A stretch of DNA of 49,501 nt from a virus. A program made the translations under genes and the position numbers. Position 1 is the stretch's first letter, and each line of letters opens with the position of its first letter. Positions 1 through 49,501 of this stretch are shown here, piece after piece. Location of the stretch: IMG/VR virus record IMGVR_UViG_3300025655_000054, positions 1 through 49,501 of that record; one strand, 5' to 3'. A model generated the notes under the pieces. The model made no database searches, had not been told where the DNA came from, and saw only the letters and a list, made by a program, of their open reading frames with translations.

Positions 1-2322
1 TGCAACTATTGGATCCGGTAAAACATTAGCAAAATGATTATCGGCAACACCGGCACCATGATCATAGTTTCCTGAATTATGAGTTTGATAAGTGGTTCCA
101 GTATGAGGGTATGTTCTTGTAGGTGTTGGATCTGGAGCATGAGATCCACCAGGATGATTACCAGATGCGGAATGATGACTAGCTGGAACATGTATTTCGC
201 CACTACCGGCATTGTGGTGAGAGCTAACGTGAACACTGACCGCCGCATTGTGAGGACTAGGAACCGGGTCCTTGATACCGCTAGGTGTTGGTGGTCCAAC
301 AACGTAAGGATTGTATGGCTCCGCATTATGCGGGGTATTTCCAGAATTTATAACGTGTCTATAAAATCTTATGCCGTCAGCATGAAATGGGTTTGAATCA
401 TACCTGTGACCAGAATGGTAATGCCTAGTAGAAGGATACAGCGGATCCGAAGGATAAAAATGACCAGGATTGGCGCTGGTATGGGTAAATGTTCTAGATG
501 GATGCGTATGATAACCAGATTGACCGTGTGTTCCGCCGGCATTAACATTAGCATTATGGTTGTGATTTGAAGTAGGATTCGGCGCATGACTTCCAGAAGC
601 ATGATTATAGCTATGGGGAGTGTGATAATGATGTGTTTGAGCAGCATGGTGGCCAGAATTATGAGTATGATAAGGATTACCCGCATTGGGATCATTTAAT
701 ACCGTAGAAGGAGGAACTAACCCAGCGCCATGATGATGATATCCGGCATTAAAACCCGGTTGCACATAATTAGCATTATGGTTAATAAAACCAGCATTCA
801 TAGCTGGAGCAGGATAATTATGCGGAACAGGTAAATGACCAGTTATAGGCCCTGTGTGCTGATTATGAGGAGCATGGGTTGCATTCACCGGCGCATTATG
901 TGTTGGAGCTAAATGACCACTGCTTGGATGTGTGTGATAGCCTGCATTTATTCCACCCTGAACGTAAACAGCATCGTGGTTAATAAAACCTGCATTTTGA
1001 GCTAGCACAGGATAATTTTGAGGAACAGGTAAATGTCCAGTAATCGGTCCAGTGTGCTGATTATGAGGCACACCTGTTCCATCATTAATGTTAGCATTAT
1101 GGGTATTTGCTAAATGACCACCGTCACCATGCCTGTGCTCCCCTGCATTTACACCTGCCGGTGTATATATCGCTGTATGATTCTGCACCTGAGGCCTGTT
1201 AGCAGGCGGATGATCCTGAAAAACTGGATCCGTTATTGGCGAAGGATTAAAACCAGGATGGCTGTGATAACCTGCATTTAAAGATAAATTAAAGTAATTT
1301 GCAGTTGTTGGAAAATTAGAAGCATTTAATTCATCATAAAGATCATCTTCAGCATAAAGGTCGCCATGATAATGACGAGAGGTATTGTAATTTCCGCCGG
1401 AAACAGTAGCAGTGTGGCTAAATTTTCCCCCCGTTGCCAAATATATAGGACCAGTTCCAGCAGGATGTTGATGTTGACCTGCAGGAACATAAAAAACACC
1501 GGCGTTTATTCCAGCCTCATAAGGAGAACCAGTATTCGCAAATGCATCTATATCTGGAGCAGGATTGCCAGGATTGCCAGGATTGCCATCCAATCCATCT
1601 GTATTGGAGCCAGAAACAGAGCCAGCAGTGCCAGAACTGACTAGTGATCCAGAGCCAGAAACATTTTTAGCGATCAAAAGCACAACGCCGCCGCCTTTAC
1701 CCCTAGTTACTGTAGTGCCCACTGTAGCTTCATTTCCATCAGACCCAGGATTGCCCGGATTACCAGGGCCACCAGGCTCACCTGGAGCAATACCGAATTT
1801 GCTACCTGGATTTCCCGGATTGCCTGGCGACCCTTGCTCAGCTTCAGTCAACTGAGTATCAACAAATTCACCCGGCTGCCCACCAGATACGGCATGTATA
1901 GAGCCGTCTGCTGCTATCAAATAACCATTTATTGCCTTATCTAAATCTGACATCTCGTAGTCAGCCAAAGATTGAGATTGGTCACCTTCTCCCCACGCAT
2001 AACTCTTTACGATATCTGATCTTCTGGAAACAGTTGAAGAATTAGCTGTTTCCGAAATGTTAGACGGCAACCCTATGGTACCATTGTTGATCAAAGTGTC
2101 ATTTACAAATATTCTAAAACCATTCGTAAAAAGAATTCCACCTGATTCTACGGTTAAATTCTTGTAGTACATATCACTTGATAGATATATAGTTTGTCCA
2201 GAGGAAACAGTTAAATCTCCATCTGATCCATCACCAAAAAGCTCATCTATTCCAGAAGTTAATGTTTTTTCAGCTTTAGTTAAACTAAATTTATTGTTTA
2301 CTTTTCTTATCGGACCTGCCAT
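1..2322 (-). CDS. Giant His-rich, collagen-containing tail fibre protein (3' end missing)
   Basis: An open frame runs from ATG 2322 to the left edge without a stop (774 codons), so the C-terminus is missing. Residues 1-95 share the pattern of the next gene upstream (NLTV.SG....GFRIFVNDTL). Around residues 165-200 and again near 245 there are short collagen-like Gly-X-Y runs such as GNPGNPG. From about residue 290 onward the protein is dominated by His, Asn, Gly and Pro. I count about 66 His in some 480 residues, mostly as HxH in units like NAGYHTHP, and there is an internal repeat of about 70 residues. I infer an adhesin or receptor-binding fibre. HxH motifs bind iron in the T4 gp37 tip, so metal binding is plausible. 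It starts 1 nt after the stop of the preceding gene. Confidence 0.75.
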   Translation of the reverse strand, partial: MAGPIRKVNNKFSLTKAEKTLTSGIDELFGDGSDGDLTVSSGQTIYLSSDMYYKNLTVESGGILFTNGFRIFVNDTLINNGTIGLPSNISETANSSTVSRRSDIVKSYAWGEGDQSQSLADYEMSDLDKAINGYLIAADGSIHAVSGGQPGEFVDTQLTEAEQGSPGNPGNPGSKFGIAPGEPGGPGNPGNPGSDGNEATVGTTVTRGKGGGVVLLIAKNVSGSGSLVSSGTAGSVSGSNTDGLDGNPGNPGNPAPDIDAFANTGSPYEAGINAGVFYVPAGQHQHPAGTGPIYLATGGKFSHTATVSGGNYNTSRHYHGDLYAEDDLYDELNASNFPTTANYFNLSLNAGYHSHPGFNPSPITDPVFQDHPPANRPQVQNHTAIYTPAGVNAGEHRHGDGGHLANTHNANINDGTGVPHNQHTGPITGHLPVPQNYPVLAQNAGFINHDAVYVQGGINAGYHTHPSSGHLAPTHNAPVNATHAPHNQHTGPITGHLPVPHNYPAPAMNAGFINHNANYVQPGFNAGYHHHGAGLVPPSTVLNDPNAGNPYHTHNSGHHAAQTHHYHTPHSYNHASGSHAPNPTSNHNHNANVNAGGTHGQSGYHTHPSRTFTHTSANPGHFYPSDPLYPSTRHYHSGHRYDSNPFHADGIRFYRHVINSGNTPHNAEPYNPYVVGPPTPSGIKDPVPSPHNAAVSVHVSSHHNAGSGEIHVPASHHSASGNHPGGSHAPDPTPTRTYPHTGTTYQTHNSGNYDHGAGVADNHFANVLPDPIVA
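781..1070 (-). repeat. About 200-bp imperfect direct repeat within the His-rich fibre gene
   Basis: The segments 781-870 and 981-1070 are close copies. Both encode a block that reads in order HNQHTGPITGHLPVP, NY, an Ala/Pro stretch, then NAGFINH. The period is about 200 nt. Further partial copies of the NAGYHxH unit flank them. The repeat is in frame, as expected for modular growth of a fibre shaft. Confidence 0.7.
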
Positions 2323-2323
2323 G

Positions 2324-3100
2324 CTACGCCACCTGACAATAAACTACACTACCGCTTGAGCCACCTGTCCCACCTGAAACATCCGTAGTTACACTGCTAT
2401 TTAAAACATCATTTGAAGAAACTACAACTATAACACCACCACCGCCACCACTAGCACCAGAATCCCCTGGAGCACTAAAGTAAGCGGTGCCGGAGTTGAC
2501 GACTATGTACCTTGCGGCAACTATCACTACACCACCACCAGATCCAACTTGACCCCCTGCTCCACCCCTCAAGAAAACAGGGTAACCAACACCAGCGGTA
2601 ATTGAGTATCCCCTAGTAGCATTTAAAGGCTGTTTATAGTAATTTGTTCCGCCCTCTTCAGGTGAAGGAGCGGTAGCTGTCCTGTACGATGTAGAGCCTC
2701 CCAAACTATGCGTAACGGCTTCTGCAGCAGTGCCACCCTGAGCTATAGACCCAGCAGTAGTGAAACCGGAAGTGAAACCAATTCTAGAATTATTGTTTAG
2801 AGTTAAAGTATTTCTTACAAAAACTCTAAAACCAGCTGTTTTTAAATGTATTCCAGAACTTATAGTCAAATTATAAAAAAATAAATCTCTTTCCATAGTA
2901 TAGGTGCTACCTGTAGGAATCATTCCTAAGACAGTAGAATTTCCATCCAAAGTAGCACTACCATCATCTGCAGAGCCGAACAGTGCATTAGCTACATCAA
3001 GGTTGTTAATCAAAGCCAAAGTTTCATCCTCTAAAGAAGAGGACGAGTCAAAATAGCTTTTTCCTACACCAAATCTATTATTCCTTCTAAAACCAGCCAT
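2324..3100 (-). CDS. Gly-rich fibre / receptor-binding-like protein
   Basis: 258 residues. The N-terminal half contains NLTISSGIHLKTAGFRVFV, closely matching residues about 50-75 of the giant fibre downstream, so the two share an N-terminal attachment or beta-structured module. The C-terminal half (about 175-250) is glycine-rich with GGAGG and SGGGGG runs separated by hydrophobic strands. That resembles glycine-rich receptor-binding tips of tail fibres, but this is inference. The stop is 1 nt before the next ATG (2322) and the start touches the stop of the upstream gene at 3100. It is probably co-transcribed from the promoter at 3514-3524. Confidence 0.55.
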   Translation of the reverse strand: MAGFRRNNRFGVGKSYFDSSSSLEDETLALINNLDVANALFGSADDGSATLDGNSTVLGMIPTGSTYTMERDLFFYNLTISSGIHLKTAGFRVFVRNTLTLNNNSRIGFTSGFTTAGSIAQGGTAAEAVTHSLGGSTSYRTATAPSPEEGGTNYYKQPLNATRGYSITAGVGYPVFLRGGAGGQVGSGGGVVIVAARYIVVNSGTAYFSAPGDSGASGGGGGVIVVVSSNDVLNSSVTTDVSGGTGGSSGSVVYCQVA

Positions 3101-3459
3101 TAAGTTTCCTCTATACCGTTAACAATAATGTTCACTGACGACCCTGCGCCACATATAGCTACTATCTGATCAGAATTAGAAGCACCCGCTGTTGAACCGT
3201 TATTATTAAGGACTAGAGATGTTGATAAGGACAATGTTTCATCAGCGGAAAGCGATATGTCGTTAAAGAATATATGAGAATCCGCTAAAGTTTCTCCAGC
3301 TGGCTTACAGTAAATAGTTACTGTTGTTGTGGCTGAAGAATAGTTGCAAAGTATTATTTCCTTAACTATGGTCACAGTTCCCTGCGGAACGGTATAATAA
3401 TCGGCACTAGAGGTTGTTAAGGTAGAAGGTCCAACTAAACGTTTTTGATACAGAGGCAT
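3100..3459 (-). CDS. Small beta-rich phage structural protein (unknown)
   Basis: 119 residues, low in charge, rich in Ser, Thr and Val, with alternating hydrophobic strands (for example TVTIVKEIILCNYSSATTTVTIYC). This is the look of small tail or fibre-associated beta-sandwich proteins that phages keep next to fibre genes. No catalytic motif is visible. It is the first gene of the left fibre operon. A GTTACTATAAT promoter element lies 54 nt upstream of the ATG, and the start codon is preceded by a GGGAGT Shine-Dalgarno-like stretch. The structural assignment rests on composition and neighbours. Confidence 0.5.
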   Translation of the reverse strand: MPLYQKRLVGPSTLTTSSADYYTVPQGTVTIVKEIILCNYSSATTTVTIYCKPAGETLADSHIFFNDISLSADETLSLSTSLVLNNNGSTAGASNSDQIVAICGAGSSVNIIVNGIEET

Positions 3460-3513
3460 GCAAACTCCCTAAAGGTTTGTGATTAATTTTACTACACATT
3501 CGACTAATCTTCA

Positions 3514-3524
3514 ATTATAGTAAC
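3514..3524 (-). promoter_or_regulatory. [AG]TTACTAT-type phage promoter element
   Basis: GTTACTATAAT reads on the minus strand 54 nt before ATG 3459. It is one of nine near-identical intergenic elements in the window, all oriented toward the downstream gene. The element has no shared -35 box. The 198-nt gap 3460-3657 holds this element and an AT-rich stretch with no clear terminator. Confidence 0.6.
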
Positions 3525-3657
3525 CCGATACAGTTTTAATCGCAAAAACTAAAGCATGGTGGAATATACCAATCAAGTAAAAGCCTATATAGGGTAAAAA
3601 CTGAAAAAAATTTTATAAGGGGTTTTTGATTTTTAACTTTTTTTCATTTTTGAGTTT

Positions 3658-4656
3658 TCATTCCGGTTCAGGAACACAGTGCTCAGACCTAGGTATATAG
3701 TGATGCTTATCATCTATATCATAGAGTTCTGTTGCTAAAGGTGTCATAGAAATCCAAAACTTCTCACCTTCTTTATACCTATCCAATACAAACATTTTCT
3801 TATGCAGATCATAAAGTACATCCCCATCCTCAGGGGGATCACCCATATAGACAGATGCAGTATTATGACCACCTCTAACTAAAGTTTGTATATATAAATC
3901 CCACTCTTCTTCCGAGTTAAACTCAGATCTTTTCTGATCCCAAACTGTTGTGTCAGTAGTTTCATATTGAATATATGATCTTGTGAAATATTTTTCTCCG
4001 TTAGATATACCGTTAACAGCATGAAAGTAAGGCTCTCTTTCCGGAGCCTTTGGATACAAAGGTGAGCCAGAAGGGAAAACGATAATTTCTCCAGCCTTTG
4101 GTTTTACTGGAATAATGTTTTCATTATGAAGAAAAATAACCTCACCACCATCGTAATCGTCATTAATATAAGTGTTAGCAGTTATTAAAAATTTTCTCTT
4201 AGGCCAGAACCATTCAGCTATAGGATAATCGGTATGAAACTGCATCCTGAGATTGTCCAAAGGATTGTGTTCAGAAGATAATTCTTTTATATCAAAATAC
4301 TTAGCAATATTTGGAGATGTGACAAAGGAATTATCTGGCCAATCAATTTGATTATAGTCCATATAATGACCAACAACTTTTTTTGTTACATCGTTTAGAG
4401 TGTGGTAAACATACTTCTCTATCTCAAACAGTTCACTGTCGTCTGCAATTTCGTCTTCATCAAAATTCGGGTCTTCATCAAAATTCGGAATAGCAGAACA
4501 GTAAGTCCCAAATACAAACCAATCTTTCCACTTCTCAAATATATATTCGCCTGTAGAATTACTTTCAATAAACTTTACACATTCAAACAGTTTATCAATT
4601 TCATCATAAACATTTTTGTATACAAAAATTCTAGGGTAAACTTCTTCAAAATTCAT
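3658..4656 (-). CDS. 2OG-Fe(II) oxygenase, prolyl-4-hydroxylase-like
   Basis: 332 residues. The double-stranded beta-helix signature is visible: H141-T-D143 as the first two iron ligands, H212 as the distal ligand and R226 as the candidate 2-oxoglutarate-binding residue. Between them are the typical NDDYDGGEVIF strand and the KPKAGEIIVFPSG turn. Known family members use Fe(II), O2 and 2-oxoglutarate to hydroxylate protein side chains or small molecules; the substrate here is unknown. Residues 58-70 contain a near-perfect duplication (PNFDEDPNFDEDE), also visible in the DNA. An extra C-terminal segment of about 100 residues follows the core. The ATG overlaps the stop of the frameshifted small gene upstream (ATGA), which suggests translational coupling. 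Confidence 0.85.
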   Translation of the reverse strand: MNFEEVYPRIFVYKNVYDEIDKLFECVKFIESNSTGEYIFEKWKDWFVFGTYCSAIPNFDEDPNFDEDEIADDSELFEIEKYVYHTLNDVTKKVVGHYMDYNQIDWPDNSFVTSPNIAKYFDIKELSSEHNPLDNLRMQFHTDYPIAEWFWPKRKFLITANTYINDDYDGGEVIFLHNENIIPVKPKAGEIIVFPSGSPLYPKAPEREPYFHAVNGISNGEKYFTRSYIQYETTDTTVWDQKRSEFNSEEEWDLYIQTLVRGGHNTASVYMGDPPEDGDVLYDLHKKMFVLDRYKEGEKFWISMTPLATELYDIDDKHHYIPRSEHCVPEPE

Positions 4657-4828
4657 AAAGCATGCTCTTCTTCTTCCTGATCCAGCATAAAGGTATACCC
4701 ATCAATACAGTCACCTTCTACCTTATGGTAGTCTAGCTTGCCTGCATTTACCTTTTCAAGCAGGAGATCTATCCCGTCAAAAAATCATCAATGACACATA
4801 TGTCATGATCAAAACCGACTAATTCCAA
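4653..4828 (-). pseudogene. Small acidic-tailed gene interrupted by a -1 frameshift at a T6 run
   Basis: A TTG at 4828 has a well-placed AGGAG 7 nt upstream and starts MELVGFDHDICVIDDFL, then meets TAG at 4769-4771. Shifting -1 at the six-T run (4779-4784) opens a frame reading DGIDLLLEKVNAGKLDY and onward to an acidic tail. It ends at TGA 4653-4655, overlapping the next gene's ATG as ATGA. The joined product would be about 58 residues. The run and following G form TTTTTTG, which fits the X-XXY-YYZ slippery pattern. A programmed -1 frameshift, a real mutation and a one-base sequencing error are all possible. Function is unknown. Confidence 0.5.
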
Positions 4829-6036
4829 TCTAAACTCCTATCTACCAAATTTGCCAAATGTATAGAGTCATGAACCCCAGGCCTAGTTCCACCTGAATTA
4901 TACTCATAAAATTTCAGCCCGTCAACATCACATAGGTCGCTGCATTTATTTAAATCTAATTGACTTTGCAAATCGAAAATCATTAAAGAATCTATGTGAT
5001 TACACTCTTTAATTATATTATACACATCACCCTGCAAGGATAGAACAATAAACTTACAACCCAAAACTTTACAAACGGCTTGCATATTGTATAGTATAGA
5101 AAAAGACTCTAAAATAGCTTTGTGCTCTTCGTCTTTTCTAAATTCAACATTCTTTACTGAACAATCCATTATCTTTTCAGGGTGCCCATATCCATTATTC
5201 CAATTTATAGAATGATTATAAAAAATTCTTCTACCAACTTTAGAATCTACCTCTAAAGGATAATTATAGTTATTTAATTTTGAAACTAGAATTATAACTT
5301 TTTTAGGAACACCAAAATTATTTAGATGATAAAAAAAGTTTTTAGACAACTTATGTAAGCTGCCGTCTACCAAAGACATATTATTTATTTTAATATTTCT
5401 CATATCTGATAACAACCCTGTCCAGGCATACGACTGAGGAAGGCCAACGGGAATACTCTCTTGTCCTCCGAGCACTAAGAGATCAGGATCTTGAACAAAA
5501 CTTGAACCAACATACTTATGCTCGTTTACCCTGTAAGATATAGACTCTTCCGCATCATGCCAGCCTAAGTCTTGATAAATTTTTGGTAAGTCTTTAACAT
5601 CATCAATTCTTGGTTCAGATTGGTCTTGAATTCTGACTTCTGCATCAAAGCTTAACGACTTATAGTCTATATTTTCGTTGTTTATTTCATTTTCAAATAA
5701 ATAAGTTTTAGAATCTGCTAATCTATGATTTTTCATAAACAAAATATGCTGATAGCACCTTCTATATGTAATATCATTTTTGGATTCCCCAGACAAAAGA
5801 GCTTTGTCTATCCACTCACACTTTTCTTCATAATTCATCCCAGCAATATAGTGATCAATGTTGCTATTAACAGCATAATGAAGGCAATCTACCACTGCTG
5901 GGCAATCTGATAAGCAGGGTGGATCTGCTTCCAGTTCACTAATAGACATACCTGCACAGGAAGCACCACTAAACGCATCAGTATCTGGAAGCTTAATCTT
6001 ATCCATATTATTTACTGTTCCATAAATATCAATCAT
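4819..6036 (-). CDS. WhiB-like Fe-S domain fused to an SGNH-hydrolase-like domain
   Basis: 405 residues. Residues 20-75 match the WhiB layout: C27, then C41-x3-C45-x5-C51, followed by IAGMNYEEKCEW where WhiB proteins carry the G[VI]WGG..EER turn. Canonical WhiB spacing is C-x2-C-x5-C, so one residue is inserted. WhiB proteins hold a 4Fe-4S cluster and act with the principal sigma factor in Actinobacteria. From about residue 160 the protein looks like an SGNH/GDSL hydrolase: a YRVNEHKY strand, LVLGGQES at the block-I position, a LSDM helix and a C-terminal DSIH (D390, H393). The usual nucleophile serine aligns with Gln192, so the hydrolase may be inactive or use another residue. The start overlaps the upstream stop (ATGA). 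Confidence 0.6.
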   Translation of the reverse strand: MIDIYGTVNNMDKIKLPDTDAFSGASCAGMSISELEADPPCLSDCPAVVDCLHYAVNSNIDHYIAGMNYEEKCEWIDKALLSGESKNDITYRRCYQHILFMKNHRLADSKTYLFENEINNENIDYKSLSFDAEVRIQDQSEPRIDDVKDLPKIYQDLGWHDAEESISYRVNEHKYVGSSFVQDPDLLVLGGQESIPVGLPQSYAWTGLLSDMRNIKINNMSLVDGSLHKLSKNFFYHLNNFGVPKKVIILVSKLNNYNYPLEVDSKVGRRIFYNHSINWNNGYGHPEKIMDCSVKNVEFRKDEEHKAILESFSILYNMQAVCKVLGCKFIVLSLQGDVYNIIKECNHIDSLMIFDLQSQLDLNKCSDLCDVDGLKFYEYNSGGTRPGVHDSIHLANLVDRSLDWN

Positions 6037-6911
6037 AAATTACTATCGTAATAAAGTTTACTTTTACCTATGTCAGATCTATTGAAGATTCTTTGACCTT
6101 CAATCCATCCTCCAGAGTAGCTATGAATAACATTTCTATTATCCCACAATAAAAAATCTCCTTCAGACCACGACCACGTAACCCAATTATTGGAATCTTT
6201 TAAATAATCTTCAATGTAAGTACAGTACTCCAGACATAGATCTGCATTAGAGGATAGTAACCTGTTTGAAAAAGCACTCATAATGTTAAGAGATACATTT
6301 CCTGTAACAGGATGGTTGCATAGTGCTGGATAATTTCTAATAGACCACATAACATTGTCATGGTCTATTCCTGGTAACGTTGTATCAAAATCCAGCAGGC
6401 TGCTTGTAGCTATCTCTTCATCCCTAGAAGGACCCCCAGAAAGTGAGATCATATTGTATTTACCTAAAATTTTCTTCAGCCTAGGCGGCAGATCTTCAAA
6501 CATTTCTTCTTTATCTACAAAAACAGTTTTACCGCAATCGGGAGAGCAAGTAAAAACTTTCATGTTCATACTTATAAATGTTGGAATCGAAGTTTCAGGA
6601 TCAGATATGGGACTTTCATCTGAATGCCAGTTGCTATGCACATACCTTAGAAGTTCATCAGGAGTGCTGTCAGGACCATACTTGACCTGACCCTCATGGA
6701 AGTGACCTTGCTTAAAGTTTGCCCCTCCCACCTGCTCTGGATCAATTGGTTCACAAGAGTAAACCGACTTCATTATCTCCATCTGCTCATCAGGTTTTAA
6801 GTCCATAGAAGGAACAACAACGGCTTTACCATTAATTAAAGCAGAATGAATTGACTCGGCGCTAAATAGTAAGTCCTCATATGAGTTGGCTAACAACTTA
6901 TAAATTTTCAT
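6033..6911 (-). CDS. TauD/TfdA-like 2OG-Fe(II) dioxygenase
   Basis: 292 residues, the usual length for the TauD/TfdA family. The iron triad is visible as H96-S-D98 (NWHSDES) and H263 (WDNRNVIHSY). R274 (QRIFNRSD region) is placed to bind 2-oxoglutarate. The GDFLLWDNRNVIHS block is the family hallmark. Known members hydroxylate small molecules such as taurine, carnitine precursors or free amino acids; this one's substrate is unknown. It is the only TauD-type enzyme among twelve oxygenases here. Its stop overlaps the start of the WhiB-SGNH gene, and its ATG abuts the previous stop, so it sits inside the oxygenase operon. Confidence 0.85.
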   Translation of the reverse strand: MKIYKLLANSYEDLLFSAESIHSALINGKAVVVPSMDLKPDEQMEIMKSVYSCEPIDPEQVGGANFKQGHFHEGQVKYGPDSTPDELLRYVHSNWHSDESPISDPETSIPTFISMNMKVFTCSPDCGKTVFVDKEEMFEDLPPRLKKILGKYNMISLSGGPSRDEEIATSSLLDFDTTLPGIDHDNVMWSIRNYPALCNHPVTGNVSLNIMSAFSNRLLSSNADLCLEYCTYIEDYLKDSNNWVTWSWSEGDFLLWDNRNVIHSYSGGWIEGQRIFNRSDIGKSKLYYDSNL

Positions 6912-7693
6912 TATAACTTATAATTTCCTGACATCATTCTAGCTTTAGAATCCTCTATAAGATCTGGCATCCATATTCTATATGGATTTTCTTGACCTAT
7001 AACTTCATCTCTTTCAAAGTCTACACCATAACAAGCCATTGTCAAAAATGCGTACCTAGCTCCACTAGTAACTGGGTACACCTCATGTCTACCTATGTAA
7101 TTAGAAGGATATATTAATACAGTCCCAGGCTTAGGACTATACTCAACATTTATATTTGGAAAATGCATTTGCCCACCCTCATAGTCTTTTCCGCATTCAT
7201 TTAAATATAAATTTACACTTGTGCTGTTGTGCATAGAGACTTGATTTTGAGGTCTAGATCCCCATTCCCAAGGAATCTGATCATCACAGTGAGCACCTAT
7301 ATGCTGACCATCTTCATAACCAGCGATATGGCCTTTTGGTCTCCACCAAGCTGTAGTGGCAGCATCTGGAAAGTAGGCGCAGTACTCAACCAACGCATCG
7401 TAGATTGCATCCTCACACTTTTGTATAAATTCTACCCATTCAGGCTTTGGCGCTCTGCCTATTTGCTCCCCTTTAAGATCCAGAAATCTTTGTGGAGCTA
7501 AATTAATATCATCTAATCTAAATTTAAATCCTGTCTTATTTCTAGCATACTTTACGCCATCTTCCTCGTAATATGTAAAAGAATCTTCTTCATTCTTCTT
7601 AAGCCAAGATGTGTACTCTGTAACTAAATCATTATCAATGTCTAAAACATTTTCACATGCGACTATACCCATACCTAAGTGAACTGATTCCAT
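6911..7693 (-). CDS. 2OG-Fe(II) oxygenase, prolyl-4-hydroxylase-like
   Basis: 260 residues from ATG 7693, preferred over an ATG five codons upstream because AGAGG sits 6 nt before it. The iron ligands are H135-C-D137 (HIGAHCDDQIP) and H203 (IGRHEVYPV), with R213 for 2-oxoglutarate. Core strands include EGGQMHFPNINVEYSPKPG. The N-terminus (HLGMGIVACENVLDID) and the mid-region (WW.P.GHIAGYEDG) are shared with the next three genes, so these four are recent paralogues. The product is presumably a soluble cytoplasmic hydroxylase. The substrate is not evident from the sequence. Confidence 0.85.
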   Translation of the reverse strand: MESVHLGMGIVACENVLDIDNDLVTEYTSWLKKNEEDSFTYYEEDGVKYARNKTGFKFRLDDINLAPQRFLDLKGEQIGRAPKPEWVEFIQKCEDAIYDALVEYCAYFPDAATTAWWRPKGHIAGYEDGQHIGAHCDDQIPWEWGSRPQNQVSMHNSTSVNLYLNECGKDYEGGQMHFPNINVEYSPKPGTVLIYPSNYIGRHEVYPVTSGARYAFLTMACYGVDFERDEVIGQENPYRIWMPDLIEDSKARMMSGNYKL

Positions 7694-7736
7694 AATAACC
7701 TCTTTCATTTCATTTTATCAAAGCCCATATACTTTC

Positions 7737-8618
7737 CTACGTGTTAAGATTTGTTACCTTGTACTGCTCAGAGCTCTTATCATAACCTTTGGCTAATAAA
7801 TATTCTCTATAATCTTCTCTGAGTGTGGGCATGTAGACGTTAGTACTAATTCTTGCTTTTTCCGGCTCTTTAACTGGGTCACATACGTCTTCATACACTG
7901 AAGGATTAGGAGTTCCCTGACTATACCATCCGAGATATGAAACCCTATGCCCCTTTCCAACAGGCTTAACTTCATGCGCAGCCATGAAATTAGAAGGAAA
8001 CATAAGTATATCTCCTGCTTTAGGTTGGTAATCAATATCTAAGTAATTAAAATAGTGATGACCTTCAGTAAAATTGTTACCTGTCAACTCCTCCTCAGAA
8101 TCAACGGAAGAATTAACATAAACTAGACAAGAAATTATACTCCTAAGAGCTAGTTCATCTCTAGTAGAATGTACTCCATATATATACTCTGCGCTTGTGT
8201 CAGAATGACTACCAAGGTACACGCCATCCCTATAAGATACTACATGCCCCTTTACCTTCCACCATACACAATTGTAAGCTAAAGGAAACATCTCAAAGTA
8301 TTTTAATAAATATTTATCTTTAGACTCCTCTAAAAAATTGAATAACTTGTGAACCTCATCCCTAGGGTCTTGATGCATCATTGAGGCCCTTCTGGGCATG
8401 GAATATATAGAGTCTTTACTAAAAAGATATCCACTCTTATTCATGTAAGTTTCCTCACCAGTTTCTGGATCAGAAGTTATATCATACATAGCAGCCTGCT
8501 CTTCGTCTAAGGCTCTACAAAAAATCTCATAAGTCCAATCAAAATCGTAGTCTACAGCATTTCGAAAAAGCACAACGCCGCCACCTAAATGCTCGGCCTC
8601 AACATCATTATAAATCAT
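7737..8618 (-). CDS. 2OG-Fe(II) oxygenase, prolyl-4-hydroxylase-like
   Basis: 293 residues. Iron ligands are H138-S-D140 (YLGSHSDTSAEY) and H215 (MAAHEVKPV), with R225 (GHRVSYLGW). It shares with its neighbours the leader HLGGGVVLFRN, the WWKVKGHVVSYRDG strand and the DYQPKAGDILMFPSNFMAAHEV block. It carries an extra SVDSEEELTGNNFTEG loop before the core strand, also present in the 9503-10615 paralogue. Its ATG overlaps the upstream stop (ATGA), indicating coupled translation. The substrate is unknown. Confidence 0.85.
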   Translation of the reverse strand: MIYNDVEAEHLGGGVVLFRNAVDYDFDWTYEIFCRALDEEQAAMYDITSDPETGEETYMNKSGYLFSKDSIYSMPRRASMMHQDPRDEVHKLFNFLEESKDKYLLKYFEMFPLAYNCVWWKVKGHVVSYRDGVYLGSHSDTSAEYIYGVHSTRDELALRSIISCLVYVNSSVDSEEELTGNNFTEGHHYFNYLDIDYQPKAGDILMFPSNFMAAHEVKPVGKGHRVSYLGWYSQGTPNPSVYEDVCDPVKEPEKARISTNVYMPTLREDYREYLLAKGYDKSSEQYKVTNLNT

Positions 8619-9502
8619 TTCTCAACCTCTTGCTTTGTATTAGAACTATGAAAATCTCTACTAACCGGCATTAACTTATGATCATCATAAGTTTCTCCAT
8701 AAAATTCTATCACATAATTTTGATAATCAACAAATAGATCTGGCATCCACACCTGACCACCAAATATTCCATCTACTGGATCAGAAACCTGAACACCCCT
8801 AGTCGGATCGGAAGAACCCTGACCAAAATATTCAAGATAAGCAAATCTGTTGCCCTCTTTTACACCCTTAACTTCATGCGCACACATAAAGTTAGCTGGA
8901 AACATTAACACATCACCACGCTGTGGTTTATAAACTAATTCTGCGTAAGGAAAGTAAATCTCTCCACCAGTAAAATTCCCATCCTCATATTCTTCTGTAG
9001 AAGAATTGAAATACGTTATTGCAGCTAGTACATGACGTATCCCTAGTTGATAGTCTGGCTCAAATCCAGGAGAAAAATTTATGTCGTTATCACAATGCAG
9101 ACCTAGATCTGCCCCAGCCCCATATGCTAGTACATGCCCCTGAGTTTTCCACCATAAACAAGGTAAGATCATAGGATATATTGATGCATACTCAATCATA
9201 GATCGGTACAGCATCTCTTCACAGTGAGAAAAGAATTCTTTCTGCCAGTCTGATTCAAAGTGATCATAAAAATCAGTTATTCTACTGCAGCTTTTATCAA
9301 TATCCTCTATCTTAAAACGATGTCCACTTTTGTTAGTAGCATAAAGAGCATTCCCATCTTCATCATAAACATATGAATAATGCTTTTCCCTAGCATCGTT
9401 TTTTAGTTTTAAAAGATAATCAGTTATGCCATCAGGTACATTAATTTTATTCCTAAATAAAACTATTCCATTACCCAACAACTCACAGTTATTGGGTAAC
9501 AT
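8615..9502 (-). CDS. 2OG-Fe(II) oxygenase, prolyl-4-hydroxylase-like
   Basis: 295 residues. Ligands are H136-C-D138 (DLGLHCDNDINF) and H209 (MCAHEVKGV), with R219 (GNRFAYLEYFGQG). The core is TGGEIYFPYAELVYKPQRGDVLMFPANF. It belongs to the same four-member paralogue set as its neighbours, sharing the GNGIVLFRN leader and the GQGSSDPTRG motif after the catalytic core. The ATG follows an AGGAG placed inside the end of the upstream gene, with the two genes abutting. The conserved active site with diverging loops suggests different targets for each paralogue. Confidence 0.85.
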   Translation of the reverse strand: MLPNNCELLGNGIVLFRNKINVPDGITDYLLKLKNDAREKHYSYVYDEDGNALYATNKSGHRFKIEDIDKSCSRITDFYDHFESDWQKEFFSHCEEMLYRSMIEYASIYPMILPCLWWKTQGHVLAYGAGADLGLHCDNDINFSPGFEPDYQLGIRHVLAAITYFNSSTEEYEDGNFTGGEIYFPYAELVYKPQRGDVLMFPANFMCAHEVKGVKEGNRFAYLEYFGQGSSDPTRGVQVSDPVDGIFGGQVWMPDLFVDYQNYVIEFYGETYDDHKLMPVSRDFHSSNTKQEVEK

Positions 9503-10615
9503 TTACTGCTCCTGACCTATGATAACCGGATCAGTGCCGCAGTTCGCAGCGTCCGTTCCAGGAATCTCCTCCGCCTCATGAGTTGTACCATACTGAGCAA
9601 CACATCTACCCTGATAGACTGGGTTTATACCAATATAGGTCTCTTCACCAGTCGTAAATCTTGAGTACTCAGACTTACAGTAGCGCTCATAGTCATCGTA
9701 TATATTGTTCATCCACACAGCAGGACACCATTGGGTAGAGGCATCTGTTTCAGCTATTTCTATATTTGCCTCTCTATGAGGAGATCCCTGACCAAAGAAA
9801 GAAAGATAACTATACCTAACGCCTGCTTCCATTCTGTCAACATCATGTGAGGCCATATAATTTGTAGGAAAGAAAACTATATCGCCTTTTTCTGGCTTAT
9901 AGTCAATATTTAAGTGGAAGAATCTCAAATGACCACCAACAAAATTTCTACCGTCTAAATCATCCTCAGAATCAACAGAATCATTTAGATACACTAATGC
10001 TCCACACGTTTGTCTGGCTGCCATCTGACCCCTAGGCATATATCTAACACCTTCTGTAACTTTATAGTTTGTATCATTATCACAATGGGCACCCAGCACA
10101 CCTTGGTCTTGATACCTAAGAATGTGGCCCCTATTTTTCCACCACAAACACCCTACGATAAGAGGAAAATGATCAACATACTTAATCAGACACTTATAAA
10201 TAGTATCTTCCATATTATAGAAAAAGTCACGAATATTATCAGGTGTATCTGGATCTATCGGATGAAGAATTCTAACAGGCGTAGCGGGAATGTCTTCTGG
10301 TCTATATCTGAACCCATCTTCATTTATACCGTAAGTCTCACCATCTTCAGCTTCAATATATTCCCACCTATTTTGATGAGACTTCGCAGCTCTGTCATCT
10401 AGATACTGGTATACCGGTTCTTCATCAAACTTAAGTACGTTTTTAAATATTAGAATTCCACCGCCAAGGTTTTCAACTTTGAACTCTGATATTTCTTTTA
10501 ATTCATCATCACCAATAATAGGTGTATCTGGAAATATTATATTAGAGAGAAAAGCACCCGGGGGTAAATCATAATCCTGCTGTTCTTGCTGCTGCGCACT
10601 CATTGTATCGCTCAT
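9503..10615 (-). CDS. 2OG-Fe(II) oxygenase, prolyl-4-hydroxylase-like, extended termini
   Basis: 370 residues, the longest of the paralogue set. It has a polar N-terminal extension of about 45 residues (Gln- and Asp-rich) and a C-terminal tail of about 60. Ligands are H177-C-D179 (VLGAHCDNDTNY) and H257 (MASHDVDRM), with R267. The GGHLRFFHLNIDYKPEKGDIVFFP block is intact. The ATG has a strong GGAAGGG ribosome-binding site 6 nt upstream, and a TATAAT box at 10644-10649 lies in the 80-nt gap before it. This gene therefore probably opens the run of oxygenase genes leading to 6911. Confidence 0.85.
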   Translation of the reverse strand: MSDTMSAQQQEQQDYDLPPGAFLSNIIFPDTPIIGDDELKEISEFKVENLGGGILIFKNVLKFDEEPVYQYLDDRAAKSHQNRWEYIEAEDGETYGINEDGFRYRPEDIPATPVRILHPIDPDTPDNIRDFFYNMEDTIYKCLIKYVDHFPLIVGCLWWKNRGHILRYQDQGVLGAHCDNDTNYKVTEGVRYMPRGQMAARQTCGALVYLNDSVDSEDDLDGRNFVGGHLRFFHLNIDYKPEKGDIVFFPTNYMASHDVDRMEAGVRYSYLSFFGQGSPHREANIEIAETDASTQWCPAVWMNNIYDDYERYCKSEYSRFTTGEETYIGINPVYQGRCVAQYGTTHEAEEIPGTDAANCGTDPVIIGQEQ

Positions 10616-10643
10616 ATGAAACCCTTCCTAAACATAATACATA

Positions 10644-10649
10644 ATTATA
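10644..10649 (-). promoter_or_regulatory. Candidate -10 box (TATAAT)
   Basis: TATAAT reads on the minus strand 28 nt upstream of ATG 10615, in the AT-rich gap 10616-10695. It is preceded by GTTATAG rather than TGn, and I see no convincing -35 box. It is likely to serve the oxygenase operon that starts at 10615. Confidence 0.4.
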
Positions 10650-10695
10650 CTATAACAATAAACAAAATTCAATGACAAATAAAGACTTTAGTTCA

Positions 10696-11436
10696 CTACT
10701 TCTTAATTATTACTTGATAGCCAATACCGTGAGAGAGGTGATAAGAAGTTACATCATCCCTATCCAATAGCTGCTCGTAAACGTCAACAACAGGTTCCAT
10801 ATAATAATCTTCCGTATAGAGCCTACCAGACTCATTACCATACTCACCAAGTATAACTCCGCCAGAAGCAACTGAAGATACAATATCTTCCATAAAGTTG
10901 TTGTCCACAACAAAGTCGTAAACAGGCGCACTTACGAAATCAAATTCTCCTGTCAACGAAGATAAGTCTTGCATATCTACAGTTCTATAGGGAAATGAAA
11001 AGGGGTAAGATGGCAAGTCTCTAACAAAGTTTTCAAATATAAACAAAGACTCATTGTTAACAAATGTTAAATTACATCCTGAATTAGCTAATAGTGCCAA
11101 TAATTCAAAGTGAGTATCAGGCTCAACAATAAGTGCATTGGTGGGCTTAATCATATCCATTACCATCTGGCAATAGAAGCCAACACTTAAGAAAATGTGA
11201 TCCTTCCAACCTTCTTGATTAGAACCTACGATATCCCATAGATGAATTTTATTTACAACCCCTACGGCAACAACTCTTCTGTCCAAGTTTATAGAGTTAT
11301 TATATTCACCCACTGCCCTTGATATATCACCGACAACTTCATCCCAGTCATATTCAAGAGATCTTCCAGCGTAGTTGCTAACCTCTCTAGTTACTGTACT
11401 TGTCACAAGAAATCTATTGTCTACAATACTATGCAT
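10696..11436 (-). CDS. Methyltransferase-like protein (Rossmann-type, uncertain)
   Basis: 246 residues. The central part reads as alternating strands and helices typical of a class I SAM-dependent methyltransferase: NALIVEPDTHFELLALLANSG, then a NLTFVNN strand, then GEFDFVSAPVYDFV, and VASGGVILGEYG near residue 200. The classic GxGxG loop is not obvious, so this is a fold-level guess. It lies at the promoter-distal end of the 12220-10696 gene run and overlaps the upstream stop by 8 nt. An alternative is a divergent nucleotide-binding Rossmann protein. Confidence 0.4.
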   Translation of the reverse strand: MHSIVDNRFLVTSTVTREVSNYAGRSLEYDWDEVVGDISRAVGEYNNSINLDRRVVAVGVVNKIHLWDIVGSNQEGWKDHIFLSVGFYCQMVMDMIKPTNALIVEPDTHFELLALLANSGCNLTFVNNESLFIFENFVRDLPSYPFSFPYRTVDMQDLSSLTGEFDFVSAPVYDFVVDNNFMEDIVSSVASGGVILGEYGNESGRLYTEDYYMEPVVDVYEQLLDRDDVTSYHLSHGIGYQVIIKK

Positions 11437-11755
11437 TTGCTGCCGCCTTTGCTATGTTATACCTATACCATAATCTTCTAACTGAAGATGTTAAAGCTAT
11501 GCATCTTATATTTACATTAATCTGAGCAGATGTTAAAACTTGACCAAATTCACGTAGCTCACTTTTAATTCTTTGGTATGGAAATATTTCCCTAATTTTT
11601 TCTACCACTTCATCAATAGTTAGAACGTTTAACTGATCAGCAGAATAACCCAATAGCAATAGTATCTCAGTTAATTTTTCCTCACAATAATCTACCTCAC
11701 TAGTTGCAGAAAAAGTGTTGATAGGGTTGGCGGGATCGTAATTTCTTAAACTCAT
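11429..11755 (-). CDS. Hypothetical protein
   Basis: 108 residues, mostly helical by composition, with a central LTEILLLLGYSADQL segment and a basic C-terminal helix (RRLWYRYNIAKAAANA). I recognise no family. It overlaps both neighbours (ATGA with the gene before it, 8 nt with the gene after it), so it is clearly part of an operon. Confidence 0.5.
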   Translation of the reverse strand: MSLRNYDPANPINTFSATSEVDYCEEKLTEILLLLGYSADQLNVLTIDEVVEKIREIFPYQRIKSELREFGQVLTSAQINVNIRCIALTSSVRRLWYRYNIAKAAANA

Positions 11756-12006
11756 AACGACCTACTATCGTCTAACTCATCTCTTATATTAGCAAAACCG
11801 CTATGTCCTAATATTATAGAATTAAGGTATTCCCTATTAGAAGCAATCCATGCTAGCTTATCTTTGTTAAAGGATACAGTTCTTTGTTGAAAATCTCCAG
11901 AATCAAAAGGTTCACATGAAAGATCCGGATAAACAGATGCCTCTCTAGCCCCCACCTCTGAAGCCATAGTATCTAAGTCTTTTTTTGAAAGCGTAAACTT
12001 CTTCAT
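11752..12006 (-). CDS. Hypothetical protein
   Basis: 84 residues. It opens with a lysine-rich KKFTLSKKDLDTMASEVG segment and ends with an acidic tail. One cysteine (SCEPFDSGD) is present; no motif is recognised. It starts 2 nt after the preceding stop and its own stop overlaps the next start, so expression is coupled to its neighbours. Confidence 0.5.
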   Translation of the reverse strand: MKKFTLSKKDLDTMASEVGAREASVYPDLSCEPFDSGDFQQRTVSFNKDKLAWIASNREYLNSIILGHSGFANIRDELDDSRSL

Positions 12007-12007
12007 A

Positions 12008-12220
12008 TCACACCTTTAACTTTGAAAGGTTGATGTACATCTCTTTCATAGATTTATAAGACTCATAACTATGATCATCTTCTGATACTGGAATAATATA
12101 ATCAACAGTAAGATCATCTAGTGCAACTCCTAGAGATGTTGCCATAGAGGCTACGCCAAACTCTAAAAACTCTATTGACTTTTGCTTAGCTCTATTAACA
12201 GCTTCTTCTGAAAGGGCCAT
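12008..12220 (-). CDS. Hypothetical protein
   Basis: 70 residues starting MALSEEAVNRAKQ. ATG 12220 is chosen over an upstream ATG at 12247 because AAGGAG lies 6 nt before it and the promoter element at 12250-12260 would leave only this start with a normal leader. The protein is acidic and largely helical with no recognised domain. It is the first gene of a short run that continues to 10696. Confidence 0.5.
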   Translation of the reverse strand: MALSEEAVNRAKQKSIEFLEFGVASMATSLGVALDDLTVDYIIPVSEDDHSYESYKSMKEMYINLSKLKV

Positions 12221-12249
12221 AATAAACTCCTTAATGATTTCGAACAAAC

Positions 12250-12260
12250 ATTATAGTAAT
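12250..12260 (-). promoter_or_regulatory. [AG]TTACTAT-type phage promoter element
   Basis: ATTACTATAAT on the minus strand, 29 nt before ATG 12220. It matches the other intergenic elements in core sequence and orientation. It lies immediately downstream of the GPx-like gene's stop (12266). Confidence 0.6.
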
Positions 12261-12265
12261 AGGTT

Positions 12266-12886
12266 CTAACCCAGAACCTCATCTATACATTCTCTAATTG
12301 TCCAACTTTCTCCTGTGGTCAAAGGAACATCGTCTAGTGGCATTGCCTGCCAATTGAATCTTCCTATCATTGTCCCAGTTCTACCAACAACAAACATCTC
12401 CCATACGTGGGGTATTCTAGCCAAGGCTGCGCCCTCTTGATTCCATCCATCCTGTGCTGCCTGAGAGTTATCAGCCATGTTGTCGGACTTATTTCTTAAA
12501 GCTTTACCCTTTAATAAGGAATAAACTTCACATTCATTCGGTCCATTAACGTCAACCTTTTCAGCTATAGGAAAAGTAATAAATGGATATGTTTCTTTCA
12601 TGAAGGAGCTTATTTCTTCATTTGTACCAGTCTCCATAAGGCCCTGAACAAACTGATTACAGGGGAAAGCAACGACGCTGAATCCTCTATCCCCGAATTC
12701 GTCTTGAAGCTTTTGAAGCTGCCAGAAATGCCTAACAGATCTTGCATACGACCAGAAAGTGGAACACTGCGGTGTATAATTATATTTAGATACAGTATTA
12801 ACAATAAGAGTTACCTTACCCTTAAACTGTTCCATAAAATTATCTTCGTCATCTATAGACTTAACCTGTACATCATATATAGACAT
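12266..12886 (-). CDS. Glutathione-peroxidase-like protein lacking the peroxidatic Cys
   Basis: 206 residues from ATG 12886, whose A is shared with the preceding TAA and which has GAGG about 9 nt upstream. The GPx fold signature is clear: KVTLIVNTVS, then LQDEFGDRGFSVVAFPCNQF, EKVDVNGPN, and a C-terminal VVGRTGTMIGRFNW. In the family the peroxidatic Cys or Sec sits in the xASxCG loop; here that position is Tyr35 (VSKYNYTPQC). Cys41 and Cys76 (FPCNQF) remain. The region 42-58 looks like an insertion. Normal GPx chemistry is unlikely unless Cys41 substitutes. It is embedded among oxygenase genes, where peroxide or thiol handling would make sense. Confidence 0.7.
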   Translation of the reverse strand: MSIYDVQVKSIDDEDNFMEQFKGKVTLIVNTVSKYNYTPQCSTFWSYARSVRHFWQLQKLQDEFGDRGFSVVAFPCNQFVQGLMETGTNEEISSFMKETYPFITFPIAEKVDVNGPNECEVYSLLKGKALRNKSDNMADNSQAAQDGWNQEGAALARIPHVWEMFVVGRTGTMIGRFNWQAMPLDDVPLTTGESWTIRECIDEVLG

Positions 12887-13167
12887 TACACAACCTCGCA
12901 TATTGATTCAAGATAAACTTCATCTAAAGTAGGATCTTCTAATTTAACCACACATTTATCACTGTCTAGTGAAAAAATTAACCTACAATCAAAAGGAACA
13001 TCTAATTCACCTTCTGCCAAAAGTAAGTCTTCATCATCTATAACAATATTTAAATCCGCAGAACCCTTGAATATTGACAGGGTCAACTTATCTTCACCCT
13101 TTTCTAACGTAAACTCTTCACTACCTAAGGGAGTTATAACTTTCATTTTACTAGGAACATCATTCAT
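12886..13167 (-). CDS. Hypothetical small beta-rich protein
   Basis: 93 residues, acidic, with alternating strands (MKVITPLGSEEFTLEKGEDKLTL; later DCRLIFSLDSDKCVVKLEDP). No family is recognised. It overlaps the DUF6065-like gene by 8 nt and shares a base with the GPx-like start, so it belongs to the oxygenase operon. Confidence 0.5.
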   Translation of the reverse strand: MNDVPSKMKVITPLGSEEFTLEKGEDKLTLSIFKGSADLNIVIDDEDLLLAEGELDVPFDCRLIFSLDSDKCVVKLEDPTLDEVYLESICEVV

Positions 13168-13885
13168 TGTAGGGGACCTCCTTGATCTCTGGTTCTTTTA
13201 GGGTAGGCAAGCCCTCATGTCTAGGGCCTATTCTATCACCTTTTTCATTTAAACCTGTTCTTATGCCGTTCATCCATGTCCAAGGCTCATCTCGTGATTT
13301 CTTCATTTTAGCCTGATTATATGACGTTCTTTCATTCATTAGATCCGGTTTATCCCAAAGATACTCTACTTCAACATCCATCTCCGGCATAAGTGTTGAA
13401 GGATAAACCATGAAAAATACAAAAGGCATGCCTGCAGGGAATACTACAGGTTCGTTTACCTTGGTGATTTTCCAGCCTTCATGAACCTCATCTGGCCACC
13501 AGTCTGAAGGTACGCTAGCTGTCAAAGGAACTGCACCATCAACAAAGTAGTTAGGTGAACCGCTTATCCATGTATGGAATCCAGGCTCTGTTTTAAACGT
13601 CCATCCTATATGAAAATCAATCATACCTATTTTACTGCAGTCAGCGATAGTTCTTCCACGATAAACATCACCCTCAATGATTTGTGGGACGTTGTTGCCA
13701 CCTTCCCAAGTGACAACAACGTCCTGCTGCAAAATGGCTTCCCAACCATTTACATTTGCAGCACTGAGTGGAAGACATCTATAGGCATGTTTGTTATAGG
13801 TATCATCCATCCAGTCTCTTCTCAGTCTTGACTGTTTAACCTCAGGCGAGATCTGATGTGTTCTTATTAACGTAAGCTTGGACAC
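13160..13885 (-). CDS. DUF6065-like protein
   Basis: 241 residues. The motif RCLPLSAANVNGWEA near residue 36, an EGD..RG....CSKIGMIDFHIGWTFKTEPG block, a W-rich VPSDWWPDEVHEGWKIT segment and FPAGMPFVFFMVYP together recall the DUF6065 family, which I know as an uncharacterised family often found beside 2OG oxygenases in phages and bacteria. I assign it from memory of the motif, not from a search. Function is unknown. It is translationally coupled to the oxygenase gene at 13885. Confidence 0.5.
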   Translation of the reverse strand: MSKLTLIRTHQISPEVKQSRLRRDWMDDTYNKHAYRCLPLSAANVNGWEAILQQDVVVTWEGGNNVPQIIEGDVYRGRTIADCSKIGMIDFHIGWTFKTEPGFHTWISGSPNYFVDGAVPLTASVPSDWWPDEVHEGWKITKVNEPVVFPAGMPFVFFMVYPSTLMPEMDVEVEYLWDKPDLMNERTSYNQAKMKKSRDEPWTWMNGIRTGLNEKGDRIGPRHEGLPTLKEPEIKEVPYNE

Positions 13886-14802
13886 TACTTTCCTCCTGCT
13901 ACATATTGCTGATATTGACCCATGTTAGTCATATCGCCACCATTTGCCTGCCACTGCTTATAGCTTTCCATGGCATAGCTTTGGATTTCCTCTTGAATTA
14001 TCTGCCTTAACTTTGATTCATCCATACCAACAGCGGTATCAGACTTCTTAGCTGGGGCAGTTCCACCGCTCTTAACAACTGGAGCAGTGTCAGGATCAAT
14101 TGAAGGCTTCTCTGGTTGAACATACTTTTGTCCAAAATCTCTTGAGAAGCCAGCATGTTGATGCGCATCGTCATTGTAATCAAACATCGTTACTGCACTA
14201 TATTTTATACCTGACGTAACCGGCTTAGACGCATGTGCAAAGATATATGTTGAAGGGAAGAATACACTGTCACCAGCTTCTGGCTTCCATGTTATATCAA
14301 GGTGAGGGAAATATAGCTCCCCACCCTCGTAATCATCATTTATATAAGATACGCAAGACACTGTGCAAATATAAGAGAATCCGTGATCGGAATGGACACT
14401 GAAGTGCTCTTTAACTCCATATCTAACAAAGTTAATTGCCTCCATATAGTTCATCGATATACCATATGTAGAACAATAATCCTTAAGGCAGTCTTTCTGC
14501 ATAGATGCAACTGTAGTGTAGACATCTACAAGATCTGAAAATTCAGAAGGTGTTCCGGTAATAAATTTTTCATCCATCTTAAAGTCTACACAGTCTCTAT
14601 AGTCTGGCATCTTAACACCTTCTCCCACGAGGGAATCGTGCCACTTAAAATACTCATGACTACTATCTCTCAAAGATGTCTCCAACCTAAGTGGTATATT
14701 ATCTTCTTGGGATATCGTATCTTTATATACCACAATTCCTAATGATGGATCACCTAAGTGTTCTTTGCGCATATTAAAATCAATTACCTTTCTCGGCGGC
14801 AT
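13885..14802 (-). CDS. 2OG-Fe(II) oxygenase, prolyl-4-hydroxylase-like, with C-terminal extension
   Basis: 305 residues. Iron ligands are H137-S-D139 (HFSVHSDHGFSY) and H190 (IFAHASKPV). The usual 2OG-binding arginine is replaced by K200 (SGIKYSAVTMF), a conservative change that may alter co-substrate affinity. The EGGELYFPHLDITWKPEAGDSVFFPS core is textbook. After residue about 215 there is a Lys/Ala/Pro linker (APVVKSGGTAPAKKSD) and a Gln-rich helical tail (about 260-305), unlike its paralogues. It overlaps the upstream gene by 23 nt. A start at codon 11 is possible but less well supported. Confidence 0.8.
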   Translation of the reverse strand: MPPRKVIDFNMRKEHLGDPSLGIVVYKDTISQEDNIPLRLETSLRDSSHEYFKWHDSLVGEGVKMPDYRDCVDFKMDEKFITGTPSEFSDLVDVYTTVASMQKDCLKDYCSTYGISMNYMEAINFVRYGVKEHFSVHSDHGFSYICTVSCVSYINDDYEGGELYFPHLDITWKPEAGDSVFFPSTYIFAHASKPVTSGIKYSAVTMFDYNDDAHQHAGFSRDFGQKYVQPEKPSIDPDTAPVVKSGGTAPAKKSDTAVGMDESKLRQIIQEEIQSYAMESYKQWQANGGDMTNMGQYQQYVAGGK

Positions 14803-15385
14803 GCCAGAAACCAGCTGATGTTATTCTATGTCCAGATAGAATCTCAGTCACGGCGTGCTCGTATTTGTCAGTTGACGGAAAGTATACCACAGAAGCTGCT
14901 ACCGGTTCAATTTCTATTCCTAAATACGGAAATATTAAATTTCCACCAGTAAAATTATCATTAAAATATATTACAGTACTATAGTCCCTTCTAGGATGCC
15001 CACCAAACGTTGGCAGTAAATCACCGCTAGAACCAATTTGATCCCAATGCAAATCAATAGAAAAACCAGGTCCAGACTTAATTATTGAAGAGTTTTCCTC
15101 ATGGTCTAACAAGCAGTCAAAATCTTTTTCCATTTCTTTTCTTAAGAAGTTGTTTTTAATCTTTAAAATACTATCAACTTCAGAAGCTAAACTGGCTAAG
15201 TGTTGATCCTTACTTGCATGAGACCAGTCAATGGACGAATGGTTATCTCTAGGTTTCTCCGGAATACCCCAAGAGCTTGCCTTAAAGGTAAAAGAAGAAA
15301 ACGCTTCAGAAAAAATAGACATCTCTTCTTCACTAAATAAATTATACATAATATGTATATCTTTTATTTTTATCTTTTTATTCAT
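14780..15385 (-). CDS. 2OG-Fe(II) oxygenase, compact prolyl-4-hydroxylase-like
   Basis: 201 residues, a minimal catalytic domain. Ligands are H113-W-D115 (SIDLHWDQIG) and H177 (KYEHAVTEI), with R187 (SGHRITSAGFWH). The core strand is TGGNLIFPYLGIEIEP. A GGHPRRDYSTVIYFND motif is shared with the next gene (AGHPSRDISTIIYY), so these two are a paralogue pair distinct from the 6911-10615 set. It overlaps the preceding stop by 8 nt. Confidence 0.8.
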   Translation of the reverse strand: MNKKIKIKDIHIMYNLFSEEEMSIFSEAFSSFTFKASSWGIPEKPRDNHSSIDWSHASKDQHLASLASEVDSILKIKNNFLRKEMEKDFDCLLDHEENSSIIKSGPGFSIDLHWDQIGSSGDLLPTFGGHPRRDYSTVIYFNDNFTGGNLIFPYLGIEIEPVAASVVYFPSTDKYEHAVTEILSGHRITSAGFWHAAEKGN

Positions 15386-15965
15386 ATTTTTCCAATATAT
15401 TCCAAAAACCAGTGGAAGTAAACCTATAGCCAGATAACACAGGGTTTACAAGATGTTGATGATTTTTATCTGAAGGAAAATATATCAATGATCCTGGAAG
15501 AGGATTAATCTCTATTGACAAATCTGGAAACTCTAGTTCTCCACCAGTAAATTCGGTACCATAATAAATAATGGTGCTTATGTCCCTACTGGGATGTCCA
15601 GCAGGTGTTGGTATATCTAGCCCTGTACCATCATAATTATCAATATGGCGATGCAGTCCCCATCCCTCCCTGCATCGAGATATCGTACCAATTGTTTCGC
15701 TACTAAGGGCACAGTTAAAGCTTTTCTCAATCAGTTGCTTTGATAGAGTATACTTTTGAACCATTATAGATTGAGCTTTATTTACTAAGGCTAAATTATC
15801 TTCACTTTTTGAAGACATTGACCAATCTAAAGCTTCTTCCAAACCACCTACTGAGTCACCATCTATATATTCAGCTATCTCAAAAAATTTAGAAAAGAAA
15901 TTAATTTCATCTTGAGAAAAAAAATTTATTACGATATAAATATCATTAATTTTAATTGTTCTCAA
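15378..15965 (-). CDS. 2OG-Fe(II) oxygenase, compact prolyl-4-hydroxylase-like
   Basis: 195 residues. Ligands are H107-I-D109 (GLHRHIDNYDG) and H171 (NHQHLVNPV), with R181 (SGYRFTSTGFWN). It shares its N-terminal strand arrangement (IKINDIYIVINFFSQDE) and the HPSRD motif with the 14780-15385 gene, pointing to tandem duplication. It is adjacent to the 16601 gene and presumably co-transcribed with it. Confidence 0.8.
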   Translation of the reverse strand: MRTIKINDIYIVINFFSQDEINFFSKFFEIAEYIDGDSVGGLEEALDWSMSSKSEDNLALVNKAQSIMVQKYTLSKQLIEKSFNCALSSETIGTISRCREGWGLHRHIDNYDGTGLDIPTPAGHPSRDISTIIYYGTEFTGGELEFPDLSIEINPLPGSLIYFPSDKNHQHLVNPVLSGYRFTSTGFWNILEKYE

Positions 15966-16601
15966 CTACATAACCTCAGTTATCGTATAAAATGATGGTG
16001 TAGTCCATCTCTCTCCTGATATCATTCTTTTTACACCATGCAGATAGTGTATGTCGCCCGGATGGGCAACAGCTAAACCAGGTTCAATCTTTAACTCTAT
16101 ATCAAACTCTGGATAATAAAACTCTCCTCCTTCAAAATTACCATTCCAATATACAATAGAATTAATGTCATAAGTTGGAAAAGGGTTGGGTGAGCCATCG
16201 TTTAACTGTTTATCGGCATGGGGTTGCTGCTCGTTACCCGGAAGCCATCTAATTAAAACAGGTGGTCTCTGATAAAGTTTTACATTAAACTTATCTTCCA
16301 GTAAGTACTGCATTTTCTTAACATATTTATCTATCAGATTATATATATCGGGATTTATTTCACCTATTATTCTACCCGAACACATCCTATCCCACCAATA
16401 CGCAGCGTCATAGGTACATGTACCATCTTCATTGAACTCATCTTCCATAGGATTTTCCCATCTATCTATTGTGGGGAAAAAATCCTGAAGGACCTTTAAG
16501 TCATTGAGTTCAACAAAGTTTTTCTCAATGACTATATTATCTACAGAATCACCAAAGTGGCCTGGATTAATTAATGATTTTTCTTCCATAATTTCACTCA
16601 T
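15966..16601 (-). CDS. 2OG-Fe(II) oxygenase, prolyl-4-hydroxylase-like, likely leaderless
   Basis: 211 residues. Ligands are H128-A-D130 (QQPHADKQL) and H188 (HYLHGVKRM), with R198 (GERWTTPSFY). The core is EGGEFYYPEFDIELKIEPG. The N-terminal half contains a Trp-rich TYDAAYWWDRMCSG stretch seen in other phage oxygenases. A TGGTATAAT box ends 6 nt before ATG 16601, so transcription would begin at the start codon itself and no Shine-Dalgarno is present. It is the first gene of the oxygenase block leading leftwards. Confidence 0.85.
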   Translation of the reverse strand: MSEIMEEKSLINPGHFGDSVDNIVIEKNFVELNDLKVLQDFFPTIDRWENPMEDEFNEDGTCTYDAAYWWDRMCSGRIIGEINPDIYNLIDKYVKKMQYLLEDKFNVKLYQRPPVLIRWLPGNEQQPHADKQLNDGSPNPFPTYDINSIVYWNGNFEGGEFYYPEFDIELKIEPGLAVAHPGDIHYLHGVKRMISGERWTTPSFYTITEVM

Positions 16602-16607
16602 CCATAT

Positions 16608-16616
16608 ATTATACCA
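16608..16616 (-). promoter_or_regulatory. Extended -10 promoter TGGTATAAT (leaderless start)
   Basis: TGG plus TATAAT on the minus strand, with only 6 nt between the box and ATG 16601. A TTGATT 18 nt upstream of TATAAT could act as a -35 box and lies within the adjacent hairpin. Identical TGGTATAAT boxes occur at 39114-39122 and 42164-42172. Confidence 0.55.
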
Positions 16617-16618
16617 CT

Positions 16619-16650
16619 ACCCCCCTCTGACAATCAAGCCAGAGGGGGGC
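16619..16650 (-). other. GC-rich hairpin between fibre gene and oxygenase operon
   Basis: The strands GCCCCCCTCTG and CAGAGGGGGG form an 11-bp stem with a loop of about 10 nt, just after the stop of the fibronectin-III gene (16668). No U tract follows on the minus strand; the promoter of the next operon does. It may be a 3'-end stabiliser, a non-canonical terminator, or part of the promoter control. Confidence 0.5.
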
Positions 16651-16667
16651 AACCATTACTTTTGGTC

Positions 16668-18845
16668 CTACTGCCTACCTGCAGGGAAGGATGGCGGGAA
16701 GTATGGTGGGAAGTATGGCGGGAAGTATGGCGGGAAGAATGGTGGGAACCACGGTGGGAAGTATGGCGGGAAGAACGGCGGGAAGAATGGCGGGAAGAAT
16801 GGCGGGAAGAATGGCGGGAAGAACGGTGGGAAATAAGGTGGGAAGTATGGCGGGAAGAATGGCGGGAAATATGGTGGGAAGTATGGCGGGAAGAACGGCG
16901 GGAAGAACGGTGGGAAATATGGCGGGAAGAACGGTGAAGTTGCTTGTCCTGCACCGTTTCTTTCATAATATCCGTTATAAGGATTTACACTAATAAAATA
17001 CTCGTCATTATCTAAACCTGTAACAGTAAAGGTTTGAGAATTGAGAGAATCAGCTACAATACCAACAAGAGTATAAGTTGTAGTTGAATCCAAAGGTGTT
17101 AAAGCCTTATATATCTTATAGTTTCTTGCAGGTGTTCCGGTACTAGTGGAGGAACCCCAATCTGTATGGGACCACGTAATGGTAATTTCACCAGTTGTTC
17201 CAGTTGAAGAGACAGAAATACTACTTGGATCATCAGGAATATTTGCGGCAATTTGCCAGCTCGTAGGAGAACTGTAAGAAGAACTAGCTACATCGTTATT
17301 AGTTCTAACCCTATACGAATAGAATGTACCAGATGTTAATCCTGTATGACTATAAGAAGTAGATGCAGTTCCAGTAACAAGATTACTGAAAGACGCCGAA
17401 GCTTCGGAATCAGCACTGTTTGTCGTTGTAGCCACTTCAAGATCATAGGTTACACTTGAATCACCAGAACCACTAGCTGCACTCCATGTAACAGTAATTT
17501 TATTACCATAACCCTGACCAACCTCTACAGTATGATCAGACGAAGCAACGAAGCTTTCTCCTACAGTATCAATTCCGTTCTCTCCAGTAGCCTCATGGGT
17601 GCTAGTTAACCCAGTTGGTGTATCTGGAGTACCAAAAACTAAGAAAGTTCCTAAATCTGAATATGACCCAAAAACATTTGTTCTAGTATTCTTAACTCTT
17701 ACCCTGAATTGGTAAGTCGAACCACCAGTTAACCCAGTAAGCGTTAAGCTAGTTCCGGTAGTTAGAGAGGCAACGGTGTCATAGTTCCCTACCCCATAAG
17801 ACAATTCGTAGCTGATATTAGCAGCGGTTTCACCGGCTGTCGTTGAAGCATCTGTCCAATCTACAAAAACTTGTCCAGAACCAGTTCTAGAAAAACTCTC
17901 AGAAGTCACAGTACCAGGAACACCAGTTGCATATCCACCGGCAACTGTTAAACCAGTACTTGACTGAGCGGAGTTGTTTGTTACAACTTTAAACCAATAG
18001 TTTTGACCCAAAGTAGCGGAATCAAATGATGCCGAAGTTGAAGAAGTCGTAGTTAAAGACGTTGATGGACTAGAAGTTGTACCATAATATACAGTATAAG
18101 TTATATTACCTATAGCGTCATTTCCCGTTCCGCCCGCACCAACCCCAGTCCAAGATATACTGAATGTACCAGGATCCGTTGTTGTGCCTGGAGTTGCTGT
18201 AAGACCAGTTACATCTGAAGGAGGAACTAAAAGTGGGATATTAGCGACAGTGGATGAAGAGGTAGTATCATCGGAGGTAAACAAACTATTCTTTGTAACA
18301 ACCTTAAAATCATAAGTATTATTTGAATCAAGTCCAGTAACAGTCTCTGAAGTTGTACCGTAACTAACTCCACCAAATAAAGTATAAGGTAAGGTACCAT
18401 TAACCCTGTAATAAATCTGATAACTAACATTAGCTGTATCATCAGATCCAAGATCAGTTGCTTCAGACCAAGATAGTGTTAAGGCAGTTGAACTGCTTAC
18501 CGAAGTGGTTATTGTTCCCACAGATCCTGGTGCACCAATAACCTTATATGGGGTAGAAAACTCATAAATATCACTGTCAACACCAGCTGACGTGACGTAG
18601 CATTTGAAAGTGTAGGTAGTTCCTTCGGTAGCAACCCAAGTATTTGTGGCAAGTGCAGAAGTTCCAGTTTCTGTGTGATCCAATACCCCGTCAACATACG
18701 CCTCAGTTGTGTAAACCAAGTCGGTAGAACCATCTCTACCTGCATATTCCACATCAAAGGCAAAGAATATACTATTATCATAATCAAGGGATCTTGTAAC
18801 ACCATTTATTACTGGCTTTTTACCACCATAGTCTTTAACTGCCAT
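16668..18845 (-). CDS. Fibronectin-III repeat fibre with a [FYW]FPP-repeat tail
   Basis: 725 residues. After an N-terminal beta domain (1-100) there are about five fibronectin type III-like repeats (roughly 105-205, 210-310, 310-405, 408-535, 537-625) with the usual W and LxxxTxYxFxVxxxN patterns (GLDSNNTYDFKVVTKN, GLTGGSTYQFRVRVKN). Residues 639-718 are twenty uninterrupted tetrapeptides [FYW]FPP, then SFPAGRQ. FN3 domains are common in phage tail and fibre proteins, where they bind surface carbohydrates. The aromatic polyproline tail is highly unusual and is a candidate substrate for the neighbouring prolyl-hydroxylase-like enzymes. No [AG]TTACTAT element precedes it; a TATAGT box is the only promoter candidate. 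Confidence 0.7.
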   Translation of the reverse strand: MAVKDYGGKKPVINGVTRSLDYDNSIFFAFDVEYAGRDGSTDLVYTTEAYVDGVLDHTETGTSALATNTWVATEGTTYTFKCYVTSAGVDSDIYEFSTPYKVIGAPGSVGTITTSVSSSTALTLSWSEATDLGSDDTANVSYQIYYRVNGTLPYTLFGGVSYGTTSETVTGLDSNNTYDFKVVTKNSLFTSDDTTSSSTVANIPLLVPPSDVTGLTATPGTTTDPGTFSISWTGVGAGGTGNDAIGNITYTVYYGTTSSPSTSLTTTSSTSASFDSATLGQNYWFKVVTNNSAQSSTGLTVAGGYATGVPGTVTSESFSRTGSGQVFVDWTDASTTAGETAANISYELSYGVGNYDTVASLTTGTSLTLTGLTGGSTYQFRVRVKNTRTNVFGSYSDLGTFLVFGTPDTPTGLTSTHEATGENGIDTVGESFVASSDHTVEVGQGYGNKITVTWSAASGSGDSSVTYDLEVATTTNSADSEASASFSNLVTGTASTSYSHTGLTSGTFYSYRVRTNNDVASSSYSSPTSWQIAANIPDDPSSISVSSTGTTGEITITWSHTDWGSSTSTGTPARNYKIYKALTPLDSTTTYTLVGIVADSLNSQTFTVTGLDNDEYFISVNPYNGYYERNGAGQATSPFFPPYFPPFFPPFFPPYFPPYFPPFFPPYFPPYFPPFFPPFFPPFFPPFFPPFFPPYFPPWFPPFFPPYFPPYFPPYFPPSFPAGRQ
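16692..16931 (-). repeat. 12-bp tandem repeat encoding (F/Y/W)FPP x20
   Basis: Twenty copies of a 12-bp unit (minus-strand form TTCTTCCCGCCA with variation at the first codon and wobble positions). The only amino-acid variation is at position 1 of each tetrapeptide (Phe, Tyr or one Trp). Synonymous changes at the Pro codons (CCG/CCA/CCC) show the protein sequence has been kept while the DNA drifted. Confidence 0.85.
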
Positions 18846-18895
18846 ATTTTGTACCTACCATACTATAAAACTTTTTTCATTTTAACATAAATTCA

Positions 18896-21800
18896 TTAGG
18901 CTGACAAGTCTCCAGTTGCAACCCAAGAATCTGAACCCCTCTTTATTAAAGTTACCATTGACCACTGGTCTCTCAACTTAAGACCTGGAGTCGCATTAAC
19001 CGTAACACCCGACCCTGCAGCTATCGTAGTTTGACCAGCACCGGTTTGAAGAACCATAATCTGTGAACCAACTGGGAAATCAACACTTGATTCAGGCGGA
19101 ACAGTAACAGTATTTGCCGAAGCATTCGACACCTCTACCATCTTATCCTTATCACCAATTGCTAAAGTATAAGATGCTGTCTGCTGACTTAGTCCAACTA
19201 ATGAGGAACTAAACTCAATCTCATCAGTACCATTACCAACAACAATCTTGTCGTTCGTTGAATCCCATGCGACACGTCCATCTGTTGAGGATGTTGTGGT
19301 AGACAATGTGAGAGCAGGAGTATCAACAGTAGGTGAAGTAAGAGTTTTATTTGTCAGAGTTTCTACTCCAGCAAGTGTTGCCATAGTACCCGTAGCAGGG
19401 AAAGTGACTGAAGAATTTGGAGTAGCTGCCTCTATAGTTAGGTCACCGGTATTAACAGTTATAGTTCTACCACCGTTGTTTACACCAGTACCGCCATAAG
19501 TTGAGTCTATAACCGACCCCTGCCACGTACCTGTTGCAACTGTACCAACAGCTGTAATCTGAGTTTGTGAGGCATTGACAGAGAACTCTCCACCAGTTAA
19601 AGTAAGACCAGTCCCCGCAGTGTACGTACCGGCACCAGAGAACTGAATGAACGTTACGGCATCTGAGCCAACAGTGCTTACAGGCTCAGAAAGAACCCAG
19701 CCAGTGTCAGCATACTGAGTACCGTGTGTGACGAATATAAAGTCACCACCAGCCATCTCTGTTGGAGTATCAAAGTCATCAGCTCTAGTTAAAACTGTTG
19801 TAGAAGTTACAACATAAATACCGTTATGAGCAGATGTTGATTCGCCAGCAACAATGATTCTGTCTCCAGTAGTAATATCAGTATCGCCATCAATATCTCC
19901 ACCGGCAAGATCAAGAGCAGTGCTCAAAGTTAAAGTTGCACCTACTCCACTTGTACCATTGTCATAAGTTACTGTATCACCAGTTATTGTCGCCAAAGAA
20001 GACGTTGCTATAGCATGAACCTGTTCGTGAACATGCAGACCTTCGGACACAGCATCAACATACCCCTTTGTGGCTGCATCAGATGCCTGCGTAGGTGCAC
20101 CCAAACCTGTAACCTTGTAGCTGTTAGCATTGATGTCGCCACCAGCTTGAATAGTGCTGCTGAACACTGCAGCACCAGTTACGTCAAGGGTGCCTGTTAC
20201 TGTAAGATTATCATCTACTGTAGTTTCTCCAGAGGAAGAATCCAGAATTAAACCATCTGATGTTGTGTCTATTTCATTTGCCCCAGTTATGCCAAACTGC
20301 ATATTACCTAGGGTCGCACCATTAAAGTTTGGTGTAGCAGAAGTTTCTACTGATTGCCCAATAGCTACTGTAGTTGATGCACCTTCGCCAGTGCCGGAAG
20401 TAACGGTTACGCCAGTGCCAGCTGTAATTGACTCAACATAATTTCCAGTAGTATCCGTACCAAGAGTAACTGAATCAGCTGCGACTGTAGCGGTTAGGGT
20501 CACATCTGCTGAACCATCTATCGAAACAGAACCGTTTAAATCTCCACCTAAGGTTATTGTCCTGGAAGTAGTCCAGGAATCTGCTGATCCAGTTACGTTA
20601 CCTGTCACATTACCAGTTACGTTACCAGTAAGGTCACCTGTGACATCAGCAGTAACGGTGTTAAAGGTTACGTCAGAAGTTGTTTCTACAGCCTGACCAA
20701 TTGAATAAGTCGGAGTTGCGCCTTCACCAGCAGTAAATGACAGCGACACACCGGTACCGGCTGCTGCACCAGACACATAATTTCCAGTAGTATCTGTACC
20801 TAGTGCGACTGAATTTGGCTGAATAGTAGTAGTTATTGAAACATTTTCAGATCCATCAACAGAAACACTACCAGTAACATCACCAGATAATGATATTGTT
20901 CTTGAAGTTTGCCAGGCTGAAGCTGTGCTTGCATTACCTGTGACATTACCTGTGACATTGCCCGTAACATTACCCGTAACATTTCCTGTTACATCACCCG
21001 TAAGATCACCCGTTACATTACCAGTAACATTGCCCAATAAGTCGCCATCAACATCGCCAGTTAAATCTCCGGTAAAAGTCCTATTTAGGGAATCGACTAA
21101 TAGAACTGGTGTGGCGTCTTGGCTATAAATGTTACCCGTAACGTCGCCGGTGACATCACCGGTTAAGTCACCAGTAACGTTACCAGTAAGATTACCAGTG
21201 ACATTACCTGTAACATCACCAGTGACATTTCCAGTTACATTACCCGTGACACCCCCTGTTAAATCACCGGTTACATCGCCTGTAAGATTACCCGTGACAT
21301 TGCCGGTAACATTTCCAGTAACATTACCCGTAACATCACCTGTCACGTTACCCGTTACATTACCGGTAACGTCACCAGTCAAATCGCCCGTTACATTACC
21401 TGTTACATTTCCAGTAAGATCACCAGTAACATCACCAGTTACATTGCCTGTAACATCACCTGTTACATTTCCAGTAAGGTTACCCGTAACATCCCCAGTT
21501 ACATTACCTGTTAAATCACCATTAAAACTTTTATTTATATTATCAACAACAACAGATGGTGTGGCTTCATTACTGTAAACTAAACCAGTTAAATTTCCAG
21601 TTACATTTCCAGTGAGATCACCAGTAACATCACCTGTTACATCACCAGTGAGATCGCCATAAACGTTACCTGTTACATTTCCGGTAACACTTCCAGTAAA
21701 GCTTGCATCTGTTCCATCCGTACCAGACTCTAAAACTTTTGATGTTCCGTTTGACGAGTAAACATCACCAGTAACATCACCGGTTAAATCACCATATAAA

Positions 21801-23329
21801 TGAGTTGCAGTAACAGAAGTTAAACCCGTTAATTCACCAGCTACATCTAGAGTATTACCATTTCTTTCAAGATTTGTACCTGGAGTTATTGTATTGGTTC
21901 CTGTAAATTGGGTATATGTTATAGAATCTGTACCTATAGTATGAACTTCATTAGTTCCAGAACCTTGTGATGTTACAACAAAACCTTGATTATTATTATT
22001 TGTACCAGACAATACAAATACAGCATCGCCGGCATTAACAGAATCAATATTTCCGTCTGCATCTGTGGCTCTTGTCAACTCCCAAGTAGTTGTTGAAGAA
22101 CCCTGATCAGTAACTGTATATATACCATTCTGAACTGCTGATGACTGATCCTTAACCAATATTCTATCGCCATTAGTTGCATTTGCGCCATCTATATTTA
22201 GCCTGCCATTGGTAGTGGCAGATAAAGTTGAGCCAACTCCACTAGTGCCATTATCGTAAGATGGAGTATTTCCTAGGGCAGCAGCTGTTGCTAGGTCAAC
22301 AGCTTCGTGCCAATGTATACCTGAAGCTATAGAATCAACATAAGTTTTAGTCGCTATAGCATCAGTATTAACAGCTATAGTCGGCGTAGCTCCCTCTCCC
22401 GAGTTGTTCGTAAGACTAATTCCAGTTCCAGCAACCAGAGAATTGACATAGTTTCCAGTTGTGTCTGAACCAAGGGCAACACTGTCAGCTTGTATGGTTG
22501 CACTAATATTTATATCACTAGAACCATTAAAAGATGCTGAGCCTGCTACATCTCCAGAAATCTGAATTGTCCTGGGCGTAGCAAGTGTCGTTGCAGTATC
22601 TGCGTTCCCAGTTACATCACCGGTTACATTGCCTGTAAGGTTGCCAGTAACATTACCCGTTACATCACCTGTAAGATCACCTGTTACATTGCCAGTAAGG
22701 TTACCCGTAACATCCCCACTAACGTCACCGGTTAGGTTACCTGTTACATTTCCAGTAACATTACCCGTTACATCACCTGTTACATTGCCAGTAAGGTTAC
22801 CAGTAACATCCCCACTAACGTCACCGGTTAGGTTACCTGTTACATTTCCAGTAACATTACCAGTAAGGTTACCAGTGACATCTCCTGTTACATCACCTGT
22901 TACGTCACCTGTAAGGTTACCTGTTACATTACCAGTAACGTTACCCGTAACGTCACCTGTAAGATCTGAAGTTACATTGTTGAATGTGACATTGTCAGTT
23001 GTACCTACTGGCTGACCGATTGCAATTGTTGGCGTAGCGGACTCGCCAGAATTATCGGTAAGTGTAACACCAGTTCCAGCAACTAATGACTTAACATAGT
23101 TGCCGACCGTGTCCGTAGCTAAATCTACAGGATCATTTATCCAATTAGAACCATTGTGTCTAAGAAAGTCTCCTGAAGAAACATCTGTGATTGTTACATC
23201 ACCAATATTAGATAGTTCACTCGTTATAACTACCTGTCTGATCCAGGCAGTTCCGTCCCATATCCAGCTGGCGTCCCCCACTGTATATGTATCATTTACT
23301 GATGGGCTATCAGGAAAATTAAGTGCCAT
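18896..23329 (-). CDS. Large repeat tail-fibre protein
   Basis: 1477 residues. The N-terminus (MALNFPDSPSVNDTYTVGDASWIWDGTAWIR) is a virion-attachment type seen in many phage fibres. Long blocks of a four-residue repeat, TG[ND][VL], fill about residues 117-238, 515-575, 590-735 and 760-805. Between and after them are typical fibre modules. Two ATK.YVD....G.H.HE segments (HWHE, HVHE) are followed by DRI.V......NGIY.V, and a TNKTLTSPT motif lies near the C-terminus. The final 40 residues resemble a fibre head domain. I infer an elongated trimeric fibre. A GTTACTATAAT promoter and an AGAGG ribosome-binding site lie upstream of the ATG. Confidence 0.75.
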   Translation of the reverse strand: MALNFPDSPSVNDTYTVGDASWIWDGTAWIRQVVITSELSNIGDVTITDVSSGDFLRHNGSNWINDPVDLATDTVGNYVKSLVAGTGVTLTDNSGESATPTIAIGQPVGTTDNVTFNNVTSDLTGDVTGNVTGNVTGNLTGDVTGDVTGDVTGNLTGNVTGNVTGNLTGDVSGDVTGNLTGNVTGDVTGNVTGNVTGNLTGDVSGDVTGNLTGNVTGDLTGDVTGNVTGNLTGNVTGDVTGNADTATTLATPRTIQISGDVAGSASFNGSSDINISATIQADSVALGSDTTGNYVNSLVAGTGISLTNNSGEGATPTIAVNTDAIATKTYVDSIASGIHWHEAVDLATAAALGNTPSYDNGTSGVGSTLSATTNGRLNIDGANATNGDRILVKDQSSAVQNGIYTVTDQGSSTTTWELTRATDADGNIDSVNAGDAVFVLSGTNNNNQGFVVTSQGSGTNEVHTIGTDSITYTQFTGTNTITPGTNLERNGNTLDVAGELTGLTSVTATHLYGDLTGDVTGDVYSSNGTSKVLESGTDGTDASFTGSVTGNVTGNVYGDLTGDVTGDVTGDLTGNVTGNLTGLVYSNEATPSVVVDNINKSFNGDLTGNVTGDVTGNLTGNVTGDVTGNVTGDVTGDLTGNVTGNVTGDLTGDVTGNVTGNVTGDVTGNVTGNVTGNVTGNLTGDVTGDLTGGVTGNVTGNVTGDVTGNVTGNLTGNVTGDLTGDVTGDVTGNIYSQDATPVLLVDSLNRTFTGDLTGDVDGDLLGNVTGNVTGDLTGDVTGNVTGNVTGNVTGNVTGNASTASAWQTSRTISLSGDVTGSVSVDGSENVSITTTIQPNSVALGTDTTGNYVSGAAAGTGVSLSFTAGEGATPTYSIGQAVETTSDVTFNTVTADVTGDLTGNVTGNVTGNVTGSADSWTTSRTITLGGDLNGSVSIDGSADVTLTATVAADSVTLGTDTTGNYVESITAGTGVTVTSGTGEGASTTVAIGQSVETSATPNFNGATLGNMQFGITGANEIDTTSDGLILDSSSGETTVDDNLTVTGTLDVTGAAVFSSTIQAGGDINANSYKVTGLGAPTQASDAATKGYVDAVSEGLHVHEQVHAIATSSLATITGDTVTYDNGTSGVGATLTLSTALDLAGGDIDGDTDITTGDRIIVAGESTSAHNGIYVVTSTTVLTRADDFDTPTEMAGGDFIFVTHGTQYADTGWVLSEPVSTVGSDAVTFIQFSGAGTYTAGTGLTLTGGEFSVNASQTQITAVGTVATGTWQGSVIDSTYGGTGVNNGGRTITVNTGDLTIEAATPNSSVTFPATGTMATLAGVETLTNKTLTSPTVDTPALTLSTTTSSTDGRVAWDSTNDKIVVGNGTDEIEFSSSLVGLSQQTASYTLAIGDKDKMVEVSNASANTVTVPPESSVDFPVGSQIMVLQTGAGQTTIAAGSGVTVNATPGLKLRDQWSMVTLIKRGSDSWVATGDLSA
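20935..21790 (-). repeat. Tandem TG[ND][VL]-coding repeats, distal blocks
   Basis: Dense 12-bp repeats (minus-strand units such as GGTAACGTAACT) encode the four-residue TG[ND][VL] shaft motif. They are interrupted near 21080-21125 and 21520-21590 by two copies of a spacer encoding a VLLVDSLNRTF/VVVDNINKSF-like segment. A plus-strand reading of the same DNA gives an artefactual Pro/Val/Thr repeat. Confidence 0.75.
22615..22980 (-). repeat. Tandem TG[ND][VL]-coding repeats, proximal block
   Basis: About thirty 12-bp units encode the TGNV/TGDV/TGNL shaft near the N-terminus of the large fibre. A segment of roughly 70 nt (22690-22760 and 22790-22860) is repeated almost exactly, suggesting recent unequal recombination. 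Confidence 0.75.
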
Positions 23330-23372
23330 TTTTACCTCTTAACAAGATTATAGAGCTTAGTCATGCGTCCCC

Positions 23373-23383
23373 ATTATAGTAAC
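23373..23383 (-). promoter_or_regulatory. [AG]TTACTAT-type phage promoter element
   Basis: GTTACTATAAT on the minus strand, 43 nt before ATG 23329 of the large fibre. It lies in the 75-nt gap after the glycosyltransferase stop, giving the fibre gene its own transcription start. Confidence 0.6.
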
Positions 23384-23404
23384 ACAAGTTATCGCAAATT
23401 ACGT

Positions 23405-24463
23405 TTAATTGATTATGGTTTGATTTATTTTAACGTCGGCAAAGAACTTCAAATTCGAAATTAATCTTTCATCATTAGGAGAAATCAAACAAGCTTTTTG
23501 GGCATACTCTAAAGCCTTGTCTAATAATCCCAACTTCCACGCAGAAAAAGAAGCTAAGTCGTAAGGGTGAGAGTTCCAAGCTTGATCTTCACATAGATAC
23601 TCTAAAGGTTTTTCCTTTATTTCAAAAGCATTCATTACAGCCGAAAAGCATCCGTGCCACTTTTCATGCCTGTAGTAAAACTCTGCTAACTCAATCCACG
23701 GTTCTCTTCTATCTGGTGACTCTGCGCACGCTTTTAAAAGCCAAGAAAAAGTATCGTTTGTTATCCTTGAAAGATATCTCATAGCTGTAGATCTTTCTGG
23801 CTTCCAACTTGATAACTCAAGATGCTTAAGAAGATGTTCCTCAGCTTTTTCCTTAATTCCATTGAACATATATTCTCTACCCAGATAGAACCTATTACGA
23901 TCATCATTGGGATCTTCTTTAACTGCTAACTCCAACAAAGGTAGATATTGTGATCTAGACTTAGCATTGTCTGGATGGTGATATATCTCAAGACCTATCC
24001 ACCCCTGCTTTTCTACGGCAACTGGCTTAAGAACCTCATGAACAGGATGCTTCCAACGGTAGCCATGTCTAGCATGAATCTTGTCACCAGAATACACTAG
24101 GCCTTCAGACCCCTCATCACCCCAAGACCAAACATACCTATACCTAGGCCTAGTAACTAATGGATCAAGATCTTCAAAATGATCACGCCACCCCTTAGAT
24201 AAAACCTCATCAGCATCTAGGGCAATACAATAATCTACGTCAAATGGAACTAGGGCAAGTGCCGCATTTCTTGCATCATCAAATCTCCAAGGATCTATAG
24301 TGATAGATACAACTTCGCAGCCGCTAGCCATGGCTTTATCAACCGTGTTATCAGTAGAGCCAGTGTCGACAACTAGCCGATAGTCTGCCTCTGCACACGA
24401 TTTAGCCCAACGCTCAATAAACTTTTCTTCATCTTTTACAATTGTATATACAGCTATCTTCAT
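23405..24463 (-). CDS. Family 2 glycosyltransferase with helical-repeat C-terminus
   Basis: 352 residues. The GT-A fold is clear: IVKDEEKFIERW at the N-terminus, DTGSTDNT (about 33-40) for nucleotide-sugar binding, and CIALDADEVL (about 88-97) carrying the DxD-type metal site. After about residue 180 the sequence becomes tetratricopeptide-like helices (DRNRFYLGREYMFNGIKEKAEEHLLKHLEL and similar). Such GT2-TPR proteins transfer sugars to proteins or glycans; the acceptor is unknown. It sits between two fibre genes and starts 4 nt from the preceding stop, which makes a fibre protein a plausible acceptor. The product should be cytoplasmic, as no signal or membrane segment is seen. Confidence 0.8.
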   Translation of the reverse strand: MKIAVYTIVKDEEKFIERWAKSCAEADYRLVVDTGSTDNTVDKAMASGCEVVSITIDPWRFDDARNAALALVPFDVDYCIALDADEVLSKGWRDHFEDLDPLVTRPRYRYVWSWGDEGSEGLVYSGDKIHARHGYRWKHPVHEVLKPVAVEKQGWIGLEIYHHPDNAKSRSQYLPLLELAVKEDPNDDRNRFYLGREYMFNGIKEKAEEHLLKHLELSSWKPERSTAMRYLSRITNDTFSWLLKACAESPDRREPWIELAEFYYRHEKWHGCFSAVMNAFEIKEKPLEYLCEDQAWNSHPYDLASFSAWKLGLLDKALEYAQKACLISPNDERLISNLKFFADVKINQTIIN

Positions 24464-24466
24464 ATC

Positions 24467-25195
24467 TTAAACAGAATTCCAAGAACTCCCATCGTAAACA
24501 TTCAAAGTTCCACTAGAAGTATTATACCATAGCTGACCTGTTTGTGGATTAGAAGGTTGAGACTCAGAAACGTCGGCAAGTTGAGCTGGACCAGTTGGAC
24601 CAGTCGGCCCTTCGGTGCCCCTTCTTCCGGTGATCTCTATCCAAGCTGAGTCATAGTAAGAAAACAAGCTTGCACTTGAAGAATCAAACCATAAATCCCC
24701 AGAATTAGGTGACGACGGTGCATCATCTGATACGGATAATCTATCTGGACCCGTAGGTCCTGTCGGACCAGTCGGGCCAATCGCACCAGATATTTCTACC
24801 CAAGTTGAATCGTAGTAAGAGTAAAGCCTGCCCTGATTAGAGTTGAACCATAGATCACCAGAATTAGGACTAGAAGGCTCAGATGCCGACACGGACATTC
24901 TATCTGGTCCAGTGGGGCCAACTGGACCAGTTGCACCAATGGGACCAGATAGCTCCACCCAAGACGAATCATAGTAAGAATAGAGTCTACCTTGACTAGA
25001 ATTAAACCACAAACTACCATCAAGAGGGTCAGAAGGTGCAGAATCCGATACTTCTGGTGCACCAGAAACAAACGCAGTAGGAGAAAACTTTGTACCATCG
25101 AAGGCTAAGACATAGTTTGGTGTCGCATTAGATAATTCTAATTCAACCCCTTGTATAACAATAGAATTTTTAACCTTGAAACTATTATCCGCCAT
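24467..25195 (-). CDS. Short collagen-like fibre protein
   Basis: 242 residues. Three copies of a module of about 50 residues, reading SVS..APSSPNSGDLWF, then a YSYYDSTWVEISG strand, alternate with short collagen runs (GPTGPTGPDR, GPVGPTGPDR). A variant fourth copy (SQPSNPQTGQLWYNTSSG) closes the protein. The N-terminus (DNSFKVKNSIVIQGVELELSNATPNYVLAFDG) matches the start of the other fibre proteins here. The architecture indicates a trimeric fibre with collagen-like hinges, whose Pro residues in X and Y positions are potential hydroxylation sites. A TGTTATAAT box precedes it. Confidence 0.7.
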   Translation of the reverse strand: MADNSFKVKNSIVIQGVELELSNATPNYVLAFDGTKFSPTAFVSGAPEVSDSAPSDPLDGSLWFNSSQGRLYSYYDSSWVELSGPIGATGPVGPTGPDRMSVSASEPSSPNSGDLWFNSNQGRLYSYYDSTWVEISGAIGPTGPTGPTGPDRLSVSDDAPSSPNSGDLWFDSSSASLFSYYDSAWIEITGRRGTEGPTGPTGPAQLADVSESQPSNPQTGQLWYNTSSGTLNVYDGSSWNSV

Positions 25196-25241
25196 CAGTT
25201 CACTGTCCCTTTAGGCTTTCTCTTTACTTTTTATGTTATAT

Positions 25242-25250
25242 ATTATAACA
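25242..25250 (-). promoter_or_regulatory. Extended -10 box TGTTATAAT
   Basis: TGT plus TATAAT on the minus strand, 46 nt before ATG 25195. It overlaps the stop codon of the upstream fibre gene. No clear -35 box is seen. Confidence 0.4.
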
Positions 25251-27369
25251 GAATTGTTCTCAAAACCCTACACGTAACTGTAGATGTATTTGCATCTGTA
25301 ACCGTAACTTGAAGCTCTATATTACTGCTATTAAGAGCAGCTTCTACAGCTACACCAGCCATATCTGCGGATCCAGTTTCTATGATTCCGTACTCTGAGT
25401 AGTCCACTACACCAGTTCCAGAATTGTAGTGAGCCAAAACCTTTGATGTTCTCATCTTCATGCCAGTTGATGTGCCCTGCATGAGTGAGACTGTATACTC
25501 TATGGTTTGTACACCAGAAGCAGTAACGGTATCTACAGCAGTTGCTGTAGCTGCTGTTAGGTCATATGCGATTGCTTCAACCTTAGCTGCGTTAGTGGCG
25601 CTATCCTGAAGTGTTATTACCCCATTAACGGTAGCGCCAGTCAGTGTGCCCAAACTTGTTAGGCTTGAATTAACAACATTTGAAGCTAAAGTATCACCAG
25701 TTAAATCGCCTGCTGCACCAGTTGGAACGGCAGCCCATGCGGCATTTGTACCATCAGACTTTAAGTAGTATCCATTAGCACTTGTCTGTGATGGAAGCAG
25801 GTTGTTTAAGGCACCGTTTGCAGTTGTGGCACCTGTGCCACCATTTGCAATGGCTATTGTTGTGCCATTCCATGTGCCAGTTGAAATTGTTCCAAGGGTA
25901 GTTGTTGATGTGCTACCAGTGTATGTTTCAGCAGCAACGTCATCTAAAACGGAGCTATAAGCCTGAACATCTGAACCTATTGCAAGACCAAGGTTGGTCC
26001 TTGCACCCGAAGCCGTACTAGCACCGGTGCCACCATGGGAAATTCCAATATCTGTTGCCTCCCATGTACCAGTAGCGATTGTGCCTACCGCTGTCAAGCT
26101 TGATGTTGTAACACCAGAGCCAAGAGTTGTTGCATTAAGAACACTAGTTCCATTAACGTGATACTCTTTACCGGAAGCGATATCCATGTGCTCAGATGCT
26201 GTCCACGCATCAGTTGCATCAACCCAATTAAACGTCTTATCAGTTGTACCTTTTACTGTTATACCTGCACCATCTGCTGCAACGTCAGAAGGACTTGCTG
26301 TTGAGGCGAGCTCAATGTTTTTATCGTCTACTGATAGAGTAGTTGAGTTGATTGATGTCGTGGTACCATTAACGACCAAGTCACCCTGGACTGTTAGATC
26401 ATTATTTACAGTAACAGTTCCACCTTCAGATGAACCAAGGTTAACGTTAGTAGTAGAACCAGTTGCGCCTCCAGTACCAACATTTACAGTCTTAGTATTA
26501 CCACTACCTGCTGCACCTGTTGAAATATTTGTTGTCGAAGCGTCAGTGCCACTGTATCCAACTGTCAAACTGTCTGAACTAGCGAATGCGGAAAATGATG
26601 CCCCACCGTCTACACTAGTTGTAAAAGTTGGTGCAGTACCGAAAACTAAAGAACCAGATCCAGTTTCATCTGAGATAACACCAGCTAATTCAGCTGAGGT
26701 TGTTGCACCAAAGTCGCCCAGGGTATTGCTAGTGTAAGCTACTGTACCACCTGTGCCGAAAGCAACTGAAGATGAATCGGTACCAGTAAAGGTCAAAGTA
26801 TTACTGATGGTTGCGGTCTTGCTATTAGCAATAGTCAAAGTACCTGTACTACTTGTGATTGTGAGTCCATTAATTGATGTGGCAGATGCTGCGCCGAGTG
26901 TTGGACTAGTGAGTGTTGGACTTGTCGCCAAAACAACATCACCAGATCCTGTAGTTGATGTAACACTAAGAGTACCATCACCACCAGATGTTGTAACGAT
27001 ACCATTCGAAGTAAGACTACCAAGTTTCTTATTAGTTAATGACTCAGCTCCATCTAATGTGGCAAGAGTTCCAGAGGTTGGTAAAGTAACAGAAGTATTA
27101 CCGCTGGTAGCAAATGCTACAGTATGGCTACTTGAACCAATTGTGGTGGCACCAGACGTGCTAAGGTTGCCTCCAACAGTTATTGTAGAAGCACCGTTGT
27201 TAACACCAGTACCACCTTTAGCTGCAGTCAAGGTTCCAGCGATGTCAGAAGCTGGGACAGTAGACGAAGTTGTTACAGCTGAACCAGCTGTCGAAACCTT
27301 TACATAACCAGTATTGGTAAGGTCTCCAATGATTAGACCCTTTTTAACTTTGAAATCTTTCTCAGCCAT
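25243..27369 (-). CDS. Tail-fibre protein with repeated beta modules
   Basis: 708 residues, Ser/Thr/Gly/Ala-rich with almost no charge in long stretches. The start (AEKDFKVKKGLIIGDLTNTGYVKVST) is the phage fibre attachment style shared with its neighbours. Motifs include GGTGVNNGASTITVGGNL, ESLTNKKLGSLTS and repeated SLTSLGTLTGATVNG-type units, all familiar from fibres of large marine phages. The last 100 residues (IEYTVSLMQGTSTGMKMRTSKVLAHYNSGTG) resemble a chaperone or tip domain also present at the end of the 27418-29121 protein, so they share a C-terminal module. It is preceded by an ATTACTATATA promoter element. Confidence 0.7.
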   Translation of the reverse strand: MAEKDFKVKKGLIIGDLTNTGYVKVSTAGSAVTTSSTVPASDIAGTLTAAKGGTGVNNGASTITVGGNLSTSGATTIGSSSHTVAFATSGNTSVTLPTSGTLATLDGAESLTNKKLGSLTSNGIVTTSGGDGTLSVTSTTGSGDVVLATSPTLTSPTLGAASATSINGLTITSSTGTLTIANSKTATISNTLTFTGTDSSSVAFGTGGTVAYTSNTLGDFGATTSAELAGVISDETGSGSLVFGTAPTFTTSVDGGASFSAFASSDSLTVGYSGTDASTTNISTGAAGSGNTKTVNVGTGGATGSTTNVNLGSSEGGTVTVNNDLTVQGDLVVNGTTTSINSTTLSVDDKNIELASTASPSDVAADGAGITVKGTTDKTFNWVDATDAWTASEHMDIASGKEYHVNGTSVLNATTLGSGVTTSSLTAVGTIATGTWEATDIGISHGGTGASTASGARTNLGLAIGSDVQAYSSVLDDVAAETYTGSTSTTTLGTISTGTWNGTTIAIANGGTGATTANGALNNLLPSQTSANGYYLKSDGTNAAWAAVPTGAAGDLTGDTLASNVVNSSLTSLGTLTGATVNGVITLQDSATNAAKVEAIAYDLTAATATAVDTVTASGVQTIEYTVSLMQGTSTGMKMRTSKVLAHYNSGTGVVDYSEYGIIETGSADMAGVAVEAALNSSNIELQVTVTDANTSTVTCRVLRTILL

Positions 27370-27401
27370 TTTTACTCCTGTTTGTTAAATAAGCCATGAT
27401 A

Positions 27402-27412
27402 TATATAGTAAT
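27402..27412 (-). promoter_or_regulatory. [AG]TTACTAT-type phage promoter element
   Basis: ATTACTATATA on the minus strand, 32 nt before ATG 27369. It sits within the 48-nt gap just after the stop of the collagen-like fibre gene. Confidence 0.6.
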
Positions 27413-27417
27413 GTTTG

Positions 27418-29121
27418 CTATACCTTTATAGCAGTCTTGTTAACTGATACTTTTGCGGACGTTGTTGCCCCATCAGTTACCGTTACATACAGCAAACCAT
27501 TGATTCCACTTGTAGATACTTCAACAGAAATACCAGATATAGAACCATTTAACTCTAAAACGCCATACTCAGTTTTATCTATGCTGGTACCATCGGTGAT
27601 AACATGAACCTTTGAACAGCGTATTTTAGATCCTTGTTTTATTTGAATAAAATATTCAACACTTGGATAATTACCCATGATAAAAGAGTCAACAAGAGTT
27701 TGGTTATTACTGCTAATGTTAATTGAAATAGATTCAATTAGTGAATTTGTAGTATGGATTGAATCGCTTATGAAGGCATCACCTTCTACATGTAGGTCAT
27801 AACTGGGGGATACTGTACCCACTCCAACCCTGTTGTTGTCTGCATCAACGTGAAAAGTGCTAGTATCTACCGTGAAGTCTCCACTAATCTCAGAGATAGG
27901 CGGCATTGAGAGACTAGATCCATCTGAAGAAATAATTACTCCACCTAAGTTGATACTTGTTCCGCTAAGAAAAAGGTCTCTAAATCTATAGGTTGATGAC
28001 CCTAAGTCGTACTGCTCATTTGCATCAGGAATTAAAGATCCACCTACAGCCCTTGAACCATCTGCTAAAAGGTACTGAGTGTGATCATCATCTGTAAGCC
28101 CTGTCATTGAACCATGGTCGGCAACGTCGTTTATCCATTGACTTCCATTGTATTTAAGAAGATCACCACTTGTAGCAGTGTTTATATTTACATCAGATAA
28201 ATCATCTATTGCACCAGCAACACCGCTAGCTCCAGTTGGGCCAGTAGGTCCGGTAGCACCAGTTAATCCAGTTAATCCAGTTAATCCAGTTGGACCCGTT
28301 GGTCCAGTTGGTCCCTGTGCACCAGATATTTCTACCCAAGTTGAATCATAATAGGAAAAAAGCCTGGCGTTGGTGGAATCAAACCACAGGTCACCAGATA
28401 CCACAGAAGAAGGAGCAGTATCTGAAACCTGCAATCTGTCTGGGCCAGTTGGACCTGTTGGGCCAGTTGGTCCCTGTGCACCAGATATCTCCACCCAGGT
28501 TGAATCATAGTAGGAGTAAAGTCTAGCATTAGTAGAGTCAAACCACAGGTCGCCAGATACAACAGAAGAAGGGGCAGTATCTGAAACGGACAACCTATCA
28601 GGACCAGTTGGACCTATTGGTCCGGTGGGCCCCTGTGCACCGGCTATTTCTACCCAAGTTGAATCATAATAGGAAAAAAGCCTGCCCTGATTAGAATTAA
28701 ACCAAAGATCACCAGCGTCAGGTGACGAAGGTGCTGAATCTGAGACAGATAATCTGTCAGGACCAGTTGGTCCTGTTGGACCAGTAGGTGCTGGAGCTGG
28801 AGCAAATTTTGTACCATTAAAAGTTAATACATAATCTGGAGTTGCACCTGTAGTATCTAGCTCAACATTGTCGACAAAAAGAGATGAAATATAAACTGAA
28901 CTTGGTAATGAAAAAGTGAACTCACCAGAAGATTCTGAAATAGAGATTTCTCCGGAGGTTCCTGATATAGATTTAATTAATTTTGTAGAAACAATATCGT
29001 CTAAAGAATCTTTATAAAATAAATTACCCGCATTATAATTTAATGCGAGTTCACCGTACTCTAAAGAGTTAGGGGTGGCAGAAGAAACTCCAGAGTTTTT
29101 AATTTTAATAGTATTAGCCAT
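27418..29121 (-). CDS. Collagen-like tail fibre protein
   Basis: 567 residues from ATG 29121, preferred over an upstream start because GAGG lies 5-8 nt before it. The N-terminus (NTIKIKNSGVSSATPNSLEYGELALNYNAGNLFYKD) is a recognised phage fibre attachment pattern. Between about residues 110 and 310 there are three GDLWF..YSYYDSTWVEISG modules separated by collagen runs; the last run is the longest (GPTGPTGPTGLTGLTGLTGATG). A QYLLADGSRAVGG..PDANEQYDLGSSTYRFRDLFLSG segment, common in phage tail fibres, follows, then a C-terminal IEYF/VEYFIQIKQGSKIRCSKVHV tip module. Confidence 0.75.
   Translation of the reverse strand: MANTIKIKNSGVSSATPNSLEYGELALNYNAGNLFYKDSLDDIVSTKLIKSISGTSGEISISESSGEFTFSLPSSVYISSLFVDNVELDTTGATPDYVLTFNGTKFAPAPAPTGPTGPTGPDRLSVSDSAPSSPDAGDLWFNSNQGRLFSYYDSTWVEIAGAQGPTGPIGPTGPDRLSVSDTAPSSVVSGDLWFDSTNARLYSYYDSTWVEISGAQGPTGPTGPTGPDRLQVSDTAPSSVVSGDLWFDSTNARLFSYYDSTWVEISGAQGPTGPTGPTGLTGLTGLTGATGPTGPTGASGVAGAIDDLSDVNINTATSGDLLKYNGSQWINDVADHGSMTGLTDDDHTQYLLADGSRAVGGSLIPDANEQYDLGSSTYRFRDLFLSGTSINLGGVIISSDGSSLSMPPISEISGDFTVDTSTFHVDADNNRVGVGTVSPSYDLHVEGDAFISDSIHTTNSLIESISINISSNNQTLVDSFIMGNYPSVEYFIQIKQGSKIRCSKVHVITDGTSIDKTEYGVLELNGSISGISVEVSTSGINGLLYVTVTDGATTSAKVSVNKTAIKV
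28321..28690 (-). repeat. Near-identical DNA copies of the GDLW...SYYDSTWVEI module
   Basis: Stretches of 40 nt or more are repeated exactly between about 28326-28365 and 28647-28686. Similar copies occur in the 24467-25195 gene around 24790-24835 and 24960-25000. The conservation at DNA level implies recent duplication or gene conversion between two fibre genes. Confidence 0.65.
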
Positions 29122-29161
29122 AAAAGCCTCAAGCAAAGGTACCTTGTTACGAGATCTCTCA

Positions 29162-29172
29162 AATATAGTAAT
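29162..29172 (-). promoter_or_regulatory. [AG]TTACTAT-type phage promoter element
   Basis: ATTACTATATT on the minus strand, 40 nt before ATG 29121. It forms a divergent pair with the plus-strand element at 29212-29222, with 39 nt between them. Confidence 0.6.
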
Positions 29173-29211
29173 GATTTTATTGCCTCAACACATCTTAATG
29201 AAATACTTTTA

Positions 29212-29222
29212 GTTACTATAAA
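29212..29222 (+). promoter_or_regulatory. [AG]TTACTAT-type phage promoter element, plus strand
   Basis: GTTACTATAAA on the plus strand, 21 nt before the TTG start at 29244. This is the only plus-strand member of the set and it precedes the only large plus-strand gene, a strong argument that the motif is a directional promoter. Confidence 0.65.
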
Positions 29223-29243
29223 ACAAAGGGGAGGGAGGACCAT

Positions 29244-31001
29244 TTGCGCAATTTTATTAGAGTACTACCAATGATTATTGCCTTTATGGCTCTTTTGTTC
29301 CCGGGGACAGCTTTTGCATACTCTTATACAGTCAGCGAAGAATCTGACCTGTACTTCACCATTGACAACGACAACACCCTTGTTGTTATCTACGGCAACA
29401 GTAACCGTGAATGTAATCAGCCCGGAGCAGACCCATACCTATGGGTGTATGAAGATGGTGTTGAATCAAGCGGTGCACTGATTGTCGCAAATGATGACGG
29501 CAACCACGGGCAAGGGCAGTGTGTGTCGTCAAAGATATATACGACACTTGATGCCGGGGACTACAGACTTAGGGCTGGGTATTGCTGCAGTTTGCGTGGG
29601 TTAGGCTCTAATCCGTCAGGTTACGACTACGAAATTGTCACAGATTTGACGTTTGACGGCGTTTCGCCAAATACGCCGACTACCACTACGACGAGCACGA
29701 CGACTACCAGCACTACCACTTCCACAACAACTACAACAACTACAACAACAATTCCGCAGACAATCGGTCCACCAATGAACCTGACCGGTTCAATCGTTGA
29801 GGTTTGGGTTGGAGAACAAGTAAGTGGTGGGGTCTATCTGGATTGGGACCCACCGAATACAGGGAACGTTGACCCTGAGCGTTATGCGATTTCTTTCAGA
29901 ATCCCACCTGACGCAGGCTGGGGTGTAGCCACAGGAAATCCCGGTGACGCAAACGCCCTCAATACCGAATACACACTTCCATTCAACATCTTCGCAAGCA
30001 CTGGCGGGTTTGGCGAAGAATACGTTTTTGACGTACGTGCTGACAATGACACGCTCGGCGTGTATTCCGGCTGGTCAACCCAAGTTACGTTAACCGTTGA
30101 GGAGCCGACTCCTCCAACAACGACGACGACAACGACGACGACAACTTCTACTACAACAACAACCACAACAGTACCACCAACCACCACAACCACCACAACA
30201 ACTGTGGCACCCACCACAACAACCAGTACTAGTACAACAACGACGTTGGCGCCTACAATAACTACTACTACGGTAGCGCCAACAACTACTACTACGGAGG
30301 TGCCGCCATCAACAACAACAACAACAACAACTTCTACGACGACTACAGTGCCCCCAACTACAAGCACTACCACGACAACCACCACATCGTCAACGACGAC
30401 GACTGTGCTGCCTACGACGACGTCAACGACGGTATTGCCGTCAACGACAACAACGGTCGCCCCTGTGTCATCAGTCGCTCCTGCCCCTCCTGCGGAGTCC
30501 ACCACATCCTTGCCATCTCCAACTCCAACAACTAGCATTCCCCTAACACTCGCAGAAGAAAGAGCTGAAGAAACTAAAGCTGAATTTGAAAACCTTGGTA
30601 TCGACACAGAAGGCGTTAACCTTGTAGAGGTTGATGAAGCTGAAGTAAAAATAGTAGAAGAACTAGACAAATTAGATGAAGAGCTAGCAGAAGATTTCCT
30701 TGATGTTGTCGACGGTGATGTAACCGTAGAGGAAGTTGAAAAACTTATAACAGATGATAAGTTTGAAGAAATTTCCGACGATGCTCAACAAATTCTTGTC
30801 GCAGCTGTCAATGAAGCTGACGATGAAGTAAAAGATACTTTCCAGAAGGAAGTAAATATATTCTCTGACAAAGACTTTGGAGAATACGTACCACTAGGAT
30901 CAAATATTAACGTTGAGCAGAGGCGAGTAATCGTTGCTGCTGGCGCTACTATTATGGCAGCAGCTGCGCCGGCTGCTGGCGGAGGGAGAAGAAAACAGTG
31001 A
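29244..31001 (+). CDS. Secreted Thr-rich, PPC/FN3-like protein
   Basis: 585 residues from TTG 29244, supported by GGGAGGGAGG ending 5 nt before it. Residues 1-25 form a signal peptide (VLPMIIAFMALLFPG then AFA-Y). Residues 26-135 look like a beta-sandwich with several Cys. About 170-285 resembles a fibronectin-III domain. Two linkers of almost pure Thr with TVPPTTTT/TSTTTT spacing flank it. The last 150 residues are an acidic helical domain (VDEAEVKIVEELDKLDEELAEDF) ending EYVPLGSNINVEQRRVIVAAGATIM and a basic tail. The coding sequence is GC-richer and codon-distinct up to about 30540, then AT-rich like the phage, so it looks chimeric. A role at the host surface is inferred. Confidence 0.75.
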   Translation: MRNFIRVLPMIIAFMALLFPGTAFAYSYTVSEESDLYFTIDNDNTLVVIYGNSNRECNQPGADPYLWVYEDGVESSGALIVANDDGNHGQGQCVSSKIYTTLDAGDYRLRAGYCCSLRGLGSNPSGYDYEIVTDLTFDGVSPNTPTTTTTSTTTTSTTTSTTTTTTTTTIPQTIGPPMNLTGSIVEVWVGEQVSGGVYLDWDPPNTGNVDPERYAISFRIPPDAGWGVATGNPGDANALNTEYTLPFNIFASTGGFGEEYVFDVRADNDTLGVYSGWSTQVTLTVEEPTPPTTTTTTTTTTSTTTTTTTVPPTTTTTTTTVAPTTTTSTSTTTTLAPTITTTTVAPTTTTTEVPPSTTTTTTTSTTTTVPPTTSTTTTTTTSSTTTTVLPTTTSTTVLPSTTTTVAPVSSVAPAPPAESTTSLPSPTPTTSIPLTLAEERAEETKAEFENLGIDTEGVNLVEVDEAEVKIVEELDKLDEELAEDFLDVVDGDVTVEEVEKLITDDKFEEISDDAQQILVAAVNEADDEVKDTFQKEVNIFSDKDFGEYVPLGSNINVEQRRVIVAAGATIMAAAAPAAGGGRRKQ

Positions 31002-31165
31002 GGAAAATATTCTCTGAAATTAAAGAACTAAACTGGACCGTAGCGGGAACAGCGCTTGTGCTAATCACCCTGAGTGGTGACGTACTCAGATACGGTTTAT
31101 GGATTAGTGGAGGCGCGATTGCTATTCATTTAATCGCAACAATTTTCTCAGAAGAAGAAGAATAA
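30998..31165 (+). CDS. Small membrane protein (55 residues)
   Basis: A GTG at 30998 overlaps the preceding TGA (GTGA), with GGAGGG about 11 nt upstream. The product has two hydrophobic stretches (WTVAGTALVLITLSG and YGLWISGGAIAIHLIATIF) and a basic N-terminus and an acidic SEEEE C-terminus, so it is probably a two-pass membrane protein. It is co-transcribed with the secreted protein. It could be a holin-type protein or a partner for secretion; no family is recognised. Its stop directly abuts the stop of the convergent minus-strand gene. Confidence 0.5.
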   Translation: MRKIFSEIKELNWTVAGTALVLITLSGDVLRYGLWISGGAIAIHLIATIFSEEEE

Positions 31166-31405
31166 TTACTTAGCTTTTTTATCTACCTTGTTAAATACTG
31201 CGTCTATTTCTTCCTTGCTTAAGACACCGTCATCCATATAGGCTCTAGCTAAACCCTCAACCACCATTGCAACGCCGCCTATTCCAGCCATTAGCACAGC
31301 TTTCCAAAGCTCTACACCGGCTATTGCACCAGCACCTATAACGCTTAAGCCTGAAGCAGCGAACGCTGCAAGTATTCTAAAAGAAAGTGATTTTATATTT
31401 TGCAT
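31166..31405 (-). CDS. Holin-like small membrane protein
   Basis: 79 residues. Two hydrophobic segments (about 10-28, AAFAASGLSVIGAGAIA; and 33-52, AVLMAGIGGVAMVVEGLA) are followed by a polar tail with DGVLSKEEIDAVFNKVDKKAK. This layout is common in small phage holins of Actinobacteria and marine phages, but there is no diagnostic motif. It lies away from the endolysin gene, which has its own membrane-protein neighbour, so an alternative is a structural membrane protein. It has its own GTTACTATTTC promoter element and a GGAGGG ribosome-binding site. Confidence 0.45.
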   Translation of the reverse strand: MQNIKSLSFRILAAFAASGLSVIGAGAIAGVELWKAVLMAGIGGVAMVVEGLARAYMDDGVLSKEEIDAVFNKVDKKAK

Positions 31406-31431
31406 ATTCCCTCCAGTTTAATCTCCGAGGG

Positions 31432-31442
31432 AAATAGTAACT
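31432..31442 (-). promoter_or_regulatory. [AG]TTACTAT-type phage promoter element
   Basis: GTTACTATTTC on the minus strand, 26 nt before ATG 31405. The spacing to the GGAGGG ribosome-binding site gives a short leader. Confidence 0.55.
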
Positions 31443-31483
31443 AAGGATTTATAAAATACATTCCAACCTCATATAAGGATTCC

Positions 31484-32113
31484 TTAGGGTTCATATGTAT
31501 AACTTTCACCATCCCAAGGCTCATCTAAAAGCTCTTCAATTTTTTCCATAAGTCTTGAAAGCTCTACCTCTGGAGAGTCACAGTATCCACCTTCGTATCC
31601 AAAGTTTAAAAGAACAAAATTAGGTAAGCGCCAAACAACCTTACCACTTCTGTCAATTAAAAACTTTTCAAAATTTCCATACATAGGAGATGCTTCCATG
31701 TCTGGATTTAAATTCATATACAACTCATGTGGAGTTTTATTTGGATCGTCTTTTTCTTCATCCCTAAATGGTACCGATACGACTATGTCACTAAAACCAT
31801 AGGTCACATCCCACTCTTCCCTAGCATAGTCTTCAGACATCATGGCATGAGTTATGCCCTGCTCATACATTCCATAGGTAACTCCAGGGCCACAAAAATC
31901 ATTAGTTGGGACAGCCAAAACTTCAAAACCTCTATCTTTATACTTTTGATATAGGTCTTCCAAGATTCCAAATTGAGGTGCATTACCACAATGACCTGTA
32001 GTATTTGTCAATAAGGTTACTTTACCCTTATACTTTGAAAGTATATCTTCCTCACCTCTTGATCCGTTAAGCTTTATTTCGTATATACTTTTTCTTTGCG
32101 GGTTTTCACCCAT
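31484..32113 (-). CDS. Glutathione-peroxidase-like protein (peroxidatic Cys kept)
   Basis: 209 residues from ATG 32113, chosen because GGGAGG lies 8 nt upstream and the two earlier ATGs fall inside the preceding gene. GPx features are KVTLLTNTTGHCGNAPQ with peroxidatic C42, YQKYKDRGFEVLAVPTNDFCGP, and YGNFEKFLIDRSGKVVWR. Two of the catalytic tetrad positions are changed: the usual NQF glutamine is Asp72 and the usual tryptophan is Tyr145. A Cys at 74 could resolve a disulfide. It probably reduces peroxides or acts as a thiol oxidoreductase, and it is the second GPx-family member beside 2OG oxygenases in this window. Confidence 0.7.
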   Translation of the reverse strand: MGENPQRKSIYEIKLNGSRGEEDILSKYKGKVTLLTNTTGHCGNAPQFGILEDLYQKYKDRGFEVLAVPTNDFCGPGVTYGMYEQGITHAMMSEDYAREEWDVTYGFSDIVVSVPFRDEEKDDPNKTPHELYMNLNPDMEASPMYGNFEKFLIDRSGKVVWRLPNFVLLNFGYEGGYCDSPEVELSRLMEKIEELLDEPWDGESYTYEP

Positions 32114-32138
32114 GCCAGCGACCTCCCACTCATCCTTC

Positions 32139-32981
32139 TTAGCTAAGTAGTGCAAACTCATCATACAATCCTTTCTCTAGATTACCTTCTCTGACACCTC
32201 TTGGTTGCCAGCCATCATTCCATTCTTCTGGAAATAGTGATTTTTGCTCATCGGTCATAACACTCCACATGTTATGAATTATGCTGTGCATTTCTATAAG
32301 CTTAGGTCTTGCTAAGTGTGTTATTAAATTCCACCTAGTGCCATTTCTAACTGTATGAACTGCGTGAGTATACTCAACAGTACCTGGAAAAAACACTAGC
32401 TGCCCAGGAGTATGAGTAATTTTGAGGTCATAATCTGGAAAATACAACTCTCCCTCATCGTAATCATCATTAATATAAATATTGGCAGAGTATTCAATAA
32501 TCGCTGGCTCATACAAGTGATTAGGAGAGTAATCCGGTAGATAGTTTATACCTTCAGGTGCTGCACCTTCTGAGTCAGTATGGCCTGGACAAGTTACGCC
32601 CTCTATTGACTGATGTCTGTTAAAATGAAATATTGGAACAACCTTTCTTCCAACCATATATGATATAACCACAGACATCTTATCCATATAATACTTTAGC
32701 AGAGGGTTCTTTTTTCTATGATAAGAGTCCTCATCGATTATGCGATTTTGGCACTCTTCGGCGTACTTACCTTTGGCATAACTTGCATACTCGGGACCCG
32801 GAAACTTATGATACCACCATTCATTACTTGGATCAGGATTTTCTAAAGACTCTACACACAATGCGTGTATCTCTTTTACATGATCCATTTCCATAAAACC
32901 ATCAATAACAACCACATTATTTTCACTAGCTAAATTATTGCGAGATTTATTTATCATATCTTCTATTGAATCAGTACTCAT
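32139..32981 (-). CDS. 2OG-Fe(II) oxygenase, prolyl-4-hydroxylase-like
   Basis: 280 residues from ATG 32981, which has TAGGAG 7 nt upstream (a start seven codons earlier would overlap the upstream gene). Ligands are H134-T-D136 (PGHTDSEGA) and H206 (EYTHAVHTV), with R216 (GTRWNLITHLA). The core strand is DEGELYFPDYDLKITHTPGQLVFFPG. An EYSANIYINDDYD segment is shared with the 32992-33714 gene (EYAAICYLNDDYE). It is followed directly by the GPx-like gene, the same pairing seen around 12-14 kb. Confidence 0.85.
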   Translation of the reverse strand: MSTDSIEDMINKSRNNLASENNVVVIDGFMEMDHVKEIHALCVESLENPDPSNEWWYHKFPGPEYASYAKGKYAEECQNRIIDEDSYHRKKNPLLKYYMDKMSVVISYMVGRKVVPIFHFNRHQSIEGVTCPGHTDSEGAAPEGINYLPDYSPNHLYEPAIIEYSANIYINDDYDEGELYFPDYDLKITHTPGQLVFFPGTVEYTHAVHTVRNGTRWNLITHLARPKLIEMHSIIHNMWSVMTDEQKSLFPEEWNDGWQPRGVREGNLEKGLYDEFALLS

Positions 32982-32991
32982 TATATAACTC

Positions 32992-33714
32992 CTAACTATC
33001 ATATATAGCTAATCTATAGGGGGAGGTGTAAGGTAAGTTAGACCTATTAAAATCAACCTTATTTGTAAACATTTCCTCCTGAGAATAATTTATAAAATTA
33101 AGAGATTCTTCTCCTTGTATAAATTTTTCCCATAAGTATCTTAACTTATTAGTAGTCAAAAAATTTTGAACAACCATCCTATTTCCACTGGTAACCTCTT
33201 TAACTCCGTGCATGTAGAACCTGGTGCCAGGAAAAAACAATAGCTCATTAGGTTCTGGTTTAATGCTTAGATCGTAATCGGGAAAATATATTTCTCCGCC
33301 TTCGTAATCATCATTTAGATAACATATAGCGGCGTATTCTAAAAATATGGATGAAAAATTATAAAATGGATCACATTTCATTAAGTCATCCTGCTCATAA
33401 ATAATAGCTTCACAATCAGAATGCGGAGGCTGATGTTCACCTGGATACCATTTTCTAAAACATGTGCCAGAAAAGTCGGTTACCCCTAGTCCAAACCTCT
33501 GGCTTACAACACCACAAACATCACTGAGATACTCTTCAACAACCTCATATATGCCATAATCGCAACCCTTTGTTACAGTAATCATGGCCCTTTCTTTTAT
33601 TCCCTGGTCACAGTACATGTCCTGAGTGTCAAAGAAATGTTTGAATTTAAGAAATTTATCAGGAGGCAAAAAGTTTTTTACTCTGCAAATATTATCAGGA
33701 TTCGCTGTCCTCAT
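32992..33714 (-). CDS. 2OG-Fe(II) oxygenase, prolyl-4-hydroxylase-like
   Basis: 240 residues if ATG 33714 is used; a GTG three codons earlier is also possible because no strong ribosome-binding site decides. Ligands are H98-S-D100 (QPPHSDCEAI) and H169 (FYMHGVKEV), with R179 (GNRMVVQNF). The core is EGGEIYFPDYDLSIKPEPNELLFFPG. It overlaps the upstream cysteine-motif gene by about 20 nt. It lies within the 34054-31484 operon that also holds another oxygenase and a GPx-like protein. Confidence 0.85.
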   Translation of the reverse strand: MRTANPDNICRVKNFLPPDKFLKFKHFFDTQDMYCDQGIKERAMITVTKGCDYGIYEVVEEYLSDVCGVVSQRFGLGVTDFSGTCFRKWYPGEHQPPHSDCEAIIYEQDDLMKCDPFYNFSSIFLEYAAICYLNDDYEGGEIYFPDYDLSIKPEPNELLFFPGTRFYMHGVKEVTSGNRMVVQNFLTTNKLRYLWEKFIQGEESLNFINYSQEEMFTNKVDFNRSNLPYTSPYRLAIYDS

Positions 33715-34054
33715 CTTTATCACCCATACTAACCATTCCAGGAGGGATAACAGCCAATCTACATTTCCCGTCTGGATGTATTTCTACAGAAGCTATTTTA
33801 CAAACTTTTTCTGATTCATGCAAGTAGCAATTAGAGCACTTTACCCCTATGGAGGCGTCTTCGTTTTCCTCTGGACCCTCATAGCCTACCCATATACCTT
33901 TTTCATCTCTATCAGCTAACTTACCATATTTAGCAGCTATAGAAAGAAGTGCGTCAGCAAATTGTTTCTCAGCGGGATGAAGCTTTTTCATCTCTTCATC
34001 TTCCATCTCTACTAGGAATTCTGCTAGGTCAAATAAAAAATGTTTTTGGCTCAT
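33695..34054 (-). CDS. Small cysteine-motif protein
   Basis: 119 residues. The N-terminal half is helical and acidic. Residues about 73-100 hold C-x2-C-x9-C-x12-C (VKCSNCYLHESEKVCKIASVEI, then GKCRLAVIPPG), a pattern I associate with HiPIP-like or zinc-binding domains attached to phage structural genes. A metal or Fe-S site is inferred. It is the first gene of an operon with a GTTACTATATC promoter and an AAAGGAG ribosome-binding site. Confidence 0.5.
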   Translation of the reverse strand: MSQKHFLFDLAEFLVEMEDEEMKKLHPAEKQFADALLSIAAKYGKLADRDEKGIWVGYEGPEENEDASIGVKCSNCYLHESEKVCKIASVEIHPDGKCRLAVIPPGMVSMGDKDEDSES

Positions 34055-34076
34055 AAATATCTCCTTTAATACTTAA

Positions 34077-34087
34077 GATATAGTAAC
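34077..34087 (-). promoter_or_regulatory. [AG]TTACTAT-type phage promoter element
   Basis: GTTACTATATC on the minus strand, 22 nt before ATG 34054, in the 34-nt gap after the stop of the zinc-ribbon gene. Confidence 0.55.
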
Positions 34088-34088
34088 A

Positions 34089-34304
34089 CTAAGCCTGGAC
34101 TTCTTCCTTCTTTGGAATGCAGCTGCGTGAACAATACATAGATGACCCATCTTCCCACATTATTGCTCTTGTAATTCTCACTTTGCATGTGGGGCACTCC
34201 GCTGACGTTCCATAGGAACCTACATACAAAACCGCTTTACCGGGAAGATCTTTTTTAACAACTTTTTCAGCTGATACTCTTTGATTCTTACTTGGCTTAC
34301 CCAT
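34089..34304 (-). CDS. Small zinc-ribbon protein
   Basis: 71 residues from ATG 34304 (GGAG about 10 nt upstream; an earlier in-frame start would sit inside the glycosyltransferase gene). A basic N-terminus is followed by C-P-T-C near residue 38 and a Y-C-S-R-S-C pair near 58, an arrangement that would bind one zinc. It may be a nucleic-acid-binding protein. It overlaps the end of the GT17 gene by 8 nt. Confidence 0.5.
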   Translation of the reverse strand: MGKPSKNQRVSAEKVVKKDLPGKAVLYVGSYGTSAECPTCKVRITRAIMWEDGSSMYCSRSCIPKKEEVQA

Positions 34305-35052
34305 CTTTATAATTCTCCTGTATATATTTTGGATGATTTTTCCCAATTGAATTCCATTTCAACGGGAATCTATCAAAAGGATCTATTCCATTTTCTATTC
34401 TATATTTAATTGCCTCAGCGTCTTTATACTCATCTAGGTTATACTCAGTATGGGCAAAAGACTCTATTTTGTTTATAATACTATTATAATCCATAATGAA
34501 TGAGAAATGCCACCCGGCGTTAGGTATTCTTCTCATGGAGGAGAGTGATCTCATAGCCTGAGGAGAAAAATTTTCAAGATCTGCAACTCGGCACACAACG
34601 GGTCTGCCACCATTATTGCAGTGACCTGGTGTTAGCCAATTAAAATTCCAAAAGTATTGATCTACATCCAACTGAACTGGCGTATCAACTTCAAAAGCAA
34701 TTTTAGCAGATATCAAAACATCTGGCTTAGGTATTTCGTCTACATCAGAAATAACACAAAGGTCCATATCATCTGCATAATTCATTACCTCAGCAATAGA
34801 ATCTCTTTGCTTATGCTCAGCTTTCCACGGATCATTAATACAATCATGAAGCGAAATGTATGCCCTAATTATCTTAGGTTTAAACTCTTCTAACCAATCG
34901 TATTTGTCCAAGTAGAATTCTTTTGGCTTGCCAGTAAAAGTCCTATCAGCTTCAACTATAAAGAAGTAATCAACTACATCACTCAGTTCATTTAATCTTA
35001 TCTTTAACATTTCCTCTTCGTTGTAGAATGTAAAACAATCATATATTTTCAT
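34297..35052 (-). CDS. Glycosyltransferase family 17-like
   Basis: 251 residues. The family hallmark is the N-terminus IYDCFTFYNEEEMLKIRLNEL...VDYFFIVEADRTFTGKPK. A DLCVISDVDEIP segment near residue 100 holds the DxD metal-binding site, and a W-rich YFWNFNWLTPGHC region follows. GT17 enzymes include the eukaryotic bisecting GlcNAc transferase, but phage and bacterial members have unknown acceptors. ATG 35052 overlaps the preceding stop. With the adjacent methyltransferase it forms a small glycan-modification group, possibly acting on virion proteins, nucleotides or host surface sugars. Confidence 0.8.
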   Translation of the reverse strand: MKIYDCFTFYNEEEMLKIRLNELSDVVDYFFIVEADRTFTGKPKEFYLDKYDWLEEFKPKIIRAYISLHDCINDPWKAEHKQRDSIAEVMNYADDMDLCVISDVDEIPKPDVLISAKIAFEVDTPVQLDVDQYFWNFNWLTPGHCNNGGRPVVCRVADLENFSPQAMRSLSSMRRIPNAGWHFSFIMDYNSIINKIESFAHTEYNLDEYKDAEAIKYRIENGIDPFDRFPLKWNSIGKNHPKYIQENYKDG

Positions 35053-35497
35053 ATACAAAAACTTTCTCGTCTTTAAAGAAAGAAAACTTCTTAACTTCTC
35101 TTTCCTTATCTAACTGTCTTTCAAAGTAGTCATCAAAACAATAAGACCAAGTTCCAGGATTAACCAATAATACACAAGCCTTAGGGCAAAGAAGTTGCTG
35201 AAAATGTTTAGAAACCCTATCACAGTACGGTGGTATTAATTCATATTTATAGTTAAAAGAAAAGAGCGAATCAAACCTTGCAAAATAGTCAGCATAAACG
35301 GGCTCATCAACATTCATAAAAGCAGTGTGGGAGATACCCTCTATCTTAGGTGTGTCTGAATACACTAGGGTTGCACCCATACTGTGTTCATCTGAATAAA
35401 AAGCTTCCAATAGAGAAACATCTCTACCATAAATTATAGGAGAAATTTTTTGACCAAAAACATCTCTTATTACATGTAAAGTAAAATTATTATTCAT
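35039..35497 (-). CDS. Hypothetical protein
   Basis: 152 residues from ATG 35497. Mixed alpha/beta composition with several aromatics (SLFSFNYKYELIPPYCDRVSKHF, later NPGTWSYCFDDYFERQL). No recognised motif. It overlaps the methyltransferase stop by a few nt and the GT17 start, so it is probably part of the same pathway, perhaps as a companion modification enzyme. Confidence 0.5.
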   Translation of the reverse strand: MNNNFTLHVIRDVFGQKISPIIYGRDVSLLEAFYSDEHSMGATLVYSDTPKIEGISHTAFMNVDEPVYADYFARFDSLFSFNYKYELIPPYCDRVSKHFQQLLCPKACVLLVNPGTWSYCFDDYFERQLDKEREVKKFSFFKDEKVFVYENI

Positions 35498-36026
35498 ACC
35501 TATCAAAAACTATCATAACAGAAGAGTAATCTACACCTGGAACAACTCTTCTATCTATTGAGAAAACAAATCTTTTCATCTCTTCTGGAAAATGGCTAGC
35601 TATTTCCAAGGCCGAATCCAAACTAAGTATGTCCTCTATAACCATAATACCATTACGAGAAAGTAACGGCAAGTAATTTTCAACAAAAAATATTTGAGAC
35701 TCTAAAGTATGAGGACCATCATCTATGATCACATCATACTCACGAGATAACTTTTGCACAGAGTCCTCACTGTACGCATCGAGTAACGTAAAGTTTATAC
35801 CAGGTACACTTTTCTTTGGCTTAAAATAATTGTCTACACCGTATATATTTGCGCTAGTAAAATACTCTTTCCAAACAAGTAGAGATTCTCCTGCATAGGT
35901 TCCAATCTCTAATACATTTTTTGCAGTATCTTTAAGTCTTCTAAAATGGACGTCGTACACCTCATAATACGAATGTAGGTAACCCTTATCGGAGTTGTAT
36001 TTTGATCCTATTTCTGTTAAATTCAT
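35490..36026 (-). CDS. Class I SAM-dependent methyltransferase
   Basis: 178 residues. The SAM-binding motif NVLEIGTYAGESLLVW (about 38-53), the acidic NIYGVDNY strand end (about 60-67) and YDVIIDDGPHTLES (about 98-112) are the classic class I order. The N-terminal SKYNSDKG...YYEVYDVHFRRL stretch is typical of glycan- or macrolide-type O-methyltransferases. The target may be a sugar added by the neighbouring GT17. It overlaps the exonuclease gene upstream (ATGA) and the hypothetical gene downstream. Confidence 0.75.
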   Translation of the reverse strand: MNLTEIGSKYNSDKGYLHSYYEVYDVHFRRLKDTAKNVLEIGTYAGESLLVWKEYFTSANIYGVDNYFKPKKSVPGINFTLLDAYSEDSVQKLSREYDVIIDDGPHTLESQIFFVENYLPLLSRNGIMVIEDILSLDSALEIASHFPEEMKRFVFSIDRRVVPGVDYSSVMIVFDRYE

Positions 36027-36778
36027 ACAATGTCTGGTCTTTCAACTTCAGACATTAATCTGGCACGACTCCACGCACCACAATCATTACAGTAATACTG
36101 CTGATAGCAAGCTACTTGCGTATACTTTTGTCCACGCTTTTGAAGATTAGAAGAACCACAAGTCGGACAATCGCACCCACCATCATATACGTTAAGATTA
36201 GGATGATTAGTCATCCATGGACGAAGCTTCATGTAAACATCTCTGAGAAGATCCACATCCTGCCTAGCATACTTAATCATGGTCTTCCATGATTTCATAT
36301 CGCCACGCATACAGCCAGCCCATGTGTCAAAGCCTCCTGCATTTACTTTTCTACCAACACCAAGATAAGATCCCAAATGATCCAACTTATTACTATTAAA
36401 CATAAAGTATCTTCTAGCTATTTTAAGGGTGTCTATCTGCTTAACTGGAGAAGTTGGACCCAACTCATGGTATACGAACCTAGCATTGGCTTTTCTCATG
36501 TCAAACCTATCACCGTTATGAGCTACTACAATATCAGCTTCATCTATAAGATCCCACATTTTTTTTACTACATGATAATCATTTTCTGGATCTTTTTTGT
36601 ACGACTCAGGAAAATCTACCAATGAACAAACATGTGTCTTCTTTTCACCCTCCCAGCGATAAGACACACAAAGAATGTACCACTCTCTCTCATGGTCAAT
36701 AACATTTTGCTCATACTGACCCCATACATAACTTAAATTAGGTGCAGTTTCTATATCGTAGTATAATATTTTAGCCAT
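36023..36778 (-). CDS. DnaQ-like 3'-5' exonuclease with zinc ribbon
   Basis: 251 residues. The DEDD-type active site is visible: D8-I-E10, the HNGDRFD segment (D90/D93), and the YARQDVD motif (D174). This is the RNase H-fold family that includes YprB and DnaQ. Residues 204-233 add a C-x2-C...C-x2-C ribbon (CPTC, CNDC). It likely trims 3' ends of DNA or RNA, for proofreading or repair, beside a phage polymerase III alpha that shows no proofreading domain in the visible part. The ATG at 36778 lies just after the tRNA gene. Confidence 0.75.
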   Translation of the reverse strand: MAKILYYDIETAPNLSYVWGQYEQNVIDHEREWYILCVSYRWEGEKKTHVCSLVDFPESYKKDPENDYHVVKKMWDLIDEADIVVAHNGDRFDMRKANARFVYHELGPTSPVKQIDTLKIARRYFMFNSNKLDHLGSYLGVGRKVNAGGFDTWAGCMRGDMKSWKTMIKYARQDVDLLRDVYMKLRPWMTNHPNLNVYDGGCDCPTCGSSNLQKRGQKYTQVACYQQYYCNDCGAWSRARLMSEVERPDIV

Positions 36779-36795
36779 ACTATTCCAATCTTATG

Positions 36796-36885
36796 TGGCG
36801 GAGAGGGTGGGATTTGAACCCACGGAGGGCTTGCACCCTCTACATCTTAGCAGGATGTCCCATTTGGCCGCTCTGGCACCTCTCC
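36796..36885 (-). tRNA. tRNA-Ser (anticodon GCT), CCA encoded
   Basis: The minus strand folds as a cloverleaf: acceptor GGAGAGG/CCTCTCC, anticodon stem ACATC/GATGT with loop CTGCTAA (anticodon GCT), an extended variable arm AGAGGGTGCAAGCCCTCC as expected for serine, and a T arm GTGGG-TTCAAAT-CCCAC. G73 is followed by an encoded CCA at 36796-36798. It reads AGC/AGU codons. It is flanked by the exonuclease gene and a short AT-rich gap. Confidence 0.93.
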
Positions 36886-36909
36886 TATTTCCTACAATAG
36901 TATAGCATA

Positions 36910-37119
36910 CTATGAGAGTGTTTTGAGTATTAGGAAAAATATTTTTTGAAGAACCTCTTCAGTGCAAGAAAAAAATACTTCAGAACCATCACCCAAACTT
37001 ATCTTTACTGTGTGACCATCTATTACATCACCATCAGTTGTAATCATTGATGTTGATGGAGATATTTCTAGGTTATGAAGTGATGGCATAAAGCCATCAA
37101 AACCACTTGCATCTGTCAT
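36910..37119 (-). CDS. Hypothetical protein
   Basis: 69 residues with an acidic, hydroxyl-rich middle (SPSTSMITTDGDVIDGHTVKISLGDGSEV) and a hydrophobic C-terminal helix. No family is recognised. Its start is adjacent to the stop of the basic protein at 37119, so it is the last gene of the lysis and basic-protein operon. Confidence 0.45.
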   Translation of the reverse strand: MTDASGFDGFMPSLHNLEISPSTSMITTDGDVIDGHTVKISLGDGSEVFFSCTEEVLQKIFFLILKTLS

Positions 37120-37400
37120 TACTTCTTTTTCTTTTTCCTCTTATACGTAGCAACGTTTTTAGGCTTCTGACCCTTCTTGCCTTTAGCCGGAGTGCCACTT
37201 GCTCTTTTCCTTTGAACAGCACTCTTCTTTTGTGACTTAGACATTGAATTAGCTTTTGCTACTGGCACGCACTTGGCATACCCTCCGCCCTTACCTGAAG
37301 TACCGCAGGGTTGATACTTGCCCTTCTTTTTGGGGGCACCAATGTTAACCCATTTTTGGTCAAACCACTTAGTTAAGCCTACACCTTTAGGGCCTGGCAT
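37119..37400 (-). CDS. Small basic protein, possibly the C-terminal half of DUF5872
   Basis: 93 residues, about a third Lys/Arg. GLTKWFDQKWVNIGAPKKKGKYQPCG near the start, then GYAKCVPVAKANSMSKSQKK, recall the second half of DUF5872-type proteins from large viruses and phages (assigned from memory). A lysine-rich tail follows. The gene immediately before it resembles the first half of the same family, so the pair may be a split version. Nucleic-acid binding or virion packing is inferred from charge. Confidence 0.5.
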   Translation of the reverse strand: MPGPKGVGLTKWFDQKWVNIGAPKKKGKYQPCGTSGKGGGYAKCVPVAKANSMSKSQKKSAVQRKRASGTPAKGKKGQKPKNVATYKRKKKKK

Positions 37401-37600
37401 TACTTTTTCTTCCTTGTGGCTTTCTTTTTTCCTCTCGGCTTGACAGCATCAACCGTTCTCCATCCACCACCATGACTATTATACCACTTAACAGCCCACG
37501 CATTAGCGTAAGCTGATGGGTATACAGTAAACTTAGATCTAGCCATTGATTTAGCCCTGCTCCAAAGCTTGGGATTAGTAGGTTTATTCTGTCTAGCCAT
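37400..37600 (-). CDS. Small basic protein, possibly the N-terminal half of DUF5872
   Basis: 66 residues. NPKLWSRAKSMARSKFTVYPSAYANAW is the recognisable part, resembling the opening of DUF5872-like proteins (PKLY.RVK....K....SAYRSG), followed by a lysine tail. It ends exactly where the next basic gene begins (1-nt overlap) and starts one codon from the holin-like gene, so both are co-translated. Confidence 0.5.
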   Translation of the reverse strand: MARQNKPTNPKLWSRAKSMARSKFTVYPSAYANAWAVKWYNSHGGGWRTVDAVKPRGKKKATRKKK

Positions 37601-37836
37601 TAGTCGTCGTCCTTCTTCATGCCCTTAGCACCAAAGTAGCCGCCGATAATGCCAATCACGCCACCAAGAGCTGTCTGGACAAGAGTCATTACATCTGAAG
37701 AGACCTCTACCGCTTCCCCAGTCGTCTGAGTTTCAATAGCAGCAACGGCGTAGTCACCAATAATAGCAATAAGAATAGCAATCATAACGCCTACGGCTAG
37801 GACCAGCATCGTTTTATCCTTTATGTCCTCTTTCAT
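37600..37836 (-). CDS. Holin-like two-pass membrane protein
   Basis: 78 residues. Two hydrophobic segments (about 8-32, MLVLAVGVMIAILIAIIGDYAV; and 50-70, LVQTALGGVIGIIGGYFG) flank a short polar loop, with charged ends (KEDIKDK and KGMKKDDD). The start overlaps the endolysin stop (TGATG), the usual coupling of endolysin and holin. The combination makes it the better holin candidate of this window, although no sequence signature proves it. Confidence 0.6.
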   Translation of the reverse strand: MKEDIKDKTMLVLAVGVMIAILIAIIGDYAVAAIETQTTGEAVEVSSDVMTLVQTALGGVIGIIGGYFGAKGMKKDDD

Positions 37837-38810
37837 CAGCTAAACATTGCCCCCCAGGTCTTAGGTCCGACTACGCCGTCAGCAGTTAAACCGTTAGCGG
37901 ACTGCCACGCTTTAACAGCAGCTTCTGTCTTTGGACCAAAATCTCCGTCAACATAAGCGTCAACTTTAGCCTGAATAAGCTTAACCTCATTTGCATGGTT
38001 GTGACCCAAATCAACAGGGTGACCAGGATACTTATGGGCTGGTGAATTTGATGTGTCCTGAGGTGAATCAAACATTGCAGCCCAAGTCTTAGCTCCAACT
38101 ACCCCGTCAGCAGTTAAACCGTTAGCGGACTGCCACTCCTTAACAGCGGCTTCTGTCTTTGGACCAAAATCTCCGTCAACAGTTATCTTAAGCTTAGATT
38201 GAATCATTCTAACCTCATGAGCATGGCTGTGTCCGCGATCAACCGAATGACCAGGATAGTCATCAGATGTTGGATTATCTACAGCCTCAGACTTTTCTGA
38301 AGGAGCAGGAGCCTGTGATAACGAGGCAAAATCAGTACCAGCAACTAAGTCGTGCATGACTCTTTCATAGTATTCGGAATCGTCAGCATGCTCGTTTGAG
38401 ATCTCGATATGGATCCAATCCCCGCCAGGCGCACCACTAAATGCTTTCTTAGAATACACTGACCAGGCATTCCTATCACACTTCCATCCACGACCCCAAG
38501 GAGCTGGATGATAATCAAATACACACTCTATGCCAAGGATGTCAGCGTTCTTGACCAAGAAGTCCATCCATATTTTGACCTTCTCGTAGTCTCCGTATCC
38601 ACCATACCTTCCACCTCTCCAAGAAAGGTCAAAAGCTCTTCCTGTTCCATGTACACTGGGGTTCTTCTTACCCCTCATCGCTCTGACGCCCCATGATCCG
38701 TTATTCCACAAGCCACCACCGCTTAAATAGTTAATAAGCTTAATAAGCTTTTCAGTTCCAGATCTTTTTGCTGTGGCATTATAATCCCAGCCAGTATAAG
38801 GTCTACCCAT
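37836..38810 (-). CDS. Endolysin: M15-like peptidase plus two peptidoglycan-binding domains
   Basis: 324 residues. The N-terminal domain (1-165) carries the VanY/M15-type metal site H54-x6-D61 ([12 protein letters not shown]) and H134 (DWIHIEIS), indicating a zinc D-Ala-type or endopeptidase activity on peptidoglycan. Residues about 190-250 and 265-324 are two nearly identical PG-binding-1 repeats ([13 protein letters not shown], then [12 protein letters not shown]). An Ala/Pro/Ser linker separates the parts. No signal peptide is seen, so it depends on a holin, and a two-membrane-segment gene follows directly. The gene starts with ATG 38810, 12 nt after the upstream stop. Confidence 0.85.
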
Positions 38811-38822
38811 TGTATTCTCCTA

Positions 38823-39032
38823 TCACTTTTTCTTTTTGTTCTTAGAAATCTTACGTAGTGTTACGGCTAAATTAGCCTGACGCCTAGTTGTTGCATCATA
38901 CTTGGAAGGATTTTTTCTGACAGCTGACGCAAACTGTGCCACTGTCATCTTTCTTCTTTTTGCTTTCGCAGTAAAAGCACCAGGTCTTTTAATGGCACCT
39001 TGTATCCACTTCTTGTCATTTTTTTTAGCCAT
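38823..39032 (-). CDS. Small basic protein
   Basis: 69 residues, strongly basic (KKNDKKWIQGAIKRPGAFTAKAKRRK...), ending in a lysine run. The central KMTVAQFASAVRKNPSKYDATTRRQANLAVTL is helical. Similar small proteins occur beside lysis genes in marine phages, but I do not recognise a named family. A possible GTTACTAGTAG variant lies 18 nt before the ATG. Confidence 0.5.
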   Translation of the reverse strand: MAKKNDKKWIQGAIKRPGAFTAKAKRRKMTVAQFASAVRKNPSKYDATTRRQANLAVTLRKISKNKKKK

Positions 39033-39113
39033 AATAATTACACCTCTAAACTACTAGTAACCTGCTTTTGCCTGTAGTCATTAATTGCCTGATTTAAACC
39101 CTGACTTGAAATA

Positions 39114-39122
39114 ATTATACCA
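39114..39122 (-). promoter_or_regulatory. Extended -10 promoter TGGTATAAT
   Basis: TGG plus TATAAT on the minus strand, immediately downstream of the terminator at 39124-39161 and 81 nt before ATG 39032. It probably starts the lysis and basic-protein operon. A GTTACTAGTAG variant at 39051-39061 may be a second start. Confidence 0.5.
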
Positions 39123-39123
39123 T

Positions 39124-39161
39124 AAATAAAAAAACTGCGACAGTCATTAGACTATCGCAGT
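39124..39161 (-). terminator. Rho-independent terminator
   Basis: On the minus strand ACTGCGATAGTC pairs with GACTGTCGCAGT around a TAAT loop, followed by TTTTTTTATTT. It ends the small-basic-protein transcripts that stop at 39177. Confidence 0.85.
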
Positions 39162-39176
39162 AATTTATGATAACTA

Positions 39177-39440
39177 CTACTTCTTTCCGCGATTCCTGGC
39201 CCTATTTTTACTTGGACTTTCTGGAACCAGCTTACCGCTCTTGGTGTGAGACATGTCTTTACCACCCTTGCCCATTATACCTCTCTTATATCTAGCCTTA
39301 GCTAGCTGTCTTCTTTTTGCTTTTTGAGAAGGCTTAGAGTTAAACTTTTTATCTGTTGCAGCTTTCTTTCTTCTGGCTGCAGCATTTTTTCTATAGTACT
39401 TTGCAGTTCTTTTAACCCTTTTAAGCTTAGGAGGAGCCAT
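39177..39440 (-). CDS. Small basic protein
   Basis: 87 residues, nearly half Lys/Arg (KRVKRTAKYYRKNAAARRKKAATDKKF), with an MGKGGKDMSHTKSG stretch in the second half. There is no recognisable catalytic motif. DNA or RNA binding, or a packaged virion protein, would fit the charge. It is the last gene before a strong terminator. Confidence 0.5.
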   Translation of the reverse strand: MAPPKLKRVKRTAKYYRKNAAARRKKAATDKKFNSKPSQKAKRRQLAKARYKRGIMGKGGKDMSHTKSGKLVPESPSKNRARNRGKK

Positions 39441-39443
39441 GAA

Positions 39444-39602
39444 TCACTTACCGCCTTTTTTCTTCTTTCTAAGAATAGCAGCCTGAATTGCTGGTGGCAA
39501 TTTCTTCTGAGCGGGTGTCAAACCATTACCCATTGACTTCTTAGCTGCTGAAGTTTTCTTTGCGGCCATTTTCTTAGCTGGCTTTTTCTTTCCGTATGCC
39601 AT
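39444..39602 (-). CDS. Small basic protein (52 residues)
   Basis: ATG 39602 with GGAG upstream. MAYGKKKPAKKMAAKKTSAAKKS is followed by a LTPAQKKLPPAIQAAILRKKKKGGK tail. The AQKKLPPAIQAAILRKK segment is a short amphipathic helix seen in small phage basic proteins. It ends 4 nt before the next gene's ATG (39440). A shortened copy lies just upstream. Confidence 0.6.
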   Translation of the reverse strand: MAYGKKKPAKKMAAKKTSAAKKSMGNGLTPAQKKLPPAIQAAILRKKKKGGK

Positions 39603-39711
39603 TATTTTCTCCTTTTTCTCATTTCAGTATTGGTGGATAATGTGGACCCACTGACTTCTTAGCTGCTGAAGTTTTCTTTCCGTATGCCATTATTTTCTCC
39701 TTTTTCTCATT
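39534..39711 (-). repeat. Partial tandem duplication of a basic-protein gene
   Basis: A 40-bp segment (39584-39623) recurs exactly at 39672-39711, and a 28-bp segment (39534-39561) recurs at 39652-39679. Together they show that the upstream mini-gene is a copy of the 39444-39602 gene with an internal deletion, the two repeated parts being joined through a TTTTCTTT run. Confidence 0.8.
39619..39690 (-). pseudogene. Truncated duplicate of the adjacent basic-protein gene
   Basis: ATG 39690 gives MAYGKKTSAAKKSVGPHYPPILK and a stop (23 residues). The first 13 residues match the neighbour without its PAKKMAAKK stretch; the rest is unrelated. It still has the duplicated AGGAGAAAA leader and overlaps the upstream stop (TAATG), so it may be translated. 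It is best read as a duplication remnant. Confidence 0.6.
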
Positions 39712-39875
39712 GATGAATAATATTTTTTTCTTCTTATACCAAGATCCCAGTAAGCACTATTTTTGTGATCTGGATCTTTATCATCTACAGTGATAGTTCT
39801 CATCTTTCTTTTCATGGCAGAATATTCTGCCTGAAATCTATCACGCTTCAATCTATCACGCTTCTTCTTGACCAC
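39690..39875 (-). CDS. Small basic protein
   Basis: 61 residues with a helical, basic sequence (KKKRDRLKRDRFQAEYSAMKRKMRTI) and a basic tail (RRKKYYSSMRKRRK). No family is recognised. It overlaps the end of the coiled-coil membrane protein upstream by 20 nt. Confidence 0.5.
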   Translation of the reverse strand: MVKKKRDRLKRDRFQAEYSAMKRKMRTITVDDKDPDHKNSAYWDLGIRRKKYYSSMRKRRK

Positions 39876-40137
39876 TTGACTTCCTCACTCTAGTCTTCTT
39901 GTTAGAGACTGGATCAGATTTCTCGTAGTGCCACATCATATGATCCTGCATTTGATCGTCAACTTTGTCTATCTTATGATGGAGATTAAACAACTCATCT
40001 TTGACACCACTGACTAAACCGGCAACAACATTATGGTCATCTCTATTTTCTTTCCTACTCTTTTGAACAAGCGCAGTTACAACACCACCAACTGCAGCTA
40101 TTGCTGCGACAATTATTGCTTCCATACCGGTCACCAT
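39856..40137 (-). CDS. Membrane-anchored coiled-coil protein
   Basis: 93 residues. One hydrophobic segment (about 6-24, AIIVAAIAAVGGVVTALVQ) at the N-terminus is followed by basic residues and a heptad-like helix (VKDELFNLHHKIDKVDDQMQDHM). The layout is that of small phage proteins anchored with the C-terminus inside, found near lysis genes, including some holin or antiholin candidates. The C-terminus is basic. It overlaps the next basic gene by 7 nt. Confidence 0.5.
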   Translation of the reverse strand: MVTGMEAIIVAAIAAVGGVVTALVQKSRKENRDDHNVVAGLVSGVKDELFNLHHKIDKVDDQMQDHMMWHYEKSDPVSNKKTRVRKSSGQEEA

Positions 40138-40418
40138 TTTACCCTGTCCGCCCAGTAGGCTGCAGACATTTTACCCTTCTTGATATTAGAGGCATGGCGA
40201 GCTTTAAAAGACCTTCGTCTAGCAGCATAAGACTTGGACTCGCCTTTTTTCTTGGGAGAACCGCTAACACCCTGCTGGCCAAAGCGAATTGTCTTAACTT
40301 TATCACCAACCTTAGCTACAACTACGTGAGATTTTGTTGGGTGATTTGGTGTTCTTTTTGGCTTGTTGAATCCAGAAACACCTGCTCTTGTAAGTCTAGG
40401 GTCTTTTTTTGCGGGCAT
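40131..40418 (-). CDS. Small basic protein, DUF6321-like
   Basis: 95 residues. SHVVVAKVGDKVKTIRFGQQGVSG, then ARRRSFKARHASNIKKGKMSAAYWADRVKW at the end. This string is familiar from an uncharacterised family in large marine phages that I know as DUF6321 (from memory; a search is needed). The conserved RHA.NI..GK.SAAYWA..VKW end is unusually well kept for a small basic protein, implying a specific role. Confidence 0.5.
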   Translation of the reverse strand: MPAKKDPRLTRAGVSGFNKPKRTPNHPTKSHVVVAKVGDKVKTIRFGQQGVSGSPKKKGESKSYAARRRSFKARHASNIKKGKMSAAYWADRVKW

Positions 40419-40527
40419 TAGTTTTCCTTTTTCTTTTCTTGTTAGATTTCAAAACAGGACCATTTGACTTTTGATTATTTGTCCCCATTCTTGGCCCACT
40501 AATATATATGAACTTTTTAATAGCCAT
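40396..40527 (-). CDS. Very small basic protein (43 residues)
   Basis: ATG 40527 to TAG 40396. It begins AIKKFIYISGPRMGTNN, and its C-terminal half is almost entirely Lys/Arg/Asn. It overlaps the start of the DUF6321-like gene by 23 nt. It lies in a run of basic mini-genes and shares their MA-K-K opening, but with no independent evidence of expression. Confidence 0.4.
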   Translation of the reverse strand: MAIKKFIYISGPRMGTNNQKSNGPVLKSNKKRKRKTNARKKRP

Positions 40528-40532
40528 ATATA

Positions 40533-40685
40533 TTAGCCTTTATTTTTCTTTATCTTTCTCTTACCCGGAACAGAAGAAGGTGGGGTAACTGGTAAATCCT
40601 GAAAATTAGGCTTAGCGTCTGCGAGAAGTTTGTAGTGGTTGTTTTCAGAGGATGTTTTCATCCCAAAACCTTTTTTGTCAGCCAT
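40533..40685 (-). CDS. Very small basic-tailed protein (50 residues)
   Basis: ATG 40685 with GAAAGG upstream, then ADKKGFGMKTSSENNHYKLLADA and a KRKIKKNKG tail. A GTTACTATTGT promoter element lies 27 nt before it, which supports it as the first gene of the basic-protein operon. No family is recognised. Confidence 0.5.
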   Translation of the reverse strand: MADKKGFGMKTSSENNHYKLLADAKPNFQDLPVTPPSSVPGKRKIKKNKG

Positions 40686-40712
40686 AAAGAAACCTTTCAA
40701 AATATACTAAAT

Positions 40713-40723
40713 ACAATAGTAAC
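40713..40723 (-). promoter_or_regulatory. [AG]TTACTAT-type phage promoter element
   Basis: GTTACTATTGT on the minus strand, 27 nt before ATG 40685 and 10 nt after the terminator at 40734-40756. This gives a clean terminator-promoter boundary between early-type and late-type blocks. Confidence 0.6.
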
Positions 40724-40733
40724 CATATAAATC

Positions 40734-40756
40734 AAAAAAAGAGGGTTACCCCTCTT
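40734..40756 (-). terminator. Rho-independent terminator
   Basis: On the minus strand AAGAGGG pairs with CCCTCTT over a GTAA loop, followed by TTTTT. It lies 16 nt past the stop of the AT-hook-like gene. Confidence 0.8.
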
Positions 40757-40771
40757 CTTTTAGGAATAAAA

Positions 40772-41050
40772 TCAGGCCTTTTTAGAAGGCGTTTTTTTGG
40801 CAGGAGTCTTCTTTGAGGGAGTCTTCTTTGAGGTCGAACCTTTAGGTCTACCAGGACTCTTTTTAGCTGGCTTTGGAGCAGAGGGTTCTATCTTGACAAT
40901 CTCACTAATATCTTCCTCTAATTCAACAGGAGTAACATTAGTTACGGTATGGTCGTCTATATCAAAACCACCAAGCTTCTGCTCTTCAACTATAGTATTT
41001 TCATTTTTAGATGGAATTATATTTCTAAAAAATCTTTTAATTATATTCAT
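40772..41050 (-). CDS. AT-hook / histone-H1-like tail protein
   Basis: 92 residues. The N-terminal third is mixed, the middle (45-60) acidic (VELEEDISEIVKIEP). The C-terminal third is PAKKSPGRPKGSTSKKTPSKK followed by further KTP-KK units. PGRPKG is the AT-hook core that sits in the minor groove of AT-rich DNA, and KTPxKK repeats resemble histone H1 tails. It probably binds the phage's own AT-rich DNA. It is the last gene of the replication operon, before a terminator. Confidence 0.6.
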   Translation of the reverse strand: MNIIKRFFRNIIPSKNENTIVEEQKLGGFDIDDHTVTNVTPVELEEDISEIVKIEPSAPKPAKKSPGRPKGSTSKKTPSKKTPAKKTPSKKA

Positions 41051-41054
41051 TTTA

Positions 41055-41375
41055 TCAACTTCCTTGTTGTGACTCTTTAATTAGTAAATATCTTTCGCCA
41101 GTTTCTTTAGAAACTATACCAAACCCATAAGCTGCAGCTTCTTCAACAGCTTGCTGTAAAGCCTCCTTATCCCCTAGGGATACATCAGCCAAAGGCAATG
41201 TAATTCCGGCATAGACGTCTATGTTTTCAAAATTACCTATATTAATTTTTCTATTAACACCACATATAAAAACTGGATTAGTAGAAATACTTATTTCATT
41301 GGACAAAGTTTGTACCACCTTTTCTATAGAATGAGTATCGGACTGCTCAAATGCTGAAGGAACTATCTTAGGCAT
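41055..41375 (-). CDS. Hypothetical protein
   Basis: 106 residues from ATG 41375, which overlaps the kinase stop by 8 nt. An earlier start would give a spurious hydrophobic leader inside the kinase gene. The middle holds beta-like VFICGVNRKINIGNFENIDVYAGITLP and a helix DKEALQQAVEEAAAYGFGIVSKETGERYLLIK. This is a mixed alpha/beta fold with no recognised family. Confidence 0.5.
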   Translation of the reverse strand: MPKIVPSAFEQSDTHSIEKVVQTLSNEISISTNPVFICGVNRKINIGNFENIDVYAGITLPLADVSLGDKEALQQAVEEAAAYGFGIVSKETGERYLLIKESQQGS

Positions 41376-42156
41376 AAGCTGCAACCAAACCATTAACGTA
41401 ATCAAGAGTAAATAAAGTTTGATCATCTACAGTTAGATCATCAGTATTTATTACCATGTTAGATATCTTACATATATCATCCACTTGTAGTTCTGAAGGA
41501 TGACTCATTTGCTCACTGGTCATGTATGCACCGTCTCTAGAAAACATTCTTTCGTTTCGCACTTCATCAGACGCAGTATAGCACACAACTATTCCATTAT
41601 CTTGATTAAGGATAGTTTCGGCTTCGTTTAGAAACCTAACATCAGAGATAATAACGGCAAACGGAGAAGGTTCAGTGTCTTCATTTAAAGATCGCAAATA
41701 ACTTAAATGCAAAGAATTGGACTTTCTAATTGCCCATTTACAGAAACATTCGGGATCATGAGATCTACACACGTCTCCAGACTTCTGGAGAAAAGTTCTA
41801 GGCTTAACACCCTCTGGCTCTATTGGCATGGACTGGATCTGCTGAACCATCTGAACCATGTCCTCATAGTTTGGCACGTCCCCTATAGGAGAGTTACCGA
41901 ATAGTTCATACAGCGTATCATGCACTCCGTAAAGTTGCCTAACCTGCTGCCTAGAGCCAATAACGCCTTTCTTTATTGAAGCTAACTCATACAAAGGAAG
42001 TGCGAAAAAAATATGATCCCAAACAATACTAGAATTTTGAGAATCAACTTTTGCCTTTGGAACTATCTTTTCCGCAACAGAAGTCTTTCCCGTAGCTGCT
42101 TTTCCAGACAGACCTATTATAATGGGTTTACTAGGGTTATATTTAAAATCTTTCAT
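41368..42156 (-). CDS. Deoxynucleoside monophosphate kinase-like P-loop kinase
   Basis: 262 residues. The P-loop GLSGKAATGKTS occupies residues 15-26, followed by a substrate-binding region and a VIISDVRFLNEAETI strand (about 168-182) like the Walker-B region of phage dNMP kinases (T4 gp1 type). Residues about 70-110 form a helical lid region. It would phosphorylate dNMPs for phage DNA synthesis, matching the neighbouring polymerase and RNase H. A TGGTATAAT box ends 7 nt before the ATG, so the mRNA may be leaderless. Confidence 0.7.
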   Translation of the reverse strand: MKDFKYNPSKPIIIGLSGKAATGKTSVAEKIVPKAKVDSQNSSIVWDHIFFALPLYELASIKKGVIGSRQQVRQLYGVHDTLYELFGNSPIGDVPNYEDMVQMVQQIQSMPIEPEGVKPRTFLQKSGDVCRSHDPECFCKWAIRKSNSLHLSYLRSLNEDTEPSPFAVIISDVRFLNEAETILNQDNGIVVCYTASDEVRNERMFSRDGAYMTSEQMSHPSELQVDDICKISNMVINTDDLTVDDQTLFTLDYVNGLVAAYA

Positions 42157-42163
42157 AGACTAA

Positions 42164-42172
42164 ATTATACCA
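42164..42172 (-). promoter_or_regulatory. Extended -10 promoter TGGTATAAT (leaderless start)
   Basis: TGG plus TATAAT on the minus strand, with 7 nt between the box and ATG 42156. Transcription would start at or next to the start codon. It matches the arrangement at 16608-16616. Confidence 0.5.
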
Positions 42173-42175
42173 CAA

Positions 42176-42607
42176 CTATTGCTGTAGTTCATCCTTTCTA
42201 TATTTTAGGTTATCAAGAAATTGATTAGCTAAACTATCAGCTTCCCAAACATAATTTCTTTTAACTTGAACAATTCTAAAATTAAACTCAGACTTTATCT
42301 CTTCTATAGTCATAAGTAATGGTAATAAAGATTCGTTTTTACATCTCCACTTACCGCTAACCTGATTAGCAACCACAGCGGAATCAGTATATATAATTGG
42401 ATCTATTAAATCTGCCATAGAGCAAATGAGCAAGCCGGTTATAACAGCTTCATACTCAGCTTCATTGTTAGTTCTGGGACCAAGTCCCCTAGCAAACTGT
42501 GCCACTTTTTTCTTGTTCCTATAAACCACAGAAGCACACGCAGCTTCGCCAAACTTCTTCTGACCCTGACCCCTTGAAGCGCCATCGCAAAACACTTCAA
42601 CATTCAT
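42176..42607 (-). CDS. rnhA: RNase H type I
   Basis: 143 residues, the normal length. The four active-site acids can be placed: D8 (FCDGA), E51 (TNNEAEYEA), D75 (IYTDSAVV) and D124 (VWEADSLANQ). The RRxxG-like GPRTNNEAE loop and the basic KRNYVWEAD region fit RNA-DNA hybrid binding. It would remove RNA primers during phage replication. It is adjacent to the dNMP kinase and shares the operon with nuclease and sigma-like genes. Confidence 0.85.
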   Translation of the reverse strand: MNVEVFCDGASRGQGQKKFGEAACASVVYRNKKKVAQFARGLGPRTNNEAEYEAVITGLLICSMADLIDPIIYTDSAVVANQVSGKWRCKNESLLPLLMTIEEIKSEFNFRIVQVKRNYVWEADSLANQFLDNLKYRKDELQQ

Positions 42608-42612
42608 AATTC

Positions 42613-42822
42613 TTAATTAACCTTAACATCATATTGTATTCCTAAACTTTTAATGGTTTCCATCAATTTTTTTTCAACTGAAGGTGACGAAACAACTATT
42701 GTTCTAAGTAAACTATACCTATCACCATCATATTCTACCTGAGTTGGAAAATCACAAGTGTCTCTTGGTTCTGCGTAAAACTCTACAGGAGAAGAAACAC
42801 TTTTATATACTGCGTAAAACAT
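42613..42822 (-). CDS. Hypothetical protein
   Basis: 69 residues from ATG 42822, where AGAGG gives the ribosome-binding site. Mixed alpha/beta with several aromatics, one Cys in RDTCDFPTQVEYDGDRYSLL, and a Lys-rich end. No family is recognised. It starts 12 nt after the upstream stop and runs to 6 nt before RNase H. Confidence 0.45.
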   Translation of the reverse strand: MFYAVYKSVSSPVEFYAEPRDTCDFPTQVEYDGDRYSLLRTIVVSSPSVEKKLMETIKSLGIQYDVKVN

Positions 42823-42833
42823 AAACACCTCTC

Positions 42834-43349
42834 TTAATAAGTGCTGAAATCAGAACTATTATAAAACCCTCTCTCCTCCCTATAGGTGGCCATCTGCATT
42901 GACTGCATTTTGTCCATTAGCTTTCTTGCGGACTCTGATGCAATTCTGGCAGATAACTCTATAGCCTCAGCTAAATGAACTATAGATTCACAAGTGACCA
43001 TAGCGGAGTATTCTTGCTCTGCGGCTGATATTGCAGAGGCTTCTCTTTCGGAATCATTCTTTCCTATCTTGTTGGCTTTATAAACCCTATTGTAGTCACC
43101 TTGAAGTATCTTTAACTGAGCCCTAGCCATCCCTGCAAATCTTGCAGCTCTTCCATAAACATTTGATGTTCTAGCAACAAGGGAAGCTACAGTTTCAAAA
43201 CCCATATCAACAGTGTCGTGCTCAGGTATCTCAACGAAATACTTATTCTGCTCATCAATACTACTGTAAGCTTGAATCACCTCCGAAAGCTGAGGACCCA
43301 AAAATTCAATTAAAAGCTCTCTAAGTTTTTCTAGAGAAGGACTGTTCAT
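42834..43349 (-). CDS. Hypothetical helical protein
   Basis: 171 residues, largely amphipathic helix with many Ala/Glu/Arg (ARFAGMARAQLKILQGDYNRVYKANKIG, then REASAISAAEQEYSAMV, AIELSARIASESARKLMDKMQSM). The heptad-like spacing suggests a coiled coil. Some phage single-strand DNA or recombination mediators look like this, but there is no decisive motif. The ATG overlaps the sigma-factor stop (ATGA), so the two are made together. Confidence 0.45.
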   Translation of the reverse strand: MNSPSLEKLRELLIEFLGPQLSEVIQAYSSIDEQNKYFVEIPEHDTVDMGFETVASLVARTSNVYGRAARFAGMARAQLKILQGDYNRVYKANKIGKNDSEREASAISAAEQEYSAMVTCESIVHLAEAIELSARIASESARKLMDKMQSMQMATYREERGFYNSSDFSTY

Positions 43350-44227
43350 TTATTTTTCTCCATTGATATCAAAGTTTTATATTCATACATATCATAATCG
43401 ATTATATAATCTACTATCTTTTGCCTAACTTTAGACAGGTGCTCCCTAACAGTGTTGGGGTGTTCATTGATCTTCTGTGATATCTGACTAGATCTTTGAC
43501 CATCAACATATCTCCACTTCAAAAGCTGCCTCTCTTGAACGGTAAGTTTATCAAATGGTGGAGAATTTTTCTCGCCTAACACCCAAAATTCATCTATTTT
43601 ATCTGAAGCCAACATCTCTTCCAAAGACATCTCTACTGGATCAGCTTTAAAGCCAACGTAACTATCATCAGACTCTTCGTCTGGACTAGCATCGTCTGAT
43701 ATTAGGGGAAAAGTTTTTCTACCAAGCTGATCAATTAAGAAAGTGTCAACATTTTTCTTAAGTAAGTAGAAAAAATAACTATACAAAAATCCACTAAATG
43801 GTATAGAACCTTTTCTTTCATACCTGGCGATGCATTGGAAAAATGTCATGTCTACCGTCTGTCGGATATCCTCCTCGTCCCCATACCTTCGTGCCATATA
43901 GTTTATGCCCCTCATACATTCTTGTATCTCTCTCATAGCTTGAGGAGTAATTTTATTTTTCCTCAGAGCAAAGCGTGTGTAGGTATCCTTTATGAATAGG
44001 GATATAAATCTCCTAATATCATAGTCGCCCAAATTAAATCTATTATAATAAAGAAGCGAACTGTACTTGCTTAAAAAATTATTAAATACTTTAAGTAGCT
44101 CTTCTTGATGAAAAGAGGATCCAGATTTAGCTTTCTGTATCAGTGCCTGCATCTCCTCCTCTGGTAGAGAGTAATAAGTTTCTTTATAAGTTTTCTTTTT
44201 CTTTGGCTCACTAGGGTTTTGAGTCAT
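43346..44227 (-). CDS. Sigma-70-like RNA polymerase sigma factor (phage)
   Basis: 293 residues from ATG 44227, overlapping the nuclease stop as ATGA and preceded by GGGAAGGA. After a basic N-terminus, a helical region with YNRFNLGDYDIRRF and DEEDIRQTVDMTFFQCIARYERKGSIPFSGFLYSYFFYLLKKN matches sigma region 2. LTVQERQLLKWRYVDGQRSSQISQKINEHPNTVREHLSKVRQKIVDYI near the end is a convincing region-4 helix-turn-helix. Such phage sigma factors redirect host polymerase to late genes. The [AG]TTACTAT elements upstream of structural genes are candidate targets. The linker between the two regions is acidic and low-complexity. Confidence 0.75.
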   Translation of the reverse strand: MTQNPSEPKKKKTYKETYYSLPEEEMQALIQKAKSGSSFHQEELLKVFNNFLSKYSSLLYYNRFNLGDYDIRRFISLFIKDTYTRFALRKNKITPQAMREIQECMRGINYMARRYGDEEDIRQTVDMTFFQCIARYERKGSIPFSGFLYSYFFYLLKKNVDTFLIDQLGRKTFPLISDDASPDEESDDSYVGFKADPVEMSLEEMLASDKIDEFWVLGEKNSPPFDKLTVQERQLLKWRYVDGQRSSQISQKINEHPNTVREHLSKVRQKIVDYIIDYDMYEYKTLISMEKNK

Positions 44228-44790
44228 TTTTTTCCTTCCCAATTTAAAAGATATTCCGAATACTCATCACGTATATCTTCATAAAATACGACTCTGGGGA
44301 CCTCTAGCTCATCCATGAACCTAATTGCATCTTTAGAGTACTTACTTATGACACATGTTAAATTTAAAAATTCTTCTAAATAATACCTCTTAAACCTTTT
44401 AAGTTTAATTTTACTTTTATCATCCAGGTAACCTTTTACCTCTATCCAATCTTTATTCCTCTTCAAAAAAAAGTCTGGTGTATAAGCCCTAGTTCCTCTC
44501 TTCACAGGAAAAGGAAAAACTGTTGGCTCAAAATCAAATTCTATTTTATATAGGTTTAGTACTCGAACAAAATTAGCTTCCCAGCTAGACCTAACATTCA
44601 TCTGTATATCATTTCTGAAGCCAGTTTTAGTGTACTGGTAGGCGTTACCCTTCTTTCGAGCAATGACGCCATCATTGTCCAGCAAGACTTGATCCACCTG
44701 CCTGTTCCTGATATTGTTCAGGTTCGGATGTTTCTTGAAGGAAGATTTTTCCAGAAAAAATTCTCTTGACTTGACAACATCCACACTCAT
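44224..44790 (-). CDS. PD-(D/E)XK nuclease, MRR/TnsA-like
   Basis: 188 residues from ATG 44790; AAAGGA lies 8 nt upstream, and the longer frame adds an unlikely hydrophobic leader. The active site is E71 (MNVRSSWEANF), D106 (YTPDFFL) and E117-V-K119 (WIEVKG). The RSSWE...TPDF...EVKG order is the form found in phage endonucleases and T4 gp4-type head-completion nucleases, and also in bacterial TnsA-like enzymes. A role in DNA packaging or host DNA degradation is possible; the sequence cannot decide. It starts the operon that continues with the sigma factor. Confidence 0.7.
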   Translation of the reverse strand: MSVDVVKSREFFLEKSSFKKHPNLNNIRNRQVDQVLLDNDGVIARKKGNAYQYTKTGFRNDIQMNVRSSWEANFVRVLNLYKIEFDFEPTVFPFPVKRGTRAYTPDFFLKRNKDWIEVKGYLDDKSKIKLKRFKRYYLEEFLNLTCVISKYSKDAIRFMDELEVPRVVFYEDIRDEYSEYLLNWEGKK

Positions 44791-44827
44791 TATGATATCC
44801 TTTACTCGTAAACCTATAAGTAGAATA

Positions 44828-44833
44828 ATTATA
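44828..44833 (-). promoter_or_regulatory. Candidate -10 box (TATAAT)
   Basis: TATAAT on the minus strand, 37 nt before ATG 44790, preceded by TTG. It lies in the 87-nt divergent gap shared with the plus-strand mini-gene at 44878. AT-richness makes the assignment tentative. Confidence 0.4.
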
Positions 44834-44877
44834 CAATATAAATTAAAAAAATACAAACTTTAACGAAAGGTTACAAT

Positions 44878-45084
44878 ATGAACACTTTAAACACTTTGAT
44901 CACCAGCATCAACGAAAACATTAAGACCAACACAGTTAAGGATTTAATGTCACTTGGCTTCTCTCAGGACGAGGCCACATCGATGCTAGTTAAGTTCACA
45001 CCTAACTACAAGGAGCAGGCCGAGCTGTTTGCATCCTTCGGTGATGAGGATCTAGAGGAAGCTGTTTTCGACAGCGATTTCTGA
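44878..45084 (+). CDS. Small acidic protein, lone plus-strand gene
   Basis: 68 residues. GAAAGG lies 7 nt before ATG 44878, and a bidirectional terminator follows 10 nt after the stop. The protein is helical and acidic (MNTLNTLITSINENIKTNTVKDLMSLGFSQDEATSMLVKF, then EDLEEAVFDSDF). The DLMSLGFSQDEATSML stretch resembles a UBA-like three-helix unit but is too short to assign. Divergent transcription from the nuclease operon and its own terminator suggest an independently controlled regulator, possibly an early host-takeover protein. Confidence 0.6.
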   Translation: MNTLNTLITSINENIKTNTVKDLMSLGFSQDEATSMLVKFTPNYKEQAELFASFGDEDLEEAVFDSDF

Positions 45085-45094
45085 TACCTCTATT

Positions 45095-45136
45095 AAAAAG
45101 AGGGGTAGGCTGGTAATCAGTCTGCCCCTCTTTTTT
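45095..45136. terminator. Bidirectional rho-independent terminator
   Basis: AAAAAGAGGGG and CCCCTCTTTTT are complementary arms with a 20-nt internal loop region containing a smaller CTG/CAG pair. T tracts lie on both strands. It ends the plus-strand mini-gene and the minus-strand nuclease gene, which converge here. Confidence 0.85.
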
Positions 45137-45932
45137 ATTTGCGTATTTTACTATTTCGATAAACGCCAGTACCACAAGCTCCGGACTTAGCGTGATCACA
45201 ATATGAGCAAGCTCTAGTATTTGCCGTGGGAAGATAGTTTGTGTCATCAACTATCTTTTTCATCTCACTTATCAGATCTACTTTTACCTTCTCTAGATCC
45301 TCAATAGAGAACATATGCCCCTTTCTCCTACCAGACCTTAAGTAATACAGTTCAGCGTAGACCCTCTTACCCGGAAATAGGATTGAAGTTGCTAGAGCAT
45401 ATATTCCCAACTGTAAGTTGTTAGGTATTTCCTTATTGGAAACCTCCCACTTACCTGTCTTGTAATCAATTATGTGAACTAAGTCGTCACGAACATCTAC
45501 CCTATCTATGAACCCTCTTACAATATAGGATCCAATAATAAGATCAAACCCTAACTCTTTAGCATATATATTAAAATCTTCGCCTTGATGAGTGTCATAG
45601 AAGTCCTCTATGATAACTGACCCTGCGTCTAGAAGCTCCGTGGGTATCTGGTTTGACGGATCATATTTTGGGATTACAGAGTTATACTCTGACTTAAGAG
45701 CAGCTAAATCTAATGCTGTATCATTGTCTAATATGTTTTCAAAAACCTCGTGAACAATATTTCCAAGAACAGCCGCTGGAGCAAATTGCCTAGGCTCCTT
45801 TGATATATAACTATAAAAATATTTTGCTGGACACTGTTTATATGTATCTATCCTGGAATATGAGAAATCTACCAAAGACATTTTCTCTAAATCTGATAAA
45901 TCCTCATACCTTTTTACTACAATTGAACTCAA
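45135..45932 (-). CDS. Cas4/RecB-like PD-(D/E)XK exonuclease with Fe-S cysteines
   Basis: 265 residues. First cysteine C34 (YKQCPAKYFY), H61 (GNIVHEVFE), D143 (RGFIDRVD), D156 with K158 (IIDYKTG) and the QLGIYAL motif make a complete RecB-family active site. The C-terminal C242, C245 and C253 (CSYCDHAKSGAC) with C34 form the 4Fe-4S cluster of Cas4 and AddB-type nucleases. It would resect 5' or 3' ends of DNA in phage recombination, or degrade host DNA. It is upstream of DNA polymerase genes and downstream of small replication genes. No cas1 or cas2 is present. Confidence 0.85.
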   Translation of the reverse strand: MSSIVVKRYEDLSDLEKMSLVDFSYSRIDTYKQCPAKYFYSYISKEPRQFAPAAVLGNIVHEVFENILDNDTALDLAALKSEYNSVIPKYDPSNQIPTELLDAGSVIIEDFYDTHQGEDFNIYAKELGFDLIIGSYIVRGFIDRVDVRDDLVHIIDYKTGKWEVSNKEIPNNLQLGIYALATSILFPGKRVYAELYYLRSGRRKGHMFSIEDLEKVKVDLISEMKKIVDDTNYLPTANTRACSYCDHAKSGACGTGVYRNSKIRK

Positions 45933-45946
45933 GAAAACTCCTTATA

Positions 45947-46117
45947 TTACTCTTCTACACTGTTTGGGTCATAAAAAACTTTGCCACTAGCATCATACTC
46001 AATTCCCGCTTCGTCTATAACATGCCCATTATGCTTATTTCTAAACAGGCCTTCACCAACCGGTATCCAACCTGATTCTCCTATTTCCATAAAATCATCT
46101 TCTAACCTTGGCCACAT
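45947..46117 (-). CDS. Hypothetical small protein (56 residues)
   Basis: ATG 46117 is preceded by TAGGAG, and the gene ends 14 nt before the nuclease ATG. The protein is acidic (MWPRLEDDFMEIGESGWIPV, then DASGKVFYDPNSVEE). The mid-section NGHVIDEAGIEYDASGKVFYD has a short beta-hairpin look. No family is recognised. Confidence 0.55.
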   Translation of the reverse strand: MWPRLEDDFMEIGESGWIPVGEGLFRNKHNGHVIDEAGIEYDASGKVFYDPNSVEE

Positions 46118-46127
46118 AATAAATCTC

Positions 46128-46346
46128 CTATTCTATACTATGGATTTCTTCTATATTTACATAGTAATTAAGCAACACAAGTAGGTCACGCATTTCTTGA
46201 TGCGACGCCCAAAAACCTAGCATGCCGTTCTGGATATAAACTCTAAGAACTTCACCAGTTTCATCACTACTGTATTCAGTTATTTTTATGTCACCTTTAG
46301 ATATTGTATTCATACTAAAATCTTGACCCATAAATTCGTTATTCAT
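46128..46346 (-). CDS. Hypothetical protein
   Basis: 72 residues, acidic, with strands KITEYSSDETGEVLRVYIQNG and a Leu-rich end (RDLLVLLNYYVNIEEI). No family is recognised. It starts 1 nt after the zinc-ribbon gene's stop (46348) and follows the polymerase in the same operon. Confidence 0.45.
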   Translation of the reverse strand: MNNEFMGQDFSMNTISKGDIKITEYSSDETGEVLRVYIQNGMLGFWASHQEMRDLLVLLNYYVNIEEIHSIE

Positions 46347-46347
46347 A

Positions 46348-46713
46348 TCAATCTCCGTATATCTGTATAGGGTTCCAGTTTGGATCGTTCATCTTCTCTC
46401 TCATATCTTTAACGTAAGAATCCCAATCTCTCTCGTCTTCAGATTTCTTTTCATACTGAACCTGCCCTTTAAAGGGGTCACTTCTAAACTTAGTGATAAC
46501 TAGTCTACCTTGCTGAGTTCTCCATCTAAGTATTCCGTTTTTGCAGTCGCAAAAATCATCAGGATGAGGATCTATTTTTCCTGCTGGATCATACCTACCG
46601 CTGCAGTCTGCGCACTTTGCGTGCTTTCCCTTGTCTCCGCACCTATTGCAAGACCCACAAAATGTCCAACAATCTTTAGTGCTTGGGTTTCTGTAGCTTC
46701 CGTTAGCCGCCAT
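46348..46713 (-). CDS. Small multi-cysteine zinc-binding protein
   Basis: 121 residues. CWTFCGSCNRCG then KCADC and DFCDCKNGIL give eight or more Cys in the first 55 residues, in CxxC pairs characteristic of two zinc ribbons. The rest is polar with K and D. It likely binds nucleic acid or a replication protein. It overlaps the polymerase stop by 11 nt, so translation is coupled to the polymerase. Confidence 0.55.
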   Translation of the reverse strand: MAANGSYRNPSTKDCWTFCGSCNRCGDKGKHAKCADCSGRYDPAGKIDPHPDDFCDCKNGILRWRTQQGRLVITKFRSDPFKGQVQYEKKSEDERDWDSYVKDMREKMNDPNWNPIQIYGD

Positions 46714-49501
46714 TTAAATTCTCCAATTCTATTAATGAGTTTAAGATTTGTTCTACCTTAGAAGAAGCAGTCTTTTTAAATTTATAAGAATACGTATGCT
46801 TGTCCGAAGATAGCTCTAAGTACACTGGTCTATTGCCAGGATTTGATGATATTATATCATAAATATCAGCAACTATAGTTGGTCTAGATTCATCTGACAA
46901 GTGAAGAGTTATTGATTTACCTCTATTTATAGTTGATGAATCTAATTTTTCTATAGAAGAGAAATATATTTTTACGTCAGAGACTTCTGCTTCTGACTCG
47001 TTAACAACTGTTCCCGAAACAATGACGATATCACCTTTTGAGAAAAAGTTATCGTCTATATTTTTTGCTGAGTTGGGAAAAACTATTACCTCCGTATCTG
47101 AAGATATGTCCTCAATAACCAACTTAAACATCTTGCTACCCTTTTTGGTAATTATCTTCTTAACGTCAGATAAAATTCCACCTATCTTGACAAAAGAGCC
47201 TGATGATACTTCTGGTAAATCTACAATTTCAAAATCAATTTTCTTTTTCAGTACGTCCCAAACACCCATAACTGGATGAGACGTTACATATATTCCCAGC
47301 TGAGCCTTCTCCTCTTCTAGCGCAGACAACTCAGATATTCTAGAATAATCATCTACGTAATTTTCTACAAGCTCATCAAAAGCTCCTGACTGCGCTAGAT
47401 TCTGAAGTGTACTCTTCTTTAAAATAACAGGGTCACATCTTCTAAAGAAATCATACATAGATGTATAACTATCTTCACCCCTACTGTTTAAAATAGCTTC
47501 TGCAACTGCATTACCTATACCAGAAATAGCAGAAAAACCAAATATAATTTTATCTTTATCAGCGACTTGGAAATCAATTCCAGATTTATTAATTGATGGA
47601 GCCAAAACATCAATCCCCAACTTCCTACAATCTGAAAGATACAGGGACTGCTTATCCTTGTTTCCTACTACCGAACTCATAAGTGCCGCCATATATTCTA
47701 CGGTATAGTTAGACTTAAGGTAGGCAGTTATATAGCTAACCATCGCATAACTTGCAGCGTGGGCCCTATTAAAACCATAACCGCCAAAATACTCAATATC
47801 GGAAAATATCTTATTAGCTAATCCTTCGTCCAAATCGGAAAACTCTACACATCCTTCCACAAACTTTTTTCTCATTAATGGAATTTTATCCATTAACTTT
47901 TTACCAATAACTTTTCTCAAGTCATCAGCTTCTGCAGAAGTAAAACCTGCTAATTCCCTAGAAACAGCTAATACATCTTCTTGATACAGCATGATTCCCA
48001 ATGATGGCTCTAGGACTTCTTTAAGCTTTGGATGCTCGTAAGTAACCCTACTTCTCCCATGCTTCCTATCTATATATTCTTTATCCATACCAGAACCCAT
48101 AGGGCCAGGTCTGTGCAGGGAGATTAGCGCCATTATCTCTTCAATGGTTTTAGGCTGAAGTGCCATCATCATCTGTCTCATAGAAGAAGACTCCAGCTGA
48201 AATACCCCAATGGAATTCCCCCTACAAAGTTCATCAAATGTCAAAGGATCATCTGTAGGTATATCATCAACTACAATGTCTTGGTTTCTATTCTCCTTAA
48301 CTAACCTTATACACGAATCAATTACTCCAAGATTTCTCAATCCAAGAAAATCAATTTTCAAAAGACCACATTGCTCAACTCTACCCATATCCCACTGGGT
48401 TACAATAGGATTATCCTTACCCTTTTGCATAATTGGAAGATAGTCTGTAAGTGGACCTTTTGATATGACTACACCAGCAGCGTGTATGCCAGTTTGCCTA
48501 ACAATACCTTCAAGACCAAAAGCCGTATCAACTATTTCTTTAGAAATAGAATTAGAATTATATTCCTTTATAAACTCATCAACTTCCATGCACTCGGAAA
48601 GATTCTTGGAGACACCTAAAATTGGTGCAGGAACAAGTTTAGATACTTTATCACCCTCGCTGAAGCTATAGCCCAAAGCCCTAGCAGAATCTCTAATTGA
48701 CTGTCTAGCGCCGGTCTTATTAAAAGTGCAGATATGCGCAACTCTATCATCCCCATACTTAGACCTAGCGTAATCTATCACCCTATCCCTATGCCTATCG
48801 TCAAAGTCTAGATCGATATCAGGCATAGACTTTCTTCCTTCTACGAGGAATCTCTCAAAAAGTAGGCCAAACTTGATAGGATCTAAGTTAGTTATTTTAA
48901 AGGCGTACGAAAGAATACTGCCTGCAGCAGACCCCCTACCCCAGCCAACCATTACACCATTTTCTTTAGCCCAATTAACTAAATCTGAAACTACAAGGAA
49001 GTATTCAGGAAAACCCATTTCCTTAACAACCCTTATCTCATGCTTAGCTCTCTCTACAATATGCCCAGGAAGCGGATTACCGTATCTCTCCCTAAGCCCC
49101 TCCCAAGCCAATCTATCGAAATGCTCATCAGAAGATTCCCCTGTTTCTATTGGATAATCTGGAAAGTAGAGATTACCAAAACTTAAATCTACCTCAACCA
49201 TGTCACACACTTTCATGGTATTATCTAGCCATTCCTCTTCAAAGATTGATTCCATCTCTGAGTATGACTTTAAGTAGAAATTGTCTCCATGAAAAGAAAA
49301 CCTATTCTCAGTATGAATATTAGCATTAGTGGAAACACATAACATGATATCGTGTGCTCTAGCATCTTCTTTGTGAACATAATGACAATCACCACTAGGA
49401 ACCACAGGGGCTCCAATTGTATTAGCTATCTTTACAAGATCATCCATGACCTGCTTTTGCTCTTTGAGTCCGTGATCATGCACCTCTATAAAATAATTTT
49501 C
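46703..49501 (-). CDS. dnaE: DNA polymerase III alpha subunit (N-terminus missing)
   Basis: 932 residues are visible and the frame continues past the right edge. It opens with FIEVHDHG, the end of the PHP domain (DCHYVHKEDARAHDIMLCV follows). The catalytic Asp motif PDIDLDF is at about 48802-48822, with the GWGRGSAAGS fingers motif upstream, DFLGLRNLG and VFQLES downstream, then YQEDVLAVSRELAGF. Near the C-terminus an OB-fold-like strand set (VKIGGILSDVKKIITKKGSKMFKLVIEDISSD) completes the family order. This is the replicative polymerase for leading and lagging strands. No proofreading domain is seen in the visible part; a DnaQ-like exonuclease is encoded at 36023. Confidence 0.9.
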   Translation of the reverse strand, partial: ENYFIEVHDHGLKEQKQVMDDLVKIANTIGAPVVPSGDCHYVHKEDARAHDIMLCVSTNANIHTENRFSFHGDNFYLKSYSEMESIFEEEWLDNTMKVCDMVEVDLSFGNLYFPDYPIETGESSDEHFDRLAWEGLRERYGNPLPGHIVERAKHEIRVVKEMGFPEYFLVVSDLVNWAKENGVMVGWGRGSAAGSILSYAFKITNLDPIKFGLLFERFLVEGRKSMPDIDLDFDDRHRDRVIDYARSKYGDDRVAHICTFNKTGARQSIRDSARALGYSFSEGDKVSKLVPAPILGVSKNLSECMEVDEFIKEYNSNSISKEIVDTAFGLEGIVRQTGIHAAGVVISKGPLTDYLPIMQKGKDNPIVTQWDMGRVEQCGLLKIDFLGLRNLGVIDSCIRLVKENRNQDIVVDDIPTDDPLTFDELCRGNSIGVFQLESSSMRQMMMALQPKTIEEIMALISLHRPGPMGSGMDKEYIDRKHGRSRVTYEHPKLKEVLEPSLGIMLYQEDVLAVSRELAGFTSAEADDLRKVIGKKLMDKIPLMRKKFVEGCVEFSDLDEGLANKIFSDIEYFGGYGFNRAHAASYAMVSYITAYLKSNYTVEYMAALMSSVVGNKDKQSLYLSDCRKLGIDVLAPSINKSGIDFQVADKDKIIFGFSAISGIGNAVAEAILNSRGEDSYTSMYDFFRRCDPVILKKSTLQNLAQSGAFDELVENYVDDYSRISELSALEEEKAQLGIYVTSHPVMGVWDVLKKKIDFEIVDLPEVSSGSFVKIGGILSDVKKIITKKGSKMFKLVIEDISSDTEVIVFPNSAKNIDDNFFSKGDIVIVSGTVVNESEAEVSDVKIYFSSIEKLDSSTINRGKSITLHLSDESRPTIVADIYDIISSNPGNRPVYLELSSDKHTYSYKFKKTASSKVEQILNSLIELENLNGG

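Follow-up and report, generated by a model that had tools for sequence, protein, structure and literature searches.

The window, a 49,501-nt stretch of an uncultivated aquatic phage (IMG/VR record IMGVR_UViG_3300025655_000054), encodes twelve 2OG/Fe(II) oxygenases, eleven of them similar to prolyl 4-hydroxylases (P4H) and one to TauD, all on the minus strand. The first-pass annotation had counted the same twelve, and each is present by PF13640 match, PF02668 match, alignment or, for 15966-16601, by a PHROG match and a structural model. The array begins with P4H_A (3658..4656; 332 aa; HTD at 141, distal His and Lys; PF13640 27.9 bits at the DNA level), the TauD-like oxygenase (6033..6911; 292 aa; HSD at 96; PF02668 57.2 bits, cut-off 27), P4H_B (6911..7708; 265 aa; HCD at 140; PF13640 44.6 bits), P4H_C (7737..8618; 293 aa; HSD at 138; 45 bits), P4H_D (8615..9502; 295 aa; HCD at 136; 35.3 bits) and P4H_E (9503..10615; 370 aa; HCD at 177; 39.1 bits). 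It continues with P4H_F (13885..14802; 305 aa; H137, D139, H190, K200; 41.8 bits), P4H_G (14780..15385; 201 aa; HWD at 113; 38.6 bits), P4H_H (15378..15965; 195 aa; HID at 107; 46 bits) and P4H_I (15966..16601; 211 aa; H128, D130, H188, R198), which is the proposed hydroxylase of the FPP tail described below, and ends with P4H_J (32139..33002; 287 aa; HTD at 141; identified by alignment) and P4H_K (32992..33723; 243 aa; HSD at 101; 34.7 bits).

At the DNA level, ten P4H genes match PF13640 and nine of the eleven exceed the cut-off, with P4H_J below it and P4H_I unmatched; at the protein level, P4H_A (25.4 bits) and P4H_J (22.1 bits) both fall below the cut-off of 27. P4H_I, which has no Pfam match at E ≤ 0.1, was recovered by alignment, by phrog_2297 (a PHROG in common with P4H_F) and by its AlphaFold2 model. 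The alignment retains the HxD, the distal His and the Arg or Lys in 11 of 11 P4H genes, in agreement with the iron triad and basic 2OG ligand first read from the letters, and these ligands are invariant across the P4H_I (25/25) and P4H_F (26/26) family rows. The model of P4H_I, the sole P4H modelled, has a double-stranded beta-helix fold (pLDDT 89.4, pTM 0.85), and its best PDB matches by Foldseek are P3H1, the PBCV-1 collagen prolyl hydroxylase, and bacterial and algal P4H; as modelled, it resembles the collagen prolyl hydroxylases. The P4H fold also serves the hydroxylation of EF-Tu and of small molecules.

Family scores confirm the DUF6065-like protein and the two GPx-like proteins that had been noticed among the oxygenases, all three on the minus strand. 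The DUF6065 protein (13160..13885; PF19541 139 bits, cut-off 26.6), a core partner in the module proposed below, has a predicted dUTPase-like fold: dUTPases fill the match list of its model (best Z 10.9 over 121 residues, rmsd 4.9; Foldseek E 7e-5 in the fold comparison). The peroxidatic residue of GPx proteins is a Cys or Sec in the NVASxCG motif. In the first GPx-like protein (12266..12901; PF00255 82.9 bits, cut-off 27; orthologues 86-93%), this position holds a Tyr (NTVSKYNYT), and therefore no TGA is found there either, while the PQCS and PCNQF cysteines are kept; among 23 relatives with a readable motif, three (L396, L404 and L417) have a Cys. The second (31484..32164; PF00255 48 bits) keeps its Cys (GHCGN).

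The gene immediately preceding P4H_I, in the same orientation, encodes our proposed substrate, an fn3 protein (16668..18845, minus strand; fn3 75.5 bits); 66 bp separate the gene's end from P4H_I. Residues 639-718 of its 725 are 20 tandem [FYW]FPP units, encoded at about 16684-16931 and called the FPP repeat here. The units differ in synonymous Pro codons. We rejected this third-base variation as a sign of selection, the run having been picked as uninterrupted FPP; as a reading of the codons, it shows that the repeat units are not fresh copies, and nothing beyond that. Uninterrupted FPP runs were chosen by pattern, and their constancy is therefore no separate evidence of selection. The FPP protein has no PHROG match and, with the low-complexity filter on, no match in 50,697 phage records; it is probably a surface protein, and presumably part of the virion. 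A PASTA-like reading of short FPP proteins was dropped, as the two tested had no Pfam match. In cellular genomes, the FPP repeat was found in four contigs, three of which encode an FPP protein of the short phage type; a P4H gene adjoins it in two of these, whereas in the third, L340, the available stretch ends at the repeat.

Neighbouring fibre-like and glycosyltransferase genes are also on the minus strand. The left edge cuts through a fibre-like gene whose first part occupies 1..2322, as placed by its counterpart at 33029-36400 (1,123 aa) of the related contig G001; the protein has collagen-like GNPGNPG stretches and a His-rich repeat region, and is a possible further substrate. A fibre-like protein of 1477 aa with VTGN/VTGD repeats (18896..23329) matches tail and head-decoration PHROGs. 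Two collagen-like GPT proteins, a tail protein recognized by sequence and tail PHROGs (24467..25195; PF01391 17.5 bits, below cut-off) and a tail fibre protein (27418..29136; PF01391 30 bits; tail fibre PHROGs), are together a possible second substrate. The glycosyltransferases are a GT2-like enzyme with TPR (23405..24463; PF00535 23.1 bits, just below the cut-off of 23.3) and a GT17 enzyme (34297..35058; PF04724 108 bits). In one pair of relatives only, the array contains a PF11397 GlcNAc transferase; the Skp1 enzyme that attaches GlcNAc to hydroxyproline belongs to this family. A WhiB-like reading of 4819-6036, suggested by a Cys pattern seen by eye, was dropped for lack of a Pfam or PHROG match. 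A role in defence or counter-defence was also set aside: PADLOC returned only its generic 2OG model (3/10 proteins) and a 34-bit mad2 match for the methyltransferase at 35490.

The array is present in relatives (seven contigs), where the first-pass annotation had proposed to look for it. Contig G001 is the same virus (99.97% identity over 35,350 bp) and extends the array beyond the window's left edge by two PF13640 genes and a tryptophan halogenase. The enzymes had been described as a diversified set containing recent paralogues, and the two parts of that description fared differently. A phage-borne, conserved set with intact active sites is what we find; the recent origin of P4H_B to P4H_E (6911-10615) is not. 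These four are 26-34% identical to one another versus 70-98% identical to their orthologues in contigs other than G001 (P4H_B 78-98%, P4H_C 82-98%, P4H_D 70-95%, P4H_E 77-98%), and in a tree of 116 phage sequences, built on 206 of the 884 alignment columns, each falls with its own set of orthologues. By sequence comparison, then, these copies are old rather than recent. The pair at 14780 and 15378 (P4H_G and P4H_H), also called recent, is the only one that looks in the tree like a duplication private to the lineage of the window and G002; the two are 38-39% identical. In 10 of the 11 genes tested, pN is 0.04-0.21 and synonymous sites are near-saturated; dN/dS ratios are not quoted because dS is infinite in three genes and above 1.2 in the other eight. 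P4H_A is less conserved (46% identity).

We now consider how the FPP repeat and the P4H genes are distributed across IMG/VR. Among the first 50 of 119 FPP loci found, 45 contigs contain PF13640 and 27 contain five or more matches; the five contigs without it are 6.9-36.8 kb long. PF13640 occurs in 3/49 control contigs drawn by random 16-mers, whose habitats may differ from those of the FPP set. With redundant loci kept, a P4H gene lies within 2 kb downstream of the FPP repeat in 65 of 82 loci and upstream in 2 of 53, and of 79 FPP loci, 35 have an F-like and 30 an I-like P4H as the nearest one downstream (≤2.5 kb). For FPP proteins in N-part clusters 2, 3 and 5-9, no P4H is found within 2 kb downstream in the nine loci having 2 kb there. 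One of these nine, L062, also carries another FPP gene, which is followed by a P4H after 68 bp. For DUF6065, the count in this comparison covers the FPP contigs alone.

The reverse test, which is not selected on the repeat, used the best 80 of 586 P4H_I relatives, some of whose contigs are also in the forward set. An FPP repeat lies within 6 kb in 67 of these 80 loci (redundant loci kept) and in 23/23 loci whose flanks reach 5 kb or more on each side, and the 13 loci without a repeat, including L392 (flanks of 4.4 and 6 kb), all have less than 5 kb on at least one side. The background is zero, both in 75 random-word loci and in 119 GPT loci (the latter excluding L038, common to the FPP and GPT sets). 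The 67 positive loci hold 68 repeat stretches, of which 49 run convergently to P4H_I and 19 lie upstream of it in the same orientation; with two gene geometries, the FPP-P4H_I link therefore outlives rearrangement. Relatives of P4H_F and DUF6065 accompany P4H_I in 29/29 loci with at least 4 kb flanks. Around P4H_F itself, 40 full-flank loci comprise 25 with a regular repeat, two with an irregular one, two of GPSF type and 11 with neither. These counts are not independent because contigs share ancestry: clustering at 80% identity reduces the 80 P4H_I genes to 18 clusters, eight with a full-flank locus, and clustering at 70% to only four, two with a full-flank locus. The constant core of the module is the FPP protein, P4H_I, P4H_F and DUF6065, and the FPP-P4H pairing suggests a substrate for these phage enzymes.

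On balance, we consider it fairly probable that the array is a protein-hydroxylation module that hydroxylates the FPP tails of phage surface proteins. Its core would comprise P4H_I, P4H_F, DUF6065 and a protein of tail or virion type that has tandem (F/Y)FPP units at its end. We infer that the FPP prolines are the substrate: P4H_I, with or without P4H_F, would hydroxylate them using O2, Fe(II) and 2-oxoglutarate during virion assembly. A very hydrophobic Phe-Phe-Pro-Pro stretch would become a hydroxyproline-rich, extensin-like tail that may be more soluble or ready for glycosylation. The remaining P4H and the TauD-like enzyme probably have other targets, namely further repeats or residues in the adjoining fibre proteins (GPT, collagen-like GNPGNPG, VTGN), and the glycosyltransferases and other tailoring enzymes would differ between phages. 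As to gene number, the reading of the FPP module gives no reason for eleven P4H.

The main substrates could instead be the collagen-like GPT tail fibre proteins, modified as by the collagen prolyl hydroxylases of PBCV-1 and Bacillus, with the FPP link secondary. The GPT proteins at 24467 and 27418 carry tail fibre PHROGs and are conserved in the related contig G005, and the fold of P4H_I is nearest to collagen prolyl hydroxylases. However, only 10 of 50 GPT contigs (the first 50 of 120 loci) contain PF13640, six of these with a single match, and the other 40 have none, against the 45 and 27 FPP contigs given above. Collagen is thus the more weakly associated partner, and we rejected it as the main one; this alternative is unlikely.

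A cluster tailoring a small molecule, a peptide product or a surface sugar during infection is improbable. The P4H genes of relatives are accompanied by a DegT aminotransferase, a carbamoyltransferase, a P450, TauD and a tryptophan halogenase, but these extra genes vary between relatives around the constant core, no scaffold-building enzyme was noticed, and the halogenase, in 1/50 FPP contigs, was rejected as a core part. Less probable still is a role as auxiliary metabolic genes, which would deplete the 2-oxoglutarate of the host or redirect its nitrogen metabolism, as put forward for cyanophages in the accessible text of PMC3037559 and repeated in that of PMC9602691 and PMC10611076; such a role does not predict a P4H directly downstream of one repeat-bearing gene, the P4H_I-FPP pairing or conserved, distinct paralogues. 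A host protein as the target of hydroxylation, for example elongation factor Tu, would agree with a Foldseek match of P4H_I to 5v7y, titled as a prolyl 4-hydroxylase modifying EF-Tu, but it gives no reason for the phage linkage to the FPP gene and is very improbable. We give least credence to DNA base oxidation or repair of TET/JBP or AlkB-like type, which has weak Tet_JBP scores (best 16.5 bits, cut-off 34.9) and a dNMP kinase at 41368 in its favour, whereas by structure P4H_I best matches protein prolyl hydroxylases and the array is located among fibre genes.

Returning to the hydroxylation of FPP tails, we propose more tentatively that it may be a widespread, undescribed virion-maturation system, in which a hydroxylase pair and DUF6065 make (F/Y)FPP tails hydroxyproline-rich and, in some phages, glycosylated; the larger 2OG-oxygenase arrays of aquatic phages might then be assembly-line modifiers of fibre repeats rather than metabolic genes. 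Genes for 2OG-Fe(II) oxygenases are common in aquatic phages and lack an explanation, and the FPP-P4H_I pairing offers a concrete, cheaply testable substrate candidate; we know of no earlier substrate proposal so specific for a phage 2OG oxygenase. If true, these phages make hydroxyproline proteins, their virion assembly needs O2, iron and 2-oxoglutarate, and a functional setting is provided for DUF6065.

An array of twelve had at first not been recognized as a described system. Phages with many 2OG oxygenases are in fact already published, up to five in T4-like cyanophages (PMC3037559) and 24 ORFs in cyanophage S-SCSM1 (PMC9602691), as given in the accessible text of these papers; high counts per phage are not new, and the candidate substrate probably is. 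Searching the literature for the repeat as letters returned nothing, and the accessible portions of the literature on hydroxyproline or prolyl hydroxylases and phage tails yielded no description of its pairing with P4H. Cultured phages have weak relatives of P4H_I in 27 records, none covering 80%; the phage collection has 301 records for P4H_F, none at 80% coverage, no isolate at that coverage for P4H_D, and no match to DUF6065 in its 50,697 records.

The window is like S-SCSM1 in carrying many 2OG oxygenase genes in one phage, and in the stretch of S-SCSM1 that we examined, four such genes immediately precede tail fibre genes and three follow them at a short distance. It is unlike the T4-like cyanophage sets, for which the reading in the accessible text of the published work is host metabolism. 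PBCV-1 vCPH (PDB 5c5t), a top Foldseek match of P4H_I (E 2e-9), is likewise a virus-encoded prolyl hydroxylase fold, but it belongs to a eukaryotic algal virus and is 17% identical over the match, whereas the window has an array of eleven tied to FPP more than to collagen repeats. The Chlamydomonas P4H (2jig, 3gze), of the plant and algal extensin type, has the same fold as the P4H_I model; the window's enzyme differs in being phage-encoded, in its 15-16% identity and in its putative substrate. The substrates of extensin-type enzymes are prolines that are contiguous or repeated, which in plants lie within aromatic-containing repeats. In the Skp1 pathway, P4H acts first and the hydroxyproline is then glycosylated, according to the accessible text of PMC3515798. 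The PF11397 enzyme in the array of one relative pair is a parallel seen only there; unlike the Skp1 pathway, the window has GT17 and GT2-like genes in place of PF11397.

In this IMG/VR virus record (49,501 bp), the minus strand between 3658 and 33723 carries eleven prolyl-4-hydroxylase (P4H)-type genes, lettered P4H_A to P4H_K by their position in the window, together with one TauD gene. In an alignment, all eleven P4H genes keep the HxD motif, the distal His and a basic residue (Lys or Arg), which, with the TauD gene, bears out the first-pass annotation's claim of twelve 2-oxoglutarate (2OG) oxygenases with iron and 2OG ligands in one phage. The Pfam family PF13640 detects 10 of the 11, and no Pfam family matches P4H_I (15966-16601) at E ≤ 0.1; the best structural matches of the P4H_I AlphaFold2 model (pLDDT 89.4, pTM 0.85) are collagen prolyl 3-hydroxylase 1 from human, the collagen prolyl hydroxylase of PBCV-1, and P4H enzymes from bacteria and algae. 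Among the PHROG names for the 2OG families of P4H_I and P4H_F (13885-14802) are 'DNA endonuclease' (phrog_2297) and 'ferrochelatase' (phrog_3531), both apparently misnomers. Among the best 25 matches to the DnaE-type polymerase, the nearest named isolates are Streptomyces phages and a Saccharomonospora phage (34–37% identity), and gut-phage records score similarly; on this sequence likeness, an actinobacterial host is plausible.

The same array, sought in related phages, recurs: PF13640 genes, six to twelve apiece, are present in all seven contigs bearing P4H_D relatives. One of these, G001, is 99.97% identical to the window over 35,350 bp and is, by sequence identity, the same virus; it adds two PF13640 genes and a tryptophan halogenase past the window's left edge, and the array therefore extends beyond that edge. 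As far as each relative contig extends, the lineages share a gene order that runs from an fn3 protein with an FPP repeat through P4H_I, G/H, F, DUF6065, a small gene and the GPx-like GPx1 to E, D, C, B, a TauD-type gene, a variable region, P4H_A and the fibre genes. Orthologues of P4H_B to P4H_E are 70–98% identical whereas the paralogues are 26–34% identical, and a tree built from 116 phage sequences places each of B, C, D and E with its own orthologues (support of 0.994–1.0 for those groups that include G002, G004 and G006 members). Consequently, these four genes were already separate before these phages split, and their earlier description as recent paralogues does not hold. Compared with a related contig (G004, in two cases G005), 10 of the 11 genes tested have a pN of 0.036–0.206 and nearly saturated synonymous sites; the pN of P4H_A is higher (0.374).

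The variable region and its surroundings differ by relative, with a DegT aminotransferase, extra TauD genes, a PF11397 GlcNAc transferase, a carbamoyltransferase and a P450. Within a region swapped between relatives, a 405-aa protein with a Cys-rich N-terminus (4819-6036) has no match in Pfam or PHROG. The tryptophan halogenase adjoins the array in two relatives (G001 38711-40225; G004 29721-31229), and the gene that follows it appears DUF6065-like by eye, with no Pfam match.

Directly upstream of P4H_I, the gene at 16668-18845 encodes fn3 domains and 20 C-terminal tandem tetrapeptides of the form [FYW]FPP (residues 639–718 of 725). This FPP tail was found in all four other relatives whose protein was inspected (G002, G003, G005 and G007). 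In the three contigs examined, the second codon of the units is almost always TTC and the Pro codons vary synonymously between units, so that the units are not fresh copies of one another. Among ten other FPP proteins, fn3 matches lie over the Pfam cut-off in four and just under it in two. The fn3 domains and fibre-type neighbours suggest that the protein sits on the virion. One FPP-repeat protein (L086, 3043-5559) has a Hint/intein-domain match of 20.3 bits, under the cut-off. FPP genes also occur in three contigs assigned to Verrucomicrobiales and Gammaproteobacteria genome bins (L337, L338 and L340), with P4H neighbours in L337 and L338; these are probably phage contigs inside cellular bins.

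We searched IMG/VR with a DNA pattern for PP[FY]FPP[FY]FPP[FY]FPP and found at least 119 loci, with the repeat encoded in frame in all 119 listed. PF13640 matches at E ≤ 1e-3 in 45 of the first 50 FPP contigs (44 over the cut-off), with at least five matches in 27 and a maximum of 11; DUF6065 is present in 36 of 50 and a tryptophan halogenase in one of 50. As a control, an arbitrary 16-mer found 75 loci, from which 26 outside the 3300-series metagenomes were excluded before counting; PF13640 occurs in 3 of the 49 metagenomic contigs, one match apiece. A second control used the GPT collagen repeat, for which 120 loci were found; of the first 50 contigs, 10 have PF13640, six of these as a single match, and the GPT contig with six matches (L253, L405, L439) also carries P4H_I and P4H_F. 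Fisher tests were applied to the FPP and control counts, with p values that are too small because the contigs are related. Where at least 2 kb is available on the side concerned, a P4H gene lies within 2 kb downstream of the repeat in 65 of 82 loci and upstream in 2 of 53. Grouped by their non-repeat part, 100 of the 119 listed FPP proteins form 12 clusters; most P4H neighbours belong to the largest two, of 54 and 24 members, and clusters 2, 3 and 5–9 have a P4H within 2 kb in none of nine loci with enough sequence.

Starting from the enzyme leads back to the repeat. For P4H_I relatives chosen without reference to it (best 80 of 586, 61–99% identity), the repeat lies within 6 kb in 67 of 80 loci, and every one of the 23 loci flanked on each side by 5 kb or more has it. 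Each of the 13 repeat-less loci has one or both flanks shorter than 5 kb, including L392, which lacks the repeat with flanks of 4.4 and 6 kb. The 68 repeat stretches near these P4H_I relatives are convergent in 49 cases and upstream on the same strand in 19. At P4H_I loci whose two flanks each reach 4 kb or more, P4H_F and DUF6065 relatives are present in 29 of 29 and GPx1 in 19 of 29; the VTGN-type fibre (18896-23329) is matched in 28 of 29, to which low complexity may contribute. Selection by P4H_F recovers the repeat in 47 of 80 loci (best 80 of 549) and in 25 of 40 with full flanks; the 15 full-flank misses comprise two irregular FPP repeats, two GPSF repeats and eleven with neither. The repeat is absent from all 75 random-word loci and all 119 GPT loci that served as background, the latter count excluding L038, a member of both FPP and GPT sets. 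Linkage to the repeat is tightest for P4H_I, followed by P4H_F and DUF6065.

The model of DUF6065 (13160-13885; pLDDT 92.4) resembles dUTPases (best Z 10.9; Foldseek E 7e-5), and a dUTPase-like fold is predicted. Its most conserved stretch is RxWMDxTxxxHAY, for which we know of no counterpart in dUTPases. The gene directly follows P4H_F in many loci, the FPP-less L450, L451 and L453 among them. GPx1 (12266-12901) is 86–93% identical in close relatives despite a Tyr at the peroxidatic Cys position; among the 23 wider relatives with a visible motif (L342-L458), this position is Cys in three and mostly A, F, L or Y in the others, while the P-x-C-S and PCNQF cysteines recur. GPx1 may have shifted in function away from peroxidase.

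We propose that a P4H_I-centred module hydroxylates the prolines of the FPP tail. The prolyl-hydroxylase fold, the proline-pair repeat, their adjacency across rearranged gene orders and their joint conservation make this the simplest account of the data. Hydroxyproline would render the Phe-Phe-Pro-Pro tail less hydrophobic and could provide attachment sites for sugar. The remaining P4H genes and TauD would act on other residues or repeats, such as the GPT collagen of the tail proteins at 24467 and 27418, or the fibre-like protein that starts at 2322 and continues past the left edge (window 1-2322, G001 33029-36400, L493; G005 46541-49765), a protein of 1,074–1,123 aa that combines GNPGNPG collagen stretches with a repeat region very rich in His; this assignment is the weakest part of our reading. 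Among the minus-strand fibre genes, a long plus-strand gene (29244-31001) begins, by eye, much like a signal peptide and contains long runs of Thr; it has no Pfam match. A lysin-like gene (37836-38810) contains a 228-bp tandem duplication (1.8 copies, 37842-38258) spanning the part with two peptidoglycan-binding matches.

The first-pass annotation did not know the array as a described system, a view that stands for one part. Many 2OG oxygenases per phage are known: excerpts of one report give 24 such ORFs for cyanophage S-SCSM1 (PMC9602691), and in the stretch of its genome that we inspected seven of these genes flank tail fibre genes. Neither the FPP repeat nor its joining to hydroxylases was found in the open-licence literature. 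Excerpts of two further reports describe marine-phage oxygenases that resemble human prolyl hydroxylase EGLN3 in structure (PMC12774648) and mention viral P4H together with tail-fibre collagen (PMC9301287). The array is thus a conserved module, not a twelve-gene oddity of a single phage; viral prolyl hydroxylation of a repetitive surface protein is a known kind of system, to which this proposed case would add a new repeat and a new conserved gene module.
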